From Clostridia bacterium (lineage in GTDB: Bacteria > Bacillota > Clostridia > Christensenellales > Aristaeellaceae): a DNA stretch of 60,015 bases. The stretch spans positions 1 to 60,015 of the forward strand of contig JAFXVJ010000026.1 of NCBI GenBank assembly GCA_017524615.1, read 5' to 3'. Below the pieces are notes generated by a model that worked only from the letters and a program-made list of their open reading frames with translations, was not told the origin of the DNA and made no database searches. Made by a program: the position numbers and the translations under genes. Of the stretch, positions 1 to 60,015 are shown piece after piece. The first letter of the stretch is position 1. Each line of letters begins with the position of its first letter.

Positions 1-99
1 AGTTCCTTCGAAGTAGCATTCATATGCGATGCCTGCGTGAAGTCTTTCTACCTCCGCTGGGACAGTCTCAACAAAAAAGTTTACCTCGTTAAGAATTGA
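1..99 (+). CDS. C-terminal end of an unidentified protein (5' truncated)
   Basis: The first frame is open from the window edge and reads 32 codons to a TGA at 97-99. The tail is mixed in composition, with a Cys-Asp-Ala-Cys motif followed by aromatic and basic residues. A CxxC pair could belong to a small zinc ribbon, but one pair proves nothing. The frame is on the same strand as the export genes downstream and ends 148 bases before the first of them, so it may be part of the same locus. I do not recognise the family. That this is a real gene end is an inference from the open frame and sensible composition. Confidence 0.45.
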   Translation, partial: SSFEVAFICDACVKSFYLRWDSLNKKVYLVKN

Positions 100-247
100 C
101 CGATCTTTCCGGCCGTGGCTTCAGACGCCTGTATAAGAAATGCACAGAATGCAGCCAATGGATCAAAGACTGATCGGGAGACGCCGTATCACATGACTTC
201 CGCCTGGGGATGGAGAGGCTGTCGGGGCGAGAAAAGAGGAGAATCCG
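100..247. other. intergenic, nothing recognised
   Basis: This 148-base gap precedes the export operon. I see no convincing promoter, terminator or peptide precursor gene. The last bases hold a GAGGAG ribosome binding site for the gene at 248. Confidence 0.4.
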
Positions 248-724
248 ATGGAAAACGGACTGTTCAGAAAAAAGAGCATGGAGCGCATTTCCTCCCCGGA
301 GGAGCTGCATGATTACATGCGCGTCACCAGCCCCAGGCTGTGGATGATCCTTGGCGCAATCGTGGCGCTGCTGGTAGGCTTTATCGTGTACGCCTCCACG
401 GCTACGATGGAAAACACGATGCCCATCACGGTGTCATTGTCACACTATGAGATTCCGGGAGAGGATACTGCCAGCGGGGAGACGGAAAAACTCACAGGGA
501 TGGTGGCCTACCTTCCACATGCCATCAAGGATCAGGTGGATCTGGGTATGAAGGTCCGATTGGGAAAAGTAGAAGGCTATATCAGCTGGATTGGCGTGCA
601 GCCCAATAACGAAGTCGTACTTGAGATTTCAACAGACAATCTTTATGTTCCGCTTCCGGAGGGGGACTACGAGGCAGAGCTGGTGCTGGAATCCACCACG
701 CCCATCAGCTTCCTGTGGAATTGA
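248..724 (+). CDS. short HlyD-like membrane protein of an NHLP-type export system
   Basis: This 158-residue protein has a basic cytoplasmic start, one transmembrane helix at about residues 35-55, and a beta-rich outer part. Its N-terminal segment (a Ser-Pro-Glu-Glu-Leu stretch, then a short loop before the helix) resembles the start of the HlyD-type secretion proteins of NHLM/NHLP bacteriocin loci. Those proteins are usually about 400 residues and carry a long coiled-coil hairpin; here the coiled coil is absent and only a small barrel-like domain remains. The start is set by GAGGAGAATCCG-ATG. It lies 12 bases before the C39 ABC exporter and probably works with it, perhaps as an accessory rather than a full envelope-spanning adaptor. 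The family call rests mainly on context. Confidence 0.6.
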   Translation: MENGLFRKKSMERISSPEELHDYMRVTSPRLWMILGAIVALLVGFIVYASTATMENTMPITVSLSHYEIPGEDTASGETEKLTGMVAYLPHAIKDQVDLGMKVRLGKVEGYISWIGVQPNNEVVLEISTDNLYVPLPEGDYEAELVLESTTPISFLWN

Positions 725-736
725 CGGGGGCTGTCT

Positions 737-2917
737 ATGGCTGAAAAGAGAGTGAAGCAGCCCGTCAAAAACGGGATCGCGAAGGTGCCGGTGATCATGC
801 AAATGGAAGCGCTGGAGTGCGGCGCGGCCAGCCTTGCCATGGTGCTGGCGTACTATCAGAAATGGATTCCCCTGGAGGTTGTGCGCGCAGATTGCGGCGT
901 AAGCCGGGACGGCTCCAATATGAAAAATGTGTACCTGGCCGCCCAGAGCTATGGGCTGGAGGTGCACGGCTACCGCATGGAAGTGGAAGCCTTGAAAAAG
1001 GAGACTTCCTTTCCCTGCATCATCCATTGGAATTTCAATCATTTCGTGGTGCTGGACGGCTTCAAGGGCGACAAGGCTGTGCTCAACGATCCTGCCCGGG
1101 GCATGGTGCAGGTGCCCATGGAGCAGTTTGACCAATCCTTCACCGGCCTGGTGCTGACCTTCAAGCCCGGGAAAGGCTTCACGCCCTCCGGCAAGCGCAA
1201 GAGCACCCTGGCGTTTGCCCGGAAGCGCCTGAAGGGCGCGGCCCCCGCCGTGGCCTTTATCGTGCTGACCTCCATCATTTCTTATTTGTTCGGCATCATC
1301 AATCCCGTCATGTCCCGCATCTTCTTTGACCGGCTGCTGACCGGCCAGGCCCCGGATTGGCTGTATCCCTTTATCACGGCCATGATCCTGCTGGCGGGCT
1401 TCCAGATCGTCGTGCAATGGGCACAAGCCGTTTACAGCCTGAAGATCAACGGCAAAATGGCCATCGAGGGCAACGCCTCCTTTATGTGGAAGGTATTGAA
1501 ATTGCCCATGGAGTTTTTCTCCCAGCGCATGACTGGCGATATTCTGCAGCGGCAGGGCACCAACGCCTCCATCGCGGGCACGCTGGTGAACACCGTGGCC
1601 CCGCTGGCGCTGAACACCCTGATGATGGTGTTCTATCTGGTGGTCATGCTGCGCTACAGCGCGGTCATGACCCTGGTGGGCGTTGCGTCCCTGGCCCTGA
1701 ACCTCGCCGTGGCCCGGTATCTGTCCAATAAGCGCATCAACCTGATGCGGGTGGAAATGCGGGACGCGGGCAAGCTGGCTTCCGCCACCCTGGCGGGCAT
1801 CAGCATGACGGAGACCATCAAATCCTCCGGGGCGGAGGCCGGCTTCTTCCGCAAATGGAGCGGCTACCAGGCGTCGGTGAACACCCAGCAGGTGAAGTTT
1901 GCCACCCTCAACGCCCACATCGGTCTGATTCCTCAGCTCATCAGCTCGGCCAGCAATTACCTGGTGCTGTTCCTGGGCGTCAGCCTGGCGATGCAGGGCA
2001 GCTTCACCATCGGCATGATCGTCACCTTCCAGGGCCTGCTCTCCTCTTTTATGGGCCCGGCCATGACGCTGGTGGAAGCGGGCCAGACCATCCAGGAAAT
2101 GCGCACCGAGATGGAGCGGGTGGAGGACGTGATGGAAAACCCGGACGACCCGGCATTGCAATTCGGCGCGGATTGCGCATCGGAAGACTATGCCAAGCTC
2201 AGCGGCGATGTGGAGCTGAAGCACGTCAGCTTCGGCTATTCCCGGCTGGGCAATCCCACCGTGTCCGATTTTTCCATGCACCTGAAACAAGGCCAGCGCA
2301 TCGCCATCGTGGGGGCCAGCGGCTGCGGCAAATCTACCGTCAGCAAGCTGATCATGGGCCTTTATCACCCCTGGGAAGGGGAAATCCTGTTTGACGGCAA
2401 GCCCATCAGTCAGATACCACGGAACATTTTTACAGGCAGCGTCGCTATGGTGGATCAGGACATCATGCTGTTTGAGGACACCATCGCCAACAATATCCGC
2501 ATGTGGGATGACACCATCGAGGATTATGAAGTGATCCTGGCGGCCCGGGATGCTCAGATTCATCATGATATTATGCAGCGTCCCGGAGGATACCAAGGCA
2601 GGCTGACGGAGAACGGCAAGGATCTGTCCGGCGGCCAGCGGCAGCGCATCGAGATCGCCCGGGTGCTGGCCCAAGACCCCTCTATTATTATTTTGGACGA
2701 GGCCACCAGCGCCCTGGACGCCAAAACGGAATACGAGCTGGTGAAGGCCATCAAGAATCGCGGCATTTCCTGCATTGTGGTGGCCCATCGGCTTTCCACC
2801 ATCCGGGACTGCGACGAGATCATCGTGCTGGATAAGGGCCGTATTGTGGAACGCGGCACGCACGAGGAGCTTTACGCCAAGGGCGGCGCTTACGCCGAAC
2901 TTGTGACCAGCGAATAA
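737..2917 (+). CDS. NHLP-type ABC exporter with N-terminal C39 peptidase domain
   Basis: This 726-residue protein is a peptidase-containing ABC transporter that should cleave a double-glycine-type leader and export the released peptide. The C39 domain fills about residues 15-145, with the catalytic Cys in MEALECGAASLAMVL (Cys28), the His in the IIHWNFNHFVVLDG segment and the Asp in the following LNDPARG. A six-helix transmembrane domain spans about 155-450. The ATPase domain follows, with Walker A GASGCGKS, signature LSGGQRQR and Walker B IIILDEATSALD. Length and layout match the peptidase/permease/ATPase component of NHLM bacteriocin export. The next gene is its usual ATPase-permease partner, 18 bases away. 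No precursor peptide is visible in the window, so the cargo is unknown. Confidence 0.88.
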   Translation: MAEKRVKQPVKNGIAKVPVIMQMEALECGAASLAMVLAYYQKWIPLEVVRADCGVSRDGSNMKNVYLAAQSYGLEVHGYRMEVEALKKETSFPCIIHWNFNHFVVLDGFKGDKAVLNDPARGMVQVPMEQFDQSFTGLVLTFKPGKGFTPSGKRKSTLAFARKRLKGAAPAVAFIVLTSIISYLFGIINPVMSRIFFDRLLTGQAPDWLYPFITAMILLAGFQIVVQWAQAVYSLKINGKMAIEGNASFMWKVLKLPMEFFSQRMTGDILQRQGTNASIAGTLVNTVAPLALNTLMMVFYLVVMLRYSAVMTLVGVASLALNLAVARYLSNKRINLMRVEMRDAGKLASATLAGISMTETIKSSGAEAGFFRKWSGYQASVNTQQVKFATLNAHIGLIPQLISSASNYLVLFLGVSLAMQGSFTIGMIVTFQGLLSSFMGPAMTLVEAGQTIQEMRTEMERVEDVMENPDDPALQFGADCASEDYAKLSGDVELKHVSFGYSRLGNPTVSDFSMHLKQGQRIAIVGASGCGKSTVSKLIMGLYHPWEGEILFDGKPISQIPRNIFTGSVAMVDQDIMLFEDTIANNIRMWDDTIEDYEVILAARDAQIHHDIMQRPGGYQGRLTENGKDLSGGQRQRIEIARVLAQDPSIIILDEATSALDAKTEYELVKAIKNRGISCIVVAHRLSTIRDCDEIIVLDKGRIVERGTHEELYAKGGAYAELVTSE

Positions 2918-2935
2918 GAAAGGAGGACTTCTGTT

Positions 2936-5125
2936 ATGGGTTGGTTTACCGAACAGATCAGGCAGCGAGCGGAAAATGACCAGAACGTATTGGAAGACTC
3001 CTTTTTCCGCATGGCCAGCGTGGTCATGGACAAGTGGGACGCCAATCGTCTGGAGGACAAGCGCCAGATCGCCAAGGAAGCCATCGACGAAATCCTGAGA
3101 TTCTATCATCAAAAACCCGTTGAAATTCCTGAACAGATCAAGGATGTCAACGATCAGCTGGAATATGTACTGCGCCCCACGGGCCTGATGACCCGGGAAG
3201 TGGAACTGGAGGAGGGCTGGCAGAACGACGCCTACGGCCCCATGCTGGGCTATCTCAAGGAAGCGGGAACCGCGGTGGCCCTGCTGCCGGGGACGATTTA
3301 CGGCTATTATTACAAAGACCCGGCTACGGGAAAGAAAACCCGCGTTACCCGGAAAACCGCCAAGCTGTTTTCTCGGGAAGCGCTGTGCTTCTATCAGCCG
3401 CTGCCTATGAAAAAGCTGGGCATTCCCGATCTGCTGCTCTACATGAAAAACAGCATCACCCACGGAGACCTGGCGGTGATCCTGCTGGCCACCCTGGCTG
3501 TGCAGCTGGTGGGCATGATCGAACCCCGGGTGTACAGCCTGGTGACGGGCAAGATCCTGCAAAGCCACAATATGAACCTGATGGCGGGCGTGGGCGTGTT
3601 TCTGCTGACCAGCGCCTTTGCCGCCCAGTTGATTGGGCTTGTGCGGAACCTGCTGATGCAAAGGATCAACACCAAAACCTCTCAGGCGGTGCAGGCCTCG
3701 GTGATGATGCGCATTTTGTCCCTGCCGGTGAGCTTTTTCCGCAAGTATTCCTCCGGCGAGCTGTCCAGCCGGGCAAACAGCGTCAATTCCCTGTGCAGCA
3801 TGATGCTGAATAACATTCTGTCCATCGGCCTGAGCAGCCTCCTGTCCCTGCTCTATGTGGCGCAGATCTTCAGCTTCGCCCCGGCGCTGGTGTGGCCGTC
3901 GCTGCTGATCATCCTATCTACGGTGGTCATGAGCCTGGCGGTATCCTTTGTACAAATGGGCATTTCGAGGAAGCGGATGAAGCTGAGCGCCGAGGAGCAG
4001 GGCATGAGCTATGCCATCCTGAACGGAATACAGAAAATCCGTTTGTCCGGCTCCGAAAAGCGAATCTTTGCCCGGTGGGGACAGCTGTACGCCAAGGGCG
4101 CGCGGCTGGAATACAACCCGCCCATGTTCCTGAAAATCAACACCGTCATCACCACGTCTATTTCGCTGATCGGCACCATCGTACTGTATTATCTGGCGAT
4201 TCAAACGAATGTGGGCGTCAGCCAGTATTACGCTTTCACGGCTGCCTATGGCCGGGTCATGGGCGCGTTCTCCGCGCTGGCCGGCATCGCCGTCTCGGTG
4301 GCCTCCATCCGTCCGGTGCTGGAAATGGCCGAGCCTATCCTGAAAGCCGAACCTGAAGTAGCCGCAGACAAGCAGCCCGTTGACCGCGTGACGGGGCACA
4401 TTGAAATGAGCCATGTTTCCTTCCGGTATGAGGAAAACACGCCCTATGTGCTGAATGATCTTTCCCTGGATATCAAGGCCGGGGAATATGTGGCCATCGT
4501 GGGCCGCACGGGCTGCGGCAAATCCACGCTGGTGCGGCTGCTGCTGGGCTTTGAAAAGCCGGAAAAGGGTGGGATATTCTACGACCGGCACGACCTGAAC
4601 AGCCTCGATCCCCGTTCCCTGCGCAAGCACATTGGCGTGGTGATCCAGAACGGGCAGCTGTTCCAGGGCGACATTTTCTCCAATATTACCATTTCCGCTC
4701 CCGATCTGACGCTGGATGAAGCCTGGGAAGCGGCGGAGATGGCGGGCATCGCCCAGGATATAAGGGACATGCCCATGGGCATGCAGACCCTGATCTCCGA
4801 GGGCCAGGGGGGAATCTCCGGTGGACAGAAGCAGCGGCTGATGATCGCCCGGGCCGTCGCCCCCAAGCCCAGTATCCTGATTTTCGACGAAGCCACCAGT
4901 GCCCTGGACAACAAGACGCAAAAGCAGGTGTCTGGCGCGCTGGACAAGCTGAACTGCACCCGCATCGTGATCGCCCACCGCCTCTCCACCATCCGCAACT
5001 GCGACCGGATTCTGGTCATGGACAAAGGGACGATCATAGAGGAAGGCACGTATGATGACCTGATCGCGCAGAACGGCCATTTCGCCGAGCTGGTGGCACG
5101 GCAGCGGCTGGATGCGGCCGGATAA
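2936..5125 (+). CDS. NHLP-type ABC exporter, permease/ATPase without peptidase
   Basis: This 729-residue protein is the second ABC subunit of the NHLP export pair. In place of C39 it has an N-terminal region of about 165 residues, followed by a transmembrane domain (about 170-460) and an ATPase domain. The ATPase shows Walker A GRTGCGKS, signature ISGGQKQR, Walker B ILIFDEATSALD and an IAHRLST switch. The start is fixed by an AAAGGAGG site upstream of the ATG. It directly follows the C39 exporter, which fits a heterodimeric transporter. In related systems the two subunits are always encoded side by side. Confidence 0.87.
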   Translation: MGWFTEQIRQRAENDQNVLEDSFFRMASVVMDKWDANRLEDKRQIAKEAIDEILRFYHQKPVEIPEQIKDVNDQLEYVLRPTGLMTREVELEEGWQNDAYGPMLGYLKEAGTAVALLPGTIYGYYYKDPATGKKTRVTRKTAKLFSREALCFYQPLPMKKLGIPDLLLYMKNSITHGDLAVILLATLAVQLVGMIEPRVYSLVTGKILQSHNMNLMAGVGVFLLTSAFAAQLIGLVRNLLMQRINTKTSQAVQASVMMRILSLPVSFFRKYSSGELSSRANSVNSLCSMMLNNILSIGLSSLLSLLYVAQIFSFAPALVWPSLLIILSTVVMSLAVSFVQMGISRKRMKLSAEEQGMSYAILNGIQKIRLSGSEKRIFARWGQLYAKGARLEYNPPMFLKINTVITTSISLIGTIVLYYLAIQTNVGVSQYYAFTAAYGRVMGAFSALAGIAVSVASIRPVLEMAEPILKAEPEVAADKQPVDRVTGHIEMSHVSFRYEENTPYVLNDLSLDIKAGEYVAIVGRTGCGKSTLVRLLLGFEKPEKGGIFYDRHDLNSLDPRSLRKHIGVVIQNGQLFQGDIFSNITISAPDLTLDEAWEAAEMAGIAQDIRDMPMGMQTLISEGQGGISGGQKQRLMIARAVAPKPSILIFDEATSALDNKTQKQVSGALDKLNCTRIVIAHRLSTIRNCDRILVMDKGTIIEEGTYDDLIAQNGHFAELVARQRLDAAG

Positions 5126-5146
5126 AAAGAAAGGAAGGAAAACCAC

Positions 5147-5551
5147 ATGATCCGTCTTTCCAACACCCTGAAGCGCCAGATGAAAGTCGGCGCGGTCCTA
5201 TTCGGTCTGGCCTTCATCATCGTCGGCGTAATCGGCATTCGTCAGGACGACTCCAACCAAGGCTGTGATCCGGTCCATGGAACGCACCTATGAGGCGATG
5301 GATTCAAACGAAACCGACACCCGCGAGGTCATGGTTGCATATTCGGTAGACGGCAAGGACGTTGTTTCCGACCTGGGCCCAAAAAGGACGATTTCACGGT
5401 AGGCAAGGGAATCGATATCCGGTTTAACCCGAATAACCCTGAGGGGATCGTTCTGCCAGGCAAGACGATCTGGTTCATCTTCATGATCGCAGGCGCGGCT
5501 GTCGCCGTCATAGCGGCGGTTCTGCTGGTAAGGGATTTACGCAACCGATAA
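5147..5551 (+). pseudogene. DUF3592-like membrane protein, broken by two compensating frameshifts
   Basis: Read with two frame changes, the region gives a plausible 134-residue protein: an N-terminal transmembrane helix, a beta domain with a VAYSVDGK strand and an IDIRFNPNNPEG strand, then a second helix and a basic end. This is the layout of DUF3592 proteins. The frame shifts once near 5251-5262 (CTCCAACCAAGG, one extra base) and back near 5377-5385 (CCC followed by five A, one base missing). Start and stop are therefore in the same frame overall. The gene has an AAGGAAGG site before its ATG and sits inside the export operon. The indels may be real decay or sequencing errors in short base runs. 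Confidence 0.6.
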
Positions 5552-5577
5552 AACACAATCGGATAGGAGGCATACAA

Positions 5578-6240
5578 ATGGGTATTTTCAGCGGATTTTT
5601 CGCTAAGAAAGATAACGGTAGTGACAATTCAAGCAAATCCGGCTCTTCCTATGCGCCGTCTGTCAAGGGAGCGCCGCGTCAGCTATATTTTCTGACTGAC
5701 ACCGGCACGGCAAAGGCCGGACACCGGCTGGAGGACGCGGACAGAAAGGTGCTCTATGAAGCGAAGGTCACCAAGTTTTCCCTCATCGGTGCTACCGGCA
5801 TGGATTTCATCGACCACGAGAAGGGCACGACCACGCCCCATCAGGTGGGCCACGAGATCAATACGGAATACAATTCCATCCTGATTGACAATCACTCCGG
5901 CTTCAAGCTCGACGGCGAAGATATCTGGAAACACCTCAAACAAAACGGTGTCGTCATCGAATCGAGCTTCATGCCTGGCAAACCCCTCTGGCCCCAATAT
6001 CGGGTGCTGCGGGACGGCGAGGAAATCGGCTTGCTTGAGTCCAGCGGCGTGCACGTCCATGAGGAGGACGCCGCGCAGGATGGCAAACTGGCTAAGATAA
6101 TTCCCGCTCGGGGCTATTTTCGCATCCAGACACAGGAAAAGAACCTGGATCTGTTGTTTGTCGTCGCCATGGCCTTTGCCAGGACCAGCGCCCTTGACGG
6201 CGAAGGCGGCAGTTTCGGCCTGCTGTTCGGCAAAAAGTAA
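5578..6240 (+). CDS. LURP-one/tubby-like hypothetical protein
   Basis: This 220-residue soluble protein begins with a low-complexity Gly/Ser/Lys stretch (residues 10-30). A compact beta-rich domain follows, with repeated short strands such as VLYEAKVTKFSLIG and YRVLRDGEEIGLLES. Such alternating strands, ending in a hydrophobic helix (LLFVVAMAFA, about residues 195-210), resemble the tubby C-terminal/LURP-one/scramblase fold. I infer that fold from the pattern only. No catalytic motif is visible. It follows the DUF3592-like gene by 26 bases with an AGGAGG site and lies in the export operon, so it may be an accessory or immunity-related protein. The function is not known. Confidence 0.5.
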   Translation: MGIFSGFFAKKDNGSDNSSKSGSSYAPSVKGAPRQLYFLTDTGTAKAGHRLEDADRKVLYEAKVTKFSLIGATGMDFIDHEKGTTTPHQVGHEINTEYNSILIDNHSGFKLDGEDIWKHLKQNGVVIESSFMPGKPLWPQYRVLRDGEEIGLLESSGVHVHEEDAAQDGKLAKIIPARGYFRIQTQEKNLDLLFVVAMAFARTSALDGEGGSFGLLFGKK

Positions 6241-6259
6241 GAGGAAAACGTGAATAACT

Positions 6260-6812
6260 ATGGAAATCTCATTTCTCTACGCCATTCCCCATACGGCAGT
6301 ATTGGACCGCTTCTTCTTGTCTGTAACGAAGATTGCAGGGTCTTATGGGCAGCTGTGGATGATTGTTGCTGTAGTTTTGCTGGTTTTCAAAAAAGACCAG
6401 GAGAGCAGGTGTCGCGGTGCTTCTTGCCTACGCATCTGTATTCCTAATGGGACAGCTTGTGCTGAAAAACTTGATTTCCAGGCCGCGGCCCTGCCAAATC
6501 GACCTGGATTTTGCGCTGCTCGTTTCCAGACCGTCCAGTTCATCCTTTCCATCAACCCATTCCGCATGGGCCTTTGGCGCTGCCACAGCCATTTTCATGC
6601 AGCATAGAAAGACGGGTGTCGCCGCCTTCATTGCCGCTGCCTTGATCGCCTTTAGCCGGCTGTATATGTTCCTGCATTATCCTACGGATGTGCTTGCTGG
6701 CATCGTGCTGGGAATCGCGCTAGGCGCACTTGCTCATTGGATCGTTGGGCGTTTATGGAAAGGATGGTCGCGGGCTGCTTCGACGTGCTTGAGAAAGAAT
6801 AATAACGGGTGA
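6260..6812 (+). pseudogene. PAP2-family phosphatase with one frameshift
   Basis: The two halves lie in different frames but together make a normal membrane PAP2 phosphatase. The first half, from the ATG at 6260, carries the amphipathic start and first helix. The second half carries all three catalytic motifs: KNLISRPRP, FPSTHS and SRLYMFLHYPTD. The frame breaks at a run of six A at 6389-6394. With five A the reading continues as Phe-Lys-Lys-Thr-Arg-Arg-Ala-Gly-Val, which is typical for the family. The enzyme would remove phosphate from a lipid such as undecaprenyl pyrophosphate or phosphatidic acid at the membrane. As written it would be truncated after about 60 residues. A sequencing error in the A run is a real alternative. 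Confidence 0.75.
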
Positions 6813-6983
6813 ATCTAATAAAGTCTAAAGCAAGGAAACAAAGATTGGTTCTGACAAACCAAAAACTTGCGTGGGTGGAAATGATCTACTGCAATTTGTG
6901 TACTTACAGCAATAGAGTTTAACAGTGAAACTCAAAATAATCTTAATTCACCCTTGACAAAGATCGTCTCAATTTGGATCTTA
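6813..6983. other. intergenic, AT-rich, nothing recognised
   Basis: This stretch is clearly richer in A and T than its surroundings. A TTGACA occurs near 6955, but no -10 box lies at the right distance. It ends at the MITE-like repeat. Confidence 0.35.
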
Positions 6984-7213
6984 TACTATACTCAAATTAA
7001 AATAGCAAGAAAAAAGTAAAACGCTCCTGTCATCCCGAGCGGAGTGGAGCGGGAGCGGAACGAAGTCGAGGGATCTTTGAGAAACAGATTACTTCCAGCA
7101 GCATATTACCCAGTTTCCAGATCCCTCCACTCCGCTTCGCTCTTGCTCCGCTTCGGTCGGGATGACATTGTAACTTCGTCTATCTTCCTTGCCGATTTTA
7201 TTTGAGAATAGTA
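6984..7213 (+). repeat. MITE-like repeat A, copy 1 (about 230 bp, inverted ends)
   Basis: The left end reads CTATACTCAAATTA and the right end is a near inverse, TAATTTGAG-like, giving TTTGAGAATAG. Both ends are bordered by TA, as expected for TA target duplication. Inside are two arms that are themselves inverse: TCATCCCGAGCGGAGTGG and, further on, CGGTCGGGATGACA, with GGGATCT/AGATCCC between. The whole element could fold as one long hairpin. A copy of very similar sequence, by eye over 95 % identical, lies in the opposite orientation at 27210-27438. It carries no transposase gene. Mobilisation by an IS630/mariner-type transposase elsewhere is an inference from the TA ends. Confidence 0.8.
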
Positions 7214-7241
7214 TAAAACACAATTCGCAAAGAGTGAGAGA

Positions 7242-7440
7242 AGAACAGGACGACGAGGCAGGGGCCTTCGCGGCTCCTGAACCCCGCGCCAGGGGATGAT
7301 CCCCTGGACCCACTCCTCGCGAAGCTACTTGACCGATAGAACCAAGGAATCGTCGCGTGTTACGCTGGGATTGCGCCCTTTCTGGTTCTCTTTCGGGCTC
7401 CGAAAGAGAACACCCCCGTCGTCCCTTTGTTCTTTTTTCA
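7242..7440 (+). ncRNA. candidate structured RNA, about 190 nt, multi-branched
   Basis: A 14-bp closing stem pairs 7242-7255 (AGAACAGGACGACG) with 7417-7433, with a three-base bulge. On the plus strand it is followed at once by a T run. Inside are a two-tier arm (CTTCGCG 7266-7272 with CGCGAAG 7318-7324, enclosing the stem at 7289-7307), a small GCGT/ACGC stem near 7355-7365, and a 12-bp stem with a three-base loop at 7385-7411. The T run supports transcription and termination on the plus strand. I cannot assign it to a known RNA. It could instead be a dispersed repeat. Confidence 0.45.
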
Positions 7441-7458
7441 TCTAAAACCAGGCACATG

Positions 7459-7505
7459 AAAAACAGCGGGGAAGGGACGTAGTTCGTTTCCCCCGCTGTT
7501 TTTTG
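7459..7505. terminator. bidirectional terminator
   Basis: AAACAGCGGGG at 7461-7471 pairs with CCCCGCTGTTT at 7491-7501. Flanking A and T runs allow termination from both sides. It would end the S66 peptidase transcript on the minus strand. Confidence 0.8.
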
Positions 7506-7584
7506 CTGTTTCTTATGCGGTTATGTATCGCAGCCAGGGCGATAAAGGGCCGAAAGGATGTCTGCTTTTAAGCAGAGGACAGTA

Positions 7585-8613
7585 TCAGTCAGCAAATCGG
7601 ATCGTTTGCCTTTCCGCATCAACAACTGCGTCAACGCCAAAGGGCATGATGCATCGGGGCATCGCGTGGCCGATGTTCAGATTAAAAACGATCGGGAGGT
7701 CAGGCTTGGCAATCGTTTCCACCAAAAGCTGCCTGTACTCCTGCGCATAGGTCCCGTCCATCGGTTTTCCGGCCAGCACGCCGGAAACCGCCTCAAATAC
7801 ACCCGTTTCTTTCAGGTATTCCAGTGCCTGGCGGTATTGTTCGGGCGTCGGTTTTTCCTCGCTGGATTCCAGCAGCAGGATGCGGCCCTTCCAGTCCTTC
7901 TCATCCGGAAAAAGACGATACTTCCGGCACATCTCCGGCATGTCCGCATACCGATCGCCGTTGAAGAAATCATACATCGTATCAATGCAGCCGCCGAGGA
8001 TCTTTCCTGAAAAAACCGGCGGGCCCTGCAGCAGCTCGAATCCGTGGTCGGGACGGGCAGGCAGCTGTTTTCCGATCTGATCGGGCGAAAAGCTTTCTCT
8101 TTCCGCATACCACACATCACTGGGAGTGATCTCCCGGATCCGTCCTGTCGTGATCAGTTCTTCAAAATACTTCCGGGTATACGGATGCATATCCGGTCCC
8201 AGCTCGCAGATATCCGCAAGGAATGCCTGGCCGTAGAATGTGCGTAGCCCGACCTTGTGCAGCATCAGGTGATTGACGGTGGTATCGGAAAAGCCGAGAA
8301 ACACCTTGTCCGCAGCCGCCTTTGCCAGTTCCTGATGGTCAAACAGATACGGCAGCAGCCGATAGGTATCGTCTCCGCCGGCCGCGCACAGGATCATATC
8401 AATCTCCGGATCGCGAAATGCCTGCAAAAGGTCTTCCGCCCGCTTTTCCGGATGGGCCTTTACATATTCCTCCCCCATCAGGGCATGCGGCATGAATCTG
8501 ACCTTCAGGCCATATTCCTTCAGCCGGCGGAGGCCAATCTCCACTTCAAACTGAACGGACTTTTCGCCTGCGATCCCGCTTGAAAGGCTAACAATCGCAA
8601 CATTCCTGATCAT
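7585..8613 (-). CDS. S66-family peptidase (LD-carboxypeptidase/MccF-like)
   Basis: This 342-residue cytoplasmic serine peptidase belongs to the family of LD-carboxypeptidase and the microcin C7 self-immunity protein MccF. The expected Ser-Glu-His catalytic set is visible: Ser in FLGFSDTT, Glu in ILLLESSEE and His in NIGHAMPRC. The CAAGGDDTYRLLP segment corresponds to the family's AxxGG loop. The start is supported by GGAGGAG just before the ATG. LD-carboxypeptidases trim the murein tetrapeptide for recycling, whereas MccF-type enzymes cleave toxic aminoacyl nucleotides. The substrate cannot be settled here. It is separated from guaB by 55 bases and may be transcribed with it. Confidence 0.85.
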   Translation of the reverse strand: MIRNVAIVSLSSGIAGEKSVQFEVEIGLRRLKEYGLKVRFMPHALMGEEYVKAHPEKRAEDLLQAFRDPEIDMILCAAGGDDTYRLLPYLFDHQELAKAAADKVFLGFSDTTVNHLMLHKVGLRTFYGQAFLADICELGPDMHPYTRKYFEELITTGRIREITPSDVWYAERESFSPDQIGKQLPARPDHGFELLQGPPVFSGKILGGCIDTMYDFFNGDRYADMPEMCRKYRLFPDEKDWKGRILLLESSEEKPTPEQYRQALEYLKETGVFEAVSGVLAGKPMDGTYAQEYRQLLVETIAKPDLPIVFNLNIGHAMPRCIMPFGVDAVVDAERQTIRFAD

Positions 8614-8668
8614 GTCTCCTCCAGGTCCCGATGTGCGCGTTCAGATGAAAAGGATAGCACGCCTCCGG

Positions 8669-10192
<1,524 letters not shown>

Positions 10193-10293
10193 CAGAAGAT
10201 TCGGCATTTTTTCAGTTTATTGTGTGCGGGCGTTAAACCACAGCGCTGAAGCTCGGTCAGAGCATCCATACGAGAACAAAACGGCAAAAAAGA

Positions 10294-10327
10294 AAAACCC
10301 CGGAAATCGTTGCATTTCCAGGGTTTT
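10294..10327 (-). terminator. terminator of the rplM-rpsI operon
   Basis: AAAACCC and GGAAAT arms pair across a CGTTGC loop at 10308-10313. The minus-strand transcript ends in GGGTTTTTCTTTTTT. It lies 10 bases past the rpsI stop. Confidence 0.85.
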
Positions 10328-10336
10328 GTTGGCCCA

Positions 10337-10726
10337 TTAACGTTTGGAGAACTGGGGCGCCCGACGGGCAGCCTTGAGGCCGTACTTCTTGCGTTCCTTC
10401 ATACGAGGATCGCGGGTGAGGAAGCCGGCTTTCTTCAGGTCGGCCCGCAGTTCGGGGTTGACCTTGCACAGGGCGCGGCTGATGCCATGACGGATGGCGC
10501 CGGCCTGACCGGTCAGACCGCCGCCGCGGACATTCACCAGCACGTCGAAGCTGCCGCCCACCTTCACCAGTTCCATGGGCTGGCGGATGGTCATCTTCAG
10601 GGTTTCCAGACCAAAATAATCATTGATGTCGCGCTTGTTTACCAAAATTTTGCCTTCCCCGGGCACCAGACGCACACGGGCGACCGCGCTCTTTCTGCGG
10701 CCAACGGCATTGAAATCATTCGCCAT
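10337..10726 (-). CDS. rpsI: 30S ribosomal protein S9
   Basis: This 129-residue protein is a standard S9. It opens with [19 protein letters not shown], contains the [19 protein letters not shown] core and ends in the diagnostic [11 protein letters not shown] tail, which reaches the P-site tRNA in the ribosome. It directly follows rplM (23 bases), the classical S9-L13 operon order, and is followed by an intrinsic terminator. Confidence 0.98.
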
Positions 10727-10749
10727 GATGTTTGCTCCTTCCGCTCAGC

Positions 10750-11184
10750 TTACTTGATCAGTTCCAGCTTTTCGGGCTTCTGCGCGGCCTGCTCATGCTC
10801 GGGGCCGGCATAGATGCGCAGCTTGGTGGCCATCTGACGGCCCAGCGGGCCCTTCGGCAGCATGCCCACGATGGCATGGCGCACCGCGAATTCGGGCTTT
10901 TCAGCGATCAGCTTGCGGTATTTGATTTCTTTCAGGCCACCGGCATAACCGGAATGATGGTAATAAATCTTCTGATCCAGCTTTTTGCCGGTCATGACGA
11001 TCTTAGCGGCATTGATGATGATCACGTGATCACCGGTATCCACATGGGGGGTATAGGTGGGCTTGTTCTTGCCGCGCAGGATATTGGCTACCTGGCTGGC
11101 GAGGCGGCCAAGCACCATGCCGTCTGCATCAACGACATACCACTTGCGCTCTACGTTCTGCGCATTTGCCATAAAGGTATTCAA
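10750..11184 (-). CDS. rplM: 50S ribosomal protein L13, TTG start
   Basis: This 144-residue L13 contains [30 protein letters not shown] and [10 protein letters not shown], all typical of the family, and it is normal in length. I placed the start at a TTG (11182-11184), which gives the expected Met-Asn-Thr-Phe opening. A perfect AAGGAGGA site ends 7 bases before it, whereas the next ATG would be about 20 bases from that site. The frame stays open further upstream to 11421, but that part lies beyond the promoter and is not coding. It is translated with rpsI from one transcript. Confidence 0.95.
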
Positions 11185-11293
11185 GTGAATTTCCTCCTTG
11201 AAAATCAGGTAAACTTTGTGTTGCCATGCGGTGATGGTCGCACCGTCTGGCGGTGAACAATAGCACCCGGGGCTAGCGGAGTCTATTGACGCA
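11185..11293 (-). promoter_or_regulatory. rplM leader, possible L13 autoregulatory element
   Basis: Between the promoter and rplM lies a leader of about 110 nt with two hairpins, CACCG/CGGTG (11241-11255) and CCAT/ATGG (11224-11237). A GC-rich CGCTAGCCCCGGG stretch lies 5' to both. L13 leaders that bind free L13 are known in Bacillota. I infer the same role from position and structure, not from a covariance match. Confidence 0.45.
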
Positions 11294-11299
11294 TCGAGT

Positions 11300-11328
11300 A
11301 TTATACGAAATTTCCCGCGCTTTGTCAA
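11300..11328 (-). promoter_or_regulatory. rplM-rpsI promoter
   Basis: TTGACA (11323-11328) and TATAAT (11300-11305) on the minus strand are separated by exactly 17 bases. Both boxes are perfect, as expected for a ribosomal protein operon. Confidence 0.9.
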
Positions 11329-11414
11329 CGGGTTCATCAGAAAATATTTCATATTTTTGCGCATGATTGCGCCAGGAAATTCTTTCAGATAGGCTTGAAC
11401 CGGATGGAGAATGA

Positions 11415-11443
11415 TTGACAAGCTTTTTCATCGGTAGTATAAT
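11415..11443 (+). promoter_or_regulatory. promoter of the phosphofructokinase gene
   Basis: TTGACA (11415-11420), 17 bases, TATAAT (11438-11443), all consensus. The transcript would carry a leader of about 185 nt before the start codon at 11635. The leader is GC-rich with several short inverted repeats (for example CGGG-ccat-gaCCCG near 11490). I recognise no known riboswitch in it. Confidence 0.85.
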
Positions 11444-11634
11444 ACACCAGTTGAAATCTTCCGTCAGATTTCACGCTTTCTCGACAGGCGCGGGCCATGA
11501 CCCGATCAGGCCGCATCCTGTGGGATTCAGACGGGCCGTCGCGCGTCGCAGCCGCGCATCCCATCCGTCGATGCATTGACCGCCCTCCGGCGATCAGTGA
11601 TGATATCAATACACTATAGAAATGAGGAAACAGC

Positions 11635-12900
11635 ATGAAGGGTAACGTTCTCGTCGGTCAGTCCGGCGGCCCCACGGCCGTCATCAACTCCAGCCTTGCG
11701 GGCGTGTTCAAAACCGCCATGGAGCGCGGCTACAGCAAGGTGTACGGCATGCGTTACGGCATCCAGGGCTTCATGGATGAACAGTATGTCGATCTTTCCG
11801 AACACATCAAAAATGAGCTGGATCTGGAGCTGCTCAAGCGCACTCCCTCCGCTTTCCTGGGCACCTGCCGCTATAAGCTGCCGGAAATCCATGAGGACAA
11901 GTCGGTTTATGAGCGCATTTTTGAACTGCTGGACAAACTGGACATTGAAGTGTTCATCTACATCGGCGGCAACGATTCCATGGACACCATCCGCAAGCTG
12001 TCGGACTATTCCCTGCTGACCGGCGCGAAGCAGAAATTTGTTGGCTGCCCCAAGACCATCGACAATGACCTGGCCATCACCGACCATACCCCCGGCTTCG
12101 GCAGCGCCGCCAAGTACATTGCCACCTCCACCAAAGAAATCATCTGCGACGCCATGGGCTTCTCCTATAAGAAGAAGAACGTGAACATCGTGGAAATCAT
12201 GGGCCGCAACGCGGGCTGGCTCACCGGCGCCGCCGCCCTGTCCCGCAGCGAGGACTGCGAAGGCCCCGATCTGATTTACCTGCCTGAGCTCCCCTTCAGC
12301 ATCGAAAACTTCGTTGAAGAAGTGAAAAAGCTGCTGGAGAAGAAGGACGTGGTTGTGGCCGTCGTTTCCGAAGGCATCAAGACCGAGGAAGGCAAGTATG
12401 TCTGCGAATACGCCACCAGTTCCACCACCACGGACGCATTTGGCCACATCCAGATGTCCGGCACTGCCTCCTATCTGGCGTCGGTGATCAAGAATCAGCT
12501 GGGCTGCAAGACCCGCGCCGTGGAGCTTTCCACCCTGCAGCGCGCCGCCGCGCACTTGGCCAGCAAGATCGACGTGGACGAAGCGTTCAACGTGGGCGGC
12601 GCTACCGTGAAGGCCGCTGACGAAGGCTCCACCGGCGTGATGGTGGTGATCGACCGCGTGTCTGACGATCCTTATCAGAGCGCCACCGGCGTCTATGACG
12701 TGCACCGCATCGCAAACGACGAAAAAGTGGTTCCGCGCAAGTGGATCAACAAGGCCGGCAACTATGTGACCGAAGAATTCCTGGACTATGTGCGTCCCCT
12801 GATCCAGGGCAACTACGCGCCCGTGATGGTTGAGGGTCTCCCCCGTCACCTGAACATCCACCTGAAGAACTATGACTGGAGCGCTCCCCGCGGCAAGTAA
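11635..12900 (+). CDS. 6-phosphofructokinase, probably PPi-dependent
   Basis: This 421-residue enzyme phosphorylates fructose 6-phosphate in glycolysis. It opens with the glycine-rich GQSGGPTAVINSSLAG loop. The phosphoryl-donor site reads IGGNDSMDT, where ATP enzymes have GGDGS and classical PPi enzymes have GGDDS. The catalytic segment PKTIDNDL has the lysine typical of PPi enzymes, and MGRNAGWL is the substrate loop. The length of about 420 also fits the PPi group rather than the 320-residue ATP type. PPi use is therefore likely but inferred. The gene is monocistronic, with its own strong promoter and a terminator right behind. Confidence 0.9.
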   Translation: MKGNVLVGQSGGPTAVINSSLAGVFKTAMERGYSKVYGMRYGIQGFMDEQYVDLSEHIKNELDLELLKRTPSAFLGTCRYKLPEIHEDKSVYERIFELLDKLDIEVFIYIGGNDSMDTIRKLSDYSLLTGAKQKFVGCPKTIDNDLAITDHTPGFGSAAKYIATSTKEIICDAMGFSYKKKNVNIVEIMGRNAGWLTGAAALSRSEDCEGPDLIYLPELPFSIENFVEEVKKLLEKKDVVVAVVSEGIKTEEGKYVCEYATSSTTTDAFGHIQMSGTASYLASVIKNQLGCKTRAVELSTLQRAAAHLASKIDVDEAFNVGGATVKAADEGSTGVMVVIDRVSDDPYQSATGVYDVHRIANDEKVVPRKWINKAGNYVTEEFLDYVRPLIQGNYAPVMVEGLPRHLNIHLKNYDWSAPRGK

Positions 12901-12923
12901 TAAGCCCATCGAACGAAACAGTC

Positions 12924-12965
12924 AAAAGGCACGCTTTTCCGATGGAAAGGCGTGCCTTTTCGTTT
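12924..12965 (+). terminator. intrinsic terminator after the phosphofructokinase gene
   Basis: AAAAGGCACGC and GCGTGCCTTTT arms face each other around a short loop and end in a T-rich tail. It starts 24 bases after the stop codon. Confidence 0.88.
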
Positions 12966-13072
12966 ATTCAGTTTTCGGCGGCTGAGGCGGCACAGGCTGA
13001 AAAGCTCCGCGGGGATGCCTCACGCATTAGAATCCGGTCTGTTATGCGCCGAACAGACGGAATATCACTCCG

Positions 13073-13579
13073 TCACCACACCGGCGGTGTCCACAGCGTG
13101 ACGCTGCCTGACCGCAGGGAAGCGGGCACGTCGATCAGCCGCTGATTCTTGCTGCCGCAGAAATTCAGTTCCAGAGACCGCTGGTTCAGGAGAAAGGGAC
13201 CGTCCACCAGCACGTCCGTTTCCCGAAGCAGCGCCATTTTGTCCGGATCGTTTTCCTGCAGAAGCTGCTCCCAGGTGTAGCCGGTATAGGTCCACACGTT
13301 GAGCCCCAGGCCATGGGCTGCCTTTGCCAGCTCCGCGCAGGGCGCTCCCTGCTCCATCGGATCGCCGCCGGACAGGGTGATGCCGCTGAGCAGCGGATTT
13401 TTCTTCATCCGGGCGACCAAGGCCTCCGTATCTTCCTCATGTCCACCCATGGGATCGTGGGTTTCCGGGTTGTGGCACCCGGGGCAATGATGGGAGCATC
13501 CCTGGGTGAACACCGAAAAACGAAGCCCCGGCCCATCCACGATGCTGTCATCCACGATGCCGGCCAACCGTATCTTCAT
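13073..13579 (-). CDS. nrdG: anaerobic ribonucleotide reductase activating protein (NrdG-like radical SAM)
   Basis: This 168-residue radical SAM protein carries the NrdG-type cluster motif TQGCSHHCPGCHNPETHD (Cys-x3-Cys-x2-Cys). The preceding DSIVDGPGLRFSVFTQG stretch and the GGDPMEQG SAM-contact motif are also typical. The family uses S-adenosylmethionine to make the glycyl radical on the class III reductase NrdD. The start at 13579 is fixed by a GAGG site and the family's Met-Lys-Ile-Arg opening. No nrdD lies in the window, although the two are usually neighbours, so the reductase must be elsewhere. It follows the anchored protein gene at 13590 by 10 bases and probably shares its transcript. 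Confidence 0.88.
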   Translation of the reverse strand: MKIRLAGIVDDSIVDGPGLRFSVFTQGCSHHCPGCHNPETHDPMGGHEEDTEALVARMKKNPLLSGITLSGGDPMEQGAPCAELAKAAHGLGLNVWTYTGYTWEQLLQENDPDKMALLRETDVLVDGPFLLNQRSLELNFCGSKNQRLIDVPASLRSGSVTLWTPPVW

Positions 13580-13589
13580 GCTTTTCGCC

Positions 13590-14291
13590 TCATTTCGTTT
13601 CCGTGTCGCTGCTCTGGGCGCTTTCCTGCCCCTGCAGTCCGGCCTGAAGCAGCGCGTTGAAAAACGGGACCACGTTGGCATCGTTGCCATTGTTGACCAT
13701 GATCGCCGCGTACATCCCCCGATTGTCCAGCTGCATGCCGTTCACGAAGCCATCGAATGCATCCAGCGGGATCCCGTACAGGCGCCGGGCAGTTTTCACC
13801 GGCCGATCCTGTTCATCGTATTCCGCCACGACGGTCACGTACCCGTTGGTCAAATCCACGTCTCCCACATCCAGGGTGCCGTCTGCCACCAGGTCATCCA
13901 GCGGGATCAGCGTGTTCTGCTCCGCCAGGTTTTTGAAATACTGATTATTCAGGAACACCACATCCATGTCCCCGGCCATGGTATAGGTCATCAGCTGTTG
14001 GGAGGTGGTGTAATCATCCAACGGCATCAGCACGACACCCTCCACCGTTTCCATCTCCGGCACCGTTTCCTTCCAAATCGGCTCGATGAACGCGTTGATG
14101 CTTTCCGAAGTAGCGGTAAAGGACTGGACATACAGATCAATGCGTTTGTTCTGAGGGGAGCGATAGGCAGTTACGGTAAACAGGAGGCTCCACCCCATCC
14201 AGGCCGCCGCGATGATCAGCGCGTATTTCCATAGGCTGTAATGCATATGCCCGCTTACGGTTTCCTTGTTGATCGGCGTTTTGATGCGCAT
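13590..14291 (-). CDS. membrane-anchored extracytoplasmic protein, substrate-binding-like
   Basis: This 233-residue protein has a cytoplasmic start of about 20 residues, one transmembrane helix (about 21-43) and an outer domain of about 190 residues. The outer part has alternating helices and strands and segments such as AGDMDVVFLNNQYFKNLAE and YGIPLDAFDGF. These resemble pieces of solute-binding proteins, but the domain is too short to be a full one. The tail is Gln/Ser-rich. The start is set by AAAGGAG ten bases ahead of the ATG. It shares a promoter with nrdG downstream, which does not explain its role. The function is unknown. Confidence 0.7.
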   Translation of the reverse strand: MRIKTPINKETVSGHMHYSLWKYALIIAAAWMGWSLLFTVTAYRSPQNKRIDLYVQSFTATSESINAFIEPIWKETVPEMETVEGVVLMPLDDYTTSQQLMTYTMAGDMDVVFLNNQYFKNLAEQNTLIPLDDLVADGTLDVGDVDLTNGYVTVVAEYDEQDRPVKTARRLYGIPLDAFDGFVNGMQLDNRGMYAAIMVNNGNDANVVPFFNALLQAGLQGQESAQSSDTETK

Positions 14292-14350
14292 TCCATTTAG
14301 CTCCTTTAACAGCGAACCGCCGGCAAATGCCGATTCGCCTTGATGACCGT

Positions 14351-14379
14351 ATTTTACCACGTCCGCCCTGATGCGTCAA
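14351..14379 (-). promoter_or_regulatory. promoter of the anchored protein-nrdG pair
   Basis: TTGACG (14374-14379) and TAAAAT (14351-14356) on the minus strand are spaced by 17 bases. The start codon lies about 60 bases downstream. Confidence 0.7.
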
Positions 14380-14418
14380 TCCATGACGGTGTTCTGGCGG
14401 GCATCCGTCACATCCATA

Positions 14419-14450
14419 AGAAAGCCGAGGGGCGCAGGGCCTTCCTCGGC
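14419..14450 (-). terminator. terminator of the GDPD-greA-lysS operon
   Basis: GCCGAGG (14424-14430) pairs with CCTCGGC (14444-14450). The minus-strand RNA continues with TTTCTT. It begins a few bases after the lysS stop. Confidence 0.65.
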
Positions 14451-14456
14451 AGCTTA

Positions 14457-15938
14457 TCAATCCATGGGCTTCATCGTCGGGAACAGCAGCACATCGCGGA
14501 TGGAGGGCGTTGCGGTGAGCAGCATCACCAGCCGGTCCACGCCCACGCCCAGGCCGCCGGTGGGCGGCATGCCGATTTCCAGGGCGTTGAGGAAATCCTC
14601 GTCAACGCCGTGGGCCTCTTCGTCGCCTTGGGCTTTCAGCGCCGCCTGGGCCTCGAACCGCTGGCGCTGGTCGATGGGATCGTTGAGCTCGGAGAAGGCG
14701 TTGCCATGCTCCCGGCCCAGGATGAAAATCTCGAACCGCTCCGTATACGCGGGATCCTTGGGGTTCTTTTTCGCAAGGGGAGAAATCTCCACCGGATGGC
14801 CGTAAATGAAGGTGGGCTGTACCAGGTGTTCCTCCACATACTCGTCGAAGAACAGGTTCAGAATATCCCCTTTTTGATGGCGCTTCTCGTAGTGGATCTT
14901 CCGCTCGTCCGCCACGGCGCGGGCCTCCTCCAGCGTGTGGATTTCGTCAAAATCCACGCCGGAGTATTTCTTTACCGCCTCCACCATACTCATCCGGGCG
15001 AAGGGCTTTTCCAGGTCGATCAGCGTATCGCCATACTGCACCATGGCCGTGCCGTTGACTGCCCGGGCAACATAGCGGAACATTTCCTCGGTGATATCCA
15101 TCATGCCCTGGAAATCGGTAAACGCCTGATACAGCTCCAGCATCGTGAATTCAGGGTTGTGCTTGGGGTCCATGCCCTCATTGCGGAACACGCGGCCGAT
15201 TTCGTACACCCGGTCAAAGCCGCCCACGATGAGGCGCTTCAGATGCAATTCCAGCGCGATGCGCAGGTACATGTCGATATCCAGCGTGTTGTGGTGGGTG
15301 ATGAAAGGCCGGGCCGCCGCACCGCCCGCCTGGGTGTGCAGCACGGGGGTTTCCACCTCCAGGAAGCCCTTCTGGTCCAGGAAGGTACGCAGGGCCGTGA
15401 TGATCTGGCTGCGCTTGCGGAAGGTGGCGCGCACCTCGGGATTCACCACCATGTCCAGATACCGCTGACGGTAGCGCAGATCCATATCCGTCAGGCCGTG
15501 GAATTTTTCGGGCAGAGGCTTCAGGCACTTGGCCAGCAGCGTCCATTCTTCCGTATGGATGGAAATCTCCCCGGTTTTGGTCTTGAACACCTTGCCCCGG
15601 ATGGAAACCAGATCACCGATATCCGCTTCCTTGAAGGCAGCGTAGCTTTCCTCGCCCACATCGTCTCTGCGGATATAGAACTGGATTTCTCCATCTGTAT
15701 CCAGCAGATGGGCAAACGACGCTTTGCCCATGATCCGGCGGCTCATCATGCGGCCGGCCACGGTCACTTCCCGATTCTCAAAGGCATCATAATCGGCGAT
15801 GATTTCCCCGCTTTTAGCGGTCACGTCCACCCGGGTCAGCAAATAGGGGTCGCGGCCTTTTTCGCGAAGGGCGCTGAGCTTGTCCCGGCGGATTTGCTCC
15901 TGTTCAGAATAAATGGCTGTATTTTGTTCCTGCGGCAT
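14457..15938 (-). CDS. lysS: lysyl-tRNA synthetase, class II
   Basis: This 493-residue enzyme charges tRNA-Lys. The N-terminal OB fold covers about residues 55-160 ([25 protein letters not shown]). The class II catalytic domain follows: motif 1 near RQRYLDMV, motif 2 [24 protein letters not shown] and motif 3 [14 protein letters not shown] at the end. Length and motif order are those of bacterial LysRS. It is the last gene of a three-gene unit, 36 bases behind greA. Confidence 0.98.
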
Positions 15939-15974
15939 GACGGCATCCTCACTTCATTGGTTTTGTGGCACTTT

Positions 15975-16463
15975 TCACAGGCGGATTTCCATGATTTTCA
16001 GGTCATAGGGGGCTTCCGGCGCTTCCACCGTCACCGTGTCGCCCACCTTGTGGCCCAGCAGCGCCGCGCCTACGGGGGATTCGTTGGAAATGCGGTTGTT
16101 CATGGGATCGCTTTCCCGGGCGCCCACGATGGTGAATTCTTCTTCGTCGCCCTCGTCCAGATACAGCACCCGCACGGTGGTGCCCACGTTCACGGCGTCG
16201 GTGGATACGTTTTCATCGTCGATCACGACGACGGTCCGCAGCGCGTTTTCCAATTCGACGATGTCTGCCTCCAGCTTGGCCTGTTCGTCCTTAGCCTCGT
16301 CGTATTCCGCGTTTTCACTCAAATCGCCAAATCCGCGGGCGATGGACAGATGCTCCGCCACCTCGGCCCGCCGGACGGTGGTCATATACTTCAGTTTTTC
16401 TTCCATCTGGCGCAGGCCTTCCTGGGATACCACCGTTCTGTTGCTGTGTTCATGCTCGCTCAT
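15975..16463 (-). CDS. greA: transcription elongation factor GreA
   Basis: This 162-residue factor rescues backtracked RNA polymerase by stimulating transcript cleavage. The N-terminal coiled coil (about residues 10-80) has the conserved tip RGFGDLSENAEYDEAKDEQ, whose acidic residues reach the polymerase active site. The C-terminal FKBP-like domain contains ISNESPVGAALLGHKVGD. The start at 16463 follows an AAAAGGAG site. Its ATG overlaps the TGA of the upstream GDPD gene as ATGA, which predicts translational coupling. Confidence 0.97.
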   Translation of the reverse strand: MSEHEHSNRTVVSQEGLRQMEEKLKYMTTVRRAEVAEHLSIARGFGDLSENAEYDEAKDEQAKLEADIVELENALRTVVVIDDENVSTDAVNVGTTVRVLYLDEGDEEEFTIVGARESDPMNNRISNESPVGAALLGHKVGDTVTVEAPEAPYDLKIMEIRL

Positions 16464-17332
16464 GATAATTTCTCCTTTTCTTCTCGGTTCCATATTTGAT
16501 GCAGGTCAGGCTCAAAGCCTTCAAAAATCTGCACGTCAAACTGACTGCGCAGCCTTTGGCTTTCCTCTTGGCTGTCCACGGTCCAGGCAGCGGTGACGGG
16601 GTGAAACAGCCGCCGCAGGACGCGAAAGGAATAATTGCGGCTGGTTTTGCAGCCGTATGCCACAAAATCCGGCCGGGACAGGACGTTCATCAGCAGATGG
16701 GCGCCCAGCGTCTCCATCAGCGTTCTTTTTTTGCCCAGACGGCGCGGATCATAGGCCAATTGGCCCCGGATGACCTCCGGCGCATGGCGGCGGAACCACC
16801 GCACGATCCTGGGATCGAAGGATTCCATCCACCAAGGGCCTGCATAGTCCTTCATCTGGTCATACACCCGCCCGGCCAAGGCAACGCCCAGCGGCTGATC
16901 ATGCTTGATTTCCACGATCAGCGGCACGCTGCCATCCACCAGCGCCAGGGCCTCAGCCAGCGTGGGAATGCCCTCGTCCGTGCCCGCCAGGCGCAGTTGA
17001 CGCACTTCTTCCAGCGTCATTTCCCCCAGCGGATGGTCCACGCCGCACAGGCGCAGGGCGGAAGGATCATGATGGATGATCAGTTCTCCATCCCGTGTAG
17101 ACCGTACATCCCATTCGATGCCGCAGCCCTTCTCCATCGCGCGGCGGAAAGCGGCCAGGGAGTTTTCCGGCGCACTCCCGTCATGCAGCCCCCGATGAGC
17201 ATACAGGACCGTTTTCACCGGGCGCATCTCCCGCGCTTTCCTTTTCGTGTTGGGCGCGATCAAAAACAGATGCAGCATTCCCAGCAGCGCCAGTACGCAT
17301 ACGGCTCCCATCCAAATGCTCAATCCGTTCAT
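16460..17332 (-). CDS. glycerophosphodiester phosphodiesterase, membrane-anchored
   Basis: This 290-residue enzyme should split glycerophosphodiesters into glycerol 3-phosphate and an alcohol. One N-terminal transmembrane helix (about 5-25) precedes a GDPD barrel. The metal and catalytic residues are visible in AHRGLHDGSAPENSLAAF, GIEWDVRSTRDGELIIHHD and VPLIVEIKHD. The start is placed at 17332, behind a GGAAGGAAGG site. It heads the unit GDPD-greA-lysS. The link between phospholipid turnover and these housekeeping genes looks like operon convenience rather than function. Confidence 0.9.
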   Translation of the reverse strand: MNGLSIWMGAVCVLALLGMLHLFLIAPNTKRKAREMRPVKTVLYAHRGLHDGSAPENSLAAFRRAMEKGCGIEWDVRSTRDGELIIHHDPSALRLCGVDHPLGEMTLEEVRQLRLAGTDEGIPTLAEALALVDGSVPLIVEIKHDQPLGVALAGRVYDQMKDYAGPWWMESFDPRIVRWFRRHAPEVIRGQLAYDPRRLGKKRTLMETLGAHLLMNVLSRPDFVAYGCKTSRNYSFRVLRRLFHPVTAAWTVDSQEESQRLRSQFDVQIFEGFEPDLHQIWNREEKEKLS

Positions 17333-17395
17333 GCGCCCTTCCTTCCGCCGGTACATCCGGCTACGGCAAAGAACGCCTACCGGCGTTACCGGTCT

Positions 17396-17424
17396 ATTAT
17401 ACCCCAGTTCCCTCACAATTGCAA
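17396..17424 (-). promoter_or_regulatory. promoter of the GDPD-greA-lysS operon
   Basis: TTGCAA (17419-17424), 17 bases, TATAAT (17396-17401) on the minus strand. It is divergent from the TetR promoter, with about 50 bases between the two -35 boxes. Confidence 0.75.
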
Positions 17425-17475
17425 CCATTCATTTCCATGTCCGTCTCTTTTTTCTCCTTTTCTCCCCCGGCCCTC

Positions 17476-17504
17476 TTGACACACTCGGAATCCGGCTGTA
17501 AAAT
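17476..17504 (+). promoter_or_regulatory. promoter of the tetR-ABC exporter operon
   Basis: TTGACA (17476-17481), 17 bases, TAAAAT (17499-17504). The start codon lies about 40 bases downstream, so the leader is short. Confidence 0.8.
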
Positions 17505-17530
17505 ATCACACGTTATATATCGCCCGTTAT
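17503..17530 (+). promoter_or_regulatory. two tandem 14-bp repeats on the -10/+1 region, likely operator
   Basis: ATATCACACGTTAT (17503-17516) is followed at once by ATATCGCCCGTTAT (17517-17530), with 12 of 14 positions equal. The pair overlaps the -10 box and the predicted start of the TetR operon. This is where an autorepressor would bind. Confidence 0.6.
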
Positions 17531-17545
17531 TTCAAGGAGGTGCCC

Positions 17546-18109
17546 ATGCCGCCCAAGGTCAAAATCACCCGCGAGGATATCCTGGCCACCGCCATCCGCA
17601 TCATCCGCAGAGACGGCGCGGAGGCCTGTAACGCGCGCAGCGTGGCAGTCGCCCTGCATTGCTCCACCCAGCCTGTATTCTCCAATTTCTCTTCCATGGC
17701 GGATCTGCGGCAGGCTGTGATTGAGCGGGCGTATGAAATCTATCTGACCCAGCAAAAAGAAGCCATGTCCAAAGGGGATTTCCCTCCATACAAGGCCAGC
17801 GGCATGGCCTACATCCGCTTTGCCCAGGAGGAAAGGCATCTGTTCAGGCTGCTGTTCATGCGGGACAGAAAAGCGGAAGACATCGGCCTTCCCAACCCGG
17901 AGCTGCAGGCCATGTCTTCCCTGGTGCAGGGTCAGTTGGCCCTGTCCCCCGACGACGCTCGGTTTTTCCATCTGGAAATGTGGGTGTATGTGCATGGCAT
18001 CGCCTCCATGATCGCCACCGATTTCCTGCCGTGGGATTGGGGATTGATCAGCCGCATGCTCACCGATCAATACCAGGCCATGGCGAAGCAATACGCACAC
18101 AAGGAGTGA
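17546..18109 (+). CDS. TetR/AcrR-family transcriptional regulator
   Basis: This 187-residue protein has an N-terminal TetR-type helix-turn-helix (about residues 8-55: ITREDILATAIRIIRRDG, then a recognition helix near STQPVFSNFSSMADL). A helical ligand-binding domain follows, with a WVYVHGIASMIATDFL helix in the second half. The ATG at 17546 is chosen because a perfect AAGGAGG ends five bases before it; an in-frame GTG six bases earlier overlaps that site. It is 6 bases upstream of an ABC exporter gene and most likely represses that operon, relieved by an exported compound. Confidence 0.88.
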   Translation: MPPKVKITREDILATAIRIIRRDGAEACNARSVAVALHCSTQPVFSNFSSMADLRQAVIERAYEIYLTQQKEAMSKGDFPPYKASGMAYIRFAQEERHLFRLLFMRDRKAEDIGLPNPELQAMSSLVQGQLALSPDDARFFHLEMWVYVHGIASMIATDFLPWDWGLISRMLTDQYQAMAKQYAHKE

Positions 18110-18115
18110 ATCTGT

Positions 18116-18844
18116 ATGGAAGCCATTGAGATCCGTGACCTCACCAAGCAATACCGGGATGTGACCGCTGTCAGCGGCCTCACCCTGTCCATTCATGCGG
18201 GCGAACTGTTTTCCCTGCTGGGTGTCAACGGCGCGGGTAAAACCACCACCATCAAAATGCTGTCCTGCCTTACCGCCCCCACATCCGGCGACGCCCTGCT
18301 GTGCGGCCACAGCATTGTGAAAGAAGCAAGCCAGGTGAAATCCGTGATTGCCGTATCGCCCCAGGAAACGGCGGTAGCCCCCCATCTGACTGTCCGGGAA
18401 AACCTGGAGTTGATGGCGGGGGTGCACGGCTTTTCCCGGCAGAAGAGCGCTGACGCCTGCGATGCAATGATTCAGCGGCTGGATCTGTCCTCCGTCGCCC
18501 GCAAGGCGGCAGGGAAGCTGTCCGGCGGCTGGCAGCGGCGTCTGAGCATCGCCATGGCGCTGATCAGCGAACCGAAAATCCTGTTTTTGGATGAGCCCAC
18601 CCTGGGCCTGGACGTGCTGGCCCGCAGCGAACTGTGGGATGTGATCCGCGAACTGAAAGGCAAATCCACCATCATTCTGACCACCCACTATATGGAGGAG
18701 GCAGAGGCGCTGTCGGACCGCATCGGCATCATGAAAACGGGCCGGCTCGTCGCCTGCGGCACCGCCGCGGAAATCAAGCAGCTGGGCGGCTCCGACAAAA
18801 TGGAGGACGCTTTCGTGAACATCGTAAAGGGGGCCGCGCAATGA
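18116..18844 (+). CDS. ABC transporter ATP-binding protein (ABC-2 exporter)
   Basis: This 242-residue ATPase shows Walker A GVNGAGKTT (about residues 38-46), signature KLSGGWQRRLSIAMAL, Walker B ILFLDEPTLGLD and the switch His in TTHYMEEAEALSD. It is of the drug/daunorubicin-resistance type that pairs with ABC-2 permeases. Its stop overlaps the start of the permease gene as ATGA. With the TetR regulator in front it forms an inducible efflux operon. The substrate is not predictable. Confidence 0.93.
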   Translation: MEAIEIRDLTKQYRDVTAVSGLTLSIHAGELFSLLGVNGAGKTTTIKMLSCLTAPTSGDALLCGHSIVKEASQVKSVIAVSPQETAVAPHLTVRENLELMAGVHGFSRQKSADACDAMIQRLDLSSVARKAAGKLSGGWQRRLSIAMALISEPKILFLDEPTLGLDVLARSELWDVIRELKGKSTIILTTHYMEEAEALSDRIGIMKTGRLVACGTAAEIKQLGGSDKMEDAFVNIVKGAAQ

Positions 18845-19590
18845 AGATGCTGACTTTTGCCCGTCGGAACGCGCAGGAAATCCTGCGGGACAAACTGAAC
18901 CTGCTCTTTGGCATCGGCTTTCCGGTGGTGATCCTGCTGCTGCTCTCCGCCATCCAGGCCAATATCCCCCAGGAAGCCAAACAGCAGATGGACTTATTCC
19001 GCATTGAAAAGCTGGCTCCCGGCATCACGGTGTTCGGCCTGTCCTTCATGACGCTGTTTTCCGCCACCCTCATCGCCAAGGACCGGGGCACCTCCCTGCT
19101 GCAGCGACTGTATACCGCGCCCCTGACCGCCTCGGACTTCATCCTGGGCTACACCCTGCCCCTGCTGCCCATCAGCCTGGCGCAGACGGCGGTGTGCTAT
19201 CTGCTGGCGCTGGCCCTGGGCCTGACCCCCACCGTCCATATCCTGCTGGCGCTCCTCACCATCCTGCCGGTGGCGGTGTTCTATATCGCCCTGGGGCTGC
19301 TGTGCGGCAGCGTGTTCACCGATAAGCAGGTGGGCGGCGTCTGCGGCGCGCTGCTGACCAACCTGTCCGCCTGGCTGTCGGGCATCTGGTTCGATCTGAA
19401 TCTGGTGGGAGGCGCGTTCAAAAAGGCGGCTGATCTTCTGCCCTTTGTGCACGCCGTGGACATGGAGCGGGCTGCCCTTGCCGGAAACACCGCCGGCATC
19501 CTGCCCCATCTCTATTGGGTGCTGGGTTACATGGCCCTCACCCTGGCCGCTGCGGTGTGGGCGTTCCTGCGGCAGATGAAGCGGCAATGA
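18841..19590 (+). CDS. ABC-2 family permease
   Basis: This 249-residue membrane protein has about six helices and an outer loop after the first one (IPQEAKQQMDLFRIEK). It carries the typical ABC-2 core: ATLIAKDRGTSLLQRLYTAP before helix 2, and a FTDKQVGGVCGALLTNLSAWLSG segment near the end. The frame is open further upstream, but ATG 18841 overlaps the ATPase stop and is the natural coupled start. It forms the channel of the exporter regulated by the TetR protein. Confidence 0.9.
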   Translation: MKMLTFARRNAQEILRDKLNLLFGIGFPVVILLLLSAIQANIPQEAKQQMDLFRIEKLAPGITVFGLSFMTLFSATLIAKDRGTSLLQRLYTAPLTASDFILGYTLPLLPISLAQTAVCYLLALALGLTPTVHILLALLTILPVAVFYIALGLLCGSVFTDKQVGGVCGALLTNLSAWLSGIWFDLNLVGGAFKKAADLLPFVHAVDMERAALAGNTAGILPHLYWVLGYMALTLAAAVWAFLRQMKRQ

Positions 19591-19670
19591 TTTCTCCGCA
19601 TCTGTTCGGCCAAGGTCTGAACAGACGTCCCTCTCCTATATCATTTGTCGTCCGTATTCCACAACATTTG

Positions 19671-19700
19671 CCGTCCGGCGATTGACCGGACGGCTCTTTT
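19671..19700 (+). terminator. intrinsic terminator of the exporter operon
   Basis: CCGTCCGG (19671-19678) pairs with CCGGACGG (19686-19693), followed by CTCTTTTTG. It lies about 80 bases past the permease stop. Confidence 0.8.
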
Positions 19701-19711
19701 TGTGGTATACT
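19682..19711 (+). promoter_or_regulatory. promoter of the helicase gene
   Basis: TTGACC (19682-19687), 18 bases, TATACT (19706-19711). The -35 box sits in the loop and 3' arm of the preceding terminator. Confidence 0.6.
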
Positions 19712-19771
19712 ATGCTGTAAAAATATTGGCAGAATCGCGGGGCCGGGCCCCGCCGCGGAAAGGACAGAACA

Positions 19772-20962
19772 TTGACTGAGCAAAAGCAGCTTCCCATCGC
19801 AGGTTTTGATAACCTGGATCTCTCGGACGAAATCATGCGGGCCGTGGCCAAAATGGGCTTTACCCAGGCCACACCCGTGCAGGAAAAAACCATCCCCATC
19901 ATGATGGAAGGTCACGACGTGATCGCCATCGCCCCCACGGGCACGGGCAAAACGTGCGCGTTTGGCATCCCCATGCTGGAATACATTTCCCTCACCGACA
20001 GCCGCATTCAGGAATTGGTGCTGGCGCCTACCCGGGAACTGGCCCAGCAGATCGGCGATGAAATGACCAAGCTGGCAGCCTTCATTCCCGAGGTGCGCAT
20101 TGCCGTGCTGTACGGCGGCCAGCCCATCTCCAAGCAGCTGAACCAATTGAAGCGCAAGCCGCAAATCATCGTGGCTACTCCGGGCCGCATGCTGGATCAC
20201 ATGCAGCGGGGCACGGCGCGCCTGAGCGCCGTGCACACCCTGGTGATCGACGAAGCGGACGAAATGCTGAAAATGGGCTTTGTGAAGGACGTTTGCAAAA
20301 TCATCGAGGCCATCCCCCCCACCCGGCAGTTCGTCATGTTTTCCGCCACCACCAATCAGGATGTGCTCACCATCTCCTGGAAATACCAGCATGATCCCAT
20401 TGAAATCACCATCCCGGCCACCAAAGAAAACAAGCCCAAAATCACTCAGTACGTGATCCCCACTACCCGGGAAGAGAAATACGATCATCTGCTGTATCTG
20501 CTGGATGCCGACGTGTACGGCCGGATCATGATTTTTACCAACACCAAGGATATGTGCCGCCGCCTGAGCGAGCGGCTCAACAAAGCGGGCTACCAGACCG
20601 AGGCGCTGCACGGGGATATCCCCCAATCCAAGCGCAACCAGGTGATGAACAGCTTCAAGCGGGGCAAATTCCCCATCCTGGTGTGCACGGACGTGGCTGC
20701 CCGAGGCATCGACGTGGACGATGTGGAGGCGGTGATCAATTACGATCTGCCGACCGAAAACGAATACTACCTCCATCGCATCGGCCGCACGGGCCGGGCG
20801 CGGAAGCACGGCGTGGCGCTGACGCTGCTGTGCTTCACCGAAAGCGTGCGTCTGGACGAAATCCTCAAATACATGGAATCCCAGCCCACTTATCTGAAAT
20901 TTGACGATATGGACGTGCTCCGCTATCAGGAAAGCGGAGAAGCGTTCTTTGAGAATATCTAA
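19772..20962 (+). CDS. DEAD-box ATP-dependent RNA helicase, TTG start
   Basis: This 396-residue helicase unwinds RNA duplexes in ribosome assembly or mRNA turnover. Motifs in order are: Q motif (AVAKMGFTQATPVQEKTIP), I (APTGTGKT), Ia (APTRELAQQ), Ib (ATPGRML), II (VIDEADEML), III (FSATT), IV (RIMIFTNTKDM), V (TDVAARGIDVDDV) and VI (HRIGRTGRARKHG). It is the bare two-domain core, with almost no C-terminal extension (about 40 residues). No ATG lies near the expected start, so I use TTG at 19772, behind an AAAGGA site. Confidence 0.93.
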   Translation: MTEQKQLPIAGFDNLDLSDEIMRAVAKMGFTQATPVQEKTIPIMMEGHDVIAIAPTGTGKTCAFGIPMLEYISLTDSRIQELVLAPTRELAQQIGDEMTKLAAFIPEVRIAVLYGGQPISKQLNQLKRKPQIIVATPGRMLDHMQRGTARLSAVHTLVIDEADEMLKMGFVKDVCKIIEAIPPTRQFVMFSATTNQDVLTISWKYQHDPIEITIPATKENKPKITQYVIPTTREEKYDHLLYLLDADVYGRIMIFTNTKDMCRRLSERLNKAGYQTEALHGDIPQSKRNQVMNSFKRGKFPILVCTDVAARGIDVDDVEAVINYDLPTENEYYLHRIGRTGRARKHGVALTLLCFTESVRLDEILKYMESQPTYLKFDDMDVLRYQESGEAFFENI

Positions 20963-20977
20963 GGGAGGCATCCATCC

Positions 20978-22033
20978 ATGAAGGTCGCCGTTATTGGCTG
21001 CGGCACCATTGCCAACGCCGAACACATTCCCGCTTATCTGAAGAATCCCCATGTGGAAATCAAGTATTTCTGCGATATCGTTCCGGAGCGCGCGCATGCC
21101 GCGGTGGAAAAGTATCAGTGCGGCACGGCGGTGACGGACTATCATGCGGTGCTCCAGGATCCGGAGGTGGCCGCCCTTTCGATCTGCACGCCCAACAACG
21201 TGCACGCGCCCATCGCCATCGACGCCATGCGCGCCGAGAAACACGTGCTGTGTGAAAAGCCCGCCTCCCGCACCTGGGATGAAGTGCAGGAAATGATCCG
21301 CGTGCAGCACGAAACGGGCATGACGCTGAATATCGGCGTTGTGAACCGTTTCAACGACAGCGTGCGCCGCATCAAGCAATACATTGACGCGGGCAAGCTG
21401 GGCCATGTGTATCACGTGTATGTGTCCTTCCGGGCGCATCGCTCCATCCCCGGCATCGGCGGCCCCTTCACCACCCGGGCCATCGCCGGGGGCGGCGCGC
21501 TGATCGACTGGGGGGTGCATTACCTGGATATCGTCATGTACTGCCTGGGTGATCCTCAGACCAAAACCGTGTCCGGAGAAACCTTCTGCCAGCTGGGGCG
21601 GGATATTCCGGATTACGTCTACACCAACATGTGGTCCAGCCGCACCCGGGATGTGAACGGCACATACGACGTGGATGATTCCGTCACCGCCCTGATCCGC
21701 ACGGAAGGCCCGGTGATCACTGTGCACGGCGCCTGGGCCCAGAACATCGGCGTTAAGGAAACCTATATCGATTTTATGGGCGACAAGGGCGGTATCCGGC
21801 TGGATTACGGCGGAAAATTCACCTTCTACGGTGCCGAATTCGGCTCGCTGATTTCTTATCAGCCCGAATTTGAAATGACGGACATGTTCCAGAATGAAAT
21901 CGACGCCTTTGTGGACTGTGTGCAGACCGGCAAAAAGCTGCCCTCCCACATTGACACCGTAGCCGTCACCGCCCGGATGATGCAGGCAATTTACGATTCA
22001 GCTGCCCGGCACGAAGAGATCCGTTTGGATTGA
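20978..22033 (+). CDS. Gfo/Idh/MocA-family NAD(P)-dependent oxidoreductase
   Basis: This 351-residue enzyme has an N-terminal Rossmann fold (VAVIGCGTIANAEHIPAY) and the family motif CEKPAS (about residue 93). The C-terminal sugar-binding domain contains GGGALIDWGVHYLDIVMYCLG, with the conserved Asp-x3-His catalytic pair. Members oxidise or epimerise sugars and inositols; the substrate is not clear from sequence. It follows the helicase by 15 bases with a GGGAGGC site. An intrinsic terminator directly behind separates it from the IMPase gene. Confidence 0.9.
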   Translation: MKVAVIGCGTIANAEHIPAYLKNPHVEIKYFCDIVPERAHAAVEKYQCGTAVTDYHAVLQDPEVAALSICTPNNVHAPIAIDAMRAEKHVLCEKPASRTWDEVQEMIRVQHETGMTLNIGVVNRFNDSVRRIKQYIDAGKLGHVYHVYVSFRAHRSIPGIGGPFTTRAIAGGGALIDWGVHYLDIVMYCLGDPQTKTVSGETFCQLGRDIPDYVYTNMWSSRTRDVNGTYDVDDSVTALIRTEGPVITVHGAWAQNIGVKETYIDFMGDKGGIRLDYGGKFTFYGAEFGSLISYQPEFEMTDMFQNEIDAFVDCVQTGKKLPSHIDTVAVTARMMQAIYDSAARHEEIRLD

Positions 22034-22040
22034 TCCCGCC

Positions 22041-22066
22041 GCCGTCCCCCGCGCGGACGGCTTTTT
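22041..22066 (+). terminator. intrinsic terminator
   Basis: GCCGTCC (22041-22047) and GGACGGC (22055-22061) form a stem followed by five T. It lies 8 bases after the oxidoreductase stop. Confidence 0.8.
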
Positions 22067-22095
22067 GATCCTGCACCCAGAGGGAAATGATCGCT

Positions 22096-22863
22096 ATGCT
22101 TGAAGAAATCACCCTGTTGGCCCGTCATGCGGGAGAAATCATGCTCCGCTATCGGGACGCCGCCACGCACCGGAAGGAAGGCCACTTCAATTTCGTCACG
22201 GACGCGGACGTAGCCGTTCAGGATTTTCTGAAGCGGGAATTGCTGCGCCTGCTGCCGGAATCCCGTTTCTTCGCCGAGGAGCAGGATAACGCGCCTCTCA
22301 CCAACGCCCCCACCTTTGTGGTGGATCCCATCGACGGCACCTTGAATTTCATGCGGCACCGCAACGCCTCCGTCGTGTCCATCGCTCTGCTGCGGAACAA
22401 AACGCCGGTGCTGGGCGTGATTTATAACCCCTATGCCGATGAAGCGTTCACCGCGGAAAAGGGGCAGGGCGCGTCCTGCAATGAACGGCCCATACACGTA
22501 TCCCAAACGGCATTTGAAAACGCCCTGGTGTCCTTCGGCACCTCCCCCTATGACGCCGATCTGGCAAACCGCACCCTGAACATCGCCCGCCGGTTCCTGC
22601 TCCGGGCCGGGGATCTGCGCCGCACCGGCTCCGCAGCGCTGGATCTGTGCGACGTGGCCTGCGGCCGATCAGACATTTTCTTCGAATTGCGCCTGCGTCC
22701 CTGGGATGTGGCGGCAGGCTCCCTGATCGTGCGGGAGGCAGGCGGCCGGTTCATTTCTCTGGGACATGACGCGCCTTATTACGACGACGCCTGCGGCATA
22801 CTGGCCTGCAGCGCATCCTGTGAGCAGCAGGCCCTGAGCATCCTGACGGAGGAAAGCCCGTGA
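22096..22863 (+). CDS. inositol monophosphatase family protein
   Basis: This 255-residue Mg-dependent sugar phosphatase shows the metal site in FFAEEQDNAP (Glu) and VVDPIDGTLNFM (Asp-x-Ile-Asp-Gly-Thr), plus RPWDVAAGSLIVREAGG near the end. Members remove phosphate from inositol phosphates, fructose 1,6-bisphosphate or PAP. I chose the ATG at 22096 because the AGAGGG site is 11 bases ahead. An ATG at 22087 would be only 2 bases from it. The stop overlaps the GTG start of the PHP phosphatase by four bases, so the two are coupled. Confidence 0.88.
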   Translation: MLEEITLLARHAGEIMLRYRDAATHRKEGHFNFVTDADVAVQDFLKRELLRLLPESRFFAEEQDNAPLTNAPTFVVDPIDGTLNFMRHRNASVVSIALLRNKTPVLGVIYNPYADEAFTAEKGQGASCNERPIHVSQTAFENALVSFGTSPYDADLANRTLNIARRFLLRAGDLRRTGSAALDLCDVACGRSDIFFELRLRPWDVAAGSLIVREAGGRFISLGHDAPYYDDACGILACSASCEQQALSILTEESP

Positions 22864-23684
22864 ACGTATTATCCTGCGCCCATACCCACACCACCTACTG
22901 CGACGGCAAAACGCCGGCGGCGGACATGGCCCTGCACGCTTTTGAGCTGGGCTTCGTGTCCCTGGGCTTTTCTTCCCACGCTCCCCAGATCTTTGACCCC
23001 TGCTACTGCATTCCTCCCGAGCGCGAAGATGATTACAAGGCGGAAATCCGCGCCATCTCCCGGCAGTACGCGGGCCGCATGGCTGTTTATCTGGGCATGG
23101 AGCGGGACGCTTTTTCCTGTGCCTCTCCCGACGGATATGATTATTTCCTCTCCGCGGTGCATTATCTGCCGCATCCAGACGGCCATCACACGGCAGTGGA
23201 CGGCCGCCCCGAGGATTTGCGGCGCTACACCGATCTGTATTGCGGCGGAGACGGGCTGATGATGGCGGCGCAGTATTTTTCCCTGCTCCGGGGCGACGTG
23301 CTGGCCATGAAGCCTCAAATCATCGCGCATTTTGATCTGGTGCGGAAAAACAACGCCGTGCTGCGCCTCTATGACGAAGACAGTCCCCCGTATCGCCGCC
23401 TGGCCCTGGACGCCCTGCGTCCCCTGCGGGACACCGGCGCCCTGCTGGAGGTCAACACCGGCGCCATGGCCCGGGGATACCTGAAAACGCCCTACCCGGC
23501 GCCGTTTCTGCTCAAGGAATGGCTGTCCTGGGGCGGCGAGGTGATCATCAATTCGGATTGCCACGACATGCGCTATCTGGACTACGGGTTTTCAGACGCT
23601 CAGGCGCTGCTTTTGTCCCTGGGGTACGATCACGCCGTACGGCTGGGCAAACAGGAAAAGTGGGAGCGGTATTCCCTGGCGTGA
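22860..23684 (+). CDS. PHP-domain phosphatase, histidinol-phosphatase-like
   Basis: This 274-residue metalloenzyme begins with the PHP metal motif CAHTHTTYCDG. It continues with GFSSHAPQ, GMERDAF, YFLSAVHYLP and the late metal site NSDCHDMRYLDYG, an arrangement typical of the HisJ/HisK type histidinol-phosphatase. That enzyme makes histidinol from histidinol phosphate. No other his genes are nearby, so another phosphoester substrate is possible. The start is a GTG overlapping the preceding stop (GTGA). Confidence 0.85.
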   Translation: MNVLSCAHTHTTYCDGKTPAADMALHAFELGFVSLGFSSHAPQIFDPCYCIPPEREDDYKAEIRAISRQYAGRMAVYLGMERDAFSCASPDGYDYFLSAVHYLPHPDGHHTAVDGRPEDLRRYTDLYCGGDGLMMAAQYFSLLRGDVLAMKPQIIAHFDLVRKNNAVLRLYDEDSPPYRRLALDALRPLRDTGALLEVNTGAMARGYLKTPYPAPFLLKEWLSWGGEVIINSDCHDMRYLDYGFSDAQALLLSLGYDHAVRLGKQEKWERYSLA

Positions 23685-23693
23685 CGCTGTCCC

Positions 23694-23722
23694 TTGACTT
23701 TTTTCCCGCGTTATACGATAAT
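23694..23722 (+). promoter_or_regulatory. promoter of the DUF512-der-plsY operon
   Basis: TTGACT (23694-23699), 17 bases, GATAAT (23717-23722). The predicted start is about 25 bases before the DUF512 gene. Confidence 0.65.
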
Positions 23723-23753
23723 GAATTGTCATCGCAAAGGAGGAAAGCTGTTT

Positions 23754-25049
23754 ATGGCGCACATCATCGAGGCTGTGCAGCCCCACGGTATCGCGTACCG
23801 CCGGGGCATCCGGGCGGGCGACAGCCTGGTGGCCATCAACGGCGAAAACATCCTGGATGAAATCGACTATCAGGCGCTGGCCAACCGTTCCCGCCTGGAT
23901 ATCGACCTGATCCGCGCCGATGGCACGCCGGCCACCGTGCGCATCATCAAAGCCAAGGACGCGCCGCTGGGCCTGCGCATTGCCGATACCCTGGCCTGCA
24001 CCCCCCGGCAGTGTAAGAATAAATGCGTTTTTTGTTTCATCGATCAAATGCCTCCCGGCATGCGGGAAACCCTGTATGTGAAGGACGACGATTGGCGCCT
24101 GTCCCTGATGATGGGAAACTTCATCACCCTGACCAATGTGGACGACCGGGAATTTGATCGCATCCTGCGCAGGAAGGCCAGCCCCCTGTACATTTCCGTG
24201 CATGCCACAGACCCCGACGTGCGGGTGCGGATGATGAAAAACCCCAATGCGCGCTTCATCCTGGACCGGCTGAACGCCCTCCGGGATCACGGCATCAAGT
24301 TTCACTGTCAGATCGTGCTGTGTCCTGGCTGGAACGATGGGGACATCCTGCGCGACACGCTGCGCACCCTGACCTCCCTGTGGCCCGCGGCCCAAAGCGC
24401 CGCCCTGGTGCCGGTGGGGCTGACCAAGTTCCGGGACAGGCTGGAAAAGCTGCGGCCCTATACCCGGGAGGAAGCCCAAGCCGTGCTCAGCCTCTGCGAC
24501 GAATGGCAGGCCCGGTGTCTTCGGGATTTCGGCACCCGCTTCGTATTCCCGTCCGATGAAATGCTGTGCATCGCCGGCCGGGCATTGCCGGAAGAAGATT
24601 TTTACGAAAACTACCCCCAGATCGAAAACGGCGTGGGCCTGATGCGGCAGTTTTTATCCGGCTTCATTTCCGCGTCACGGAATCAGGCGGATGCGCCCGC
24701 CCACGCACGGCGTGTGGTCATTCCCTGCGGGGTCAGCATCGCCCCCTATATGCAGAAGTGGATCGACGCTTACGGCCCCCGGGGCGTCAGCGTGCGGGTA
24801 CAGCCCATCGTCAATCATTTTTTCGGGGAAACGGTCACCGTCACGGGGCTGCTCACCGGCCGCGATATCCTGGAACAGCTGGAGCCCGGCGACGCCGATG
24901 AAATGCTGCTGTGCAGCGTTACCCTGCGGGAAGCCGGGGATCTGTTCCTGGATGATATGCCCCTTGCCGATTTCCGCGCCGCTCTCCCCCTTCCCCTTAC
25001 CATCGTCCCCAATCGGGGCGACGCCCTGTACGCCGCCTTGCTGGGCTGA
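23754..25049 (+). CDS. DUF512 radical-SAM-like protein with N-terminal PDZ domain
   Basis: This 431-residue protein has a PDZ-like start (about residues 1-70, IRAGDSLVAINGENILD). An iron-sulphur radical SAM-like core follows with CTPRQCKNKCVFCFIDQMP. The DUF512 domain fills about residues 270-430, ending in a GRDILEQL segment. Members occur throughout Clostridia next to der and plsY, as here, yet their reaction is not established. The start at 23754 follows AAAGGAGG. The next gene begins 13 bases after its stop. The conserved neighbourhood suggests a role linked to ribosome or membrane-lipid biogenesis, which is inference. Confidence 0.88.
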   Translation: MAHIIEAVQPHGIAYRRGIRAGDSLVAINGENILDEIDYQALANRSRLDIDLIRADGTPATVRIIKAKDAPLGLRIADTLACTPRQCKNKCVFCFIDQMPPGMRETLYVKDDDWRLSLMMGNFITLTNVDDREFDRILRRKASPLYISVHATDPDVRVRMMKNPNARFILDRLNALRDHGIKFHCQIVLCPGWNDGDILRDTLRTLTSLWPAAQSAALVPVGLTKFRDRLEKLRPYTREEAQAVLSLCDEWQARCLRDFGTRFVFPSDEMLCIAGRALPEEDFYENYPQIENGVGLMRQFLSGFISASRNQADAPAHARRVVIPCGVSIAPYMQKWIDAYGPRGVSVRVQPIVNHFFGETVTVTGLLTGRDILEQLEPGDADEMLLCSVTLREAGDLFLDDMPLADFRAALPLPLTIVPNRGDALYAALLG

Positions 25050-25062
25050 AAAGGAGTTTGGC

Positions 25063-26409
25063 ATGAACACAAAACCGCTTGTTGCCATCGTGGGCCGTCC
25101 CAACGTGGGCAAGTCCACCTTTTTCAATAAGATTTCCGGCCAGCGCATCGCCATCGTGGAGGATGTGCCCGGCGTGACCCGGGATCGCATCTACGCCGAC
25201 GTGGAATGGACCGGCCGCAAATTCACCCTCATTGATACCGGCGGCATCGACCCCCGCAGCGAGGACGTGCTTTTGTCCCAAATGCGCCGCCAGGCCGAAA
25301 TCGCCATGGAGATGGCGGATGTGATCTGTTTTTTCACCGACGCGCGCTCCGGCCTCGCCCCTGACGATGAGGAAGTGGCCACCATGCTGCGCAAAACCCA
25401 CAAGCCGGTGCTGCTGGTGGTGAATAAGCTGGATCATGCGGGGCTCAACGACGTGCAGTACGAGTTCTACGCCCTGGGACTGGGCGATCCCATCGGCATT
25501 TCCAGCACCAATATGCTGGGCCTGGGCGATCTGCTGGATGAGATCGTCAAGCGCCTGCCTCCCAAGAGCGAGGAGGAAGAGGACGATGAGCGCCATGTGA
25601 TCCAGCTGGCGGTGGTAGGCCGGCCCAACGTGGGCAAATCCAGCCTGACCAATCGCCTGCTGGGCCAGGAGCGCACCATGGTGTCCGACATTCCCGGCAC
25701 CACCCGGGACGCCATTGACACGCAATTCTCAGGCCCGGACGGCACCGCCTACAATATCATCGACACCGCCGGCATCCGGCGCAAGCGGGCCATTGAAGAT
25801 GAATCCCTGGAGCGCTACAGCGTGCTGCGTTCCATTGCTGCCATTCGCCGGTGCGACGTTGCCCTGCTGCTCATCGACGCCCAGGAAGGCGTCACCGAGC
25901 AGGACGCCCGCATCGCCGGCATGATCCACGAGGAAGGCAAGGCCGCCGTGGTGATCGTGAATAAGTGGGATGCCCTGGAAAAAGAAACGGGCACCCTGGA
26001 AAAGTACAAAAAGCAAGTCATTGAAGACCTGAAATTCATGGATTACGCCCCCGTGCTGTTCATATCCGCCCTCACCGGCCAGCGCGCTCAAAACGTGCTG
26101 CCCGAGGTGAACAAGGTGTGGGAGCAGGCCAGCCGCCGGGTGGGCACAGGCGCCCTGAACGACGTGCTGGGCGACGCGCAAATGGCCCTGCAGCCCCCCA
26201 CCATCGCGGGCCGCAAGCTGAAAATCTATTACGGCACCCAGGCATCCGTCTGCCCGCCCACTTTCGCCTTGTTCATCAACGCGGAAGAACTGATGCATTT
26301 TTCCTATGAACGGTATCTGGAAAACTGCCTGAGGAAGGCGTTTGGCTTTGAAGGCACCCCGATCCGCTTTTCCCTGCGTGAAAAGAAGAAGGAGGACATC
26401 CGCTCATGA
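25063..26409 (+). CDS. der: ribosome-associated GTPase Der (EngA)
   Basis: This 448-residue protein has two GTPase domains in tandem followed by a KH-like domain, unique to Der. It acts in 50S subunit assembly. The first domain has GRPNVGKSTFFNK, DTGG and NKLD; the second has GRPNVGKSSLTNRLLG, DTAGIRRK and NKWD. The KH-like end contains GRKLKIYYGTQ and PIRFSLREKKK. The ATG at 25063 lies behind AAAAGGAG. Its stop overlaps the plsY start as ATGA. Confidence 0.98.
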   Translation: MNTKPLVAIVGRPNVGKSTFFNKISGQRIAIVEDVPGVTRDRIYADVEWTGRKFTLIDTGGIDPRSEDVLLSQMRRQAEIAMEMADVICFFTDARSGLAPDDEEVATMLRKTHKPVLLVVNKLDHAGLNDVQYEFYALGLGDPIGISSTNMLGLGDLLDEIVKRLPPKSEEEEDDERHVIQLAVVGRPNVGKSSLTNRLLGQERTMVSDIPGTTRDAIDTQFSGPDGTAYNIIDTAGIRRKRAIEDESLERYSVLRSIAAIRRCDVALLLIDAQEGVTEQDARIAGMIHEEGKAAVVIVNKWDALEKETGTLEKYKKQVIEDLKFMDYAPVLFISALTGQRAQNVLPEVNKVWEQASRRVGTGALNDVLGDAQMALQPPTIAGRKLKIYYGTQASVCPPTFALFINAEELMHFSYERYLENCLRKAFGFEGTPIRFSLREKKKEDIRS

Positions 26410-27005
26410 ACATCATCAGCTTTGTCATCTGCGCCCTGGTGGGCTATCTGCTGGGCAGCATCTCCACCGGCATCCTGGTGGCCGAAAACAGCGGCCACAA
26501 TATCCGGGAGGAAGGCAGTCATAACACCGGCGCCAGCAACGCCCTGCGCGTGCTGGGCCTGAAGGGCGGCGCCCTGACCTTTCTGGGTGATTTTCTCAAG
26601 GCAGCCATCGCCGTGCTGGCCGGCAAGTGGATGGCCGGGCTATACGGCGGCATGGTGGGCGGCCTGTTCGTGGTGATCGGGCATAACTGGCCACTGATGT
26701 TTGACTTCAAGGGCGGCAAAGGCATTGCTTGCTCCACCGCCGTGCTGCCGCTGCTGTTTCCCTGGCAGGGGTTAGTGGCCATCGCCCTGTGCGTGCTGGT
26801 GATTTATCTCACCCGCTACATTTCCCTGGGCAGCCTGACCATGCTGGCCGTGTTCTTCCTGCTGATGGCGATCACCCAGCCTTTCTGGCCCTATGCCGTG
26901 TGGGCGCTGTGCCTGCTGGCCTTGGGCGTGTACCGCCACCGCAGCAACCTGGAACGGCTCAAAAACGGCACGGAGAATAAGCTGGGGCAAAAGGCCAAGC
27001 AATAA
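26406..27005 (+). CDS. plsY: glycerol-3-phosphate acyltransferase PlsY
   Basis: This 199-residue integral membrane enzyme transfers the acyl group from acyl phosphate to glycerol 3-phosphate, the first step of phospholipid synthesis. The three conserved loops are visible: GYLLGSISTGILV, GSHNTGASNALRVLG and FKGGKGIACSTAV. About five helices are predicted, and the length is normal. It is translated with der by a four-base overlap and is followed by a terminator. Confidence 0.96.
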   Translation: MNIISFVICALVGYLLGSISTGILVAENSGHNIREEGSHNTGASNALRVLGLKGGALTFLGDFLKAAIAVLAGKWMAGLYGGMVGGLFVVIGHNWPLMFDFKGGKGIACSTAVLPLLFPWQGLVAIALCVLVIYLTRYISLGSLTMLAVFFLLMAITQPFWPYAVWALCLLALGVYRHRSNLERLKNGTENKLGQKAKQ

Positions 27006-27039
27006 CCGGCCTGCTTGCTTTCTCTGCCCGGATATACGG

Positions 27040-27078
27040 AAATCTCCATCACGGTCATTGCGTGATGGAGATTTTCTT
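27040..27078 (+). terminator. terminator of the DUF512-der-plsY operon
   Basis: AAATCTCCATCACG pairs with CGTGATGGAGATTT around a short loop, followed by TCTTTA. It lies 35 bases after the plsY stop. Confidence 0.85.
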
Positions 27079-27209
27079 TATAGCAGCGAGGCATAAATAA
27101 CGGGCGGTCGGGAGGACCGCTTCCCGCCATTCTTGCGCAGAACTGCCTGATGAAGAGGGCGCATCGCCCGGCATCTCCCTTTCCATCCATCTTCATTTTT
27201 CTGAAATAA
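27079..27209. other. intergenic, nothing recognised
   Basis: The stretch holds a GCGGTC/GACCGC hairpin near 27106-27122 and no credible open frame. It ends at repeat A copy 2. Confidence 0.3.
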
Positions 27210-27438
27210 TACTATTCTCAAATAAAATCGGCAAGGAAGATAAACGAAGTTACAATGTCATCCCGACCGAAGCGGAGCAAGAGCGAAGCGGCGTGGAGGG
27301 ATCTGGAAAATGGGCAATATGCTGCTGGAAGTAATCCGTTTCTCAAAGATCCCTCGACTTCGTTCCGCTCTCGCTCCACTCCGCTCGGGATGACAGGAGC
27401 GTTTTACTTTTTCTTGTTATTCTAATTTGAGTATAGTA
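27210..27438 (-). repeat. MITE-like repeat A, copy 2 (inverted relative to copy 1)
   Basis: Read on the minus strand it matches 6984-7213 almost base for base, including the TA-bordered ends CTATACTC and GAGAATAG and the inner inverted arms. Differences by eye are about ten substitutions and one A-run length change. It has no coding capacity. Confidence 0.8.
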
Positions 27439-27483
27439 TAAGGTTTTTTCATGGACTGTTAGAGAAACGAAAACCCTTCGGGG

Positions 27484-27598
27484 TCATCCCGAATGAAGCA
27501 TAGCCGGGAGGCGCTGCGCAAGGGATCTGTGCGTGAATCGTTGAACATACAAACAGATCTTTCAGCTCCGTTCCGTTCTCGATCCGCTCAAGATGACA
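27484..27598 (+). repeat. diverged single copy of repeat B
   Basis: It starts with TCATCCCGA and continues with AAGGGATCTGTGCGTGAAT, ACAGATCTTTC and CTCCGTTCC. It ends in CGCTCAAGATGACAA, the same order as the tandem units at 59640 and 59830 but with many changes. It starts about 45 bp from repeat A copy 2. Confidence 0.65.
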
Positions 27599-27639
27599 AG
27601 AAAGGCCGTTTCCTCTCCCTGACTTTCCGTGAAGGATCG

Positions 27640-27668
27640 AAAAAAGCCCCTGGATTGCTCCAGGGGCC
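27640..27668 (-). terminator. terminator of the large ABC/DUF5696 locus
   Basis: GCCCCTGGA and TCCAGGGGC form a strong stem. The minus-strand RNA ends in a run of six T. It lies 20 bases past the stop of the last gene. Confidence 0.88.
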
Positions 27669-27688
27669 GTCATTAACGCGAATGAGAA

Positions 27689-29047
27689 TTACTGTCCGTT
27701 GTACTCATCGCACAGGCTGATCCAGGTGGGCATGGACTGCTCAATCTGGGAAGCGGGGGTATCCCAGCCCAGGTTCCACAGCAGGGTGCTGCCAATGATA
27801 TCATTGTTGGTGCCCAGAGCCAGGGTCATGTTGAAGGCGGAATGTTCGGGCTCACGCAGCATGGCGTAGGTCTCGTACACAGCGCGGTCATCGGTGTAGT
27901 TCAGCTTGTTCTGCACCCAGGCGAACTCATCGTCATAGCCAGGGGTGGGGTTGGTCCACATATCATAGATGAAGGCCAGCTTAGCAGCGGTCTCGTCATC
28001 ATAGACGTTGGGCATCAGGGTGATGTTGTCGGAAACAACGTGCTTGTAGGTGTCGCCCTTGGGGCCGATGGGGAACGCAACGCAGCCCCACGGATCAGCC
28101 ATGTCGGCCATTTCGGAGTTGTCGTTGAATCCACCGTAGGTCTGGTACATATAGAAGCCGCAGTAGCCCTGCTTCCAGGCATTCTTGTACCAATCCCAGT
28201 TGGCGCCTTCGCCAGCGGGAGCGGAATAGGTCGCCCAGATTTCTTTGCCCCAGTTCATGCCTTCCATGGCCACGTCGCTGTCCATCACGGGCTTCAGCTT
28301 GCCTTCGTCATCCACAGCGAAGAAGGAGCCGCTGTTGGAGAACACGGACATGATGTAGAAGTCAGTGCCGTCGCCGATCAGGCCGTACACATCGTTGATG
28401 CCGTCGCCATCGGTGTCACGGGTCAGCTTCTGCAGCAGTTCCACGAAAGCATCCCAGGTCCAGGTGCCAGCTTCCTGCATGTCGTAAATTTCTTCATAGT
28501 CGATACCCGCTTCAGAAAGGACCTTCTTGTTGAAGTACAGGCACTGACGGGGTTCAGCTTCGCCGGCAAACAGACCATAGGTCAGGCCCTGCTTGGTGGT
28601 GAACGCCATATCCTGCTTGTTCCACTTTTCGTCGGTCAGATCCACGAAATCGTTCCAGGCTTTGCAGTAGCCAGCCTTAATGGGGGTGGCAACAGAGCCG
28701 GGCTCCAGGATGTAGAGGCGCAGGCTGCCATCGGGAGCAGAAACGAAGTTGGTGAACTCAGTGATCTGAGAGCCCCAGTCGCCGCCCTGCTTGGCAACGA
28801 TATGGCAGTTGTAGGTCTGATCCAGCCAATCGCGATAGGCATACAGCGCAGCCTCTTCCTCGGTAGGATCGTCCTTGCGGGCGTCGCTGCCCACATCGCC
28901 AGACCAGTAGTCCAGGATTTCGATGGTAGCGCCACCAAAGTCGATGCCTTCACGCACTTCCGGATATCCTTCCGGAGCTTCGGCCAGCGCCGCGCAGCTC
29001 ACCATCACGATGGCGATCGCCAGGAACAGGGAAAAGAGTTTCTTCAT
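27689..29047 (-). CDS. extracellular sugar-binding protein, CUT1 type (small)
   Basis: This 452-residue secreted protein has a signal peptide ending near residue 22 (ALA-EAPEGY, a signal peptidase I type site; no clear lipobox). The mature part has the family 1 solute-binding layout, with QGLTYGLFAGEAEPRQCLYFNKKVLSEAGI, TWDAFVELLQKLT and repeated Trp/Tyr residues suited to sugar stacking. A DTDGDGINDVYG segment resembles a calcium-binding loop. It is the last gene of the locus, 106 bases behind the two permeases at 29154-31128, which it most likely serves. Without an obvious lipid anchor it may be held by the transporter or another surface protein. Confidence 0.88.
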   Translation of the reverse strand: MKKLFSLFLAIAIVMVSCAALAEAPEGYPEVREGIDFGGATIEILDYWSGDVGSDARKDDPTEEEAALYAYRDWLDQTYNCHIVAKQGGDWGSQITEFTNFVSAPDGSLRLYILEPGSVATPIKAGYCKAWNDFVDLTDEKWNKQDMAFTTKQGLTYGLFAGEAEPRQCLYFNKKVLSEAGIDYEEIYDMQEAGTWTWDAFVELLQKLTRDTDGDGINDVYGLIGDGTDFYIMSVFSNSGSFFAVDDEGKLKPVMDSDVAMEGMNWGKEIWATYSAPAGEGANWDWYKNAWKQGYCGFYMYQTYGGFNDNSEMADMADPWGCVAFPIGPKGDTYKHVVSDNITLMPNVYDDETAAKLAFIYDMWTNPTPGYDDEFAWVQNKLNYTDDRAVYETYAMLREPEHSAFNMTLALGTNNDIIGSTLLWNLGWDTPASQIEQSMPTWISLCDEYNGQ

Positions 29048-29123
29048 GTTGGGGTTCCTCCTTTTTTATTTTCCACGCATCCATCCGTCCAAGGACCGAG
29101 TGTATGCATAGATTCATTTTTAT

Positions 29124-29137
29124 CCGGCACCTGCCGG
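29124..29137 (-). promoter_or_regulatory. small hairpin between permease and binding-protein genes
   Basis: CCGGC and GCCGG flank a four-base loop, with no T run behind. It may stabilise or mark a processing point so that the binding protein is made in excess. Confidence 0.3.
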
Positions 29138-29153
29138 TTCCGACAATCCTATT

Positions 29154-30158
29154 TTACTCCTTTGAACCCGACATTGCAATACTTTCAACGAAAGTTCTCT
29201 GTGTAAAAATGTAGAGTATGATCAACGGGATGCAGCAAATCAGCACGCCGATGGAAACCAATTGCTGCTGACGCGCCGGCGGAATGATGACCGCCTTTTC
29301 GGCGTCGGCCGAGAAGTAGCGGCCCATGCGGGTGAGGATGGAAGATAGCTCGGTGGAGTAGATGGGCATGCTCTTGAGGAAATTGCGGGTGTAGAACAGG
29401 TCCGTCCACTGCCAGACGAAGGAGAACAGGAAGCAGCTGAGCACCGTGGGCAAAGCGTCCGGCAGCATGATGGTGGTGAAGGTGCGCAGCGTGGAGCAGC
29501 CATCCACATACGCGGCTTCTTCCAGAGACTTGGGGATCCCCTTGAAATACTGCCGAAGCATGTAGATATACAATCCATCCTTCAGGCCCATGCACGTTGC
29601 GCTCATGAGCATGTAGGGGGTGATGTTGCTCAGCAGGTTCAAGGGTTCGCCCCTGAAGGTTTTGATGATCCCCGCAATATCGAAGTAGCGGAAGTTCATA
29701 TACAGCGGGGTGGCGATGGTTTGCGGCGGAATGATGATCATCAGCACCACACAGGCAAACCAGAAGCGCTTGAGCGGGAACTCATACCGGGCGAAGCCGT
29801 AGCCCACCAGGGTGCAGGCGATCACCTGCAGCACGCTCACGATCAGCGATGTCCACGCCGTGTTGATCATAGAACGCGGGAAGGTGGTCAGATCGAACAC
29901 GATCCGATAGTTATCCAGCGTCACATTGCGGGGCAGCAGCACGATGGTTGCATCGTACAGGTCTCTTTCCTCCATCAGGCTGGAGCCAAATCGGGTCAGC
30001 ATGGGCTGGATGATCATAAAGCACAGGCCAAAGATCAGCAGCCCGCGAACGATGGAAATCGTCCACCGCTTGACACCGCTCCTGAACAGATAACCGCCGC
30101 TTTTTTTATTGGCGCTGCGCGCTTTTTCGCGCGAAAGCGATTCTGTCTTAGCTGTCAT
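29154..30158 (-). CDS. CUT1 sugar ABC permease, MalG-type
   Basis: This 334-residue membrane protein has six predicted helices after a basic 40-residue start. The EAA loop that docks on the ATPase reads EEAAYVDGCSTLRTFTTIMLP. The first half has NYRIVF and LIVSVLQVIACTLVGYGFARYEFPLKRFWF, as usual for MalG-type subunits. Its start overlaps the end of the MalF-type gene by 11 bases. No ATPase gene is in the locus. CUT1 systems of Bacillota commonly share one MsmX/MsmK-type ATPase encoded elsewhere, and I assume the same here. Confidence 0.92.
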   Translation of the reverse strand: MTAKTESLSREKARSANKKSGGYLFRSGVKRWTISIVRGLLIFGLCFMIIQPMLTRFGSSLMEERDLYDATIVLLPRNVTLDNYRIVFDLTTFPRSMINTAWTSLIVSVLQVIACTLVGYGFARYEFPLKRFWFACVVLMIIIPPQTIATPLYMNFRYFDIAGIIKTFRGEPLNLLSNITPYMLMSATCMGLKDGLYIYMLRQYFKGIPKSLEEAAYVDGCSTLRTFTTIMLPDALPTVLSCFLFSFVWQWTDLFYTRNFLKSMPIYSTELSSILTRMGRYFSADAEKAVIIPPARQQQLVSIGVLICCIPLIILYIFTQRTFVESIAMSGSKE

Positions 30159-31128
30159 ACTGTTTCACCACCCTGCTTATGACGAGGGACGCAATCCCGA
30201 TGAAAGCAAGCGCCACTCCAAAATAGATCCAGCTTTCCGCCGTGCTTTCGCCGTACCGGGTACGGGTAAACTGCGTGTTGATCCACTCCATCACCTTGTT
30301 GTCGTTCTTCATGAAGAAGTCGATAATGGTGTAGATGGCATTCACCAGCAGCAGCGGGCTGACCATCGGGAAAGTGATCTTCCAGAAAGCTTCCCAAGCG
30401 GTGCACCCTTCCACATCGGCCGCTTCATAGAGTGAGGGTGAAATGGCGGACAATCCGGAAAGGAACACGATGATCTGGATGCCGCTGGCCATGACGATGT
30501 CATAAATCGCATCGATCATATCGAACAAAACGTCAAACACCCCGCTGCCAACCCCGGATATAGACAGCAGATTCTGAAGGGAAGCGGAGATATTCACGCC
30601 GGACTGAGCGGCAATTTCATCGGAAACACCCTGCAGCATGTTGAAGTCCAGCTGCTTTTCCACGCCGGGCAGCACGCCGGAAGCCAGGATCACCGGCAGG
30701 AAGAAGATGGCGCGGGCCATGGTGCGGCCTTTGAACTTCTGATTGAGGATGACCGCGATGACGAACGACAGCACCAGCGTTGCGGTAGCGTTGATCGCCA
30801 TGCGCCCGCTTTCATCCACCAGATACTGGTTGAAATAGGGGTCTACGCCCATGGCGTATTTGTAGTTTTCGAAGTTATTCCATGTCAACTGATACCCTTC
30901 GCCCGGGACCAGCACCACCTTGTTGAGGCTCATGATGACGGATTGAACGAGCGGCGTCACCATGAAGAGGAGGAAGCCCAGAATGAACGGCAGAACGAAG
31001 AGCACACCGGTCCGTGCATTGCGGGAACGCATGGTGTCGTAGTTATCGTTCAGTGGCAGCAGCGCGGTAATCGATTCCATAAAACCCCAGCGTTCGCGCT
31101 TTTCCTTTTTCCTTCTGTGGGTTGACAT
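30148..31128 (-). CDS. CUT1 sugar ABC permease, MalF-type
   Basis: This 326-residue membrane protein has about six helices, with the first at residues 42-62 (TGVLFVLPFILGFLLFMVTP). The EAA loop reads LYEAADVEGCTAWEAFWKITFP. An outer loop of about 80 residues between helices 3 and 4 (GVLPGVEKQLDFNMLQGV onward) is longer than usual. It pairs with the MalG-type subunit downstream. The gene begins one base after the stop of the DUF5696 gene, which argues for tight co-expression. Confidence 0.9.
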   Translation of the reverse strand: MSTHRRKKEKRERWGFMESITALLPLNDNYDTMRSRNARTGVLFVLPFILGFLLFMVTPLVQSVIMSLNKVVLVPGEGYQLTWNNFENYKYAMGVDPYFNQYLVDESGRMAINATATLVLSFVIAVILNQKFKGRTMARAIFFLPVILASGVLPGVEKQLDFNMLQGVSDEIAAQSGVNISASLQNLLSISGVGSGVFDVLFDMIDAIYDIVMASGIQIIVFLSGLSAISPSLYEAADVEGCTAWEAFWKITFPMVSPLLLVNAIYTIIDFFMKNDNKVMEWINTQFTRTRYGESTAESWIYFGVALAFIGIASLVISRVVKQYDS

Positions 31129-31129
31129 G

Positions 31130-34100
31130 TCACATACCCCCTTCCTCAGATACTGCTTCTTCAGGCGCTTCCTCTATGGCCGGTTCAGGCGCCTGATCCA
31201 CCACCTGGCCAGCCGGGATGCTGACCGCCCCAAAGACGACGTCTGCGTCGCTGAAGTTGATGTAGCGGACCGCCTCCAGCCCATCCGGCAGCGGCGCATC
31301 CTGAATCTGTCCCGCGTCCGGCGCCCAGCACATTCCCAGGAGATTGACCTTGTTGATCACCAGCGGCGCGGTGCCGCGGTTCACGTAGCGGCGCGAGCCG
31401 TCGGGCAGGATGATGATCTCCGCCGCGGCGTCCCCCGCAGCCGTTCTGGCCGTACCCTTGGCAGGAACCGTGATGTCGCCCGATACAAAGTCCGTATCGG
31501 TGCCGTTGACCCACAGATCGCCATCCGGGAGGATCAGGAGATCCAGATCAATGGCTTCCGTCACAATCAGATAATTGCCGGCGGCCACATTCCGCTTGTT
31601 GCTGTTATCTGTTTTGACCATGGCGTCGCTGTAATTGGCGTACATGCGGCTGCCATCCGGCAGATCAATGATTTCCACATCGCCCTCGGCCGACTTGAGC
31701 AGGCTGCTCCGCGCGGGGATCTCCGTGCCGCCGGCGGCAATGGCTGTATCCGAAGCGTTGACGTAAACGAGGTTTCCGTCCCCCACTGGCAGAATGTCCA
31801 GCGCCTGGTCATCGCGGACAATCAGCCAGTTCAGGGCGCCGACCGTGCGCGTGCCGGGCTTGACATCGGCCTCCGTGCGGTTGATATACATCCGGCTGCC
31901 GTCCGTCAGGAAAGCCACCTGCACCGCGTCGGGGGCAGCGGACTGGATCCAGCTCCTGGCAGGAATGGCTTCGCCATTGAGTGTTATCTCCGCATCCGTG
32001 CAATTGACCAGCAGAAGCGTGCCGTCGGCCAGGATCATGGCATCCACCGGCTGTTCGTCACGGACGCGCACGTAATTGGCCATGCCCAGCGCTTTCGCCT
32101 GATCGGCGCTGCCGTCATCCTTGTACGTATAGCCGTAATTGACGCTGTTCCCGCTGTAGTTTACATACATGCGGCTGCCATCCGGCAGGAAGATCGCTTC
32201 GGCCTGGGTGTCATCGGTGGCCCAGGCATAGTTCTTGGCCGGCACGGTCATGCCGCCGCTGACAGCGACCGGCGCATCGGACGCGTTCACATACACGCGG
32301 GCATGCCAGCCTTCCTCCAGATCTTTATTCAGGACATCGGCGAACACCACATCAAAGATTTCTCCATCCTTGATTTCGACCGTGCCATACGGCTTGATTA
32401 CGGTGTCCCCCGCCGTCAGGGCGGTACCCGTGAAGTTGACCAGGCTGCGGGCCCCGTTGGCCAGGAATACGGCCTGCACCTTGGCGTCGGCCTCCGGATC
32501 CTCCGTCCGGACAACGATATAGTCGCGGGCGGGCACCGCGGTGCCGTCATCCAGGATGTAATCGTGGATCCCGTAATTGACGTAAACCTTTGTGCCGTCA
32601 GCGTACACCGTCATGGTGACATCCATCGGGAGTATCATGTGGCCGATGATGCGCTGCTGGTTGAGGCCCGCCATTTCTTTCTGGTAACGGCTGATGGTGG
32701 CGATGGCTTCTTCCCGCCATGCGCTGTAATTGGCTCCGTAGTATGCCGTGTGCGTCGTATCCTGCAGGATCTTGGCATCCTCCTGCATGAAGGTGTAGTT
32801 CAGGCCGGAGCCATACTCCACGCAGCGCAGGAATTCGGTCTGACAATCGTTGGAAAGATTCAGGGAGGGGCCCGTGTAGTCCACGGTGCCGTGAAGCGCG
32901 ATCTGGAAGAAGGGCACCTTCTCATCCAGCAGCGAATAGCTGATGCCGCTCAGGTCCATATCGGTGATGATATCGACATAGGGCACGACATAATCGAATC
33001 CTTCCCGGACCATCACATTCTGACCGCTGTCATGGGCTTCCTGGAGCGTTGCCACGTTCATGCCCTTGACCGCTTCGCGGGTGGTGGTATCCCGCGGGTC
33101 ATAGTTGCCGCTGAGCAAATGGCCGATATCCCGGAAAGCCACGCCGTAGGCGCCTTTATCCTTCAGCGCGTTTATCAGGTTGCTGGCGTTTCGCTGCGCG
33201 TAATCCGGACGGGTGAGGTAATACTTATCCAGATCATCATCCATCAAATAGTAGACCTTGGAATACGGCGTCAGCTCAACGATTTCACGGGTGGTGTAGC
33301 GCGCGGCGTTGGATCTGGCCGTGAACCCCTGGAACAGCTTCGTATCATAGGCAAAGGTGGTGATCCCGTCGAAATAGAGATTGACGCCCTTTTCCCGCGC
33401 ATACGAGATCAGGTTCTTCATGCCATTGTCGCCGCCGAGGGATTTTTCCACGCTGACGCCGGTGAGAACATGCTGGGTGATGCCGCCGTTGCACCAGCCG
33501 GTGACCCGCACATTCAGCGCGTCTACGCCGCTGTCTTTCAGGTCGCCGATAATGGCCTTCATCTGTTCGAAGGTGGTGGTAGGCAGCACGCGCTTGACCG
33601 GCATACCTGCCGTGACCACGCGCTTGTCTATGGCGCCAACGAGCTCAACGGACACAGGGACCTGCTCGGACGTATTTTCGCTCTGCATCTGCGGATTCTT
33701 ATCCCGCAGATAATCGCCATAGGCATTGGCCATATCCACGTAATTGTCGCTGTTCAGGAAGCGGTAACGCTGCACCACGCTTTCCTGCGGCAGGGACTTT
33801 TCATACATGATGACCATGTTGGGCGTTTTGGCCGAAACATTGTACTGGTCTGAATGCAGCACATGATACCTGGCGCTGGCGGTATTGTAGCTGTTGGGAT
33901 GGAAAGCGGTGTTGGTGCCGGGCTGGCCGTTGATATCCGCTTTGATGCTTGCATAGGAGGCGCCCTCTTCGATCATGCAGATGAAGGAGCTGCCTTTGCT
34001 CGTCATGCCAAACACCGGGAAGGTGTTCTTGGTCTCGGTGATCGCCTCAGAGCGCTTGGTCGCATAGTCCCAGCCATAGAGGTTGGCGGTGTAGTTGTTC

Positions 34101-35848
34101 TGCTGCAGCTTGCCGTTGTTGTAGCGGATCAGCGCGCCGCCGCCCTCCGGCACGAAGATAAAGCCATCCTCATACGTTCCGTTGGTGGCGCCCACAGCGC
34201 CAAACATGGGCAGGATATTGATGTAGGTGATGGGCGCGTCGGTGTTGTAGGTGATTTCATCGTAAGGGACCTCCACTACCAGGTCGGGGCCGTCCAGACG
34301 GTAAACCACCGTCACGTTGAAACGGATGGAGGAACCGGAGTCGCCGGAAATATCCCATTCCGCGTCCCGGAGATATTCTTCATCGGTATAATTAATACCC
34401 TTGGTATCGCCGCTGCCCTTGAGCGCTTTCAGGATGTTTTCCTTCGCATCGGCCCGCATGAACTTGGCCCTGCGGAACGCGCGATCCAGGATTTCCTTCC
34501 GTTCAGGCACCGTGTCGGCCTGCTCAATCATGCCTTTGACGGCGCTGTTGTCAAAGCCTTCCACGTCCGAAGCGTCCAGCGCGTCAGCCAGTTCGCCGGC
34601 CCACGCGTTATCGGGCTTTGCCAGTTCGGCGTCGGATACGCGGGTCTTCATCAATTCCGCCGCGGTCATTTTGTCGGCGTATTCTTCGGAACTGATCAGC
34701 TGAACGATCGCTTCGATCTGCTCCTCATCGCTGTTGAAAAACTCCTGGTGTTCGCTGACTGCCGCCGCTAAGGATTCCAGATCAACCGGCTCCACATTGG
34801 GACGTTCGACCATATCCTGCAGTTCTGTCATCCATTCGATGGAGGATTCGCCGTTTTCATCATCGCTGCCGGCGTTTTCCAGTTCCTTCACCCGCGCCGC
34901 CAGCAAATTGGCCGCCTGAGCGCGCTCCTCTTCATCTTCTGACAGCGCCCATTGTGCGACGGATTCCATCTCCGCAAGCTCGTCGGCATGCTCGTCGATC
35001 ATCGCCTGCACGGCCTCGCGTTCATAGGGAACAATGGAGGCAGTTTCCAAATCGCTGATGAGCTGCTGAATCCAAGCGTTCTCCTCCAGCTCCAGCGCGT
35101 TCATGGTGATGGAAAGCCGCAGGACGTGGGCAGCCAGCAGGCGCTGCTCAACCCTGGAGGACAGGGCCATATCGCGAATGGACTGCGCGTTTTCATAGTT
35201 GGGCGTAAAGGCCTTGTCCAAACGGCTCGTCTTTTTGTCGTCTGAATTCTTGATCCGGTCGAGGATCTCATTGTACCGCTCGTTTGTCAGCACCTGAGGA
35301 ATGTTCGCGATGCTTTGGATCTGACCGATGGTGTAATGGACCTTGATCTCCGTGGTCTCACCGTCGTCATTCTTGACTTCCTCGATCACATAGGCCTGCT
35401 TGTCGATCGAGTATTCCCAGTTGTTCATGTCCTTATCGGCCGAGGAGGAAGAATAAGACACGACCAAGGTGGAGCGCATATCATTGAGCTTGGAGGCGCC
35501 GATGGCCACCTTGCCCGGGTCCTCCGATACGCCGCCCTTGTCCGCCTCGGGGTTGGACATCCACACCTGACCGGTCTGCTTCACCTTCAGGGAGAACTGG
35601 CTCGTGGTGGGATACATCGTGAATTCCAGGTATTCATTGGACATTTTCTTGTCCTTTGTCTTGGTGTCATAGGAATTCCGATGGATCTTATCATCTTCCA
35701 AGCCTGACTTGCTTTCCGCAGGCCACAGCTTTGTGCCAAGGTAATACAGGCCGCCCAGGATCGCCAGGGTCAGCACGGCTGCAATGACACGCTTGATGAT
35801 GACCGATTTTTTCACGTGCTTTTTGGGTGCGCCGGTTTCCGTTTTCAT
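31130..35848 (-). CDS. giant membrane-anchored DUF5696-type protein with helical insertion and C-terminal repeats
   Basis: This 1572-residue protein has a cytoplasmic start and a single helix (about 18-38), so the rest lies outside. Residues 60-175 and 480-720 are beta-rich and resemble the galactose-mutarotase-like front of DUF5696 proteins. A helical, acidic segment of about 290 residues (190-475) is inserted between them. Residues 735-1060 look like a TIM-barrel domain (VDALNVRVTGWCNGGI, VNLYFDGITTFAYD, YGVAFRDIGHLLSGNYDPRD). Residues 1080-1555 hold about ten repeats of 40-45 residues alternating between LPDGSRMYVNYS-like and LADG-LVN-TD-IPA-like units. DUF5696 is glycosidase-like by fold, but I cannot name the catalytic residues. 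It sits between two sugar transporter gene sets. Confidence 0.8.
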   Translation of the reverse strand: MKTETGAPKKHVKKSVIIKRVIAAVLTLAILGGLYYLGTKLWPAESKSGLEDDKIHRNSYDTKTKDKKMSNEYLEFTMYPTTSQFSLKVKQTGQVWMSNPEADKGGVSEDPGKVAIGASKLNDMRSTLVVSYSSSSADKDMNNWEYSIDKQAYVIEEVKNDDGETTEIKVHYTIGQIQSIANIPQVLTNERYNEILDRIKNSDDKKTSRLDKAFTPNYENAQSIRDMALSSRVEQRLLAAHVLRLSITMNALELEENAWIQQLISDLETASIVPYEREAVQAMIDEHADELAEMESVAQWALSEDEEERAQAANLLAARVKELENAGSDDENGESSIEWMTELQDMVERPNVEPVDLESLAAAVSEHQEFFNSDEEQIEAIVQLISSEEYADKMTAAELMKTRVSDAELAKPDNAWAGELADALDASDVEGFDNSAVKGMIEQADTVPERKEILDRAFRRAKFMRADAKENILKALKGSGDTKGINYTDEEYLRDAEWDISGDSGSSIRFNVTVVYRLDGPDLVVEVPYDEITYNTDAPITYINILPMFGAVGATNGTYEDGFIFVPEGGGALIRYNNGKLQQNNYTANLYGWDYATKRSEAITETKNTFPVFGMTSKGSSFICMIEEGASYASIKADINGQPGTNTAFHPNSYNTASARYHVLHSDQYNVSAKTPNMVIMYEKSLPQESVVQRYRFLNSDNYVDMANAYGDYLRDKNPQMQSENTSEQVPVSVELVGAIDKRVVTAGMPVKRVLPTTTFEQMKAIIGDLKDSGVDALNVRVTGWCNGGITQHVLTGVSVEKSLGGDNGMKNLISYAREKGVNLYFDGITTFAYDTKLFQGFTARSNAARYTTREIVELTPYSKVYYLMDDDLDKYYLTRPDYAQRNASNLINALKDKGAYGVAFRDIGHLLSGNYDPRDTTTREAVKGMNVATLQEAHDSGQNVMVREGFDYVVPYVDIITDMDLSGISYSLLDEKVPFFQIALHGTVDYTGPSLNLSNDCQTEFLRCVEYGSGLNYTFMQEDAKILQDTTHTAYYGANYSAWREEAIATISRYQKEMAGLNQQRIIGHMILPMDVTMTVYADGTKVYVNYGIHDYILDDGTAVPARDYIVVRTEDPEADAKVQAVFLANGARSLVNFTGTALTAGDTVIKPYGTVEIKDGEIFDVVFADVLNKDLEEGWHARVYVNASDAPVAVSGGMTVPAKNYAWATDDTQAEAIFLPDGSRMYVNYSGNSVNYGYTYKDDGSADQAKALGMANYVRVRDEQPVDAMILADGTLLLVNCTDAEITLNGEAIPARSWIQSAAPDAVQVAFLTDGSRMYINRTEADVKPGTRTVGALNWLIVRDDQALDILPVGDGNLVYVNASDTAIAAGGTEIPARSSLLKSAEGDVEIIDLPDGSRMYANYSDAMVKTDNSNKRNVAAGNYLIVTEAIDLDLLILPDGDLWVNGTDTDFVSGDITVPAKGTARTAAGDAAAEIIILPDGSRRYVNRGTAPLVINKVNLLGMCWAPDAGQIQDAPLPDGLEAVRYINFSDADVVFGAVSIPAGQVVDQAPEPAIEEAPEEAVSEEGGM

Positions 35849-35862
35849 TTCACTTCACCCCC

Positions 35863-36546
35863 TCAGCTGAGACGGAACACGATCTCGCGGTACATTGAGG
35901 CAAAATACCCAAACGCATCGCTGAGAAGGCTGAAGAAAACGAGCAGCAGGAAGATGATCACCATTGCGCCAAAGATCGTGGCGACGATGGAGATGAGTGT
36001 CTTGCCCGGTCCATAATCGTGCACCTCCATCAGGCCCACAAAGGCCAGGAACAGGCACCATATCTCCGAAACCGACATCAGCACGGTATAGAACGATCCT
36101 TCATCGAAGGCCAGAATGTTGCTGACCAGGATCAGCGGCAGCTGGATGATGATGTAGGGCACCAAAGCATAGCTCATGGCCATGTAGATGTCCTTGAAGT
36201 GGCCTTTGCCGTCGAACAGGGTGGACAGGCTCCAGTTCGCGATGCAAAGGATCAGGAAGGGCAGCAGCAGCGAGGCCCAGCGCTCATAGATGTTGATGTA
36301 CTGGATGTTCGCGGTGATGAACTGGAAGCTGGTGTACATCAGCTTCAGCACATACGTCAGCAGGAACAGCACCACAAAGGTGTGAGCCGCCGCCAGAGAC
36401 CCCCGCTTTTCATGCACCAGATCCCAGAAACCGTCAAAGGGATGGAAGATCACATACTTGGCGTACAGGAGCGTCTCTTTATAGCGGTTCAGCCGCGGAT
36501 GCTCCTTGCGGGCAACGGCGTCATTTATGGACTTTGCTATGCTCAT
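35863..36546 (-). CDS. YIP1-family membrane protein
   Basis: This 227-residue protein has a cytoplasmic start with the YIP1-like motif YVIFHPFDGFWDLVHEKRGSLA, then five or six hydrophobic helices. Between the third and fourth the segment LSTLFDGKGHFKDIYMAMSYALVPYI is the usual YIP1 signature in bacteria. The function of bacterial YIP1 proteins is not established. The gene begins inside the last codons of the NHL-TPR gene (26-base overlap) with GAGG ahead, and is followed after 14 bases by the DUF5696 gene, so it is probably part of the same membrane assembly. Confidence 0.8.
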   Translation of the reverse strand: MSIAKSINDAVARKEHPRLNRYKETLLYAKYVIFHPFDGFWDLVHEKRGSLAAAHTFVVLFLLTYVLKLMYTSFQFITANIQYINIYERWASLLLPFLILCIANWSLSTLFDGKGHFKDIYMAMSYALVPYIIIQLPLILVSNILAFDEGSFYTVLMSVSEIWCLFLAFVGLMEVHDYGPGKTLISIVATIFGAMVIIFLLLVFFSLLSDAFGYFASMYREIVFRLS

Positions 36547-38182
36547 ACGCTGCCACCTCCCATTTCATTTTTCTGATCGTCTTTCTCACGAAGAAGAATA
36601 CGACCAGCGCCGCGATGATGACGACCACCCACCAGATGTTCTGTTCAACCCACACCTTGCGATAATAGCGGAATGCCCGGCCGTAATTCGTGCGGTCATG
36701 CGCCATTTTGAAAAGGTCCATGGCCTCTTTGTACTGCTCGGTGCGCATCTTGGATCGGCCGATCCCGATAAACGCCAGGTTGTAGTTTGCATTGAGCTGC
36801 AGCACCTTTTCCCAGGTTTGGGCGGAGCCGTCATAATCGCCCAGCAGGTACTGTTCCGACGCCTGATAGATCAGGTTGCCGTATTCTGTAGGCGTAAACA
36901 CCGTCACCGTGCTGTTCAGCTCATCCAGCACGATCAGGTCCTTATCTATATGCTCAATGGAAACCGCGCGGGTGAAGGCGCCTTCCGCCGGAACGCCGCT
37001 GGTGCCGAACGCCCACAGCATGATGCCCTGGGGGTCGTAGCCGAAAACGCGGCCGCGGGTCTGGTCGATCACGACGTACATGTCGTTGTCCAGAACCGTG
37101 ATGTCATAGAGCTTGGACGCCCCGTGATCGGAGGAGCCTTCCACCCATTGCAAATCGCCGATGGGAGGATAGCGGTCGTTCTTGATCAGGATATCGCTGC
37201 CCACTGCGTTCAGGCGGCGGATGGGCTTTGCGTTGTCCCACAGCAGGTCATATTCGCTGAAAGAGATGTTCGTCGCGTAGATGAAGCCTTCTTTGTCGAT
37301 ATAGATGTTCTGATATTCCGTAGGCACGAAGGCCGCTTGCTGGGAGCGCTGCTCCTTGGTCATGAAATAGGATTTCCAGATGTAATCCCACAGATTGTAG
37401 GTAACGGTGTTGGCGCCGATGAAACCGGTAAAGGAGCCGTCCGCCTCGAACTTGGCCAGGCCCTTGTTGATGTTGGAGGCCAGCACGAAAATACGGCCGG
37501 AAGTATCCACCACGAGCTTGTTGGGCAGGAAAGACTGGTTTTGGTCGAAGGTCGAATCCGTCGGCTTGGTGAGCATCTGAAGATAGTTCAGATCTTTGTC
37601 CATCACGATGACGCGGTTGTTGTCCCTGTCGGCCACATAGATCCTTCCGTCCGGATCCACCGAAACATCATTGGGATTGTTGAAGTAGGTAACCCCGTCC
37701 GCCGTCAGCACCATGGGGCCCCGGTCGGCAGAGCTTCCCAGCGGCGGCTTTAAGTAAAAGCTGCCGTTCTCGTCCGTATAGTCGCTTCCGTCTTCATTCT
37801 TCAGCAGATCGCTTTGGGCTTTGAACGCTTCCATTTGGTCCGCGCCGATCGTCACATGGTCGATCTCCCGCACCATTTCGAAATGCGTTCCGATTTTCGT
37901 CAGCTGAAGAATGCGGTTGTTGCCGGTGTCCACAATGTACAGATCCTGATCCCGGACGAACAGGCTTTTGGGGGAGCGCATCGCCTTTTCCAGGCCCAGG
38001 GTGGAACTGTAAATCACGTCAGAGACGCGGTAAGCATCCGGGCTTTCCCGGATATCGCCCCAGTAGTCGTAGTTATAGGTATAGGTGCTGGTAAAGCCAT
38101 CCTCCGCCGCATACGCATCCGCCATGGGCATGAGGATGATCAAAGCGGCCAGCAAAACCAGCAGCCTCACATTGATTTTCAC
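36521..38182 (-). CDS. secreted NHL-repeat/TPR protein with C-terminal membrane anchor
   Basis: This 553-residue protein has a signal peptide (cut near residue 26, AYA-AED). NHL-type beta-propeller blades follow at about 68-95 (LYIVDTGNNRILQL), 168-200 (IYVADRDNNRVIVMD), 220-250, 290-305, 355-385 and 405-430. A TPR pair fills about 436-500 (AFIGIGRSKMRTEQYKEAMDLFKMA). A transmembrane helix at 516-532 and a short basic cytoplasmic tail end it. The start is GTG 38182 behind AGGAGGG; the frame is open further up, into the permease gene. The propeller would face outward and could bind glycan or a partner protein. Confidence 0.82.
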   Translation of the reverse strand: MKINVRLLVLLAALIILMPMADAYAAEDGFTSTYTYNYDYWGDIRESPDAYRVSDVIYSSTLGLEKAMRSPKSLFVRDQDLYIVDTGNNRILQLTKIGTHFEMVREIDHVTIGADQMEAFKAQSDLLKNEDGSDYTDENGSFYLKPPLGSSADRGPMVLTADGVTYFNNPNDVSVDPDGRIYVADRDNNRVIVMDKDLNYLQMLTKPTDSTFDQNQSFLPNKLVVDTSGRIFVLASNINKGLAKFEADGSFTGFIGANTVTYNLWDYIWKSYFMTKEQRSQQAAFVPTEYQNIYIDKEGFIYATNISFSEYDLLWDNAKPIRRLNAVGSDILIKNDRYPPIGDLQWVEGSSDHGASKLYDITVLDNDMYVVIDQTRGRVFGYDPQGIMLWAFGTSGVPAEGAFTRAVSIEHIDKDLIVLDELNSTVTVFTPTEYGNLIYQASEQYLLGDYDGSAQTWEKVLQLNANYNLAFIGIGRSKMRTEQYKEAMDLFKMAHDRTNYGRAFRYYRKVWVEQNIWWVVVIIAALVVFFFVRKTIRKMKWEVAAYEHSKVHK

Positions 38183-38223
38183 GTCTTTTTCCCTCCTGTC
38201 TTCATGTTCGATCGCGTATGGCT

Positions 38224-39966
38224 TTAGTCTTTGAGGCCGGAACTTGCCATGGTTTCCAGGATTCGGCTCTGAGACAGGATGAAAATGAGAATCGGGACGA
38301 TCATCACGATGACCGTAACAGCAGCCGCCTGGCCGGTACGCGCAATACCGCCCGCCTGGATCTGCCCCAGCGCGTAGACCAGGGTCTTTTTGTTTTCCGT
38401 GTAAATGACGGTGGCCGCGTTGGTATTCCACAGGCTCTGCACAGAGAAGATGATGATGGTGAGCCATGCGGGCTTCACGTTGGGCATGATGATGTTCAAG
38501 AAGATACGGAATTCACCGGCGCCATCCAGGTGAGCCGCCTCGATCAGGGCGTTGGGCAGGCTCTCCATGAACTGCTTCATCAGGAACAGCCCGATGGGCG
38601 CGGCAAAGGCAGGCAGGATGATGGCCCAATACGTATCGATCATGTGCAGCCTGCTCATGGTGATATAGTTGGGAATGCCCGTCACATAACCGGAGAACAT
38701 CAGGGCGGTCACGACGATTTTGAAGAAGGTCCGCCCGCCGGGGAAATCATACTTGGCCAGCACGAACGCCGCCATGGAGGCGATGATCACGTGGCCCAAG
38801 GTGCCCACGAAGGTAATCAACACCGTGTTGATCAGGTACCGGGAGAAGGGCACCCAGCTCTGCCCCATGGTAACGATCAAATCGCTGAAGTTGTCCAGCG
38901 TCACATGCGATGGGAACACCCGGGGCGGGAAACGGAACAGTTCATCCAGCGGCTTCAGAGAGGAAGCCACGGAGAACACCAGCGGGAATACCATGGCCAC
39001 CGCGAAGATGAACATGATAATGTAGATGCCCAGGTCGCCCCAGAAGCTGCGGTTGGGCTTGCGCCGTTTGGGACGGGCCAGCTTCACCAGCATAAAGAAC
39101 CCATAGGCGATCAGCAGCACGATCAGCGCAAAATGGACCAGATTCCATGTGGCGATGCTCGTGTCGATCTGATTGCTGGTATCGGCGGCGCGCTCCACGG
39201 TCTCGCCGGCGTCCGCGGCAGACTCCGTTTCCACCGCGGCCGTCCCGTTCGCCGCCGCGGAGCTCTTTTGATCTGCGATGATGCCGAATACGATAAAGCC
39301 CACCAGCAGAACCGCCAGCAACGCACACATCAGGGTGACTTGCTTTTTATCTCTGTTTCCATTCTTGCGGCGCGCCATGATCGTATAGAAGCATACGGCG
39401 CATGCGATGAACAGGAACAGGAAAATGATGCGCACGATTTCAAAGGGCCTGGCAGCCTGGTTCCCCGCGTCCGCTGTTTCGCTGGCCGCCGCGGCAGCGG
39501 GCTCATTGACCGTTGCTTCGGCAGCGGCTTCGCCCGCCCGTTCTTCTGCGGTTTCCTCTGCCTGTTCCTCCGCGGCGGGAGCGGATTCCGTCTCCGCATC
39601 TGCGGGAACCTCTTCCGGCGCGATGTCCCCTTCGGCGTCCGTCTGACTCTCCGGCAGTTCCTCCTGCGGGATGTCAACGGCTTCTTCCGGCGCCGTCACG
39701 GTTTCCGCCGCAACGGTCTGCTGGGCAAGCTGCTGCGCGGCCGCCTGCTCGTTGTGCCGGTTGATTTCGTCGATCTTGGAGGATGTGAAAATCAGCCCTC
39801 CCACGAGGATCGCGATGATAATAGCGGATATGATCAGGAAGCGCTTCACATTGAGCTTCTGCTTTTCTTCCTCGATTTCCCCGCGCAGCATGGCCTGGAA
39901 ACGAAGCTGTTCAACCCGGCTGCTGGTTTTGGGCTGCTCAAATTTTACGATTTGCTTCTTGCTCAT
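38224..39966 (-). CDS. MalG-type sugar ABC permease with a 300-residue N-terminal extension
   Basis: This 580-residue protein has a normal MalG-type permease in its last 270 residues, with EAA loop IEAAHLDGAGEFRIFLNIIMP. The first 300 residues are extra. There is a helix at 43-62, a long Ala/Glu/Pro-rich linker (64-172), two helices at 178-197 and 212-231, a second Ala/Thr/Glu-rich linker (232-270) and another helix at 275-294. Normal relatives are about 280-300 residues. The extension repeats the theme of helix plus flexible acidic linker twice. The gene is coupled to the MalF-type gene upstream by an ATGA overlap. Confidence 0.85.
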   Translation of the reverse strand: MSKKQIVKFEQPKTSSRVEQLRFQAMLRGEIEEEKQKLNVKRFLIISAIIIAILVGGLIFTSSKIDEINRHNEQAAAQQLAQQTVAAETVTAPEEAVDIPQEELPESQTDAEGDIAPEEVPADAETESAPAAEEQAEETAEERAGEAAAEATVNEPAAAAASETADAGNQAARPFEIVRIIFLFLFIACAVCFYTIMARRKNGNRDKKQVTLMCALLAVLLVGFIVFGIIADQKSSAAANGTAAVETESAADAGETVERAADTSNQIDTSIATWNLVHFALIVLLIAYGFFMLVKLARPKRRKPNRSFWGDLGIYIIMFIFAVAMVFPLVFSVASSLKPLDELFRFPPRVFPSHVTLDNFSDLIVTMGQSWVPFSRYLINTVLITFVGTLGHVIIASMAAFVLAKYDFPGGRTFFKIVVTALMFSGYVTGIPNYITMSRLHMIDTYWAIILPAFAAPIGLFLMKQFMESLPNALIEAAHLDGAGEFRIFLNIIMPNVKPAWLTIIIFSVQSLWNTNAATVIYTENKKTLVYALGQIQAGGIARTGQAAAVTVIVMIVPILIFILSQSRILETMASSGLKD

Positions 39967-40901
39967 GTGCCCACCTTCCTCAGCATCGCCTGAATGGCTT
40001 TATTGCACAGAATCATCGACAGGAACAGCACCGTGGCGATGGCTGATGCGTAGCCCATTTCGAAACGGGAGAAGCCGTAGTCGAACAAATGTGTTACGAT
40101 GGTACGCGCGGCGTAGTCCGTGCTGGGGTAGCCGGCCAGGGCGCGGGGCACGTCGCTGACGTTGAACGCGGTGGTGATGCTCATCACCGCGCCGAAGAGC
40201 AGCATGGGTTTCATTTGGGGCAGGGTGATGTGGTACAGTTCCTGCCACCGGTTGCGGATGCCATCCACATATCCGGCTTCATACAGGCTGCGATCCACGC
40301 CCTGCAGGCCGGCTACGAAGGAAAGGAAGCCGGTGCCCATGCTCATCCACAGCGTGACGATGATGATGATCGTCATGATATACCGGGGATCCAGCAGGAA
40401 CAGAATGGGCGCGTCCACCAGGCCGTATTTCAGCAGGATGGCGTTCAGCCAGCCATACGCGTCGCCGCGGAACAGGATGGAGAACACGGTATACGCGCCG
40501 CCGGCAATGGAGGGGGCGTAGAACACCATCAGGGCGACGGTGCGCAGCCAGTGGGGCAATTCGTTGATGAACCAAGCGAACAGGAAGGAAAGGATGTATC
40601 CGATCGGCCCTGTCACCACGGCAATGACGAAGGTGTTCCTCACGGCGATCAGGAACACTTCATCCTGAAGGATCAGATTGATGTAATTCTGGAAACCGAT
40701 AAAACGCGGCGCTTCCAAAATGTTATAGTACGTGAAGCTGTAGAAGATGGACATGGCGATGGGTACGATGATAAATGCGACGAACAGGATGGCATAAGGC
40801 GCCAGAAAGAGATAGCATACCTTCTGCCGTTTGGCCTTTTCCCATCCGTAGTGCATTTTTTCACGGCGAATGTTCCAGTATCTGCTCAGAAACGACTGCA
40901 T
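39963..40901 (-). CDS. MalF-type sugar ABC permease
   Basis: This 312-residue permease has six predicted helices, the first at about 30-52 (YLFLAPYAILFVAFIIVP). The EAA loop is YEAGYVDGIRNRWQELYHITLP. Length and layout are normal, in contrast to its partner with the long extension. It follows the large binding-protein gene by 27 bases and forms the first of the two permease pairs in the locus. Confidence 0.92.
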   Translation of the reverse strand: MQSFLSRYWNIRREKMHYGWEKAKRQKVCYLFLAPYAILFVAFIIVPIAMSIFYSFTYYNILEAPRFIGFQNYINLILQDEVFLIAVRNTFVIAVVTGPIGYILSFLFAWFINELPHWLRTVALMVFYAPSIAGGAYTVFSILFRGDAYGWLNAILLKYGLVDAPILFLLDPRYIMTIIIIVTLWMSMGTGFLSFVAGLQGVDRSLYEAGYVDGIRNRWQELYHITLPQMKPMLLFGAVMSITTAFNVSDVPRALAGYPSTDYAARTIVTHLFDYGFSRFEMGYASAIATVLFLSMILCNKAIQAMLRKVGT

Positions 40902-40928
40902 TCGGTCTCCCTCCTTTCTCTTCTCTCT

Positions 40929-43900
40929 TTATTGTTCTGTTTTGTTTTCGGGGACGGTGCTTTCGCCCACGGACGCTTCAGCGGCCGGCAGTTCCGTAGG
41001 CAGGTTGAATTCTCTGCGCTTCACTTTGATTTCTTCGTTGATGGTTTTGGTGTAGGTGAGCAGCGTCTCACGGGCGTCCACCTTTTCGTTGATGACCTTA
41101 CGGATGGCGTTGCACATATGACGGGTGGTGGAGTAGCCGCCAGCGATTTCGGGGAAGCCCACCGTCCAGCTGCGCTGCGCCTCCAGCACAGCCAATTGAT
41201 CCGTGTTCCAGGCCAATTGCCGCAGGGCGGCCTTATTGGCGGTGGTGTAGCGAGCGGAGGCGCCCAGCACGCTTTCGATCTCGCGGCCGAAGCGCACCTG
41301 CGCATCCGCGCTGACCCACCACTTGATGAACTCCCAGGCGTCCTGTTTGATGTTTTCGTCATCCGTGGCGATCATCATGCAGCACACGCCCTGGGAATGG
41401 ACGGAATGATCCACCACCGGGTCGCCGTTCTCATCCAGGATCGGCATTCCGTCCGCATCGGTCTGCACGGTGCCGGGGAACATGGCAAAGTCCCACAGGC
41501 CGCGGATTTCGGGGGCCGACACCATCAGGGTGTTGTATGTGCTGTAATTGGCCACGCCCATGGGCATTTCGCCGGAACGGAAGCGGCTGACGAAATCGTA
41601 CACCGTGTACAGGCCGTAGTCGTTATACAGGGAGGTGTACAGCTTGAAGGCGGCCACTCCGTTTTCATTGTCGATCATGGTGTGCATGTTGCTTTCATCA
41701 TAGATGGTGCCGCCGTGCTGATAGATCATGGAGTTCAGGATGGACAGATCCAACGTGTTTATATCGGGATAGGGCACGCCCACCGACATGTTGTTGCCCT
41801 GAATGGTGGGCAGCAGGGCAATCAGCTCCTGCCAGGTATCGGGGGGATTTTCAAGGCCCAATTCCTCTATGATGTCCGTGCGGTAGAACAGCACGGAGAA
41901 ATCCTGGGTTTCGGGCAGCGCGTACACGCCGCCGTTGTACCGCATGGCAGTGAGGGCGCTGGGCTCAAAGGCGGACGCCACTTCGTCAAAATCGGGGAAC
42001 TGGGTCAGGTCCTCGACGGCGTGACGCATGGCGTAGTTCACCGGGAACCAGGTGCCCAGGGACAGCACCACATCCGGCCCGTTGCCCGCCACCACGGCGG
42101 TCAGCAGGGTCTCCTGCAAAACCAGCTTCACGTTCACCCGGATCTCATGGCCGTTCTGCCGCGTCATGGGGGTGAACGTATCGTCGATCATGGTTTTCAG
42201 TACGGTGCTCTGGTCACGGCCGGTGACGATCCACACCTCGATCAGGCTCGCGTCATCGTCGTTATCGTCGTACACATCGCCCAAGGCGTTATAATCCACA
42301 TAATATGAAGCGATGGCGGAGCGGATCTCATGGCCCGTCTGCGCCAGCGCGTCCTGTTTCAGGATGGGCAGCGCGGCGTTTTCCCCGCCGATGATGATCA
42401 TATCCACATCCAGCTTGGTTTCGGACATGTTCTGCATGGCGGTGCCCAGGCTGGTGATGTTATCCTTGAAATTGCCGAAAGACTGGGTGATGCGCTCGGT
42501 ATGATCCACAAAGCCTTCCAGCTGGACGGCCAGGGTCTGGGCCACGGCAACGCGGTCGCTCTTCTGGCCGGTGATGGCCACGGTGTCATCCACGATCTTG
42601 TACAGCCGCTTACTTTCCAGATCCATGGCCTGGATCACTTCGGGATACACCTTTTCCAGGTTATAGTCGCGGAAGCGGTCGGGATTCGGGCCGGTGAGCA
42701 CCAGAATCTTGCGGTAAATCTGGTTCAGGCGGTAAATGCTGTCTTCCACCTGCTGCAGCACCGGGCCCATTTCGCCCAGGGTCGCCTCCAGGCGGATGGT
42801 GTGCTTGCCGGCAGACAGATAAAACTGATAGGGCTTGCCGTTTTCATCGGCCAGGGTGCACAGATCCCAGGCCGTGTTGTAGCCGAAGGAAATGCTGCTC
42901 ATGGCGTCGAAGGGGATCTCCCCATCGATATACAGGGTGCGGCAGGAAAGGGCGCCGCGCTGATAGGCCTGGCGGGCCTTGATGGTGATCTGATACCAGC
43001 CGTCCTCGGGCACATCAAATTCCCACTCGATCCACTGTCCCGCGTAGTTCCAGGGATCGCCGCCGATGTAGTTGAGCAGGGTCGTATCCACGCTGCAGGG
43101 ATCCGTGGCGGGGGAAGAACGGTCATACCGGGCATAAAGAGAGGGGGCGGAGCGCAGGGTGGAGCTTTCGCCCTGCACGATCTGCTGCCAATCCTTGGCC
43201 GCTTCCGTCATGCTCGTCTGCGGCTGAGACGCATGATACTCCTCATAAGTGGCAACAGGTTTCACAGGCTGGAGCGAAATGGACCGCAGCACCATGGGTT
43301 CGTTGGTGGCCAAAAGCGATACAGTGTTTTCCTGCGCATCAAAATAGAATTGATACGGCTCTACCACATAGCCCATATCATCTTTGCAATAAGCGGTCTG
43401 CCATCCGTATTCCTCCACCTGGGTGGGACGGATCTCGTTGCCCTGGTTGTCCTTGCGCACTTCACTGCCGTTCTTCCACAAACGGGAAAACGACAGCGAC
43501 CGGGCGCCGGCGAAGGGCAGCTCGCCATTGATGTGCAGCTCTCTTTCGATATCCACGCCGCGGGAATCCTTGGTCTTGGCCAGGTATTCCACCATGATGT
43601 TGTACATGCCGGCTTTTTCTACGTTCACCTTCCACGTCACGCAGGAGCCGTCCGCGGTGTACACGCAGGGCGCGCCGTTTTCATCCTGGGTGACTTCCCC
43701 ATCGCCCTCAAAGGCAGTGATGTCCACCGCGATGGCCTCATCCCCCAGGGGCGCGTCCTTGTGGGCAAGCATATAACGGTCATACGTATCGCTCCGATCC
43801 AGCCCGGACACTTCGGCCGTCAGGTCTTCCTTGGCATACTTGTCATGAAAGTCCTGACTGTCGCCGTTGAGCAACACGATGACCGCAATGATGGCCGCCA

Positions 43901-43943
43901 CACACAGAATACTGATCAGTGCCTTCAACCACTTTTTTTGCAT
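40929..43943 (-). CDS. 1004-residue anchored solute-binding protein with two jelly-roll-like modules
   Basis: One uncleaved-looking helix (5-27) anchors the protein; no lipobox is seen. Two related beta modules follow at about 65-230 and 280-395. Each contains the W-x-V/F pattern of CBM35/CBM6-like jelly rolls (SCVTWKVNVEKAGMYNIMVEY and IEWEFDVPEDGWYQITIKA) and a LHINGELPF / LYIDGEIPF strand. A helical spacer (395-545) leads to a family 1 solute-binding domain (about 565-975, GGVYALPETQDFSVLFYRTD). Ordinary family members are about 450 residues. It is the first gene behind the promoter, and its permeases lie just downstream. Carbohydrate binding by the modules is an inference. Confidence 0.83.
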   Translation of the reverse strand: MQKKWLKALISILCVAAIIAVIVLLNGDSQDFHDKYAKEDLTAEVSGLDRSDTYDRYMLAHKDAPLGDEAIAVDITAFEGDGEVTQDENGAPCVYTADGSCVTWKVNVEKAGMYNIMVEYLAKTKDSRGVDIERELHINGELPFAGARSLSFSRLWKNGSEVRKDNQGNEIRPTQVEEYGWQTAYCKDDMGYVVEPYQFYFDAQENTVSLLATNEPMVLRSISLQPVKPVATYEEYHASQPQTSMTEAAKDWQQIVQGESSTLRSAPSLYARYDRSSPATDPCSVDTTLLNYIGGDPWNYAGQWIEWEFDVPEDGWYQITIKARQAYQRGALSCRTLYIDGEIPFDAMSSISFGYNTAWDLCTLADENGKPYQFYLSAGKHTIRLEATLGEMGPVLQQVEDSIYRLNQIYRKILVLTGPNPDRFRDYNLEKVYPEVIQAMDLESKRLYKIVDDTVAITGQKSDRVAVAQTLAVQLEGFVDHTERITQSFGNFKDNITSLGTAMQNMSETKLDVDMIIIGGENAALPILKQDALAQTGHEIRSAIASYYVDYNALGDVYDDNDDDASLIEVWIVTGRDQSTVLKTMIDDTFTPMTRQNGHEIRVNVKLVLQETLLTAVVAGNGPDVVLSLGTWFPVNYAMRHAVEDLTQFPDFDEVASAFEPSALTAMRYNGGVYALPETQDFSVLFYRTDIIEELGLENPPDTWQELIALLPTIQGNNMSVGVPYPDINTLDLSILNSMIYQHGGTIYDESNMHTMIDNENGVAAFKLYTSLYNDYGLYTVYDFVSRFRSGEMPMGVANYSTYNTLMVSAPEIRGLWDFAMFPGTVQTDADGMPILDENGDPVVDHSVHSQGVCCMMIATDDENIKQDAWEFIKWWVSADAQVRFGREIESVLGASARYTTANKAALRQLAWNTDQLAVLEAQRSWTVGFPEIAGGYSTTRHMCNAIRKVINEKVDARETLLTYTKTINEEIKVKRREFNLPTELPAAEASVGESTVPENKTEQ

Positions 43944-44055
43944 AGATCCGCCTCTCCTGTCATTGCATGATTACACAGGGTCGCCAGTACCTGATGGATA
44001 CAAATGTGCTTCTTTTGCACGCAAAAAAGATCAATCTGATCTTTATTTACACCAC

Positions 44056-44084
44056 ATTATACAACCGGCATTTTTTTGTGTCAA
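44056..44084 (-). promoter_or_regulatory. promoter of the large ABC/DUF5696 locus
   Basis: On the minus strand TTGACA (44079-44084) and TATAAT (44056-44061) are spaced by exactly 17 bases, both consensus. The start codon of the first gene is about 105 bases further on. No other strong promoter was found inside the 16-kb unit. Confidence 0.85.
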
Positions 44085-44272
44085 CCTTCACAAAACGTCC
44101 TTAATACTTTTTTAAGATTTGTTTATTATGGAATAATAATGGGAAGGATATATATCACAGATGCAATAAAATCAGGGATGAATGTCAGGAAAGCGGTTCT
44201 TCACGAAAATCAAGCTGCGCCGGAGAAATAAAACGAACGCGCAGGATGAAAACCGCTTGTTTTCGACAATCC

Positions 44273-44301
44273 TTTACAATTTGCGCGTTATTTCGTATAA
44301 T
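44273..44301 (+). promoter_or_regulatory. promoter of the XRE regulator gene
   Basis: TTTACA (44273-44278), 17 bases, TATAAT (44296-44301). The leader is about 27 nt, which fits the GTG start at 44335. Confidence 0.8.
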
Positions 44302-44306
44302 ACGAA
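44292..44306 (+). promoter_or_regulatory. palindrome covering the -10 box, likely XRE autoregulatory operator
   Basis: TTCGTATAATACGAA is a perfect inverted repeat of seven bases around one central base. It covers the whole -10 box, so a bound dimer would block RNA polymerase. Confidence 0.65.
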
Positions 44307-44334
44307 TATCATCATGCGTCGGAGGTTATGGGCA

Positions 44335-44706
44335 GTGATCGTTGATTATACCCTGATGGGAAACCGGATGAAAATGAAGCGGCGTTCCAAGAAACTGTCG
44401 CAAAAAGAGCTGGCAAAGGCGGTACGGGTCTCCCCCTCCTTTTATGGCAATATTGAGCGGGGCTTGCGCGTTCCCAGCGTGGATACGCTGGTGGCCATAG
44501 CGAATGCCCTGGGTGTCGGCCTGGATTTTTTGCTGGCTGACAGCCTGACCAATGGCACGGATCGGCATACGCCGGAAGAAATGGCCGTTCTGTTCCGTTA
44601 TTTGCGGGAACGCATTGAAGAATTGGACTACGGCACAGTGGATGATACGCCCCGGGACACTTTGGACGCAGACCTTGAAAAGGATCCCTTGGATACGCAG
44701 CAGTAA
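44335..44706 (+). CDS. XRE-family helix-turn-helix regulator
   Basis: This 123-residue protein has a DNA-binding domain at about residues 8-68 (MKRRSKKLSQKELAKAVRVS, YGNIERGLRVPSVDTLVAIA, LGVGLDFLLADSL), in the Cro/C1 style. An acidic tail of about 50 residues follows. I chose GTG 44335, nine bases behind GGAGG and just after the promoter. The open frame extends up to 44182, but that part lies before the predicted transcription start. It stands between the divergent large ABC locus and the ABC-F gene and could control either, besides itself. Confidence 0.85.
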   Translation: MIVDYTLMGNRMKMKRRSKKLSQKELAKAVRVSPSFYGNIERGLRVPSVDTLVAIANALGVGLDFLLADSLTNGTDRHTPEEMAVLFRYLRERIEELDYGTVDDTPRDTLDADLEKDPLDTQQ

Positions 44707-44782
44707 TTTCCTGCTTTTCCGTTTTTTATCGTTATTTCCGGCTTTTTCAGTTTATTCCCGGTCATTTATCAGAATTGCGGGC

Positions 44783-44811
44783 TTGCTTTTTCCGTAAATA
44801 TCCTGTATGAT
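44783..44811 (+). promoter_or_regulatory. promoter of the ABC-F gene
   Basis: TTGCTT (44783-44788), 17 bases, TATGAT (44806-44811). It creates a leader of about 200 nt. Confidence 0.65.
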
Positions 44812-44841
44812 ATAGAATAGATCAATGGAAGGGGTGAAAAG

Positions 44842-44853
44842 ATGCGCAAGTAA
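44842..44853 (+). CDS. three-codon leader ORF (Met-Arg-Lys-stop)
   Basis: ATG CGC AAG TAA follows a strong GGAAGGGG site by seven bases, about 25 nt into the transcript. Very short leader ORFs are known to control ABC-F resistance genes, where a ribosome stalled by antibiotic changes the fold of the leader. The Listeria lmo0919 leader is, as I recall, a close parallel. Translation here is an inference from the ribosome binding site and position. Confidence 0.5.
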   Translation: MRK

Positions 44854-44928
44854 CCGATCTGCCGTCGAATCAGACAGGAAAGCGATTTGCGGATGGCATA
44901 AGTCATCCCTGATTGAATACGCTTTCAG

Positions 44929-44998
44929 GCAGGCCGGGTGCAGCGCGTCTTTTTTGTGTGCCTCTGCGCACCACAGCGCTGTTTTTCCTGCGGCCTGC
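44929..44998 (+). promoter_or_regulatory. attenuator-like leader structure upstream of the ABC-F gene
   Basis: CAGCGC (44941-44946) pairs with GCGCTG (44976-44981), enclosing a GTGTGC-ctct-GCGCAC hairpin, and five T follow at 44982-44986. This looks like an intrinsic terminator. GCAGGCCG (44929-44936) can pair with CGGCCTGC (44991-44998) and could hold an alternative fold. An additional T run (44950-44955) precedes the inner hairpin. Confidence 0.55.
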
Positions 44999-45021
44999 GG
45001 ACCCATATCCGGAGGTTTTAT

Positions 45022-46536
45022 ATGGCGAGAATCCAGGTATCCCATCTGACATTTTCCTATGAAGGAAGTCCCGATTTGATTTTTGATGACGTTTCCTTCC
45101 AATTGGATACCGATTGGAAGCTGGGCTTTGTTGGCCGGAATGGCCGCGGCAAAACAACGCTGCTTCGTATTCTGATGGGCGAACTGCCCGATCACGGCGC
45201 TGTCAGTTCCCCGGTGCAGTTCGATTATTTTCCCTTTTCCGTGCCCGATCCCACCCAAACGCCCTTGGACATCGCTGCGCAAATGGACCCGGAAGGCCAG
45301 ACATGGCGGTTCCTGAAAGAGATTTCCGATTTGGATGCAGCGGACAGCATCAGCACGCAGCCCTTTTGCACCCTGTCCGGCGGCGAACAGGCCAAGGTGC
45401 TGCTGGCGCTGCTGTTTGCCCGGCAGGAACGCTTTCTGCTGATCGACGAGCCCACCAATCACCTGGATCTGCCGGGCAGGCAGGTGGTGGGCCGCTATCT
45501 GAGCGGGAAAAAGGGATTCATTCTGGTGTCGCATGATCGCGCGTTCCTGGATGAGTGCGTAGACCATATCCTGTCCATCAATCGGGCCAGCATCCAGGTG
45601 CAGAAGGGCAATTTTTCTTCGTGGGAGGAAAATAAACGCAGGCAGGATGAATTTGAAATCGAACAAAACCGACGGTTAAGAAAGGAAATCGCCGGGTATC
45701 AGACGGCCGCGCGGCAGGCCAGGGCATGGGCTGAGCGTGCGGAAAGCACGAAAATCGGCGCGGTTCCCGGCGCTCATGATCGGCTCAAGAACGCGCGAAG
45801 CTACGCAGGCGAGCAATCCCGCCGCATGCAGCAGCGAAGAAAAAACCTGGAAGCACGCATGGAAAGGCAGACCGAGGAAAAGGAAAAGCTGCTGAAGGAT
45901 TTGGAACGCACGGACGACCTGAAAATCTTTCCCCTTGTCCACCCTGCCGGCTGCCTGATCCGCTGCAAAGAAGCAGCCATCGCGTATCCGGGCAGGACGA
46001 TCCTGAAAGGCCTGAGCTTTTCGCTGGAAAACGGCCAGATCCTGGCGTTCACCGGGCGAAACGGCTGCGGCAAAACCAGTGTGCTCCGGATGCTGGCGGG
46101 GGAGCTCTCCCCCTCGTCGGGCGAATTGCAGAGGGCCAGCGGAATGATCCTTTCCATTGTGCCCCAGCACGCCCGATTATCCGGATCGCTGATGGATTTT
46201 GTCCGGGAAAATGCCTTGGATGAAACACAGTTCCTGACCATTCTCAGAAAGCTGGATTTCCAGCGGGAACAATTTGAGAAGGATATGGCGGATTTCAGCG
46301 CGGGCCAGCAAAAAAAGGTGCTGATCGCCCGCAGCCTGTGCCAGCGCGCGCATTTGTATCTGTGGGATGAGCCGCTGAATTATATTGACGTGCTTTCCCG
46401 CATGCAGATCGAAAAAGTGATTGCCCAGTTTCACCCCACCATGATCCTGGTGGAGCATGACCGAGAATTTTTGGAGCACGTTGGCGCGCGCATCCTGGCC
46501 CTGGATTCCGGCATGGACAAACGAAACAAAACGTAA
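45022..46536 (+). CDS. Lsa-type ABC-F ribosomal protection protein
   Basis: This 504-residue cytoplasmic protein has two ATPase domains and no membrane part. Domain 1 has Walker A GRNGRGKTT, signature LSGGEQAKVLLALLF and Walker B LLIDEPTNHLDLPG. Domain 2 has GRNGCGKTS, FSAGQQKKVLIA and LWDEPLNYIDVLSR. The linker (about 190-310) is helical and charged, with RAWAERAESTKIGAVPGAHD. The WDEPLNYIDV and HGFILVSHDRAF-like segments match the Lsa/Vga group, which removes lincosamides, streptogramin A and pleuromutilins from the ribosome. Actual resistance is not proven by sequence. The ATG follows GGAGG by seven bases. Confidence 0.85.
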   Translation: MARIQVSHLTFSYEGSPDLIFDDVSFQLDTDWKLGFVGRNGRGKTTLLRILMGELPDHGAVSSPVQFDYFPFSVPDPTQTPLDIAAQMDPEGQTWRFLKEISDLDAADSISTQPFCTLSGGEQAKVLLALLFARQERFLLIDEPTNHLDLPGRQVVGRYLSGKKGFILVSHDRAFLDECVDHILSINRASIQVQKGNFSSWEENKRRQDEFEIEQNRRLRKEIAGYQTAARQARAWAERAESTKIGAVPGAHDRLKNARSYAGEQSRRMQQRRKNLEARMERQTEEKEKLLKDLERTDDLKIFPLVHPAGCLIRCKEAAIAYPGRTILKGLSFSLENGQILAFTGRNGCGKTSVLRMLAGELSPSSGELQRASGMILSIVPQHARLSGSLMDFVRENALDETQFLTILRKLDFQREQFEKDMADFSAGQQKKVLIARSLCQRAHLYLWDEPLNYIDVLSRMQIEKVIAQFHPTMILVEHDREFLEHVGARILALDSGMDKRNKT

Positions 46537-46548
46537 TATAATACGTTT
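46514..46548 (+). promoter_or_regulatory. promoter with palindrome for the nucleotidyltransferase gene
   Basis: TGGACA (46514-46519), 17 bases, TATAAT (46537-46542). AAACGTA (46529-46535) and TACGTTT (46542-46548) form an inverted repeat around the -10 box, a possible operator. The promoter overlaps the end of the ABC-F gene. Confidence 0.5.
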
Positions 46549-46579
46549 ATCACTTATGTCAGGGAGGGGATTGCATCCG

Positions 46580-47494
46580 ATGAAGCCGCAATTGGTGATC
46601 ATGGCCGCGGGGCTGGGCAGCCGCTTTGGCGGGCTGAAGCAAATGGCGCCCGTGGATCCGGAAGGGCATTGGATCATTGATTATTCCATATTTGACGCTG
46701 TCCGTGCCGGTTTTGGAGAAATCATACTGATCGTGAAGCCGGAGAATGAAGCGCTGTTCCGCGACACGCTGGGGAAGCGGATCGGGCGGCATACCCGCAT
46801 AACTTATGTGCATCAGCGGCCGGAGGTGCTCCCCGCCGGGTTCTCCGTTCCCGAAGGACGGGTCAAGCCCTGGGGCACGGCGCATGCTGTCCTGTGCGCC
46901 AAAGACGCCATCAACGCGCCTTTTGCCGTCATTAACGCCGATGATTTTTATGGCGCGGGCGGATTTTCCGCCATTCACGATTACCTGGTGTCCGATCATC
47001 CGGCAAATGAATACGCCATGGTGGGCTATCGGGTGGAAAACACGCTGACGGAAAACGGCCATGTGGCCCGGGGCGTATGCGTGATGGATGAAAGCGGCGC
47101 TTACCTGACCGGCATCGTAGAGCGCACCCATGTGGAGCCCCGGCCCGGCGGCGCGGCATACACGGACGACGACGGAAAAACCTTCATCTTTATCCCTGAC
47201 GGCACCACGGTATCCATGAATCTGTGGGGCTTCACGCCGAATATTCTGACGGAAATCGAAAACCGCTTCGCTGGGTTCCTGGCGGAAAACCTGCCCCGGA
47301 ACCCGTTGAAATGCGAATACTTCCTGCCCCTGATCCCCAACCAATTGATCGCCGAAGGCAAAGCGCAGGTGCGGGTGCTGCCCTGCCACGAAAAATGGTA
47401 CGGCGTCACCTATCAGCCCGATTTGCCCCTGGTGCAGTCCGCCATCGCCCGCATGAAGCAAGCGGGCGTGTATCCGAACGACATCTGGGCATAA
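46580..47494 (+). CDS. sugar nucleotidyltransferase family protein
   Basis: This 304-residue protein is of the NTP-transferase type. The nucleotide loop reads MAAGLGSRFGGLKQM at the start, the metal-binding Asp lies in FAVINADDFYGAGG, and WGTAHAVLCAKDAI is the base-contact strand. Such enzymes activate sugar phosphates as nucleotide sugars, though many relatives of this length lack a proven substrate. The ATG at 46580 is preceded by AGGGAGGGG. It follows the ABC-F gene by 43 bases, but a promoter-like sequence between them allows separate control. Confidence 0.82.
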   Translation: MKPQLVIMAAGLGSRFGGLKQMAPVDPEGHWIIDYSIFDAVRAGFGEIILIVKPENEALFRDTLGKRIGRHTRITYVHQRPEVLPAGFSVPEGRVKPWGTAHAVLCAKDAINAPFAVINADDFYGAGGFSAIHDYLVSDHPANEYAMVGYRVENTLTENGHVARGVCVMDESGAYLTGIVERTHVEPRPGGAAYTDDDGKTFIFIPDGTTVSMNLWGFTPNILTEIENRFAGFLAENLPRNPLKCEYFLPLIPNQLIAEGKAQVRVLPCHEKWYGVTYQPDLPLVQSAIARMKQAGVYPNDIWA

Positions 47495-47510
47495 CCTGGG
47501 TGTATGCATC

Positions 47511-47556
47511 AAACAGCGGCCCTCTCCTGAACGGAGCGAGCCGCTGTTTCTATTTT
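47511..47556. terminator. terminator after the nucleotidyltransferase gene
   Basis: AAACAGCGGC (47511-47520) pairs with GCCGCTGTTT (47540-47549), and CTATTTTTC follows. Convergent minus-strand transcription of the anti-sigma gene ends just beside it. Confidence 0.8.
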
Positions 47557-47567
47557 TCGGCATGTCA

Positions 47568-49673
47568 TTACATGGTGTTCATGGGAGTGAAGGACTCCCC
47601 GGGAATACGCGGGCTTTGCACCCGCAGAAGGACGGTTTGGCCCGTATACGCATCCAGCTCGATATAGTACAGGGGCGGGGTATCCATATCCACAGCCGTA
47701 TTCAGAATGTCGATATGAAACTTCCATCGGGGGCTTTCCGGGTCCGTGACGTCGTAGTAGACATAGATTCTTCCCTTTTTGAGCCGTTCCATGTCCGTTC
47801 CGTATTGATCGTGGATGGCCTCGCAGGCGTTTTCAAAAGCCGCTTCCTGCGGGATGGCCCTGTCATCCGGCAGGCCGTAGACATGGCGGGTGGTTGCGAT
47901 ATAATAACCCACAACGGTATACGGGCCTTCGCGCAGATAAAAGTCCATATCCTCCGGGTGCTCCGCCAGGAATTGATCGATCCTGGGCTTTACGGTGTGG
48001 GAGTATTCCGCTTTTTCTTCCAGCGTCCAATCCATGAACCAGATCAAGCCGTTTTTCAGGTACAGATGCGCGCCGGTTTCCATGTCCGCGTCTGTTTCGC
48101 CCGCGGCCCGGAGCAGGGCGCGCCGCTTCCGGTCCGCCTGCACATATTCCCGGTTGGTATCATCCACCGCCAGGCGCTGGCCGGTCATAGGCTCCCAATC
48201 CTCCCGGCTGACCGCCGCGATGACGTCTCCCGTTTCCGCATCGACGCGGGCAGCGTAATTCCACAGGCGCGCCAGATTGGCGGAAAAATGATCATAACCG
48301 ATGAACTCGATGTAGTATTCGTCCCGCCCGTCATTCTGCGTTGTCTGGACGGATACGGTCATTTCATCCAGCGCTTCTTCCCCGCAGGCGTATCCGTCCA
48401 GCACGGCCTTGCGCGCCGCCTGAACGGCCTTCTCTTCACCGATGAAGCCTTCGTCGTAAGGCAGCTGAGGATCCTCGTTGGGATTCCGGTTCAGGAAGGT
48501 TTTCTGATCGGTGAAGGTAAAGGAGGGCTGCTCTCCGTGCCACATGCATTGGGCCTCGTACACGGTATCCGCTTCATGCTCGCCGGGGATATTATCATAT
48601 ACCCCCGGGTGATCTGCGTCGATGGTGTAGGCGGCGGTCCAGATGCGGCTTTCATCGTCGTAGTGCACCTGGATCCGATCCGTTTCAACGCTGTCATAGG
48701 TAAAGCTATAGATTTCTGTCAGGGTGGAATGCATATGCTCGATCATCGTGTGTTCCATGTCCATGGTGCGCAAGCGGGGATCACGGCCCCAGTCATCCAT
48801 GGTCAATGCGATGTCAATGCTGTCCTCTCTCACCGCGTCCCGCAAAAAATCGGGCGTGGAATAGCGCTTGATGTATTCCATCACCGTCATTTCATCGGTG
48901 AATCGATTCAGCTGATCGTCGGGCGTGGGCGTGTGCCAGCCCGGATGATCCGCGGTCAGGATGCAGTGGCAATCCCAAATGCGCTCATCGGCAAAATGGT
49001 TCAGGATGAACTGGTTCTGATCCATGCTTTCCTCGGTGAACCCAAAATGCGCAACCAGCGCTTCCCGGAAAACCTGCATGGCCTCGGCTTCCGTCAGCAA
49101 ATGAAATGCCTCTTCCCGGTCCGGATGCGTCTGCTGCCATTCCCGGTCCTGCTGATCCCGCCATTTTTCATATTCAATCAGGTTTTCCAGGGATTCATAG
49201 CGTTTTTCCTCCGGCCATTCGATTGCCTCAATGGAGTCATAATCCGTCCAATACCAATCCTTGCCGTAACGGGCTTCTATGATCCGGTCGCTGTACAGGG
49301 TCTTTTCTTCATCGCTCAGGCCGTCCTCGTGCAGTTTTGCGTAGGCTGCTTCATCCGAAACAAGCCCGACCTCATGCATCAGCTCCACCAGCGCCAGCCG
49401 GTCTTCCAAAGGCCAGCCCATGGTTTCATGCGACAGCTTTCTTACATGGCTTAAATAATCCTTGATCTGCTCCCAATTGGTAATGGCATAGGCAGTTACC
49501 GTCATCAGCATGATCGCCAGCGCCACCAGCAGCGCCAGCGGCCTCTTTCTTTTCACGGTTTTTCCTCCTCCCTGCAGTTTGGCGCGGATGGCGGCGCGCT
49601 GCTGATCGGTCATTTCCAGGCCGGAAAGGGAATGCTGTATTGCAGAGCGGATTTCATCAGGATTTCGCTTCAT
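47568..49673 (-). CDS. large anti-sigma-factor-like protein with extracytoplasmic PepSY-like domains
   Basis: This 701-residue protein has a cytoplasmic part of 43 residues (EMTDQQRAAIRAKLQGG, the usual anti-sigma start in this setting), one helix at about 44-64 and an outer region of over 600 residues. The outer region is rich in Asp, Glu, Trp and Tyr. It includes PepSY-like segments near 455-530 (KAVQAARKAVLDGY, YAARVDAETGDVIAAV) and 615-690 (YIELDAYTGQTV). The gene starts 17 bases inside the end of the sigma factor gene, so the two are coupled. It should hold the sigma factor inactive until an outside signal is sensed. The signal is unknown. Confidence 0.75.
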   Translation of the reverse strand: MKRNPDEIRSAIQHSLSGLEMTDQQRAAIRAKLQGGGKTVKRKRPLALLVALAIMLMTVTAYAITNWEQIKDYLSHVRKLSHETMGWPLEDRLALVELMHEVGLVSDEAAYAKLHEDGLSDEEKTLYSDRIIEARYGKDWYWTDYDSIEAIEWPEEKRYESLENLIEYEKWRDQQDREWQQTHPDREEAFHLLTEAEAMQVFREALVAHFGFTEESMDQNQFILNHFADERIWDCHCILTADHPGWHTPTPDDQLNRFTDEMTVMEYIKRYSTPDFLRDAVREDSIDIALTMDDWGRDPRLRTMDMEHTMIEHMHSTLTEIYSFTYDSVETDRIQVHYDDESRIWTAAYTIDADHPGVYDNIPGEHEADTVYEAQCMWHGEQPSFTFTDQKTFLNRNPNEDPQLPYDEGFIGEEKAVQAARKAVLDGYACGEEALDEMTVSVQTTQNDGRDEYYIEFIGYDHFSANLARLWNYAARVDAETGDVIAAVSREDWEPMTGQRLAVDDTNREYVQADRKRRALLRAAGETDADMETGAHLYLKNGLIWFMDWTLEEKAEYSHTVKPRIDQFLAEHPEDMDFYLREGPYTVVGYYIATTRHVYGLPDDRAIPQEAAFENACEAIHDQYGTDMERLKKGRIYVYYDVTDPESPRWKFHIDILNTAVDMDTPPLYYIELDAYTGQTVLLRVQSPRIPGESFTPMNTM

Positions 49674-50202
49674 TTGAATCCCCTCCTTCCATGCCCATTC
49701 GCAACGCGTCCTCCGCTTGTTTCAGCCGGTGATGCACAGTGGAAAGGGTCAGGCCCAATGCCTCTGCCATCTCCCGGAGCGTCATGTTCTGATCGTATCG
49801 CAGCAGGATCACCTGCCGCAGCTTTCCCGGCAGCCGCATCACATCCAGAAAGATTTCCCTGTCTTCATCGTTCACGGCCAGCAGGGCAGGCGGCAGCTTT
49901 TCCATCTCGCCGACCAGGTCCACCCGCCTGAACCACATGCCCCGCTTGTAATCCCGGCAGGTATTCAGGGCAATGCGCATGAGCCAGGCCTTTTCCGATC
50001 CTTCGTGTCGGTTTTCAAATCTGCGCATGCTCCGCCATGCCTTCACAAAGGTATCCTGCGCCGCGTCCTCCGCCCAATGCGCGTCCGACAGGCACAGAAA
50101 GCACATATGCAAAACAGCATTGCCGTATTGATTCATCCATCTTTCCAATCGCTCCTCGGGGCTTTCCTGTGGAACCGCGCCCGGTACCAAAGCGCCGTTC
50201 AT
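49657..50202 (-). CDS. ECF-type RNA polymerase sigma factor
   Basis: This 181-residue sigma factor has region 2 at about 20-85 (AEDAAQDTFVKAWRSMRRFENRH, KAWLMRIALNTCRDYKR) and region 4 at about 115-165 (LPGKLRQVILLRYDQNMTLREMAEALGLTLSTVHHRLKQA). I set the start at the ATG at 50202. A longer reading from 50223 would place the AAGGAGG site inside the gene. It is followed by a coupled anti-sigma-like gene, and a possible ECF-type promoter precedes it, suggesting autoregulation. Confidence 0.9.
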   Translation of the reverse strand: MNGALVPGAVPQESPEERLERWMNQYGNAVLHMCFLCLSDAHWAEDAAQDTFVKAWRSMRRFENRHEGSEKAWLMRIALNTCRDYKRGMWFRRVDLVGEMEKLPPALLAVNDEDREIFLDVMRLPGKLRQVILLRYDQNMTLREMAEALGLTLSTVHHRLKQAEDALRMGMEGGDSNEAKS

Positions 50203-50240
50203 CCCACCCGTCACCTCCTTCATCTTTATTAACGTTGAAA

Positions 50241-50268
50241 GTGCCGGTTTTGTTCGATGATCGTTCCA
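50241..50268 (-). promoter_or_regulatory. possible ECF-sigma promoter
   Basis: On the minus strand TGGAAC (50263-50268) is followed after 16 bases by CGGCAC (50241-50246). GGAAC is a typical ECF -35 element. The -10 match is weaker. Confidence 0.35.
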
Positions 50269-50334
50269 GTTTATATATTTTTTTGAGTTTCTTCCTGTTT
50301 TTGTTCGTTGAGGAAGGCAGGAGGATTGCAGTGC

Positions 50335-50367
50335 AAAAAACTCCCTCGGCAGAAGCGGAGGGAGTTA
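50335..50367 (-). terminator. terminator of the opp operon
   Basis: AACTCCCTC and GAGGGAGTT form a stem. The minus-strand RNA ends in six T. It lies 24 bases past the DUF3899-like gene. Confidence 0.88.
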
Positions 50368-50390
50368 TCCGTTGGCAGGAACCGTGCAAC

Positions 50391-50771
50391 TTATACCAGC
50401 CAAATCACCTGGCCGATCAAAAGCAGCGCAGCGCCTACCGTGATATAGGGCATGAAGGTCCAGCCGCCCTTGCTGCGCTTTTCCTTCTTGGCCTCACTGT
50501 ATTCATACAGGGTGCGGTATCTCCGGGCGCCATGAGCAGAAAAAGAGAAGCCGAAAATCTCGAACGCGCCAAAGTAGCTCACCAGCAAAAGCAAGCCCAG
50601 CAGCACAACCACCGCGCCGGCCACCGAAAAGGCGTCCGCGAACGCCATCCGGGATTGCGAAGGATTGTGAAGGAGCATGACTGTGACGATGGCGGCGCCC
50701 AGGATGGCCGCAGCGATGTAATGCAGCGGATGATGGCGAAACAAACGGCCAGGGATCGTTCCTTTATTCAC
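50391..50771 (-). CDS. DUF3899-like small membrane protein
   Basis: This 126-residue protein has three predicted helices at about 17-34, 47-68 and 108-125. The motif FADAFSVAGAVVVLLGLLLLVSYF, followed by FEIFGFSF, resembles DUF3899 proteins, which have a similar two-helix hairpin and a Gly/Phe turn. Between helices 2 and 3 is a basic loop of about 30 residues. The gene start overlaps the end of oppF by eight bases, so it belongs to the opp operon. Its role there is unknown. Confidence 0.6.
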   Translation of the reverse strand: MNKGTIPGRLFRHHPLHYIAAAILGAAIVTVMLLHNPSQSRMAFADAFSVAGAVVVLLGLLLLVSYFGAFEIFGFSFSAHGARRYRTLYEYSEAKKEKRSKGGWTFMPYITVGAALLLIGQVIWLV

Positions 50772-52083
50772 CTGCTTTTTTCAGCTCCTCCAGGTATTGC
50801 AGGCGCTCCGCCTCGTTGCAGTACACAAAGTGATCCTTAACGATTTCATGCAAAGCAGGGCCGTCGCCATGGCTGTAATCGTGCGCCTCCGCCGGGTTAT
50901 ACGTGATGCGTTTCCGGACGCGCTCCGATTCAGGGTTGGGCTTGGGGATGGCGGACAGCAGCGAACGGGTGTAGGGATGCATGGGATGGCGGAACAGTTC
51001 ATCGCTGGGAGCCTTTTCCACGATCTTGCCAAAGTACATGACCACGATGGAATCGCAGAAATACTTCACCACGGACAGGTCGTGCGCAATGAAGATGATG
51101 GACAGGTTCAATTCCCGCTTCAGATCATTCAGCAGGTTGATGATCTGAGCGCGAATGGACACGTCCAAAGCTGAAATAGGCTCGTCGCAGATCAGCAGTC
51201 TGGGGTTCATGATCAGGGCGCGCGCAATGCCGATGCGCTGCTTCTGGCCGCCGGAAAACTCATGGGGATAGCGGGAGGCATGTTCCTCCACCAGGCCAAC
51301 CTTTTCCAGCATTTCCACCACTTTTTTGTGGTTCTCTTTCCGGTTATGGAAGCCTTGAATGCGCAGGCCCTCCTGGATGATATCCTCCACCGTCATGCGG
51401 GGATCCAGGGAGCCTACCGGATCCTGGAAAATCATCTGGATCTCGTTGAGCAGCTTTCGGCTCACATTGGCATTGTCATATTTGATTTGCTTGATTTTTC
51501 CCTTCTGCTCAGCGGAAATCTTTTTGATGCCCGCCTGAATCTCCTGAATGGATTCCTTTGCATTCTTCTGAACCTCGGCGGAATCCTTTTCTTCCTTCAG
51601 CAGGTCTTCCTTGCGCTGGGCGCGAATGGAGTTGATTTTTTCATTGGCGCGGATCCGGGTCCATTTGATTTCCTTCCGGTTCCAGCGGGTGCCGCCGCTG
51701 ATGCGCACGCCCCGGTAGTAGATGGAGCCGGAAGTGATATCGTACAGACGGATGATGCAGCGGCCCGTGGTGGTCTTTCCGCAGCCGGACTCCCCCACGA
51801 TGCCCAGGCATTCGCCTTCCTTCAAATCGAAGGACACATCGGAAACTGCTTTCAGCTTCTGGCGTTTGGCCCCTTTGCCAAAGAAGAAGAACTGCTTCAG
51901 GTGATGCACAGACAGCAGGATGTTCTGCTCCCGCAGTTCTGGCTTTTGCTTGACCCGCGGGTTGATTTTATAGCGGGCGTTAAACGCCTGCTGATCCATG
52001 GGCGTGGCATCCTGACGGGATGTTTCCTGGGCCAAAGAAGCGCTGTCTTTGGAGGCGTCAAAGCTGTCAATCGGTTTATTCAT
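50764..52083 (-). CDS. oppF: oligopeptide ABC transporter ATPase, OppF-type, with coiled-coil insertion
   Basis: This 439-residue ATPase has Walker A GESGCGKT (97-104), Q-loop MIFQDPVGSLDPRM (Gln220), signature FSGGQKQR (276-283), Walker B LLICDEPISALD and a C-terminal Opp extension with HPYTRSLLSAIP. Between Walker A and the Q-loop lies an extra charged segment of about 80 residues (131-212), rich in Lys and Glu and probably a coiled coil. There is also a long N-terminal tail of 50 residues. Normal OppF proteins are about 310-330 residues. It follows oppD with an ATGA-like overlap and should form the heterodimeric motor with it. Confidence 0.9.
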   Translation of the reverse strand: MNKPIDSFDASKDSASLAQETSRQDATPMDQQAFNARYKINPRVKQKPELREQNILLSVHHLKQFFFFGKGAKRQKLKAVSDVSFDLKEGECLGIVGESGCGKTTTGRCIIRLYDITSGSIYYRGVRISGGTRWNRKEIKWTRIRANEKINSIRAQRKEDLLKEEKDSAEVQKNAKESIQEIQAGIKKISAEQKGKIKQIKYDNANVSRKLLNEIQMIFQDPVGSLDPRMTVEDIIQEGLRIQGFHNRKENHKKVVEMLEKVGLVEEHASRYPHEFSGGQKQRIGIARALIMNPRLLICDEPISALDVSIRAQIINLLNDLKRELNLSIIFIAHDLSVVKYFCDSIVVMYFGKIVEKAPSDELFRHPMHPYTRSLLSAIPKPNPESERVRKRITYNPAEAHDYSHGDGPALHEIVKDHFVYCNEAERLQYLEELKKAGE

Positions 52084-53576
52084 CTTTTCTTCTCCTCCAA
52101 AGAATTCTTGATACGTTCACTGACAATCTTGGGCATCTCCACCTTGGGCGCGTTGGGATGCAGCAGCCAGGTTGCGGCGCTATGCGTATCGGAGATTTTG
52201 AAGAAGGGCGGCTGCTCACGGAAGTCAATGTTCATGGCGTACTTGTTCCGCTGGGCAAACGCATCGCCCACAGGTGGGTAGATCATATCCGGCGGCGTGC
52301 CCGGAATGGATTCCAGCTTTTCTTTGCTGTCCACGTCCGGAATGCTGGCCAGCAGCGCCCAGGTGTAGGGATGGCGCGGATCATAGAAAACCTCGTCCAG
52401 CAGGCCGTATTCCACGATCTTGCCGGCATACATGACCGCTACGCGGTCAGCCATATTGGCCACCACGCCCAGGTCGTGCGTGATGAAAATGCAGGACAGG
52501 TTCCTTTCCGCCTTGATCTTGTTGATGAGCTCCAGGATCTGGGCCTGAATCGTCACGTCCAGGGCCGTGGTGGGCTCATCGCAGATCAGGATTTCGGGGG
52601 AAGCGGTCAGGGCGATGGCAATAACGATCCTTTGCCGCATACCGCCGGAAAACTCGAACGGATATTGATTGTAGCGTTTTTCAGGCTCCGGGATGCCCAC
52701 CTCGTGCATGATCTTCAGCGCGCGGCGCTTGGCCTCGGCCTTGGTGATGCGCAGCTTGTTGGTGAAGTCCTCTTTTTCCCGCAAGAGCTCCTGGTCCAGC
52801 CGGTCTTTTTCTTCCTTGTCGGAAGCGGCGGCGATTTTTTGCTTCAGTTCGCGCTCTTTTTCTTTGAATTCGCCGGTCACCTTTTCCTTGTAGGCGGCCA
52901 CTTCTTTTTTGGCGCGTTTTTCAGTTTCCGTCAGGATCGCCTTGTAGCCCTTGGCTTCATCCATGTACTTATCCCGGGTCTTTTTCTCAAATTCCCTGAA
53001 TTCCTGCTGCTTTTTCCTGATCAGCGCCTTATCCTGGCTTTTCTGTTCCTTCGACCGATTTTCCTTGGCCTCGGTCTCGGAAATGAACGCCTCAAGCTTC
53101 TTCTTTTCATTGGTGATGGCGATGTTCATTTTAGCCAGGGTGTTCTTATACCGGATCAGATCATCGCTGATCAAATCGTTATACATGGTTTTCAGCTTAT
53201 CCGAATTGATCAGCATCGCTTCGGTGATCTGCTTGCCGATTTTGACGATGGGGTTCAGCGAAGAAAGCGGATCCTGGAAGATCATGCCGATCCGATGGCC
53301 GCGGATTTTGTAAAACTCGTCCTCCGATACTTCCAGCAGGTTTTCACCGCGGTAGATGATGCTGCCGCCGGCGATGATGGCGTTGTTGGCCAGGATGCCC
53401 ATGATGGCCTTGGAAGTGACCGATTTTCCCGAACCGGACTCGCCGACGATGCACAGCGTTTCCCCTTGATACAAATCAAAGGATACGCCGCGCACCGCCT
53501 TCAGGATGCCGTTATCCGTCTTGAAATCAATGACCAGATCCTGCACGGACAATACTTTTTCTTTCTTCTCCGCCAT
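52080..53576 (-). CDS. oppD: oligopeptide ABC transporter ATPase, OppD-type, with long coiled-coil insertion
   Basis: This 498-residue ATPase has Walker A GESGSGKS (45-52), Q-loop MIFQDPLSSLNP (Gln101), signature FSGGMRQR (309-316), Walker B ILICDEPTTALD (329-340) and switch ITHDLG. About 165 residues (122-288) of mostly Lys, Glu, Ala and Arg are inserted between the Q-loop and the signature, almost certainly a long helical hairpin. Ordinary OppD proteins are about 330 residues. I chose ATG 53576, ten bases behind AAAGGA, over the GTG at 53585 that touches that site. Its end overlaps oppF by four bases. Confidence 0.9.
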   Translation of the reverse strand: MAEKKEKVLSVQDLVIDFKTDNGILKAVRGVSFDLYQGETLCIVGESGSGKSVTSKAIMGILANNAIIAGGSIIYRGENLLEVSEDEFYKIRGHRIGMIFQDPLSSLNPIVKIGKQITEAMLINSDKLKTMYNDLISDDLIRYKNTLAKMNIAITNEKKKLEAFISETEAKENRSKEQKSQDKALIRKKQQEFREFEKKTRDKYMDEAKGYKAILTETEKRAKKEVAAYKEKVTGEFKEKERELKQKIAAASDKEEKDRLDQELLREKEDFTNKLRITKAEAKRRALKIMHEVGIPEPEKRYNQYPFEFSGGMRQRIVIAIALTASPEILICDEPTTALDVTIQAQILELINKIKAERNLSCIFITHDLGVVANMADRVAVMYAGKIVEYGLLDEVFYDPRHPYTWALLASIPDVDSKEKLESIPGTPPDMIYPPVGDAFAQRNKYAMNIDFREQPPFFKISDTHSAATWLLHPNAPKVEMPKIVSERIKNSLEEKKR

Positions 53577-53577
53577 C

Positions 53578-55467
53578 TTAGTCACTTCCTTTCAAGGATG
53601 GGTTGAATGCGTCTCTCAGCCCGTTCCCGAACAGGTTGAAAGAAATCATCATCAGGGCAATGATCACAGCCGGGAAAATCACCAGGTTGGGATAAATGCT
53701 CAGATACTGCTGGTTGGTGGACATCATCACGCCGAAGGACTGCTGGCCCTGCAAACCGAGGTTCAAATAAGCCAGGGTTGCTTCAGAGAAAATGACGCTG
53801 GGAATCATGAGCACGCTGGAGGTGATGATGGTGCCCATGGAGTTCGGCAGGATGTGCTTGAAGATCAGCCGGATATCCGAGGAGCCCAGCGTGCGGGAAG
53901 CCAGCACGTATTCACGGCCCTTGAAGCGGTAGAACTGCGTGCGGGTGCGGGCGGCGGTGCTCATCCAGCCGGTCATGCACAGCGCCAGGAAGAACGTCAG
54001 GAAGTTGTTGCCCAAATGCAGGATGCACAGCGTCATGATCACGATCCACGGCACGCCGCTGAGGATTTCGCAGAAGCGTTCCATCAGCAGGTCCACATTG
54101 CCGCCGAAGTAGCCGGAAATGGCGCCCCAGACCAGGCCGAACAGGAAGCAGAAAGCAGCCGTGCATATGCCCAGAATCAGGGAGGTGCGCAGGCCGGCAA
54201 AGGAGCGCTTGATCAAATCAAAGCCCGATGCGTCGGTGCCCAGCAGGAATTTGGGCATTTCTTTGTAGCCAAACTGCCGGTATTTGTAGCCGCTGCCCGT
54301 GATGCTGGCCAGCTTCTTGGTTTTGTTGTTGATCGTCTGGCTTTCCACGTGATCAATCGGGCAATCATCCGTCAGCCGCACAAAGGATTCCGGGCCGATC
54401 TGCGGATCATAGGTGCAGTAGCCGTTTTTGATCCAGTTGTCCAAATCCGTTTTGGAATAGGTGACCGGATCAGCGTCGCCGTAAGCCAGCTTGTAGGTAT
54501 CAATGACGTAGTCGCAGTAGTAGATCTCGGCGTTGTGAATGCCCTTGCGGCCCGAGCAGGACCAGTAGGCCATGCTGTTCAGATCCGCGTTATTGATCAT
54601 TGACGCGGCGTCGGTGAAGGACACTTCCGCCAGCACATCCAGGTTTTTCGCCCGCTCTCCGCCGCTGAGCACAACGCTCTCGATCAGAATATACTGTAAA
54701 GACGAGGCCGAGGAACGCACCTCGAATACCAGCCGGGCGTTCGCGGAAGAAAGGCCCTTTTCCTTGAGCGCGCCGCTGATATCAAAGGAGATGGGGCTGT
54801 AATCCGTGCTGAAATCGCGGATCATGATGCGGTCGTCTTCCTTCTCCCCCGTTTGCAGATACACGCAGTATTCGCCCAGCTGATGATCGTATACGTTCGC
54901 TTCATCGCTGAAGATGATATCAACGGTATATTTTCCTTTGTCCGTAAAGGAAACCGGCTTTGAGGTCAGATATACGTCCTTATTGTCCAATTCCGCGTCT
55001 GTTTCCAGCATGACAACGCCGCCGGTGGAGTATGCGCTGTTATTGTCCTCCAGGGAGGGCGTTTCATCGACCGTTATGGAAACGATGGCGTTTTGCAGGG
55101 ACTTGGCAGAATACTTGTCGGAAACGGCAGGCACCTGATTGATGGGGTCGTAGGTCACATGCGTATATTTCCTGGTGCCGTCCCAAAACCCTGTTCCCGC
55201 TTCGAAGAGCTTGGGCGCCAGGAACTTTTCCTGTGACCGGACATCCGTGATATTGCTGGTCGACAGCAGCGGCACAAAAATGGCCAGCGTGGTCAGAACC
55301 GCCAGAATGATCGCCCCAACGACAGAGGATTTGTTTTTCCGGAACCGGCGAAGCGCATCCTTAAAGAATGTGGTCGGCTTTGAATCCAGCTTTTTATCGG
55401 TGATTCTGATGTTTTCCTGCACCAGATCAAAATCGTTGCTTTTGAATTCGATCTGCTTGTCGCTCAT
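53578..55467 (-). CDS. oppC: oligopeptide ABC permease, OppC-type, with giant extracytoplasmic insertion
   Basis: This 629-residue permease has a first helix at about 47-69 and a normal OppC core only from about residue 403 (KFLLGTDASGFDLIKRSFAGLRTSL). The EAA-type loop is ASRTLGSSDIRLIFKHILPNS. The roughly 330 residues between them (75-400) lie outside the membrane and are beta-rich (YTVDIIFSDEANVYD, ARLVFEVRSSASSLQYILIES). Common OppC proteins are about 300 residues. The insertion may bind peptide or partner with the unusually large OppA. The gene begins directly after the oppB stop. Confidence 0.9.
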   Translation of the reverse strand: MSDKQIEFKSNDFDLVQENIRITDKKLDSKPTTFFKDALRRFRKNKSSVVGAIILAVLTTLAIFVPLLSTSNITDVRSQEKFLAPKLFEAGTGFWDGTRKYTHVTYDPINQVPAVSDKYSAKSLQNAIVSITVDETPSLEDNNSAYSTGGVVMLETDAELDNKDVYLTSKPVSFTDKGKYTVDIIFSDEANVYDHQLGEYCVYLQTGEKEDDRIMIRDFSTDYSPISFDISGALKEKGLSSANARLVFEVRSSASSLQYILIESVVLSGGERAKNLDVLAEVSFTDAASMINNADLNSMAYWSCSGRKGIHNAEIYYCDYVIDTYKLAYGDADPVTYSKTDLDNWIKNGYCTYDPQIGPESFVRLTDDCPIDHVESQTINNKTKKLASITGSGYKYRQFGYKEMPKFLLGTDASGFDLIKRSFAGLRTSLILGICTAAFCFLFGLVWGAISGYFGGNVDLLMERFCEILSGVPWIVIMTLCILHLGNNFLTFFLALCMTGWMSTAARTRTQFYRFKGREYVLASRTLGSSDIRLIFKHILPNSMGTIITSSVLMIPSVIFSEATLAYLNLGLQGQQSFGVMMSTNQQYLSIYPNLVIFPAVIIALMMISFNLFGNGLRDAFNPSLKGSD

Positions 55468-56505
55468 TTACTTTTTCGCCCCCATTCTGATTCTCGGGTC
55501 GATAAAGCCGTAGCTCAGGTCCAGCACCACGCCGGCAAGCAGGCTGATGGTGGTGAAGATCGCCATATCGACAAACAGGATATCGTAATCCTTGTAGTTC
55601 AGGGACAGCACAAACAGCTTGCCGATGCCCGGAATGCCGTACAGGGATTCCAGGATCATGGAACCGCCCAGGATGCCGATGAATTCAGACAGGATGACCG
55701 GGAAAATGGGCACCATCGCGTTTTTCAGCGCGTGACGCACGATGGCCTGCCGACGGGTCAGCCCCTTGGTGCGGGCCAGGAGCAGGTATTCGCTTTCCAT
55801 CACCTCGCACAGCTCCGCACGCGTGTAGCGGCAGTAATAGCATACAGAACCGAAGGACAGGCAGAACACCGGGATGATATAACCCTTCACCCGTGTTGCC
55901 AAAGGAGCCGTGTCCACCGGCCAGGTGGAGGGGAGCCAGTTCAAATCATATGCAAATATTCGCAAGGCAAAAGAAATCAAAACAAAACTGGGGATAGCAA
56001 TAAAGACCATCACCATGGTGGATATCGTAGCATCGGTCATGGAGTTTTTCTTCAGTGCCGCCCAGATGCCCAGCAGGATCCCCAGCGGCACGGAGAAAAT
56101 GACCGAGATTATATTCAGCCTGATAGAATACCAGATTCGGGATTGGATAATGACGGAGGCAGAAACGTTGGGCTGGAAGGTTTTCGAATAACCCCAGTCC
56201 CATTTTGTGACGATATTGCGCAGCCAGTTGCCGTACTGCACCAGCACGGGAACCTGATAGTAGTAATTGCTTCTGCCATGATCGGCAGGAGATTTATAAA
56301 GAAGCGAACCGTAAATGTCTACCTCGTGATCCAGCCGGTATACATAGCCCAGATTATACTGCTTGTCAAAATAGGCGATCTGCTGGGCATCGCCGCCGAT
56401 GGGCCGCTGAAAGGGCAGCAGCTTGATCAGGATAAAGGTCAGCGACAGAATGATGAAGGTGGTGATAAAGGCCAGGCAGATACGCTTGAGAATATACTTG
56501 CCCAT
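55468..56505 (-). CDS. oppB: oligopeptide ABC permease, OppB-type
   Basis: This 345-residue permease has a first helix at about 6-28 and an outer loop of about 100 residues. The usual core follows, including SVIFSVPLGILLGIWAALKKNS and the EAA loop LLLARTKGLTRRQAIVRHALKNAMVP. The start at 56505 follows AAAGGAG by seven bases; the frame is open up to 56667, through two hairpins that are not coding. It is separated from oppA by 139 bases and is otherwise normal for the family. Confidence 0.93.
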   Translation of the reverse strand: MGKYILKRICLAFITTFIILSLTFILIKLLPFQRPIGGDAQQIAYFDKQYNLGYVYRLDHEVDIYGSLLYKSPADHGRSNYYYQVPVLVQYGNWLRNIVTKWDWGYSKTFQPNVSASVIIQSRIWYSIRLNIISVIFSVPLGILLGIWAALKKNSMTDATISTMVMVFIAIPSFVLISFALRIFAYDLNWLPSTWPVDTAPLATRVKGYIIPVFCLSFGSVCYYCRYTRAELCEVMESEYLLLARTKGLTRRQAIVRHALKNAMVPIFPVILSEFIGILGGSMILESLYGIPGIGKLFVLSLNYKDYDILFVDMAIFTTISLLAGVVLDLSYGFIDPRIRMGAKK

Positions 56506-56546
56506 GGGCATTCTCCTTTGCTGTGTATTGCTCCTCCGCAATGAAA

Positions 56547-56626
56547 CCAACAACGATGGAGCCGTTTTTTTCGGCTCCATCGCTGTTGGCGTTTCGAGAG
56601 GCGATCCCTTCCATGGAAGGGATCGC
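56547..56626 (-). promoter_or_regulatory. two strong hairpins between oppA and oppB
   Basis: A 26-base perfect palindrome lies at 56601-56626. An 18-bp stem with one mismatch and a seven-base loop lies at 56547-56564/56572-56589. Neither is followed by a T run on the minus strand, so they look like RNA-stabilising or processing elements rather than terminators. Confidence 0.6.
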
Positions 56627-56644
56627 TCCCTCATTGAACAGAAG

Positions 56645-59365
56645 TTATTCGGCCGCAGTCTCCACAACGAAGTTATCGTTTACGGAGTAATACAGGCCAT
56701 CCTGGGCGGAGCCGTTAAAGACCATGCTGTAATACAGGTCAAAGCCAGTGGCGCCCATGGGGGCCTCGGAGGTGCCGGAGCCGGTAGCATAATCGGCAGC
56801 CAGTTCAGCGGGCACGGTGAAGGTGATCACCTGCACGCCATTGCCCTGGTCTTCCACGGTGAATTCCACTTCGGTTTCATCGTACTGACCGTCGCCGTTG
56901 TAGTAGCGTTCATAGTTGCAGCACATGATGCCGGTGGGCGTGATGGTGGTGATGTCGGGCAGGGTGGCGGTAACGGTAAAGGAACCGGTGTAGCTGCCGT
57001 CGTCATTCTTCACGATCTCGCTGTAATCCACGGTCATGGTGGGACGGTTGGCGCCCTGAGCAATGATGGCGTTGCCGTTGGCGGCCTTGTACAGCGCGTC
57101 GAAGCTGTAGCGCTGGTTGTTGTAAACCAGAGGATACACAGAAGGATCGTTGGTATCGGTGCCCCAGTTCAGGGTGAAGTTGCCGGAGATTTCCGGATCG
57201 CTGGACAGCACGGACACGAAGCCGATGGGATCCAGGGCGTTGCCGGAGATGGCGCCGAAGCCCAGGTCATACTGACCGGTCATCAGCTTGTTGTAGTACA
57301 CATCGCTCCATTCGTTGCCAACCCAGAAGTTGACCTTCAGCTGGTAGACGCCGCCGCTGACGCTCTCGTCGTTGAAGGCGGTCTCGAAATAGTTCTTGAT
57401 TTCGTTGTGGTTGCTTTCTTCCTGAGTGGGATACATCCACGCGATTTCAATTTCGATGACGGTGGGGTTCTCCGGCGTGCCGGGGGTGTAAGCGCCTTCG
57501 GCTTCCAGTTCAGTCAGCGCCATGCGGAAATAGTCGCGGGCCATTTCCAGAGAATAGCCGTTGCCATCGGTGTCTTCCAGCAGGCTCTGAATGGCTTTCT
57601 TATGGGCTTCCGTGGAAGAATAGGAAATACCGTTTTCAGGATCGCTCATGTAGCTGGAGGCCAGATATTCCACCGAAGGAATATTGCCGCGGGCGTTGGC
57701 ATAGGACAGACGGTCAATGGAGTATCCCAGAGCCTGCACGAAGTGACGGTTGCTCATCACGGGCTTGAGATCCCAGTAGTCGTCCTTCATGGTCTGCTTA
57801 ACGAAGCCATTCTCGCCGAACAGGTATTCCCAGGTCTCGGGATCGGTGGCGTTGACGTTGAGCTTGAAGTTAGAGGAACCGGTGGTGGTGTGGGTACGGG
57901 GGTCATTCCGATACTGGTCCAGAACATCCTGCGGGATCGTGCCGGAGCCGTCGAAGTGACCGGCCAGGAATTCATTCAGGGCAGCCATGTTGTCATCCTT
58001 AGCGGCGGGGAAAATCTTGAGATGGACGCCGGGAATGGCATACTTGGTGTCCGCAAAGACGTAGTTGGGGTTCTTGGCGTACACGATCTGCATATCCTGA
58101 TCGTAGCGCTCCATGTAATAGGCGCCCAGAGACAGGCTGTTGTCCAGAGGAGTTTCAGTCTTGTCGCTGTTGTAGCCCAGCAGATACTGGGGCGTCACCA
58201 GGTCCACGAATTCCTGAGGAAGGGGCGGGCAGACGCCGTAGGTCAGCAGGTAGTACATGGCATAGAAGCGCTCCTGCTCCTCAGCATAAGTGACCTCGAA
58301 GTAGTTCTTGCCATCTTCAACGTAGGTCTTGATGCCCACTTTCTGCCACAGATCCTCGTCGTAGCCCTTTTCGGTGCCCTGGTAGAATTCCTTCATACCC
58401 ACGATGGCGCCGTTGGTCTTGCCGGAAGACTCAGAGCCGCGGTAGAAGCCGTTCTGCTGCGTCAGCATGACCTTCCACGGAACCTCATAGTCAGCCAGTT
58501 CCACGGGACGGTCGTTGAAGGCCTTGCGGCTCTCGATTTCAGAAGCGGTCTTGTACTTCAGGCCGTCCGCGCCGGTGCGGACTTCCCAGCGCCAGGTGGT
58601 GGCAAAGCCGTCGCCGTCGTCGTCATTCACAGCCACGGGCTTTTCCTTGGCCAGTTCAGGCACCCAGTCATAGCCGTCCTTGGTTTCGTTCATGAAGTTG
58701 GTAAAATGCCCAGCGAACATATAGCTGGCAATATCGTCGACCTGAGAGCCCTGGTCGTTCATCACGTTCAGGGTGCCGGGATCGCTGGTTTCATAGCTGT
58801 GATAGTAGCGCTTCCAGGCATCGTTGGTTTCATATTCCAGGTCATCGTTGATGTTGCCTTCGGCAAGGATACCGAAGCCGTAGCCGGGGATGTAGTTTTC
58901 GGTGCCCAGCGTGATGCGGGGATTGTACATCACATAGCTGCCGCTTTCGGTCATGGTGATGCCGGTGATGCCCTTACTCACAGCGTACTGTTCCAGCAGG
59001 CCCAGCAGATTGGTGCGCTCAGCGTTGCCGGACTTCTTGTAGTTGAACAGGCCGTCGGCCAGCGGGATCGCATCGCTCATCGCGGCGAAAGCAGCCTGAT
59101 AGGCAGCGCGAACGTCGGAAACGGTGGCGGCGGCGTCAATCGCGGCCTGGCCCTCTTCCATCGCGGCCTTCACGGCGGCATAGGTGTCATCTTCCAGCTG
59201 ATCCTCAATGGCATTCAGAACAGCTTCCAGGTCATACTTGGTATAGGCCTTGAAATCTTCTTCATCCATGTAGGCGCCGTCCCACGCAGAGGCGGGCTCC
59301 GCATACACATGGACCATGCCCAGGATCATCGCCAGCGTCAGCAGCATAGCAAAGATCTTTTTCAT
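56645..59365 (-). CDS. oppA: oligopeptide-binding protein, OppA-type, unusually large
   Basis: This 906-residue secreted protein has a signal peptide ending near residue 22 (VYA-EPASAW) and no clear lipobox. The family 5 binding-protein fold is recognisable in pieces: LNVNATDPETWEYLF, RHFVQALGYSIDRLSYANARG and the late DLGFGAISGNALDPIGFVSVL. Common OppA proteins are about 540-600 residues. The extra length is a helical start (35-95) and inserted acidic stretches such as the DDDGDGFATTW loop, which could bind calcium. It is the first opp gene, behind a strong promoter, which agrees with high expression. Confidence 0.88.
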   Translation of the reverse strand: MKKIFAMLLTLAMILGMVHVYAEPASAWDGAYMDEEDFKAYTKYDLEAVLNAIEDQLEDDTYAAVKAAMEEGQAAIDAAATVSDVRAAYQAAFAAMSDAIPLADGLFNYKKSGNAERTNLLGLLEQYAVSKGITGITMTESGSYVMYNPRITLGTENYIPGYGFGILAEGNINDDLEYETNDAWKRYYHSYETSDPGTLNVMNDQGSQVDDIASYMFAGHFTNFMNETKDGYDWVPELAKEKPVAVNDDDGDGFATTWRWEVRTGADGLKYKTASEIESRKAFNDRPVELADYEVPWKVMLTQQNGFYRGSESSGKTNGAIVGMKEFYQGTEKGYDEDLWQKVGIKTYVEDGKNYFEVTYAEEQERFYAMYYLLTYGVCPPLPQEFVDLVTPQYLLGYNSDKTETPLDNSLSLGAYYMERYDQDMQIVYAKNPNYVFADTKYAIPGVHLKIFPAAKDDNMAALNEFLAGHFDGSGTIPQDVLDQYRNDPRTHTTTGSSNFKLNVNATDPETWEYLFGENGFVKQTMKDDYWDLKPVMSNRHFVQALGYSIDRLSYANARGNIPSVEYLASSYMSDPENGISYSSTEAHKKAIQSLLEDTDGNGYSLEMARDYFRMALTELEAEGAYTPGTPENPTVIEIEIAWMYPTQEESNHNEIKNYFETAFNDESVSGGVYQLKVNFWVGNEWSDVYYNKLMTGQYDLGFGAISGNALDPIGFVSVLSSDPEISGNFTLNWGTDTNDPSVYPLVYNNQRYSFDALYKAANGNAIIAQGANRPTMTVDYSEIVKNDDGSYTGSFTVTATLPDITTITPTGIMCCNYERYYNGDGQYDETEVEFTVEDQGNGVQVITFTVPAELAADYATGSGTSEAPMGATGFDLYYSMVFNGSAQDGLYYSVNDNFVVETAAE

Positions 59366-59416
59366 TGTTGCTCCTCCTTTTTTTCTTTTCTTCTTTTCCA
59401 GAAGAATATCGTATTA

Positions 59417-59445
59417 ATTTTAACATTCAGGCGGTAATTTGTCAA
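59417..59445 (-). promoter_or_regulatory. opp operon promoter
   Basis: TTGACA (59440-59445), 17 bases, TAAAAT (59417-59422) on the minus strand. The leader is about 45 nt and contains an AAAGGAGGAG site before oppA. Confidence 0.8.
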
Positions 59446-59633
59446 ATGAAAATATATATGAATTATTTCCTTTTTGCGTCCTTTTTGCGTCTTTTGTTTT
59501 TCTTATGCTTTATGCCGCGTTCCAAGCGGTTCGCGTGTGCCGTCGGGGGGCCAGAATCTCATGAAAAAGCAAAAAGGATGTGGAGAACAGAGGGCTTTGG
59601 CGGGCCTTCACGGATTTTGAAGGAAACGCCCCC
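59446..59633. other. intergenic, nothing recognised
   Basis: The only structure seen is a short direct repeat, TTTTTGCGTC, twice near 59469-59490. No credible gene was found. Confidence 0.3.
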
Positions 59634-60015
59634 TCGGTGTCATCCCGAGCACAGCGAAGCCGGGAGGCGAAGCGCAGCCGAGGGATCTGTGCGTGGATTT
59701 TTATACCGACAAATAGATCTTTCGACTCCGTTCCACTTTTCGCTCCACTCCGCTCAAGATGACAATCAAGGTCGTTTCTTTCTCCTAACTCTATGTAAAG
59801 AATCGATATTTTACGAAAACTCATCGGTGTCATCCCGAGCGCAGCGTAGCCGGCAGGCGAAGCGCAGCCGAGGGATCTGTGTGTGGATTTTTATATCGAC
59901 AAATAGATCTTTCGACTCCGTTCCACTTTTCGCTCCACTCCGCTCAAGATGACAATCAAGGTCGTTTCTTTCTCCTAACTCTATGTAAAGAATCGATATT
60001 TTACGAAAACTCATC
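59634..60015 (+). repeat. repeat B tandem array, 190-bp period, continues past the edge
   Basis: Two units begin at 59634 and 59824, each opening with TCGGTGTCATCCCGAGC. They differ at only about five positions. The last bases of the window repeat the unit junction, so a third unit may follow. Within each unit the part from TCATCCCGAG to AAGATGACA has partly inverse ends, like repeat A. Short open frames inside are by-products of the repeat. Confidence 0.8.

Follow-up and report, generated by a model that had tools for sequence, protein, structure and literature searches.

A nine-gene unit of an Aristaeellaceae bacterium that most likely corresponds to the transport half of the xylan degradation locus of Caldicellulosiruptor bescii

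Organization of the nine-gene unit

In the window (the whole stretch of 60,015 nucleotides analyzed, from contig JAFXVJ010000026.1 of a Clostridia bacterium of the Aristaeellaceae), nine genes lie on the minus strand between a consensus promoter and a terminator. All nine frames were confirmed, and their families are those named in a preliminary description, namely, two binding proteins (SBPs), four BPD_transp_1 permeases, a DUF5696 protein, and proteins of the Yip1, NHL, and TPR families. The features are given below in transcription order; xlo and axo names refer to genes of the C. bescii xylan degradation locus (XDL), and related loci are designated by L numbers.

44056..44084, minus strand: sigma-70 type promoter, TTGACA-17-TATAAT (12/12 matches)
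44027..44043, no strand assigned: candidate operator, palindrome AAGATCA-ATC-TGATCTT between the -10 element and the first gene
40929..43943, minus strand: SBP1004, membrane-anchored binding protein, xloE counterpart (SBP_bac_8, 6.3e-23)
39963..40901, minus strand: perm312, CUT1 permease, xloF counterpart, order conserved (BPD_transp_1, 5.8e-10)
38224..39966, minus strand: perm580, CUT1 permease, xloG counterpart (BPD_transp_1 at residues 398-570)
36521..38182, minus strand: NHL-TPR protein, with signal peptide, NHL propeller, TPR, and C-terminal TM segment 514-532 (NHL, 1.1e-12)
35863..36546, minus strand: YIP1 family membrane protein (Yip1, 6e-16)
31130..35848, minus strand: DUF5696 protein, 1572 aa, N-terminal TM segment 16-34 (DUF5696, E 4.1e-183)
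34379..35248, minus strand: acidic insertion, DUF5696 residues 201-490 (66 D/E versus 29 K/R)
31133..32503, minus strand: DUF5696 repeat tail, about 11 units of ~41 residues
30148..31128, minus strand: perm326, CUT1 permease, axoF counterpart (BPD_transp_1, 6.6e-9)
29154..30158, minus strand: perm334, CUT1 permease, axoG counterpart (BPD_transp_1, 6.1e-14)
27689..29047, minus strand: SBP452, family 1 binding protein in the axoE slot (SBP_bac_1, 1.5e-9)
27645..27668, minus strand: intrinsic terminator, 10-pair stem (7 G-C) followed by TTTTT

Intergenic gaps, in transcription order, are 27, -4, 41, -26, 14, 1, -11, and 106 bases; the most likely start codon of the NHL-TPR gene is the GTG at 38182, which has an AGGAGGG site and replaces an earlier choice at 38467. 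Among the 18.5 kb scanned, 44084-44056 is the sole site with 12/12 promoter matches. The palindrome at 44027-44043, presumably an operator, has a single match in the window even at 2 mismatches (chance mean, 0.17), and no exact copy was found in 125 other loci, the one match (L106) being the window's own locus. Because the 106-base gap 5' of the SBP452 gene holds two small, weak hairpins (z -1.67) and begins at a 9/12 promoter-like site (29179-29151), SBP452 may be expressed partly independently of the unit. All nine genes are under purifying selection (dN/dS of 0.08 to 0.33 versus L003 or L004).

Both transport systems have the composition of CUT1 importers, a family 1 SBP with two BPD_transp_1 permeases. 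SBP1004 has one TM segment (8-26) and no lipobox, jelly-roll-like parts in its N-terminal half, a CBM_35 match under the Pfam cutoff (26.5 versus 28 bits), and a family 1 SBP domain toward the C terminus (residues ~595-884), the nearest solved SBP being Lin1841 (2.6e-17). The only solved relative of SBP452 at E values up to 0.01 is the arabino-oligosaccharide-binding protein 6rjy (2.1e-6). The extension at the N terminus of perm580 is lineage specific; frames of relatives are mostly 285 to 440 aa long, with 575 to 594 aa in L004-L006. As in CUT1 importers that share an MsmK/MsmX ATPase, permease pairs and family 1 SBPs occur without an ATPase of their own, the absence of which from the unit, noted earlier, was confirmed by a Pfam scan of the genes; of the seven OB_MalK ATPases in the genome, none lies inside the window. 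Unlike such importers, the unit has two permease pairs, an SBP of 1004 aa that is anchored by a TM segment and has additional N-terminal modules, and constant NHL-TPR, YIP1, and DUF5696 partners. The TPR scores of the NHL-TPR protein fall under the Pfam cutoff, and solved NHL and TPR relatives exist; simple hydropathy gives the YIP1 protein five TM segments.

Conservation of the gene set

The gene set is conserved as a group, as the preliminary description had proposed to check. Of 397 sampled genomes, 39, spanning 18 sampled families, have DUF5696, the N-terminal part of SBP1004, and NHL-TPR together, and 42 have any of them. Within the family of the window, 113 of the 200 genomes sampled carry the DUF5696 marker at E up to 0.001; in 14 of them the match is weak (best E, 3e-52 to 3e-8). 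Of the DUF5696 loci fetched (65, of which 63 are distinct), all 65 have YIP1 and NHL-TPR; perm326 was counted in 64, perm334 in 62, perm580 in 57, and SBP1004 and perm312 in 56 each, where the permease models cross-hit and several misses fall at contig ends. The axoE slot is the least conserved position, with an SBP of the SBP452 or a generic kind in 44/65 loci. NHL-TPR and YIP1 are fused in 23/65 loci, as counted with models built without fused rows, and the two YIP1 genes found in the window's genome both sit in clusters of this type.

It could be argued that two independent sugar ABC importers are neighbors by chance, among membrane genes unrelated to them, and form no joint machine. There are two complete permease pairs and two SBPs, and the SBP452 slot is variable and possibly has a separate promoter. 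The two halves are reversed in L080, L084, L085, and L092 and otherwise arranged in L081, and they are not adjacent in five loci (L072-L074, L095, and L097), where the SBP1004 module stands apart from DUF5696. When copies within one genome were taken as groups, the permease trees of the two halves agreed in only 9/28 comparisons, which may reflect cross-assignment or a looser tie. Against this, all three unusual parts share the same 39 genomes, NHL-TPR and YIP1 fuse, and the halves stay together even when reversed. Furthermore, within-genome comparisons of DUF5696 agree with perm312 in 12/12 cases and with perm326 in 9/9, as well as with SBP1004 (4/4), NHL (7/7), and YIP1 (8/10), and the distance matrices of DUF5696, SBP1004, and NHL correlate at 0.96 to 0.97. 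We judge independent importers to be improbable.

Relationship to the C. bescii xylan degradation locus

The operator of the regulator XynR in the C. bescii XDL has been published (PMC12285236), and one exact copy of it lies in L094, 150 bases upstream of the SBP1004 counterpart. The order of L094 (SBP, permease, permease, NHL-TPR-YIP1 fusion, DUF5696, permease, permease, SBP, GH43) is that of the XDL operon as printed, xloEFG-X-GH129-axoFGE-xynF (PMC8579813), and L094 was equated with the XDL by operator, gene order, and GH43. The proximal XDL genes are reported to be induced about 10- to 100-fold on xylan (PMC8579813); a second report (PMC5658599) also describes xylan induction in Caldicellulosiruptor, the one genus for which we know of it for an operon of this type. 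Thus, as judged from sequence comparison, the gene set is one already described as a xylan-induced operon in a heat-loving fiber degrader.

The window has the same module (SBP-permease-permease-NHL/YIP1-DUF5696-permease-permease-SBP), with the same protein kinds, order, and strand as the XDL, neither having its own ATPase, and its DUF5696 gene occupies the position of the gene labeled "GH129" in the printed operon. It differs from the XDL in that NHL-TPR and YIP1 are separate genes, DUF5696 reaches 1572 aa with its insertion and repeat tail, perm580 is extended, and xylanase genes are not attached. Because of this last difference (no glycosidase was found among 42 window frames scanned), we do not call the unit an XDL; it most likely corresponds to the transport half of one, here in a clostridial bacterium of rumen/gut type. 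Given the match of operator and order in L094 and the reported xylan induction, the window most likely serves the uptake of xylan or plant glycans with a shared ATPase.

The preliminary description had also stated that the unit has no ordinary glycosidase. Pfam indeed calls none in the locus, but relatives have a GH10 xylanase that adjoins the locus or lies inside it (11/65 DUF5696 loci); none was found next door in the window or in L003-L006, and the window's own genome has 3 GH10 genes. GH10 is present in 30/39 system-bearing genomes (missing from 9) and in 14/358 others, a co-occurrence confounded by plant-degrading lifestyle and relatedness. Flanks of other loci carry GH26, GH28, GH32, GH5, GH2, or GH42 genes; the substrates therefore differ, and xylan is not certain for the window.

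Alternatively, the system might serve glycans of the cell's own envelope, in recycling or sensing, instead of food polysaccharides. The window neighbors are housekeeping genes (PlsY and EngA), the scanned window frames yielded no glycosidase, and we know of no role in sugar uptake for YIP1, NHL-TPR, or DUF5696. Such a function is nevertheless very improbable, as the XDL counterpart is xylan induced, and relatives encode LacI regulators and enzymes for plant polysaccharides in their flanks.

Kinship of the DUF5696 protein with GH129

DUF5696 is homologous to GH129 (hhalign, 99.0%, E 2.2e-18), and PDB profile matches of the window protein are 5opq and 5wzn (5wzn, 1.1e-7). It is collinear with the GH129 enzyme NagBb (5wzn) and the GH129-like DagB (5opq) over the beta-sandwich, TIM barrel, and C-terminal domain, and shares with them a TR motif and, in the window protein, the active-site Asp. 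Unlike them, it is membrane anchored and encoded within a transport operon, its acid/base residue is not clearly conserved, and the catalytic pair is missing across much of the DUF5696 family. The protein is thus a GH129 relative in a unit in which Pfam calls no glycosidase. The TIM barrel and jelly rolls of the unit's proteins are predicted from homology; a structure predicted for the compact DUF5696 of L007 from a 5-row alignment (mean pLDDT, 35.7; pTM, 0.29) was unusable for a fold search. In alignment, the acidic insertion (dN/dS 0.14 versus L003) is missing in the usual compact form of DUF5696. The units of the repeat tail (dN/dS 0.22 versus L003) resemble the final motif of the DUF5696 core, and loose counts of the repeat motif in L003 to L007 are 11, 6, 10, 20, and 1, respectively. 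No papers were found in the open-access literature under the name DUF5696, and other open-access searches found nothing further on the window gene set.

Does the protein act as a membrane-anchored, retaining GH129-type glycosidase, trimming the glycan after its capture and ahead of import? Several observations besides the GH129 homology favor this. (i) D907 of the window protein falls on the GH129 catalytic Asp (D in 8/8 GH129 rows), and Asp435 of NagBb is named as catalytic in the literature (PMC5698469). (ii) In the clade of the window, E949 lies near the acid/base position, and the Arg of the TR motif is kept in 59/63 loci. (iii) The gene is printed as "GH129" in the XDL operon, and DagB is active while keeping just one of the two NagBb residues. 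However, the Asp column has D in 45/65 loci and the Glu column has E in only 17/65, namely, 16 in the window's clade of the tree and L082. The Glu invariant in GH129 (8/8 rows) aligns one residue ahead of E949, at a position where the reference protein of DUF5696 is basic. When a quick tree is rooted with GH129, both residues are missing from the deepest branches, where the alignment columns may be shifted by about one residue, and only one nested clade has the pair. One further D/D row, L038, has an uncertain place in this tree.

Because the pair is not kept across the 65 loci and the Glu is off by one residue, we treat catalysis as a rival reading, which we consider unlikely. Since the family does not consistently retain the catalytic residues, we read DUF5696 as a putative glycan receptor more than an enzyme. 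The earlier proposal that the nine genes form one glycan import machine thus holds as far as their joint conservation and the order of a published xylan-induced operon are concerned, but its suggestion that the machine processes the glycan was not supported, and the large glycan and two-step import that it envisaged are hypothetical.

A possible uptake system

Our analysis suggests that the nine genes probably specify a single system, located at the surface and in the membrane, that takes up oligosaccharides of plant glycans, with xylan as their most likely source. SBP1004, anchored and carrying jelly-roll modules, and the second SBP would pass oligosaccharides to the two CUT1 permease pairs, for which a shared ATPase of the MsmK type, with its gene elsewhere, would supply the energy. 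Together, NHL-TPR and YIP1 would form a membrane hub that ties the permeases to the anchored DUF5696 protein, presumably by physical contact among the proteins of the unit. DUF5696, with a GH129 fold and degraded catalytic positions, would serve as the glycan receptor, which in the lineage of the window may have gained the acidic insertion and repeat tail, perhaps to span the cell wall.

More tentatively, the system may represent a general glycan-capture machine of Bacillota and a functional analogue of SusCD of Bacteroidota. In it, two ABC importers and a tethered binding protein would be linked, through a membrane hub of propeller, TPR, and YIP1 parts, to a pseudo-glycosidase receptor that spans the wall, with specificity coming from neighboring enzymes. 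We hold this to be a real possibility, short of an even chance. It would occur in about one tenth of the sampled species of the phylum and, if true, would have escaped recognition since annotations scatter its parts among hypothetical, YIP1, and DUF5696 or GH129 proteins.

Our findings tie three poorly understood families (DUF5696, bacterial YIP1, and NHL-TPR) to a probable job in polysaccharide uptake and call into question the name "GH129" under which one XDL gene was published. C. bescii, for which genetics, including an msmK deletion, have been reported, would allow the uptake idea to be tested directly. For the rumen and gut clade of the window, they name a probable apparatus for the uptake of plant-fiber fragments.

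Organization of the nine-gene unit

Nine genes on the - strand of the window are bounded by a promoter that matches the consensus perfectly (44084-44056) and by an intrinsic terminator (27668-27645), with intergenic gaps of -26 to 106 bases. Pfam assignments give the following order of transcription, with the divergent regulator gene added last.

SBP1004, - strand: 1004-residue binding protein; one N-terminal membrane anchor (simple hydropathy)
perm312 and perm580, - strand: second and third genes, permeases of 312 and 580 residues
NHL-TPR, - strand, start GTG at 38182: propeller-TPR membrane protein; signal peptide and C-terminal anchor (simple hydropathy)
YIP1, - strand: membrane protein; five membrane spans (simple hydropathy)
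DUF5696 protein, - strand: 1572 residues; one N-terminal membrane anchor (simple hydropathy)
perm326 and perm334, - strand: seventh and eighth genes, permeases of 326 and 334 residues
SBP452, - strand: 452-residue binding protein; lipobox-like MVSC
44182-44706, + strand: HTH_3 regulator, divergent from the cluster promoter

The HTH_3 gene is possibly the local regulator of the unit; PlsY and EngA genes adjoin the cluster on the other side. No glycosidase family was detected in the 42 window frames scanned, which are part of all frames and probably include some shadow frames. The preliminary description had proposed a single real unit, and this is borne out by the nine genes between promoter and terminator and by the retention of the set in relatives.

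Elsewhere in the window, intergenic stretches past the terminator (27240-27600) resemble a dispersed element whose copies face each other (GTCATCCCGAGCGGAG..., TCGGGATGACA...). Two adjoining ABC exporters form a bacteriocin or peptide export pair (737-5125, + strand); the first of them contains a peptidase C39 domain. An ECF-type sigma factor may form a sigma/anti-sigma pair with its 701-aa neighbour, which has a weak PepSY domain (47568-50223, - strand). An oligopeptide-type ABC system (50764-59365, - strand) has a 906-aa SBP_bac_5 as its binding protein.

A fixed set across the phylum

The co-occurrence search suggested in the preliminary description was run on 397 further genomes from the phylum sample, where DUF5696 (best E value 6e-125 or better) was found in 39, NHL-TPR in 40, and the N-terminal half of SBP1004 in 41. 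The three occur together in the same 39 genomes, which span 18 families, and 42 genomes have any of them. The hypergeometric probability (~1e-52) is computed as if genomes were independent, which they are not. Set aside were 11 genomes with best DUF5696 E values of 2e-6 to 7e-4, two of them (G483 and G505) over Pfam's cut-off, and seven with partial SBP1004 matches (G206, G250, G288, G318, G345, G534, and G553).

Gene order was compared in 65 loci, of which 25 came from a genome scan and the window's own family (one being the other cluster copy of the window's genome) and 40 were added, 35 of these loci from genomes across the phylum and 5 from the window's family, each centred on a DUF5696 hit. 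They were picked from the strong hits, in part to widen diversity, with several sharing one genome; because L057 duplicates L004 and L103 duplicates L006, 63 are distinct. Clean profile models placed NHL-TPR and YIP1 in 65/65 loci, as separate proteins in 42 and as a single fused protein in 23, two of which (L092 and L099) are cut by a contig end. By profile score limits, SBP1004 is present in 56 loci, an SBP452-like protein in 44, and perm326, perm334, perm580, and perm312 in 64, 62, 57, and 56, counts that stand for permeases rather than exact types because the permease models cross-hit. Some misses fall at contig ends (L003, L005, L089, L092, L099, and L102); the others are in L072-L074, L078, L095, and L097, whose genomes list SBP1004 on other contigs. 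The two halves of the cluster are in reversed order in L080, L084, L085, and L092, and L081 differs from both the usual and the reversed order.

For DUF5696, SBP1004, and NHL-TPR, the distance matrices show correlations of 0.96-0.97 with one another. Within genomes carrying several copies, we asked whether two families pick the same copy as the one closer to a third locus (difference threshold, 0.05). DUF5696 agreed with SBP1004 in 4/4 comparisons, with NHL-TPR in 7/7, with YIP1 in 8/10, with perm312 in 12/12, and with perm326 in 9/9; perm312 and perm326 agreed with each other in only 9/28. The window's genome carries its second copy on contig C49 (L038; ~24.7-36.1 kb). This copy is strongly diverged and is without a close SBP452; its DUF5696 has 871 aa, with IGD where the window protein has FRD. 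Only two YIP1 genes were found in this genome, one in each cluster copy.

Glycan context and a published counterpart

Among the 25 commonest of 131 Pfam families in 100 flanking genes of relatives are GH3, GH32, GH42, GH2, GH26, GH10, GH5, and GH28, together with alpha-galactosidase, GDSL esterases, and LacI regulators; nearly all of these genes share the cluster strand. This tally has no control gene set, and one gene may score under two families. A GH10 xylanase adjoins or lies within the cluster in 11/65 loci, four of which supplied the search model and were confirmed by Pfam; misses say little because the flanks mostly span a few kb. It directly follows SBP452 on the same strand in L007, L040, L044, L045, L052, and L056, and sits between the two halves in L092. 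None adjoins the cluster at the window locus or in L003-L006; the three GH10 genes of the window's genome all lie on other contigs. GH10 exceeds the cut-off in 30/39 system-bearing genomes versus 14/358 others (odds ratio, 82, with non-independent genomes and lifestyle as a confounder). Seven OB_MalK ATPases are encoded on other contigs of the window's genome, one ~6 kb from the second cluster copy.

In the accessible parts of the published reports, the xylan degradation locus (XDL) of Caldicellulosiruptor bescii reads xloEFG-X-GH129-axoFGE-xynF-xynE-xynD-xyn10A-xynX-xynB and holds two CUT1 transporters; it is upregulated on xylan (proximal genes ~10-100 fold) and on cellulose, and deletion of msmK, the shared ATPase gene, impairs growth on xylan (PMC8579813). 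The operator of its regulator XynR lies upstream of Athe_0174 (Kd, 161 nM; PMC12285236), and in C. saccharolyticus the XDL transporters respond to xylan-richer biomass (PMC5658599). The operator as printed has one exact match among 126 loci; it lies in L094, 150 bases upstream of the gene for the SBP1004 counterpart. In L094 this SBP is followed by a permease pair, an NHL-TPR-Yip1 fusion, DUF5696 (2.9e-183), a second permease pair, another SBP, and a GH43; from this match we infer that the genome of L094 is C. bescii. Since operator and gene order match the XDL, "X" corresponds to NHL-TPR-YIP1 and "GH129" to DUF5696. The transport half of the XDL is the same unit as the window's, already in print with two parts left as "X" and "GH129" in the text consulted, and glycan import had been rightly guessed beforehand.

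DUF5696: GH129 fold, enzyme or receptor

A profile of 19 DUF5696 members matched solved GH129-like proteins (5opq, DagB, 1.6e-10; 5wzn, NagBb, 1.1e-7). Eight GH129 relatives (L107-L114), separate from DUF5696, occur in 7/60 genomes of the window's family, and hhalign aligned DUF5696 with them at 99.0% (E 2.2e-18, 478 columns). Two deeper DUF5696 clades gave 99.7 and 99.2%; for the L094 clade the value was 96.6% across 270 columns, which stop short of the catalytic part. On these profile comparisons, we conclude that DUF5696 has a GH129 fold.

D907 of the window protein aligns with the Asp found in 8/8 GH129 relatives (Asp435 of NagBb, according to the part of PMC5698469 consulted), and the Arg of the GH129 TR motif aligns with an Arg kept in 59/63 DUF5696 loci. 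Across 65 loci, the Asp column holds D in 45 and the Glu column holds E in 17, and the invariant GH129 Glu aligns one residue ahead of the latter. In a quick tree rooted on GH129, weak because this outgroup branch is long, the D/E pair falls in a nested clade, bar one uncertain D/D row (L038). DagB is reported to be active although it retains a single residue of the NagBb pair (same source); therefore, absence of the canonical pair is no proof that DUF5696 is inactive. A role as a glycan receptor seems more likely than one as an enzyme, catalysis being unproven. A structure model (mean pLDDT, 35.7) carries no weight for either the fold or the catalysis reading.

DUF5696 frames in the family and phylum scans are mostly ~710-1010 residues long, versus 1572 in the window. 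The window protein has an acidic insertion (residues 201-490) and a tail of ~11 units of ~41 residues resembling the last core motif. Loose counts of the tail motif after residue 800 are 11, 6, 10, 20, and 1 in L003 to L007, respectively; the largest protein among the loci analysed, of 2538 residues with ~20 tail-like motifs, is that of L006 (9995-17611) and L103. All nine genes are under purifying selection versus L003 or L004 (dN/dS, 0.08-0.33), as are the insertion (0.14) and the tail (0.22) versus L003, the last two values being rough because dS is about 1. We can only guess that the enlarged protein reaches across the cell wall.

As far as the literature searched goes, the phylum-wide spread of the unit as a fixed set and the NHL-TPR-YIP1 fusion appear to be new, as do the doubt cast on catalysis by DUF5696 and the protein's enlarged form in the window's lineage.
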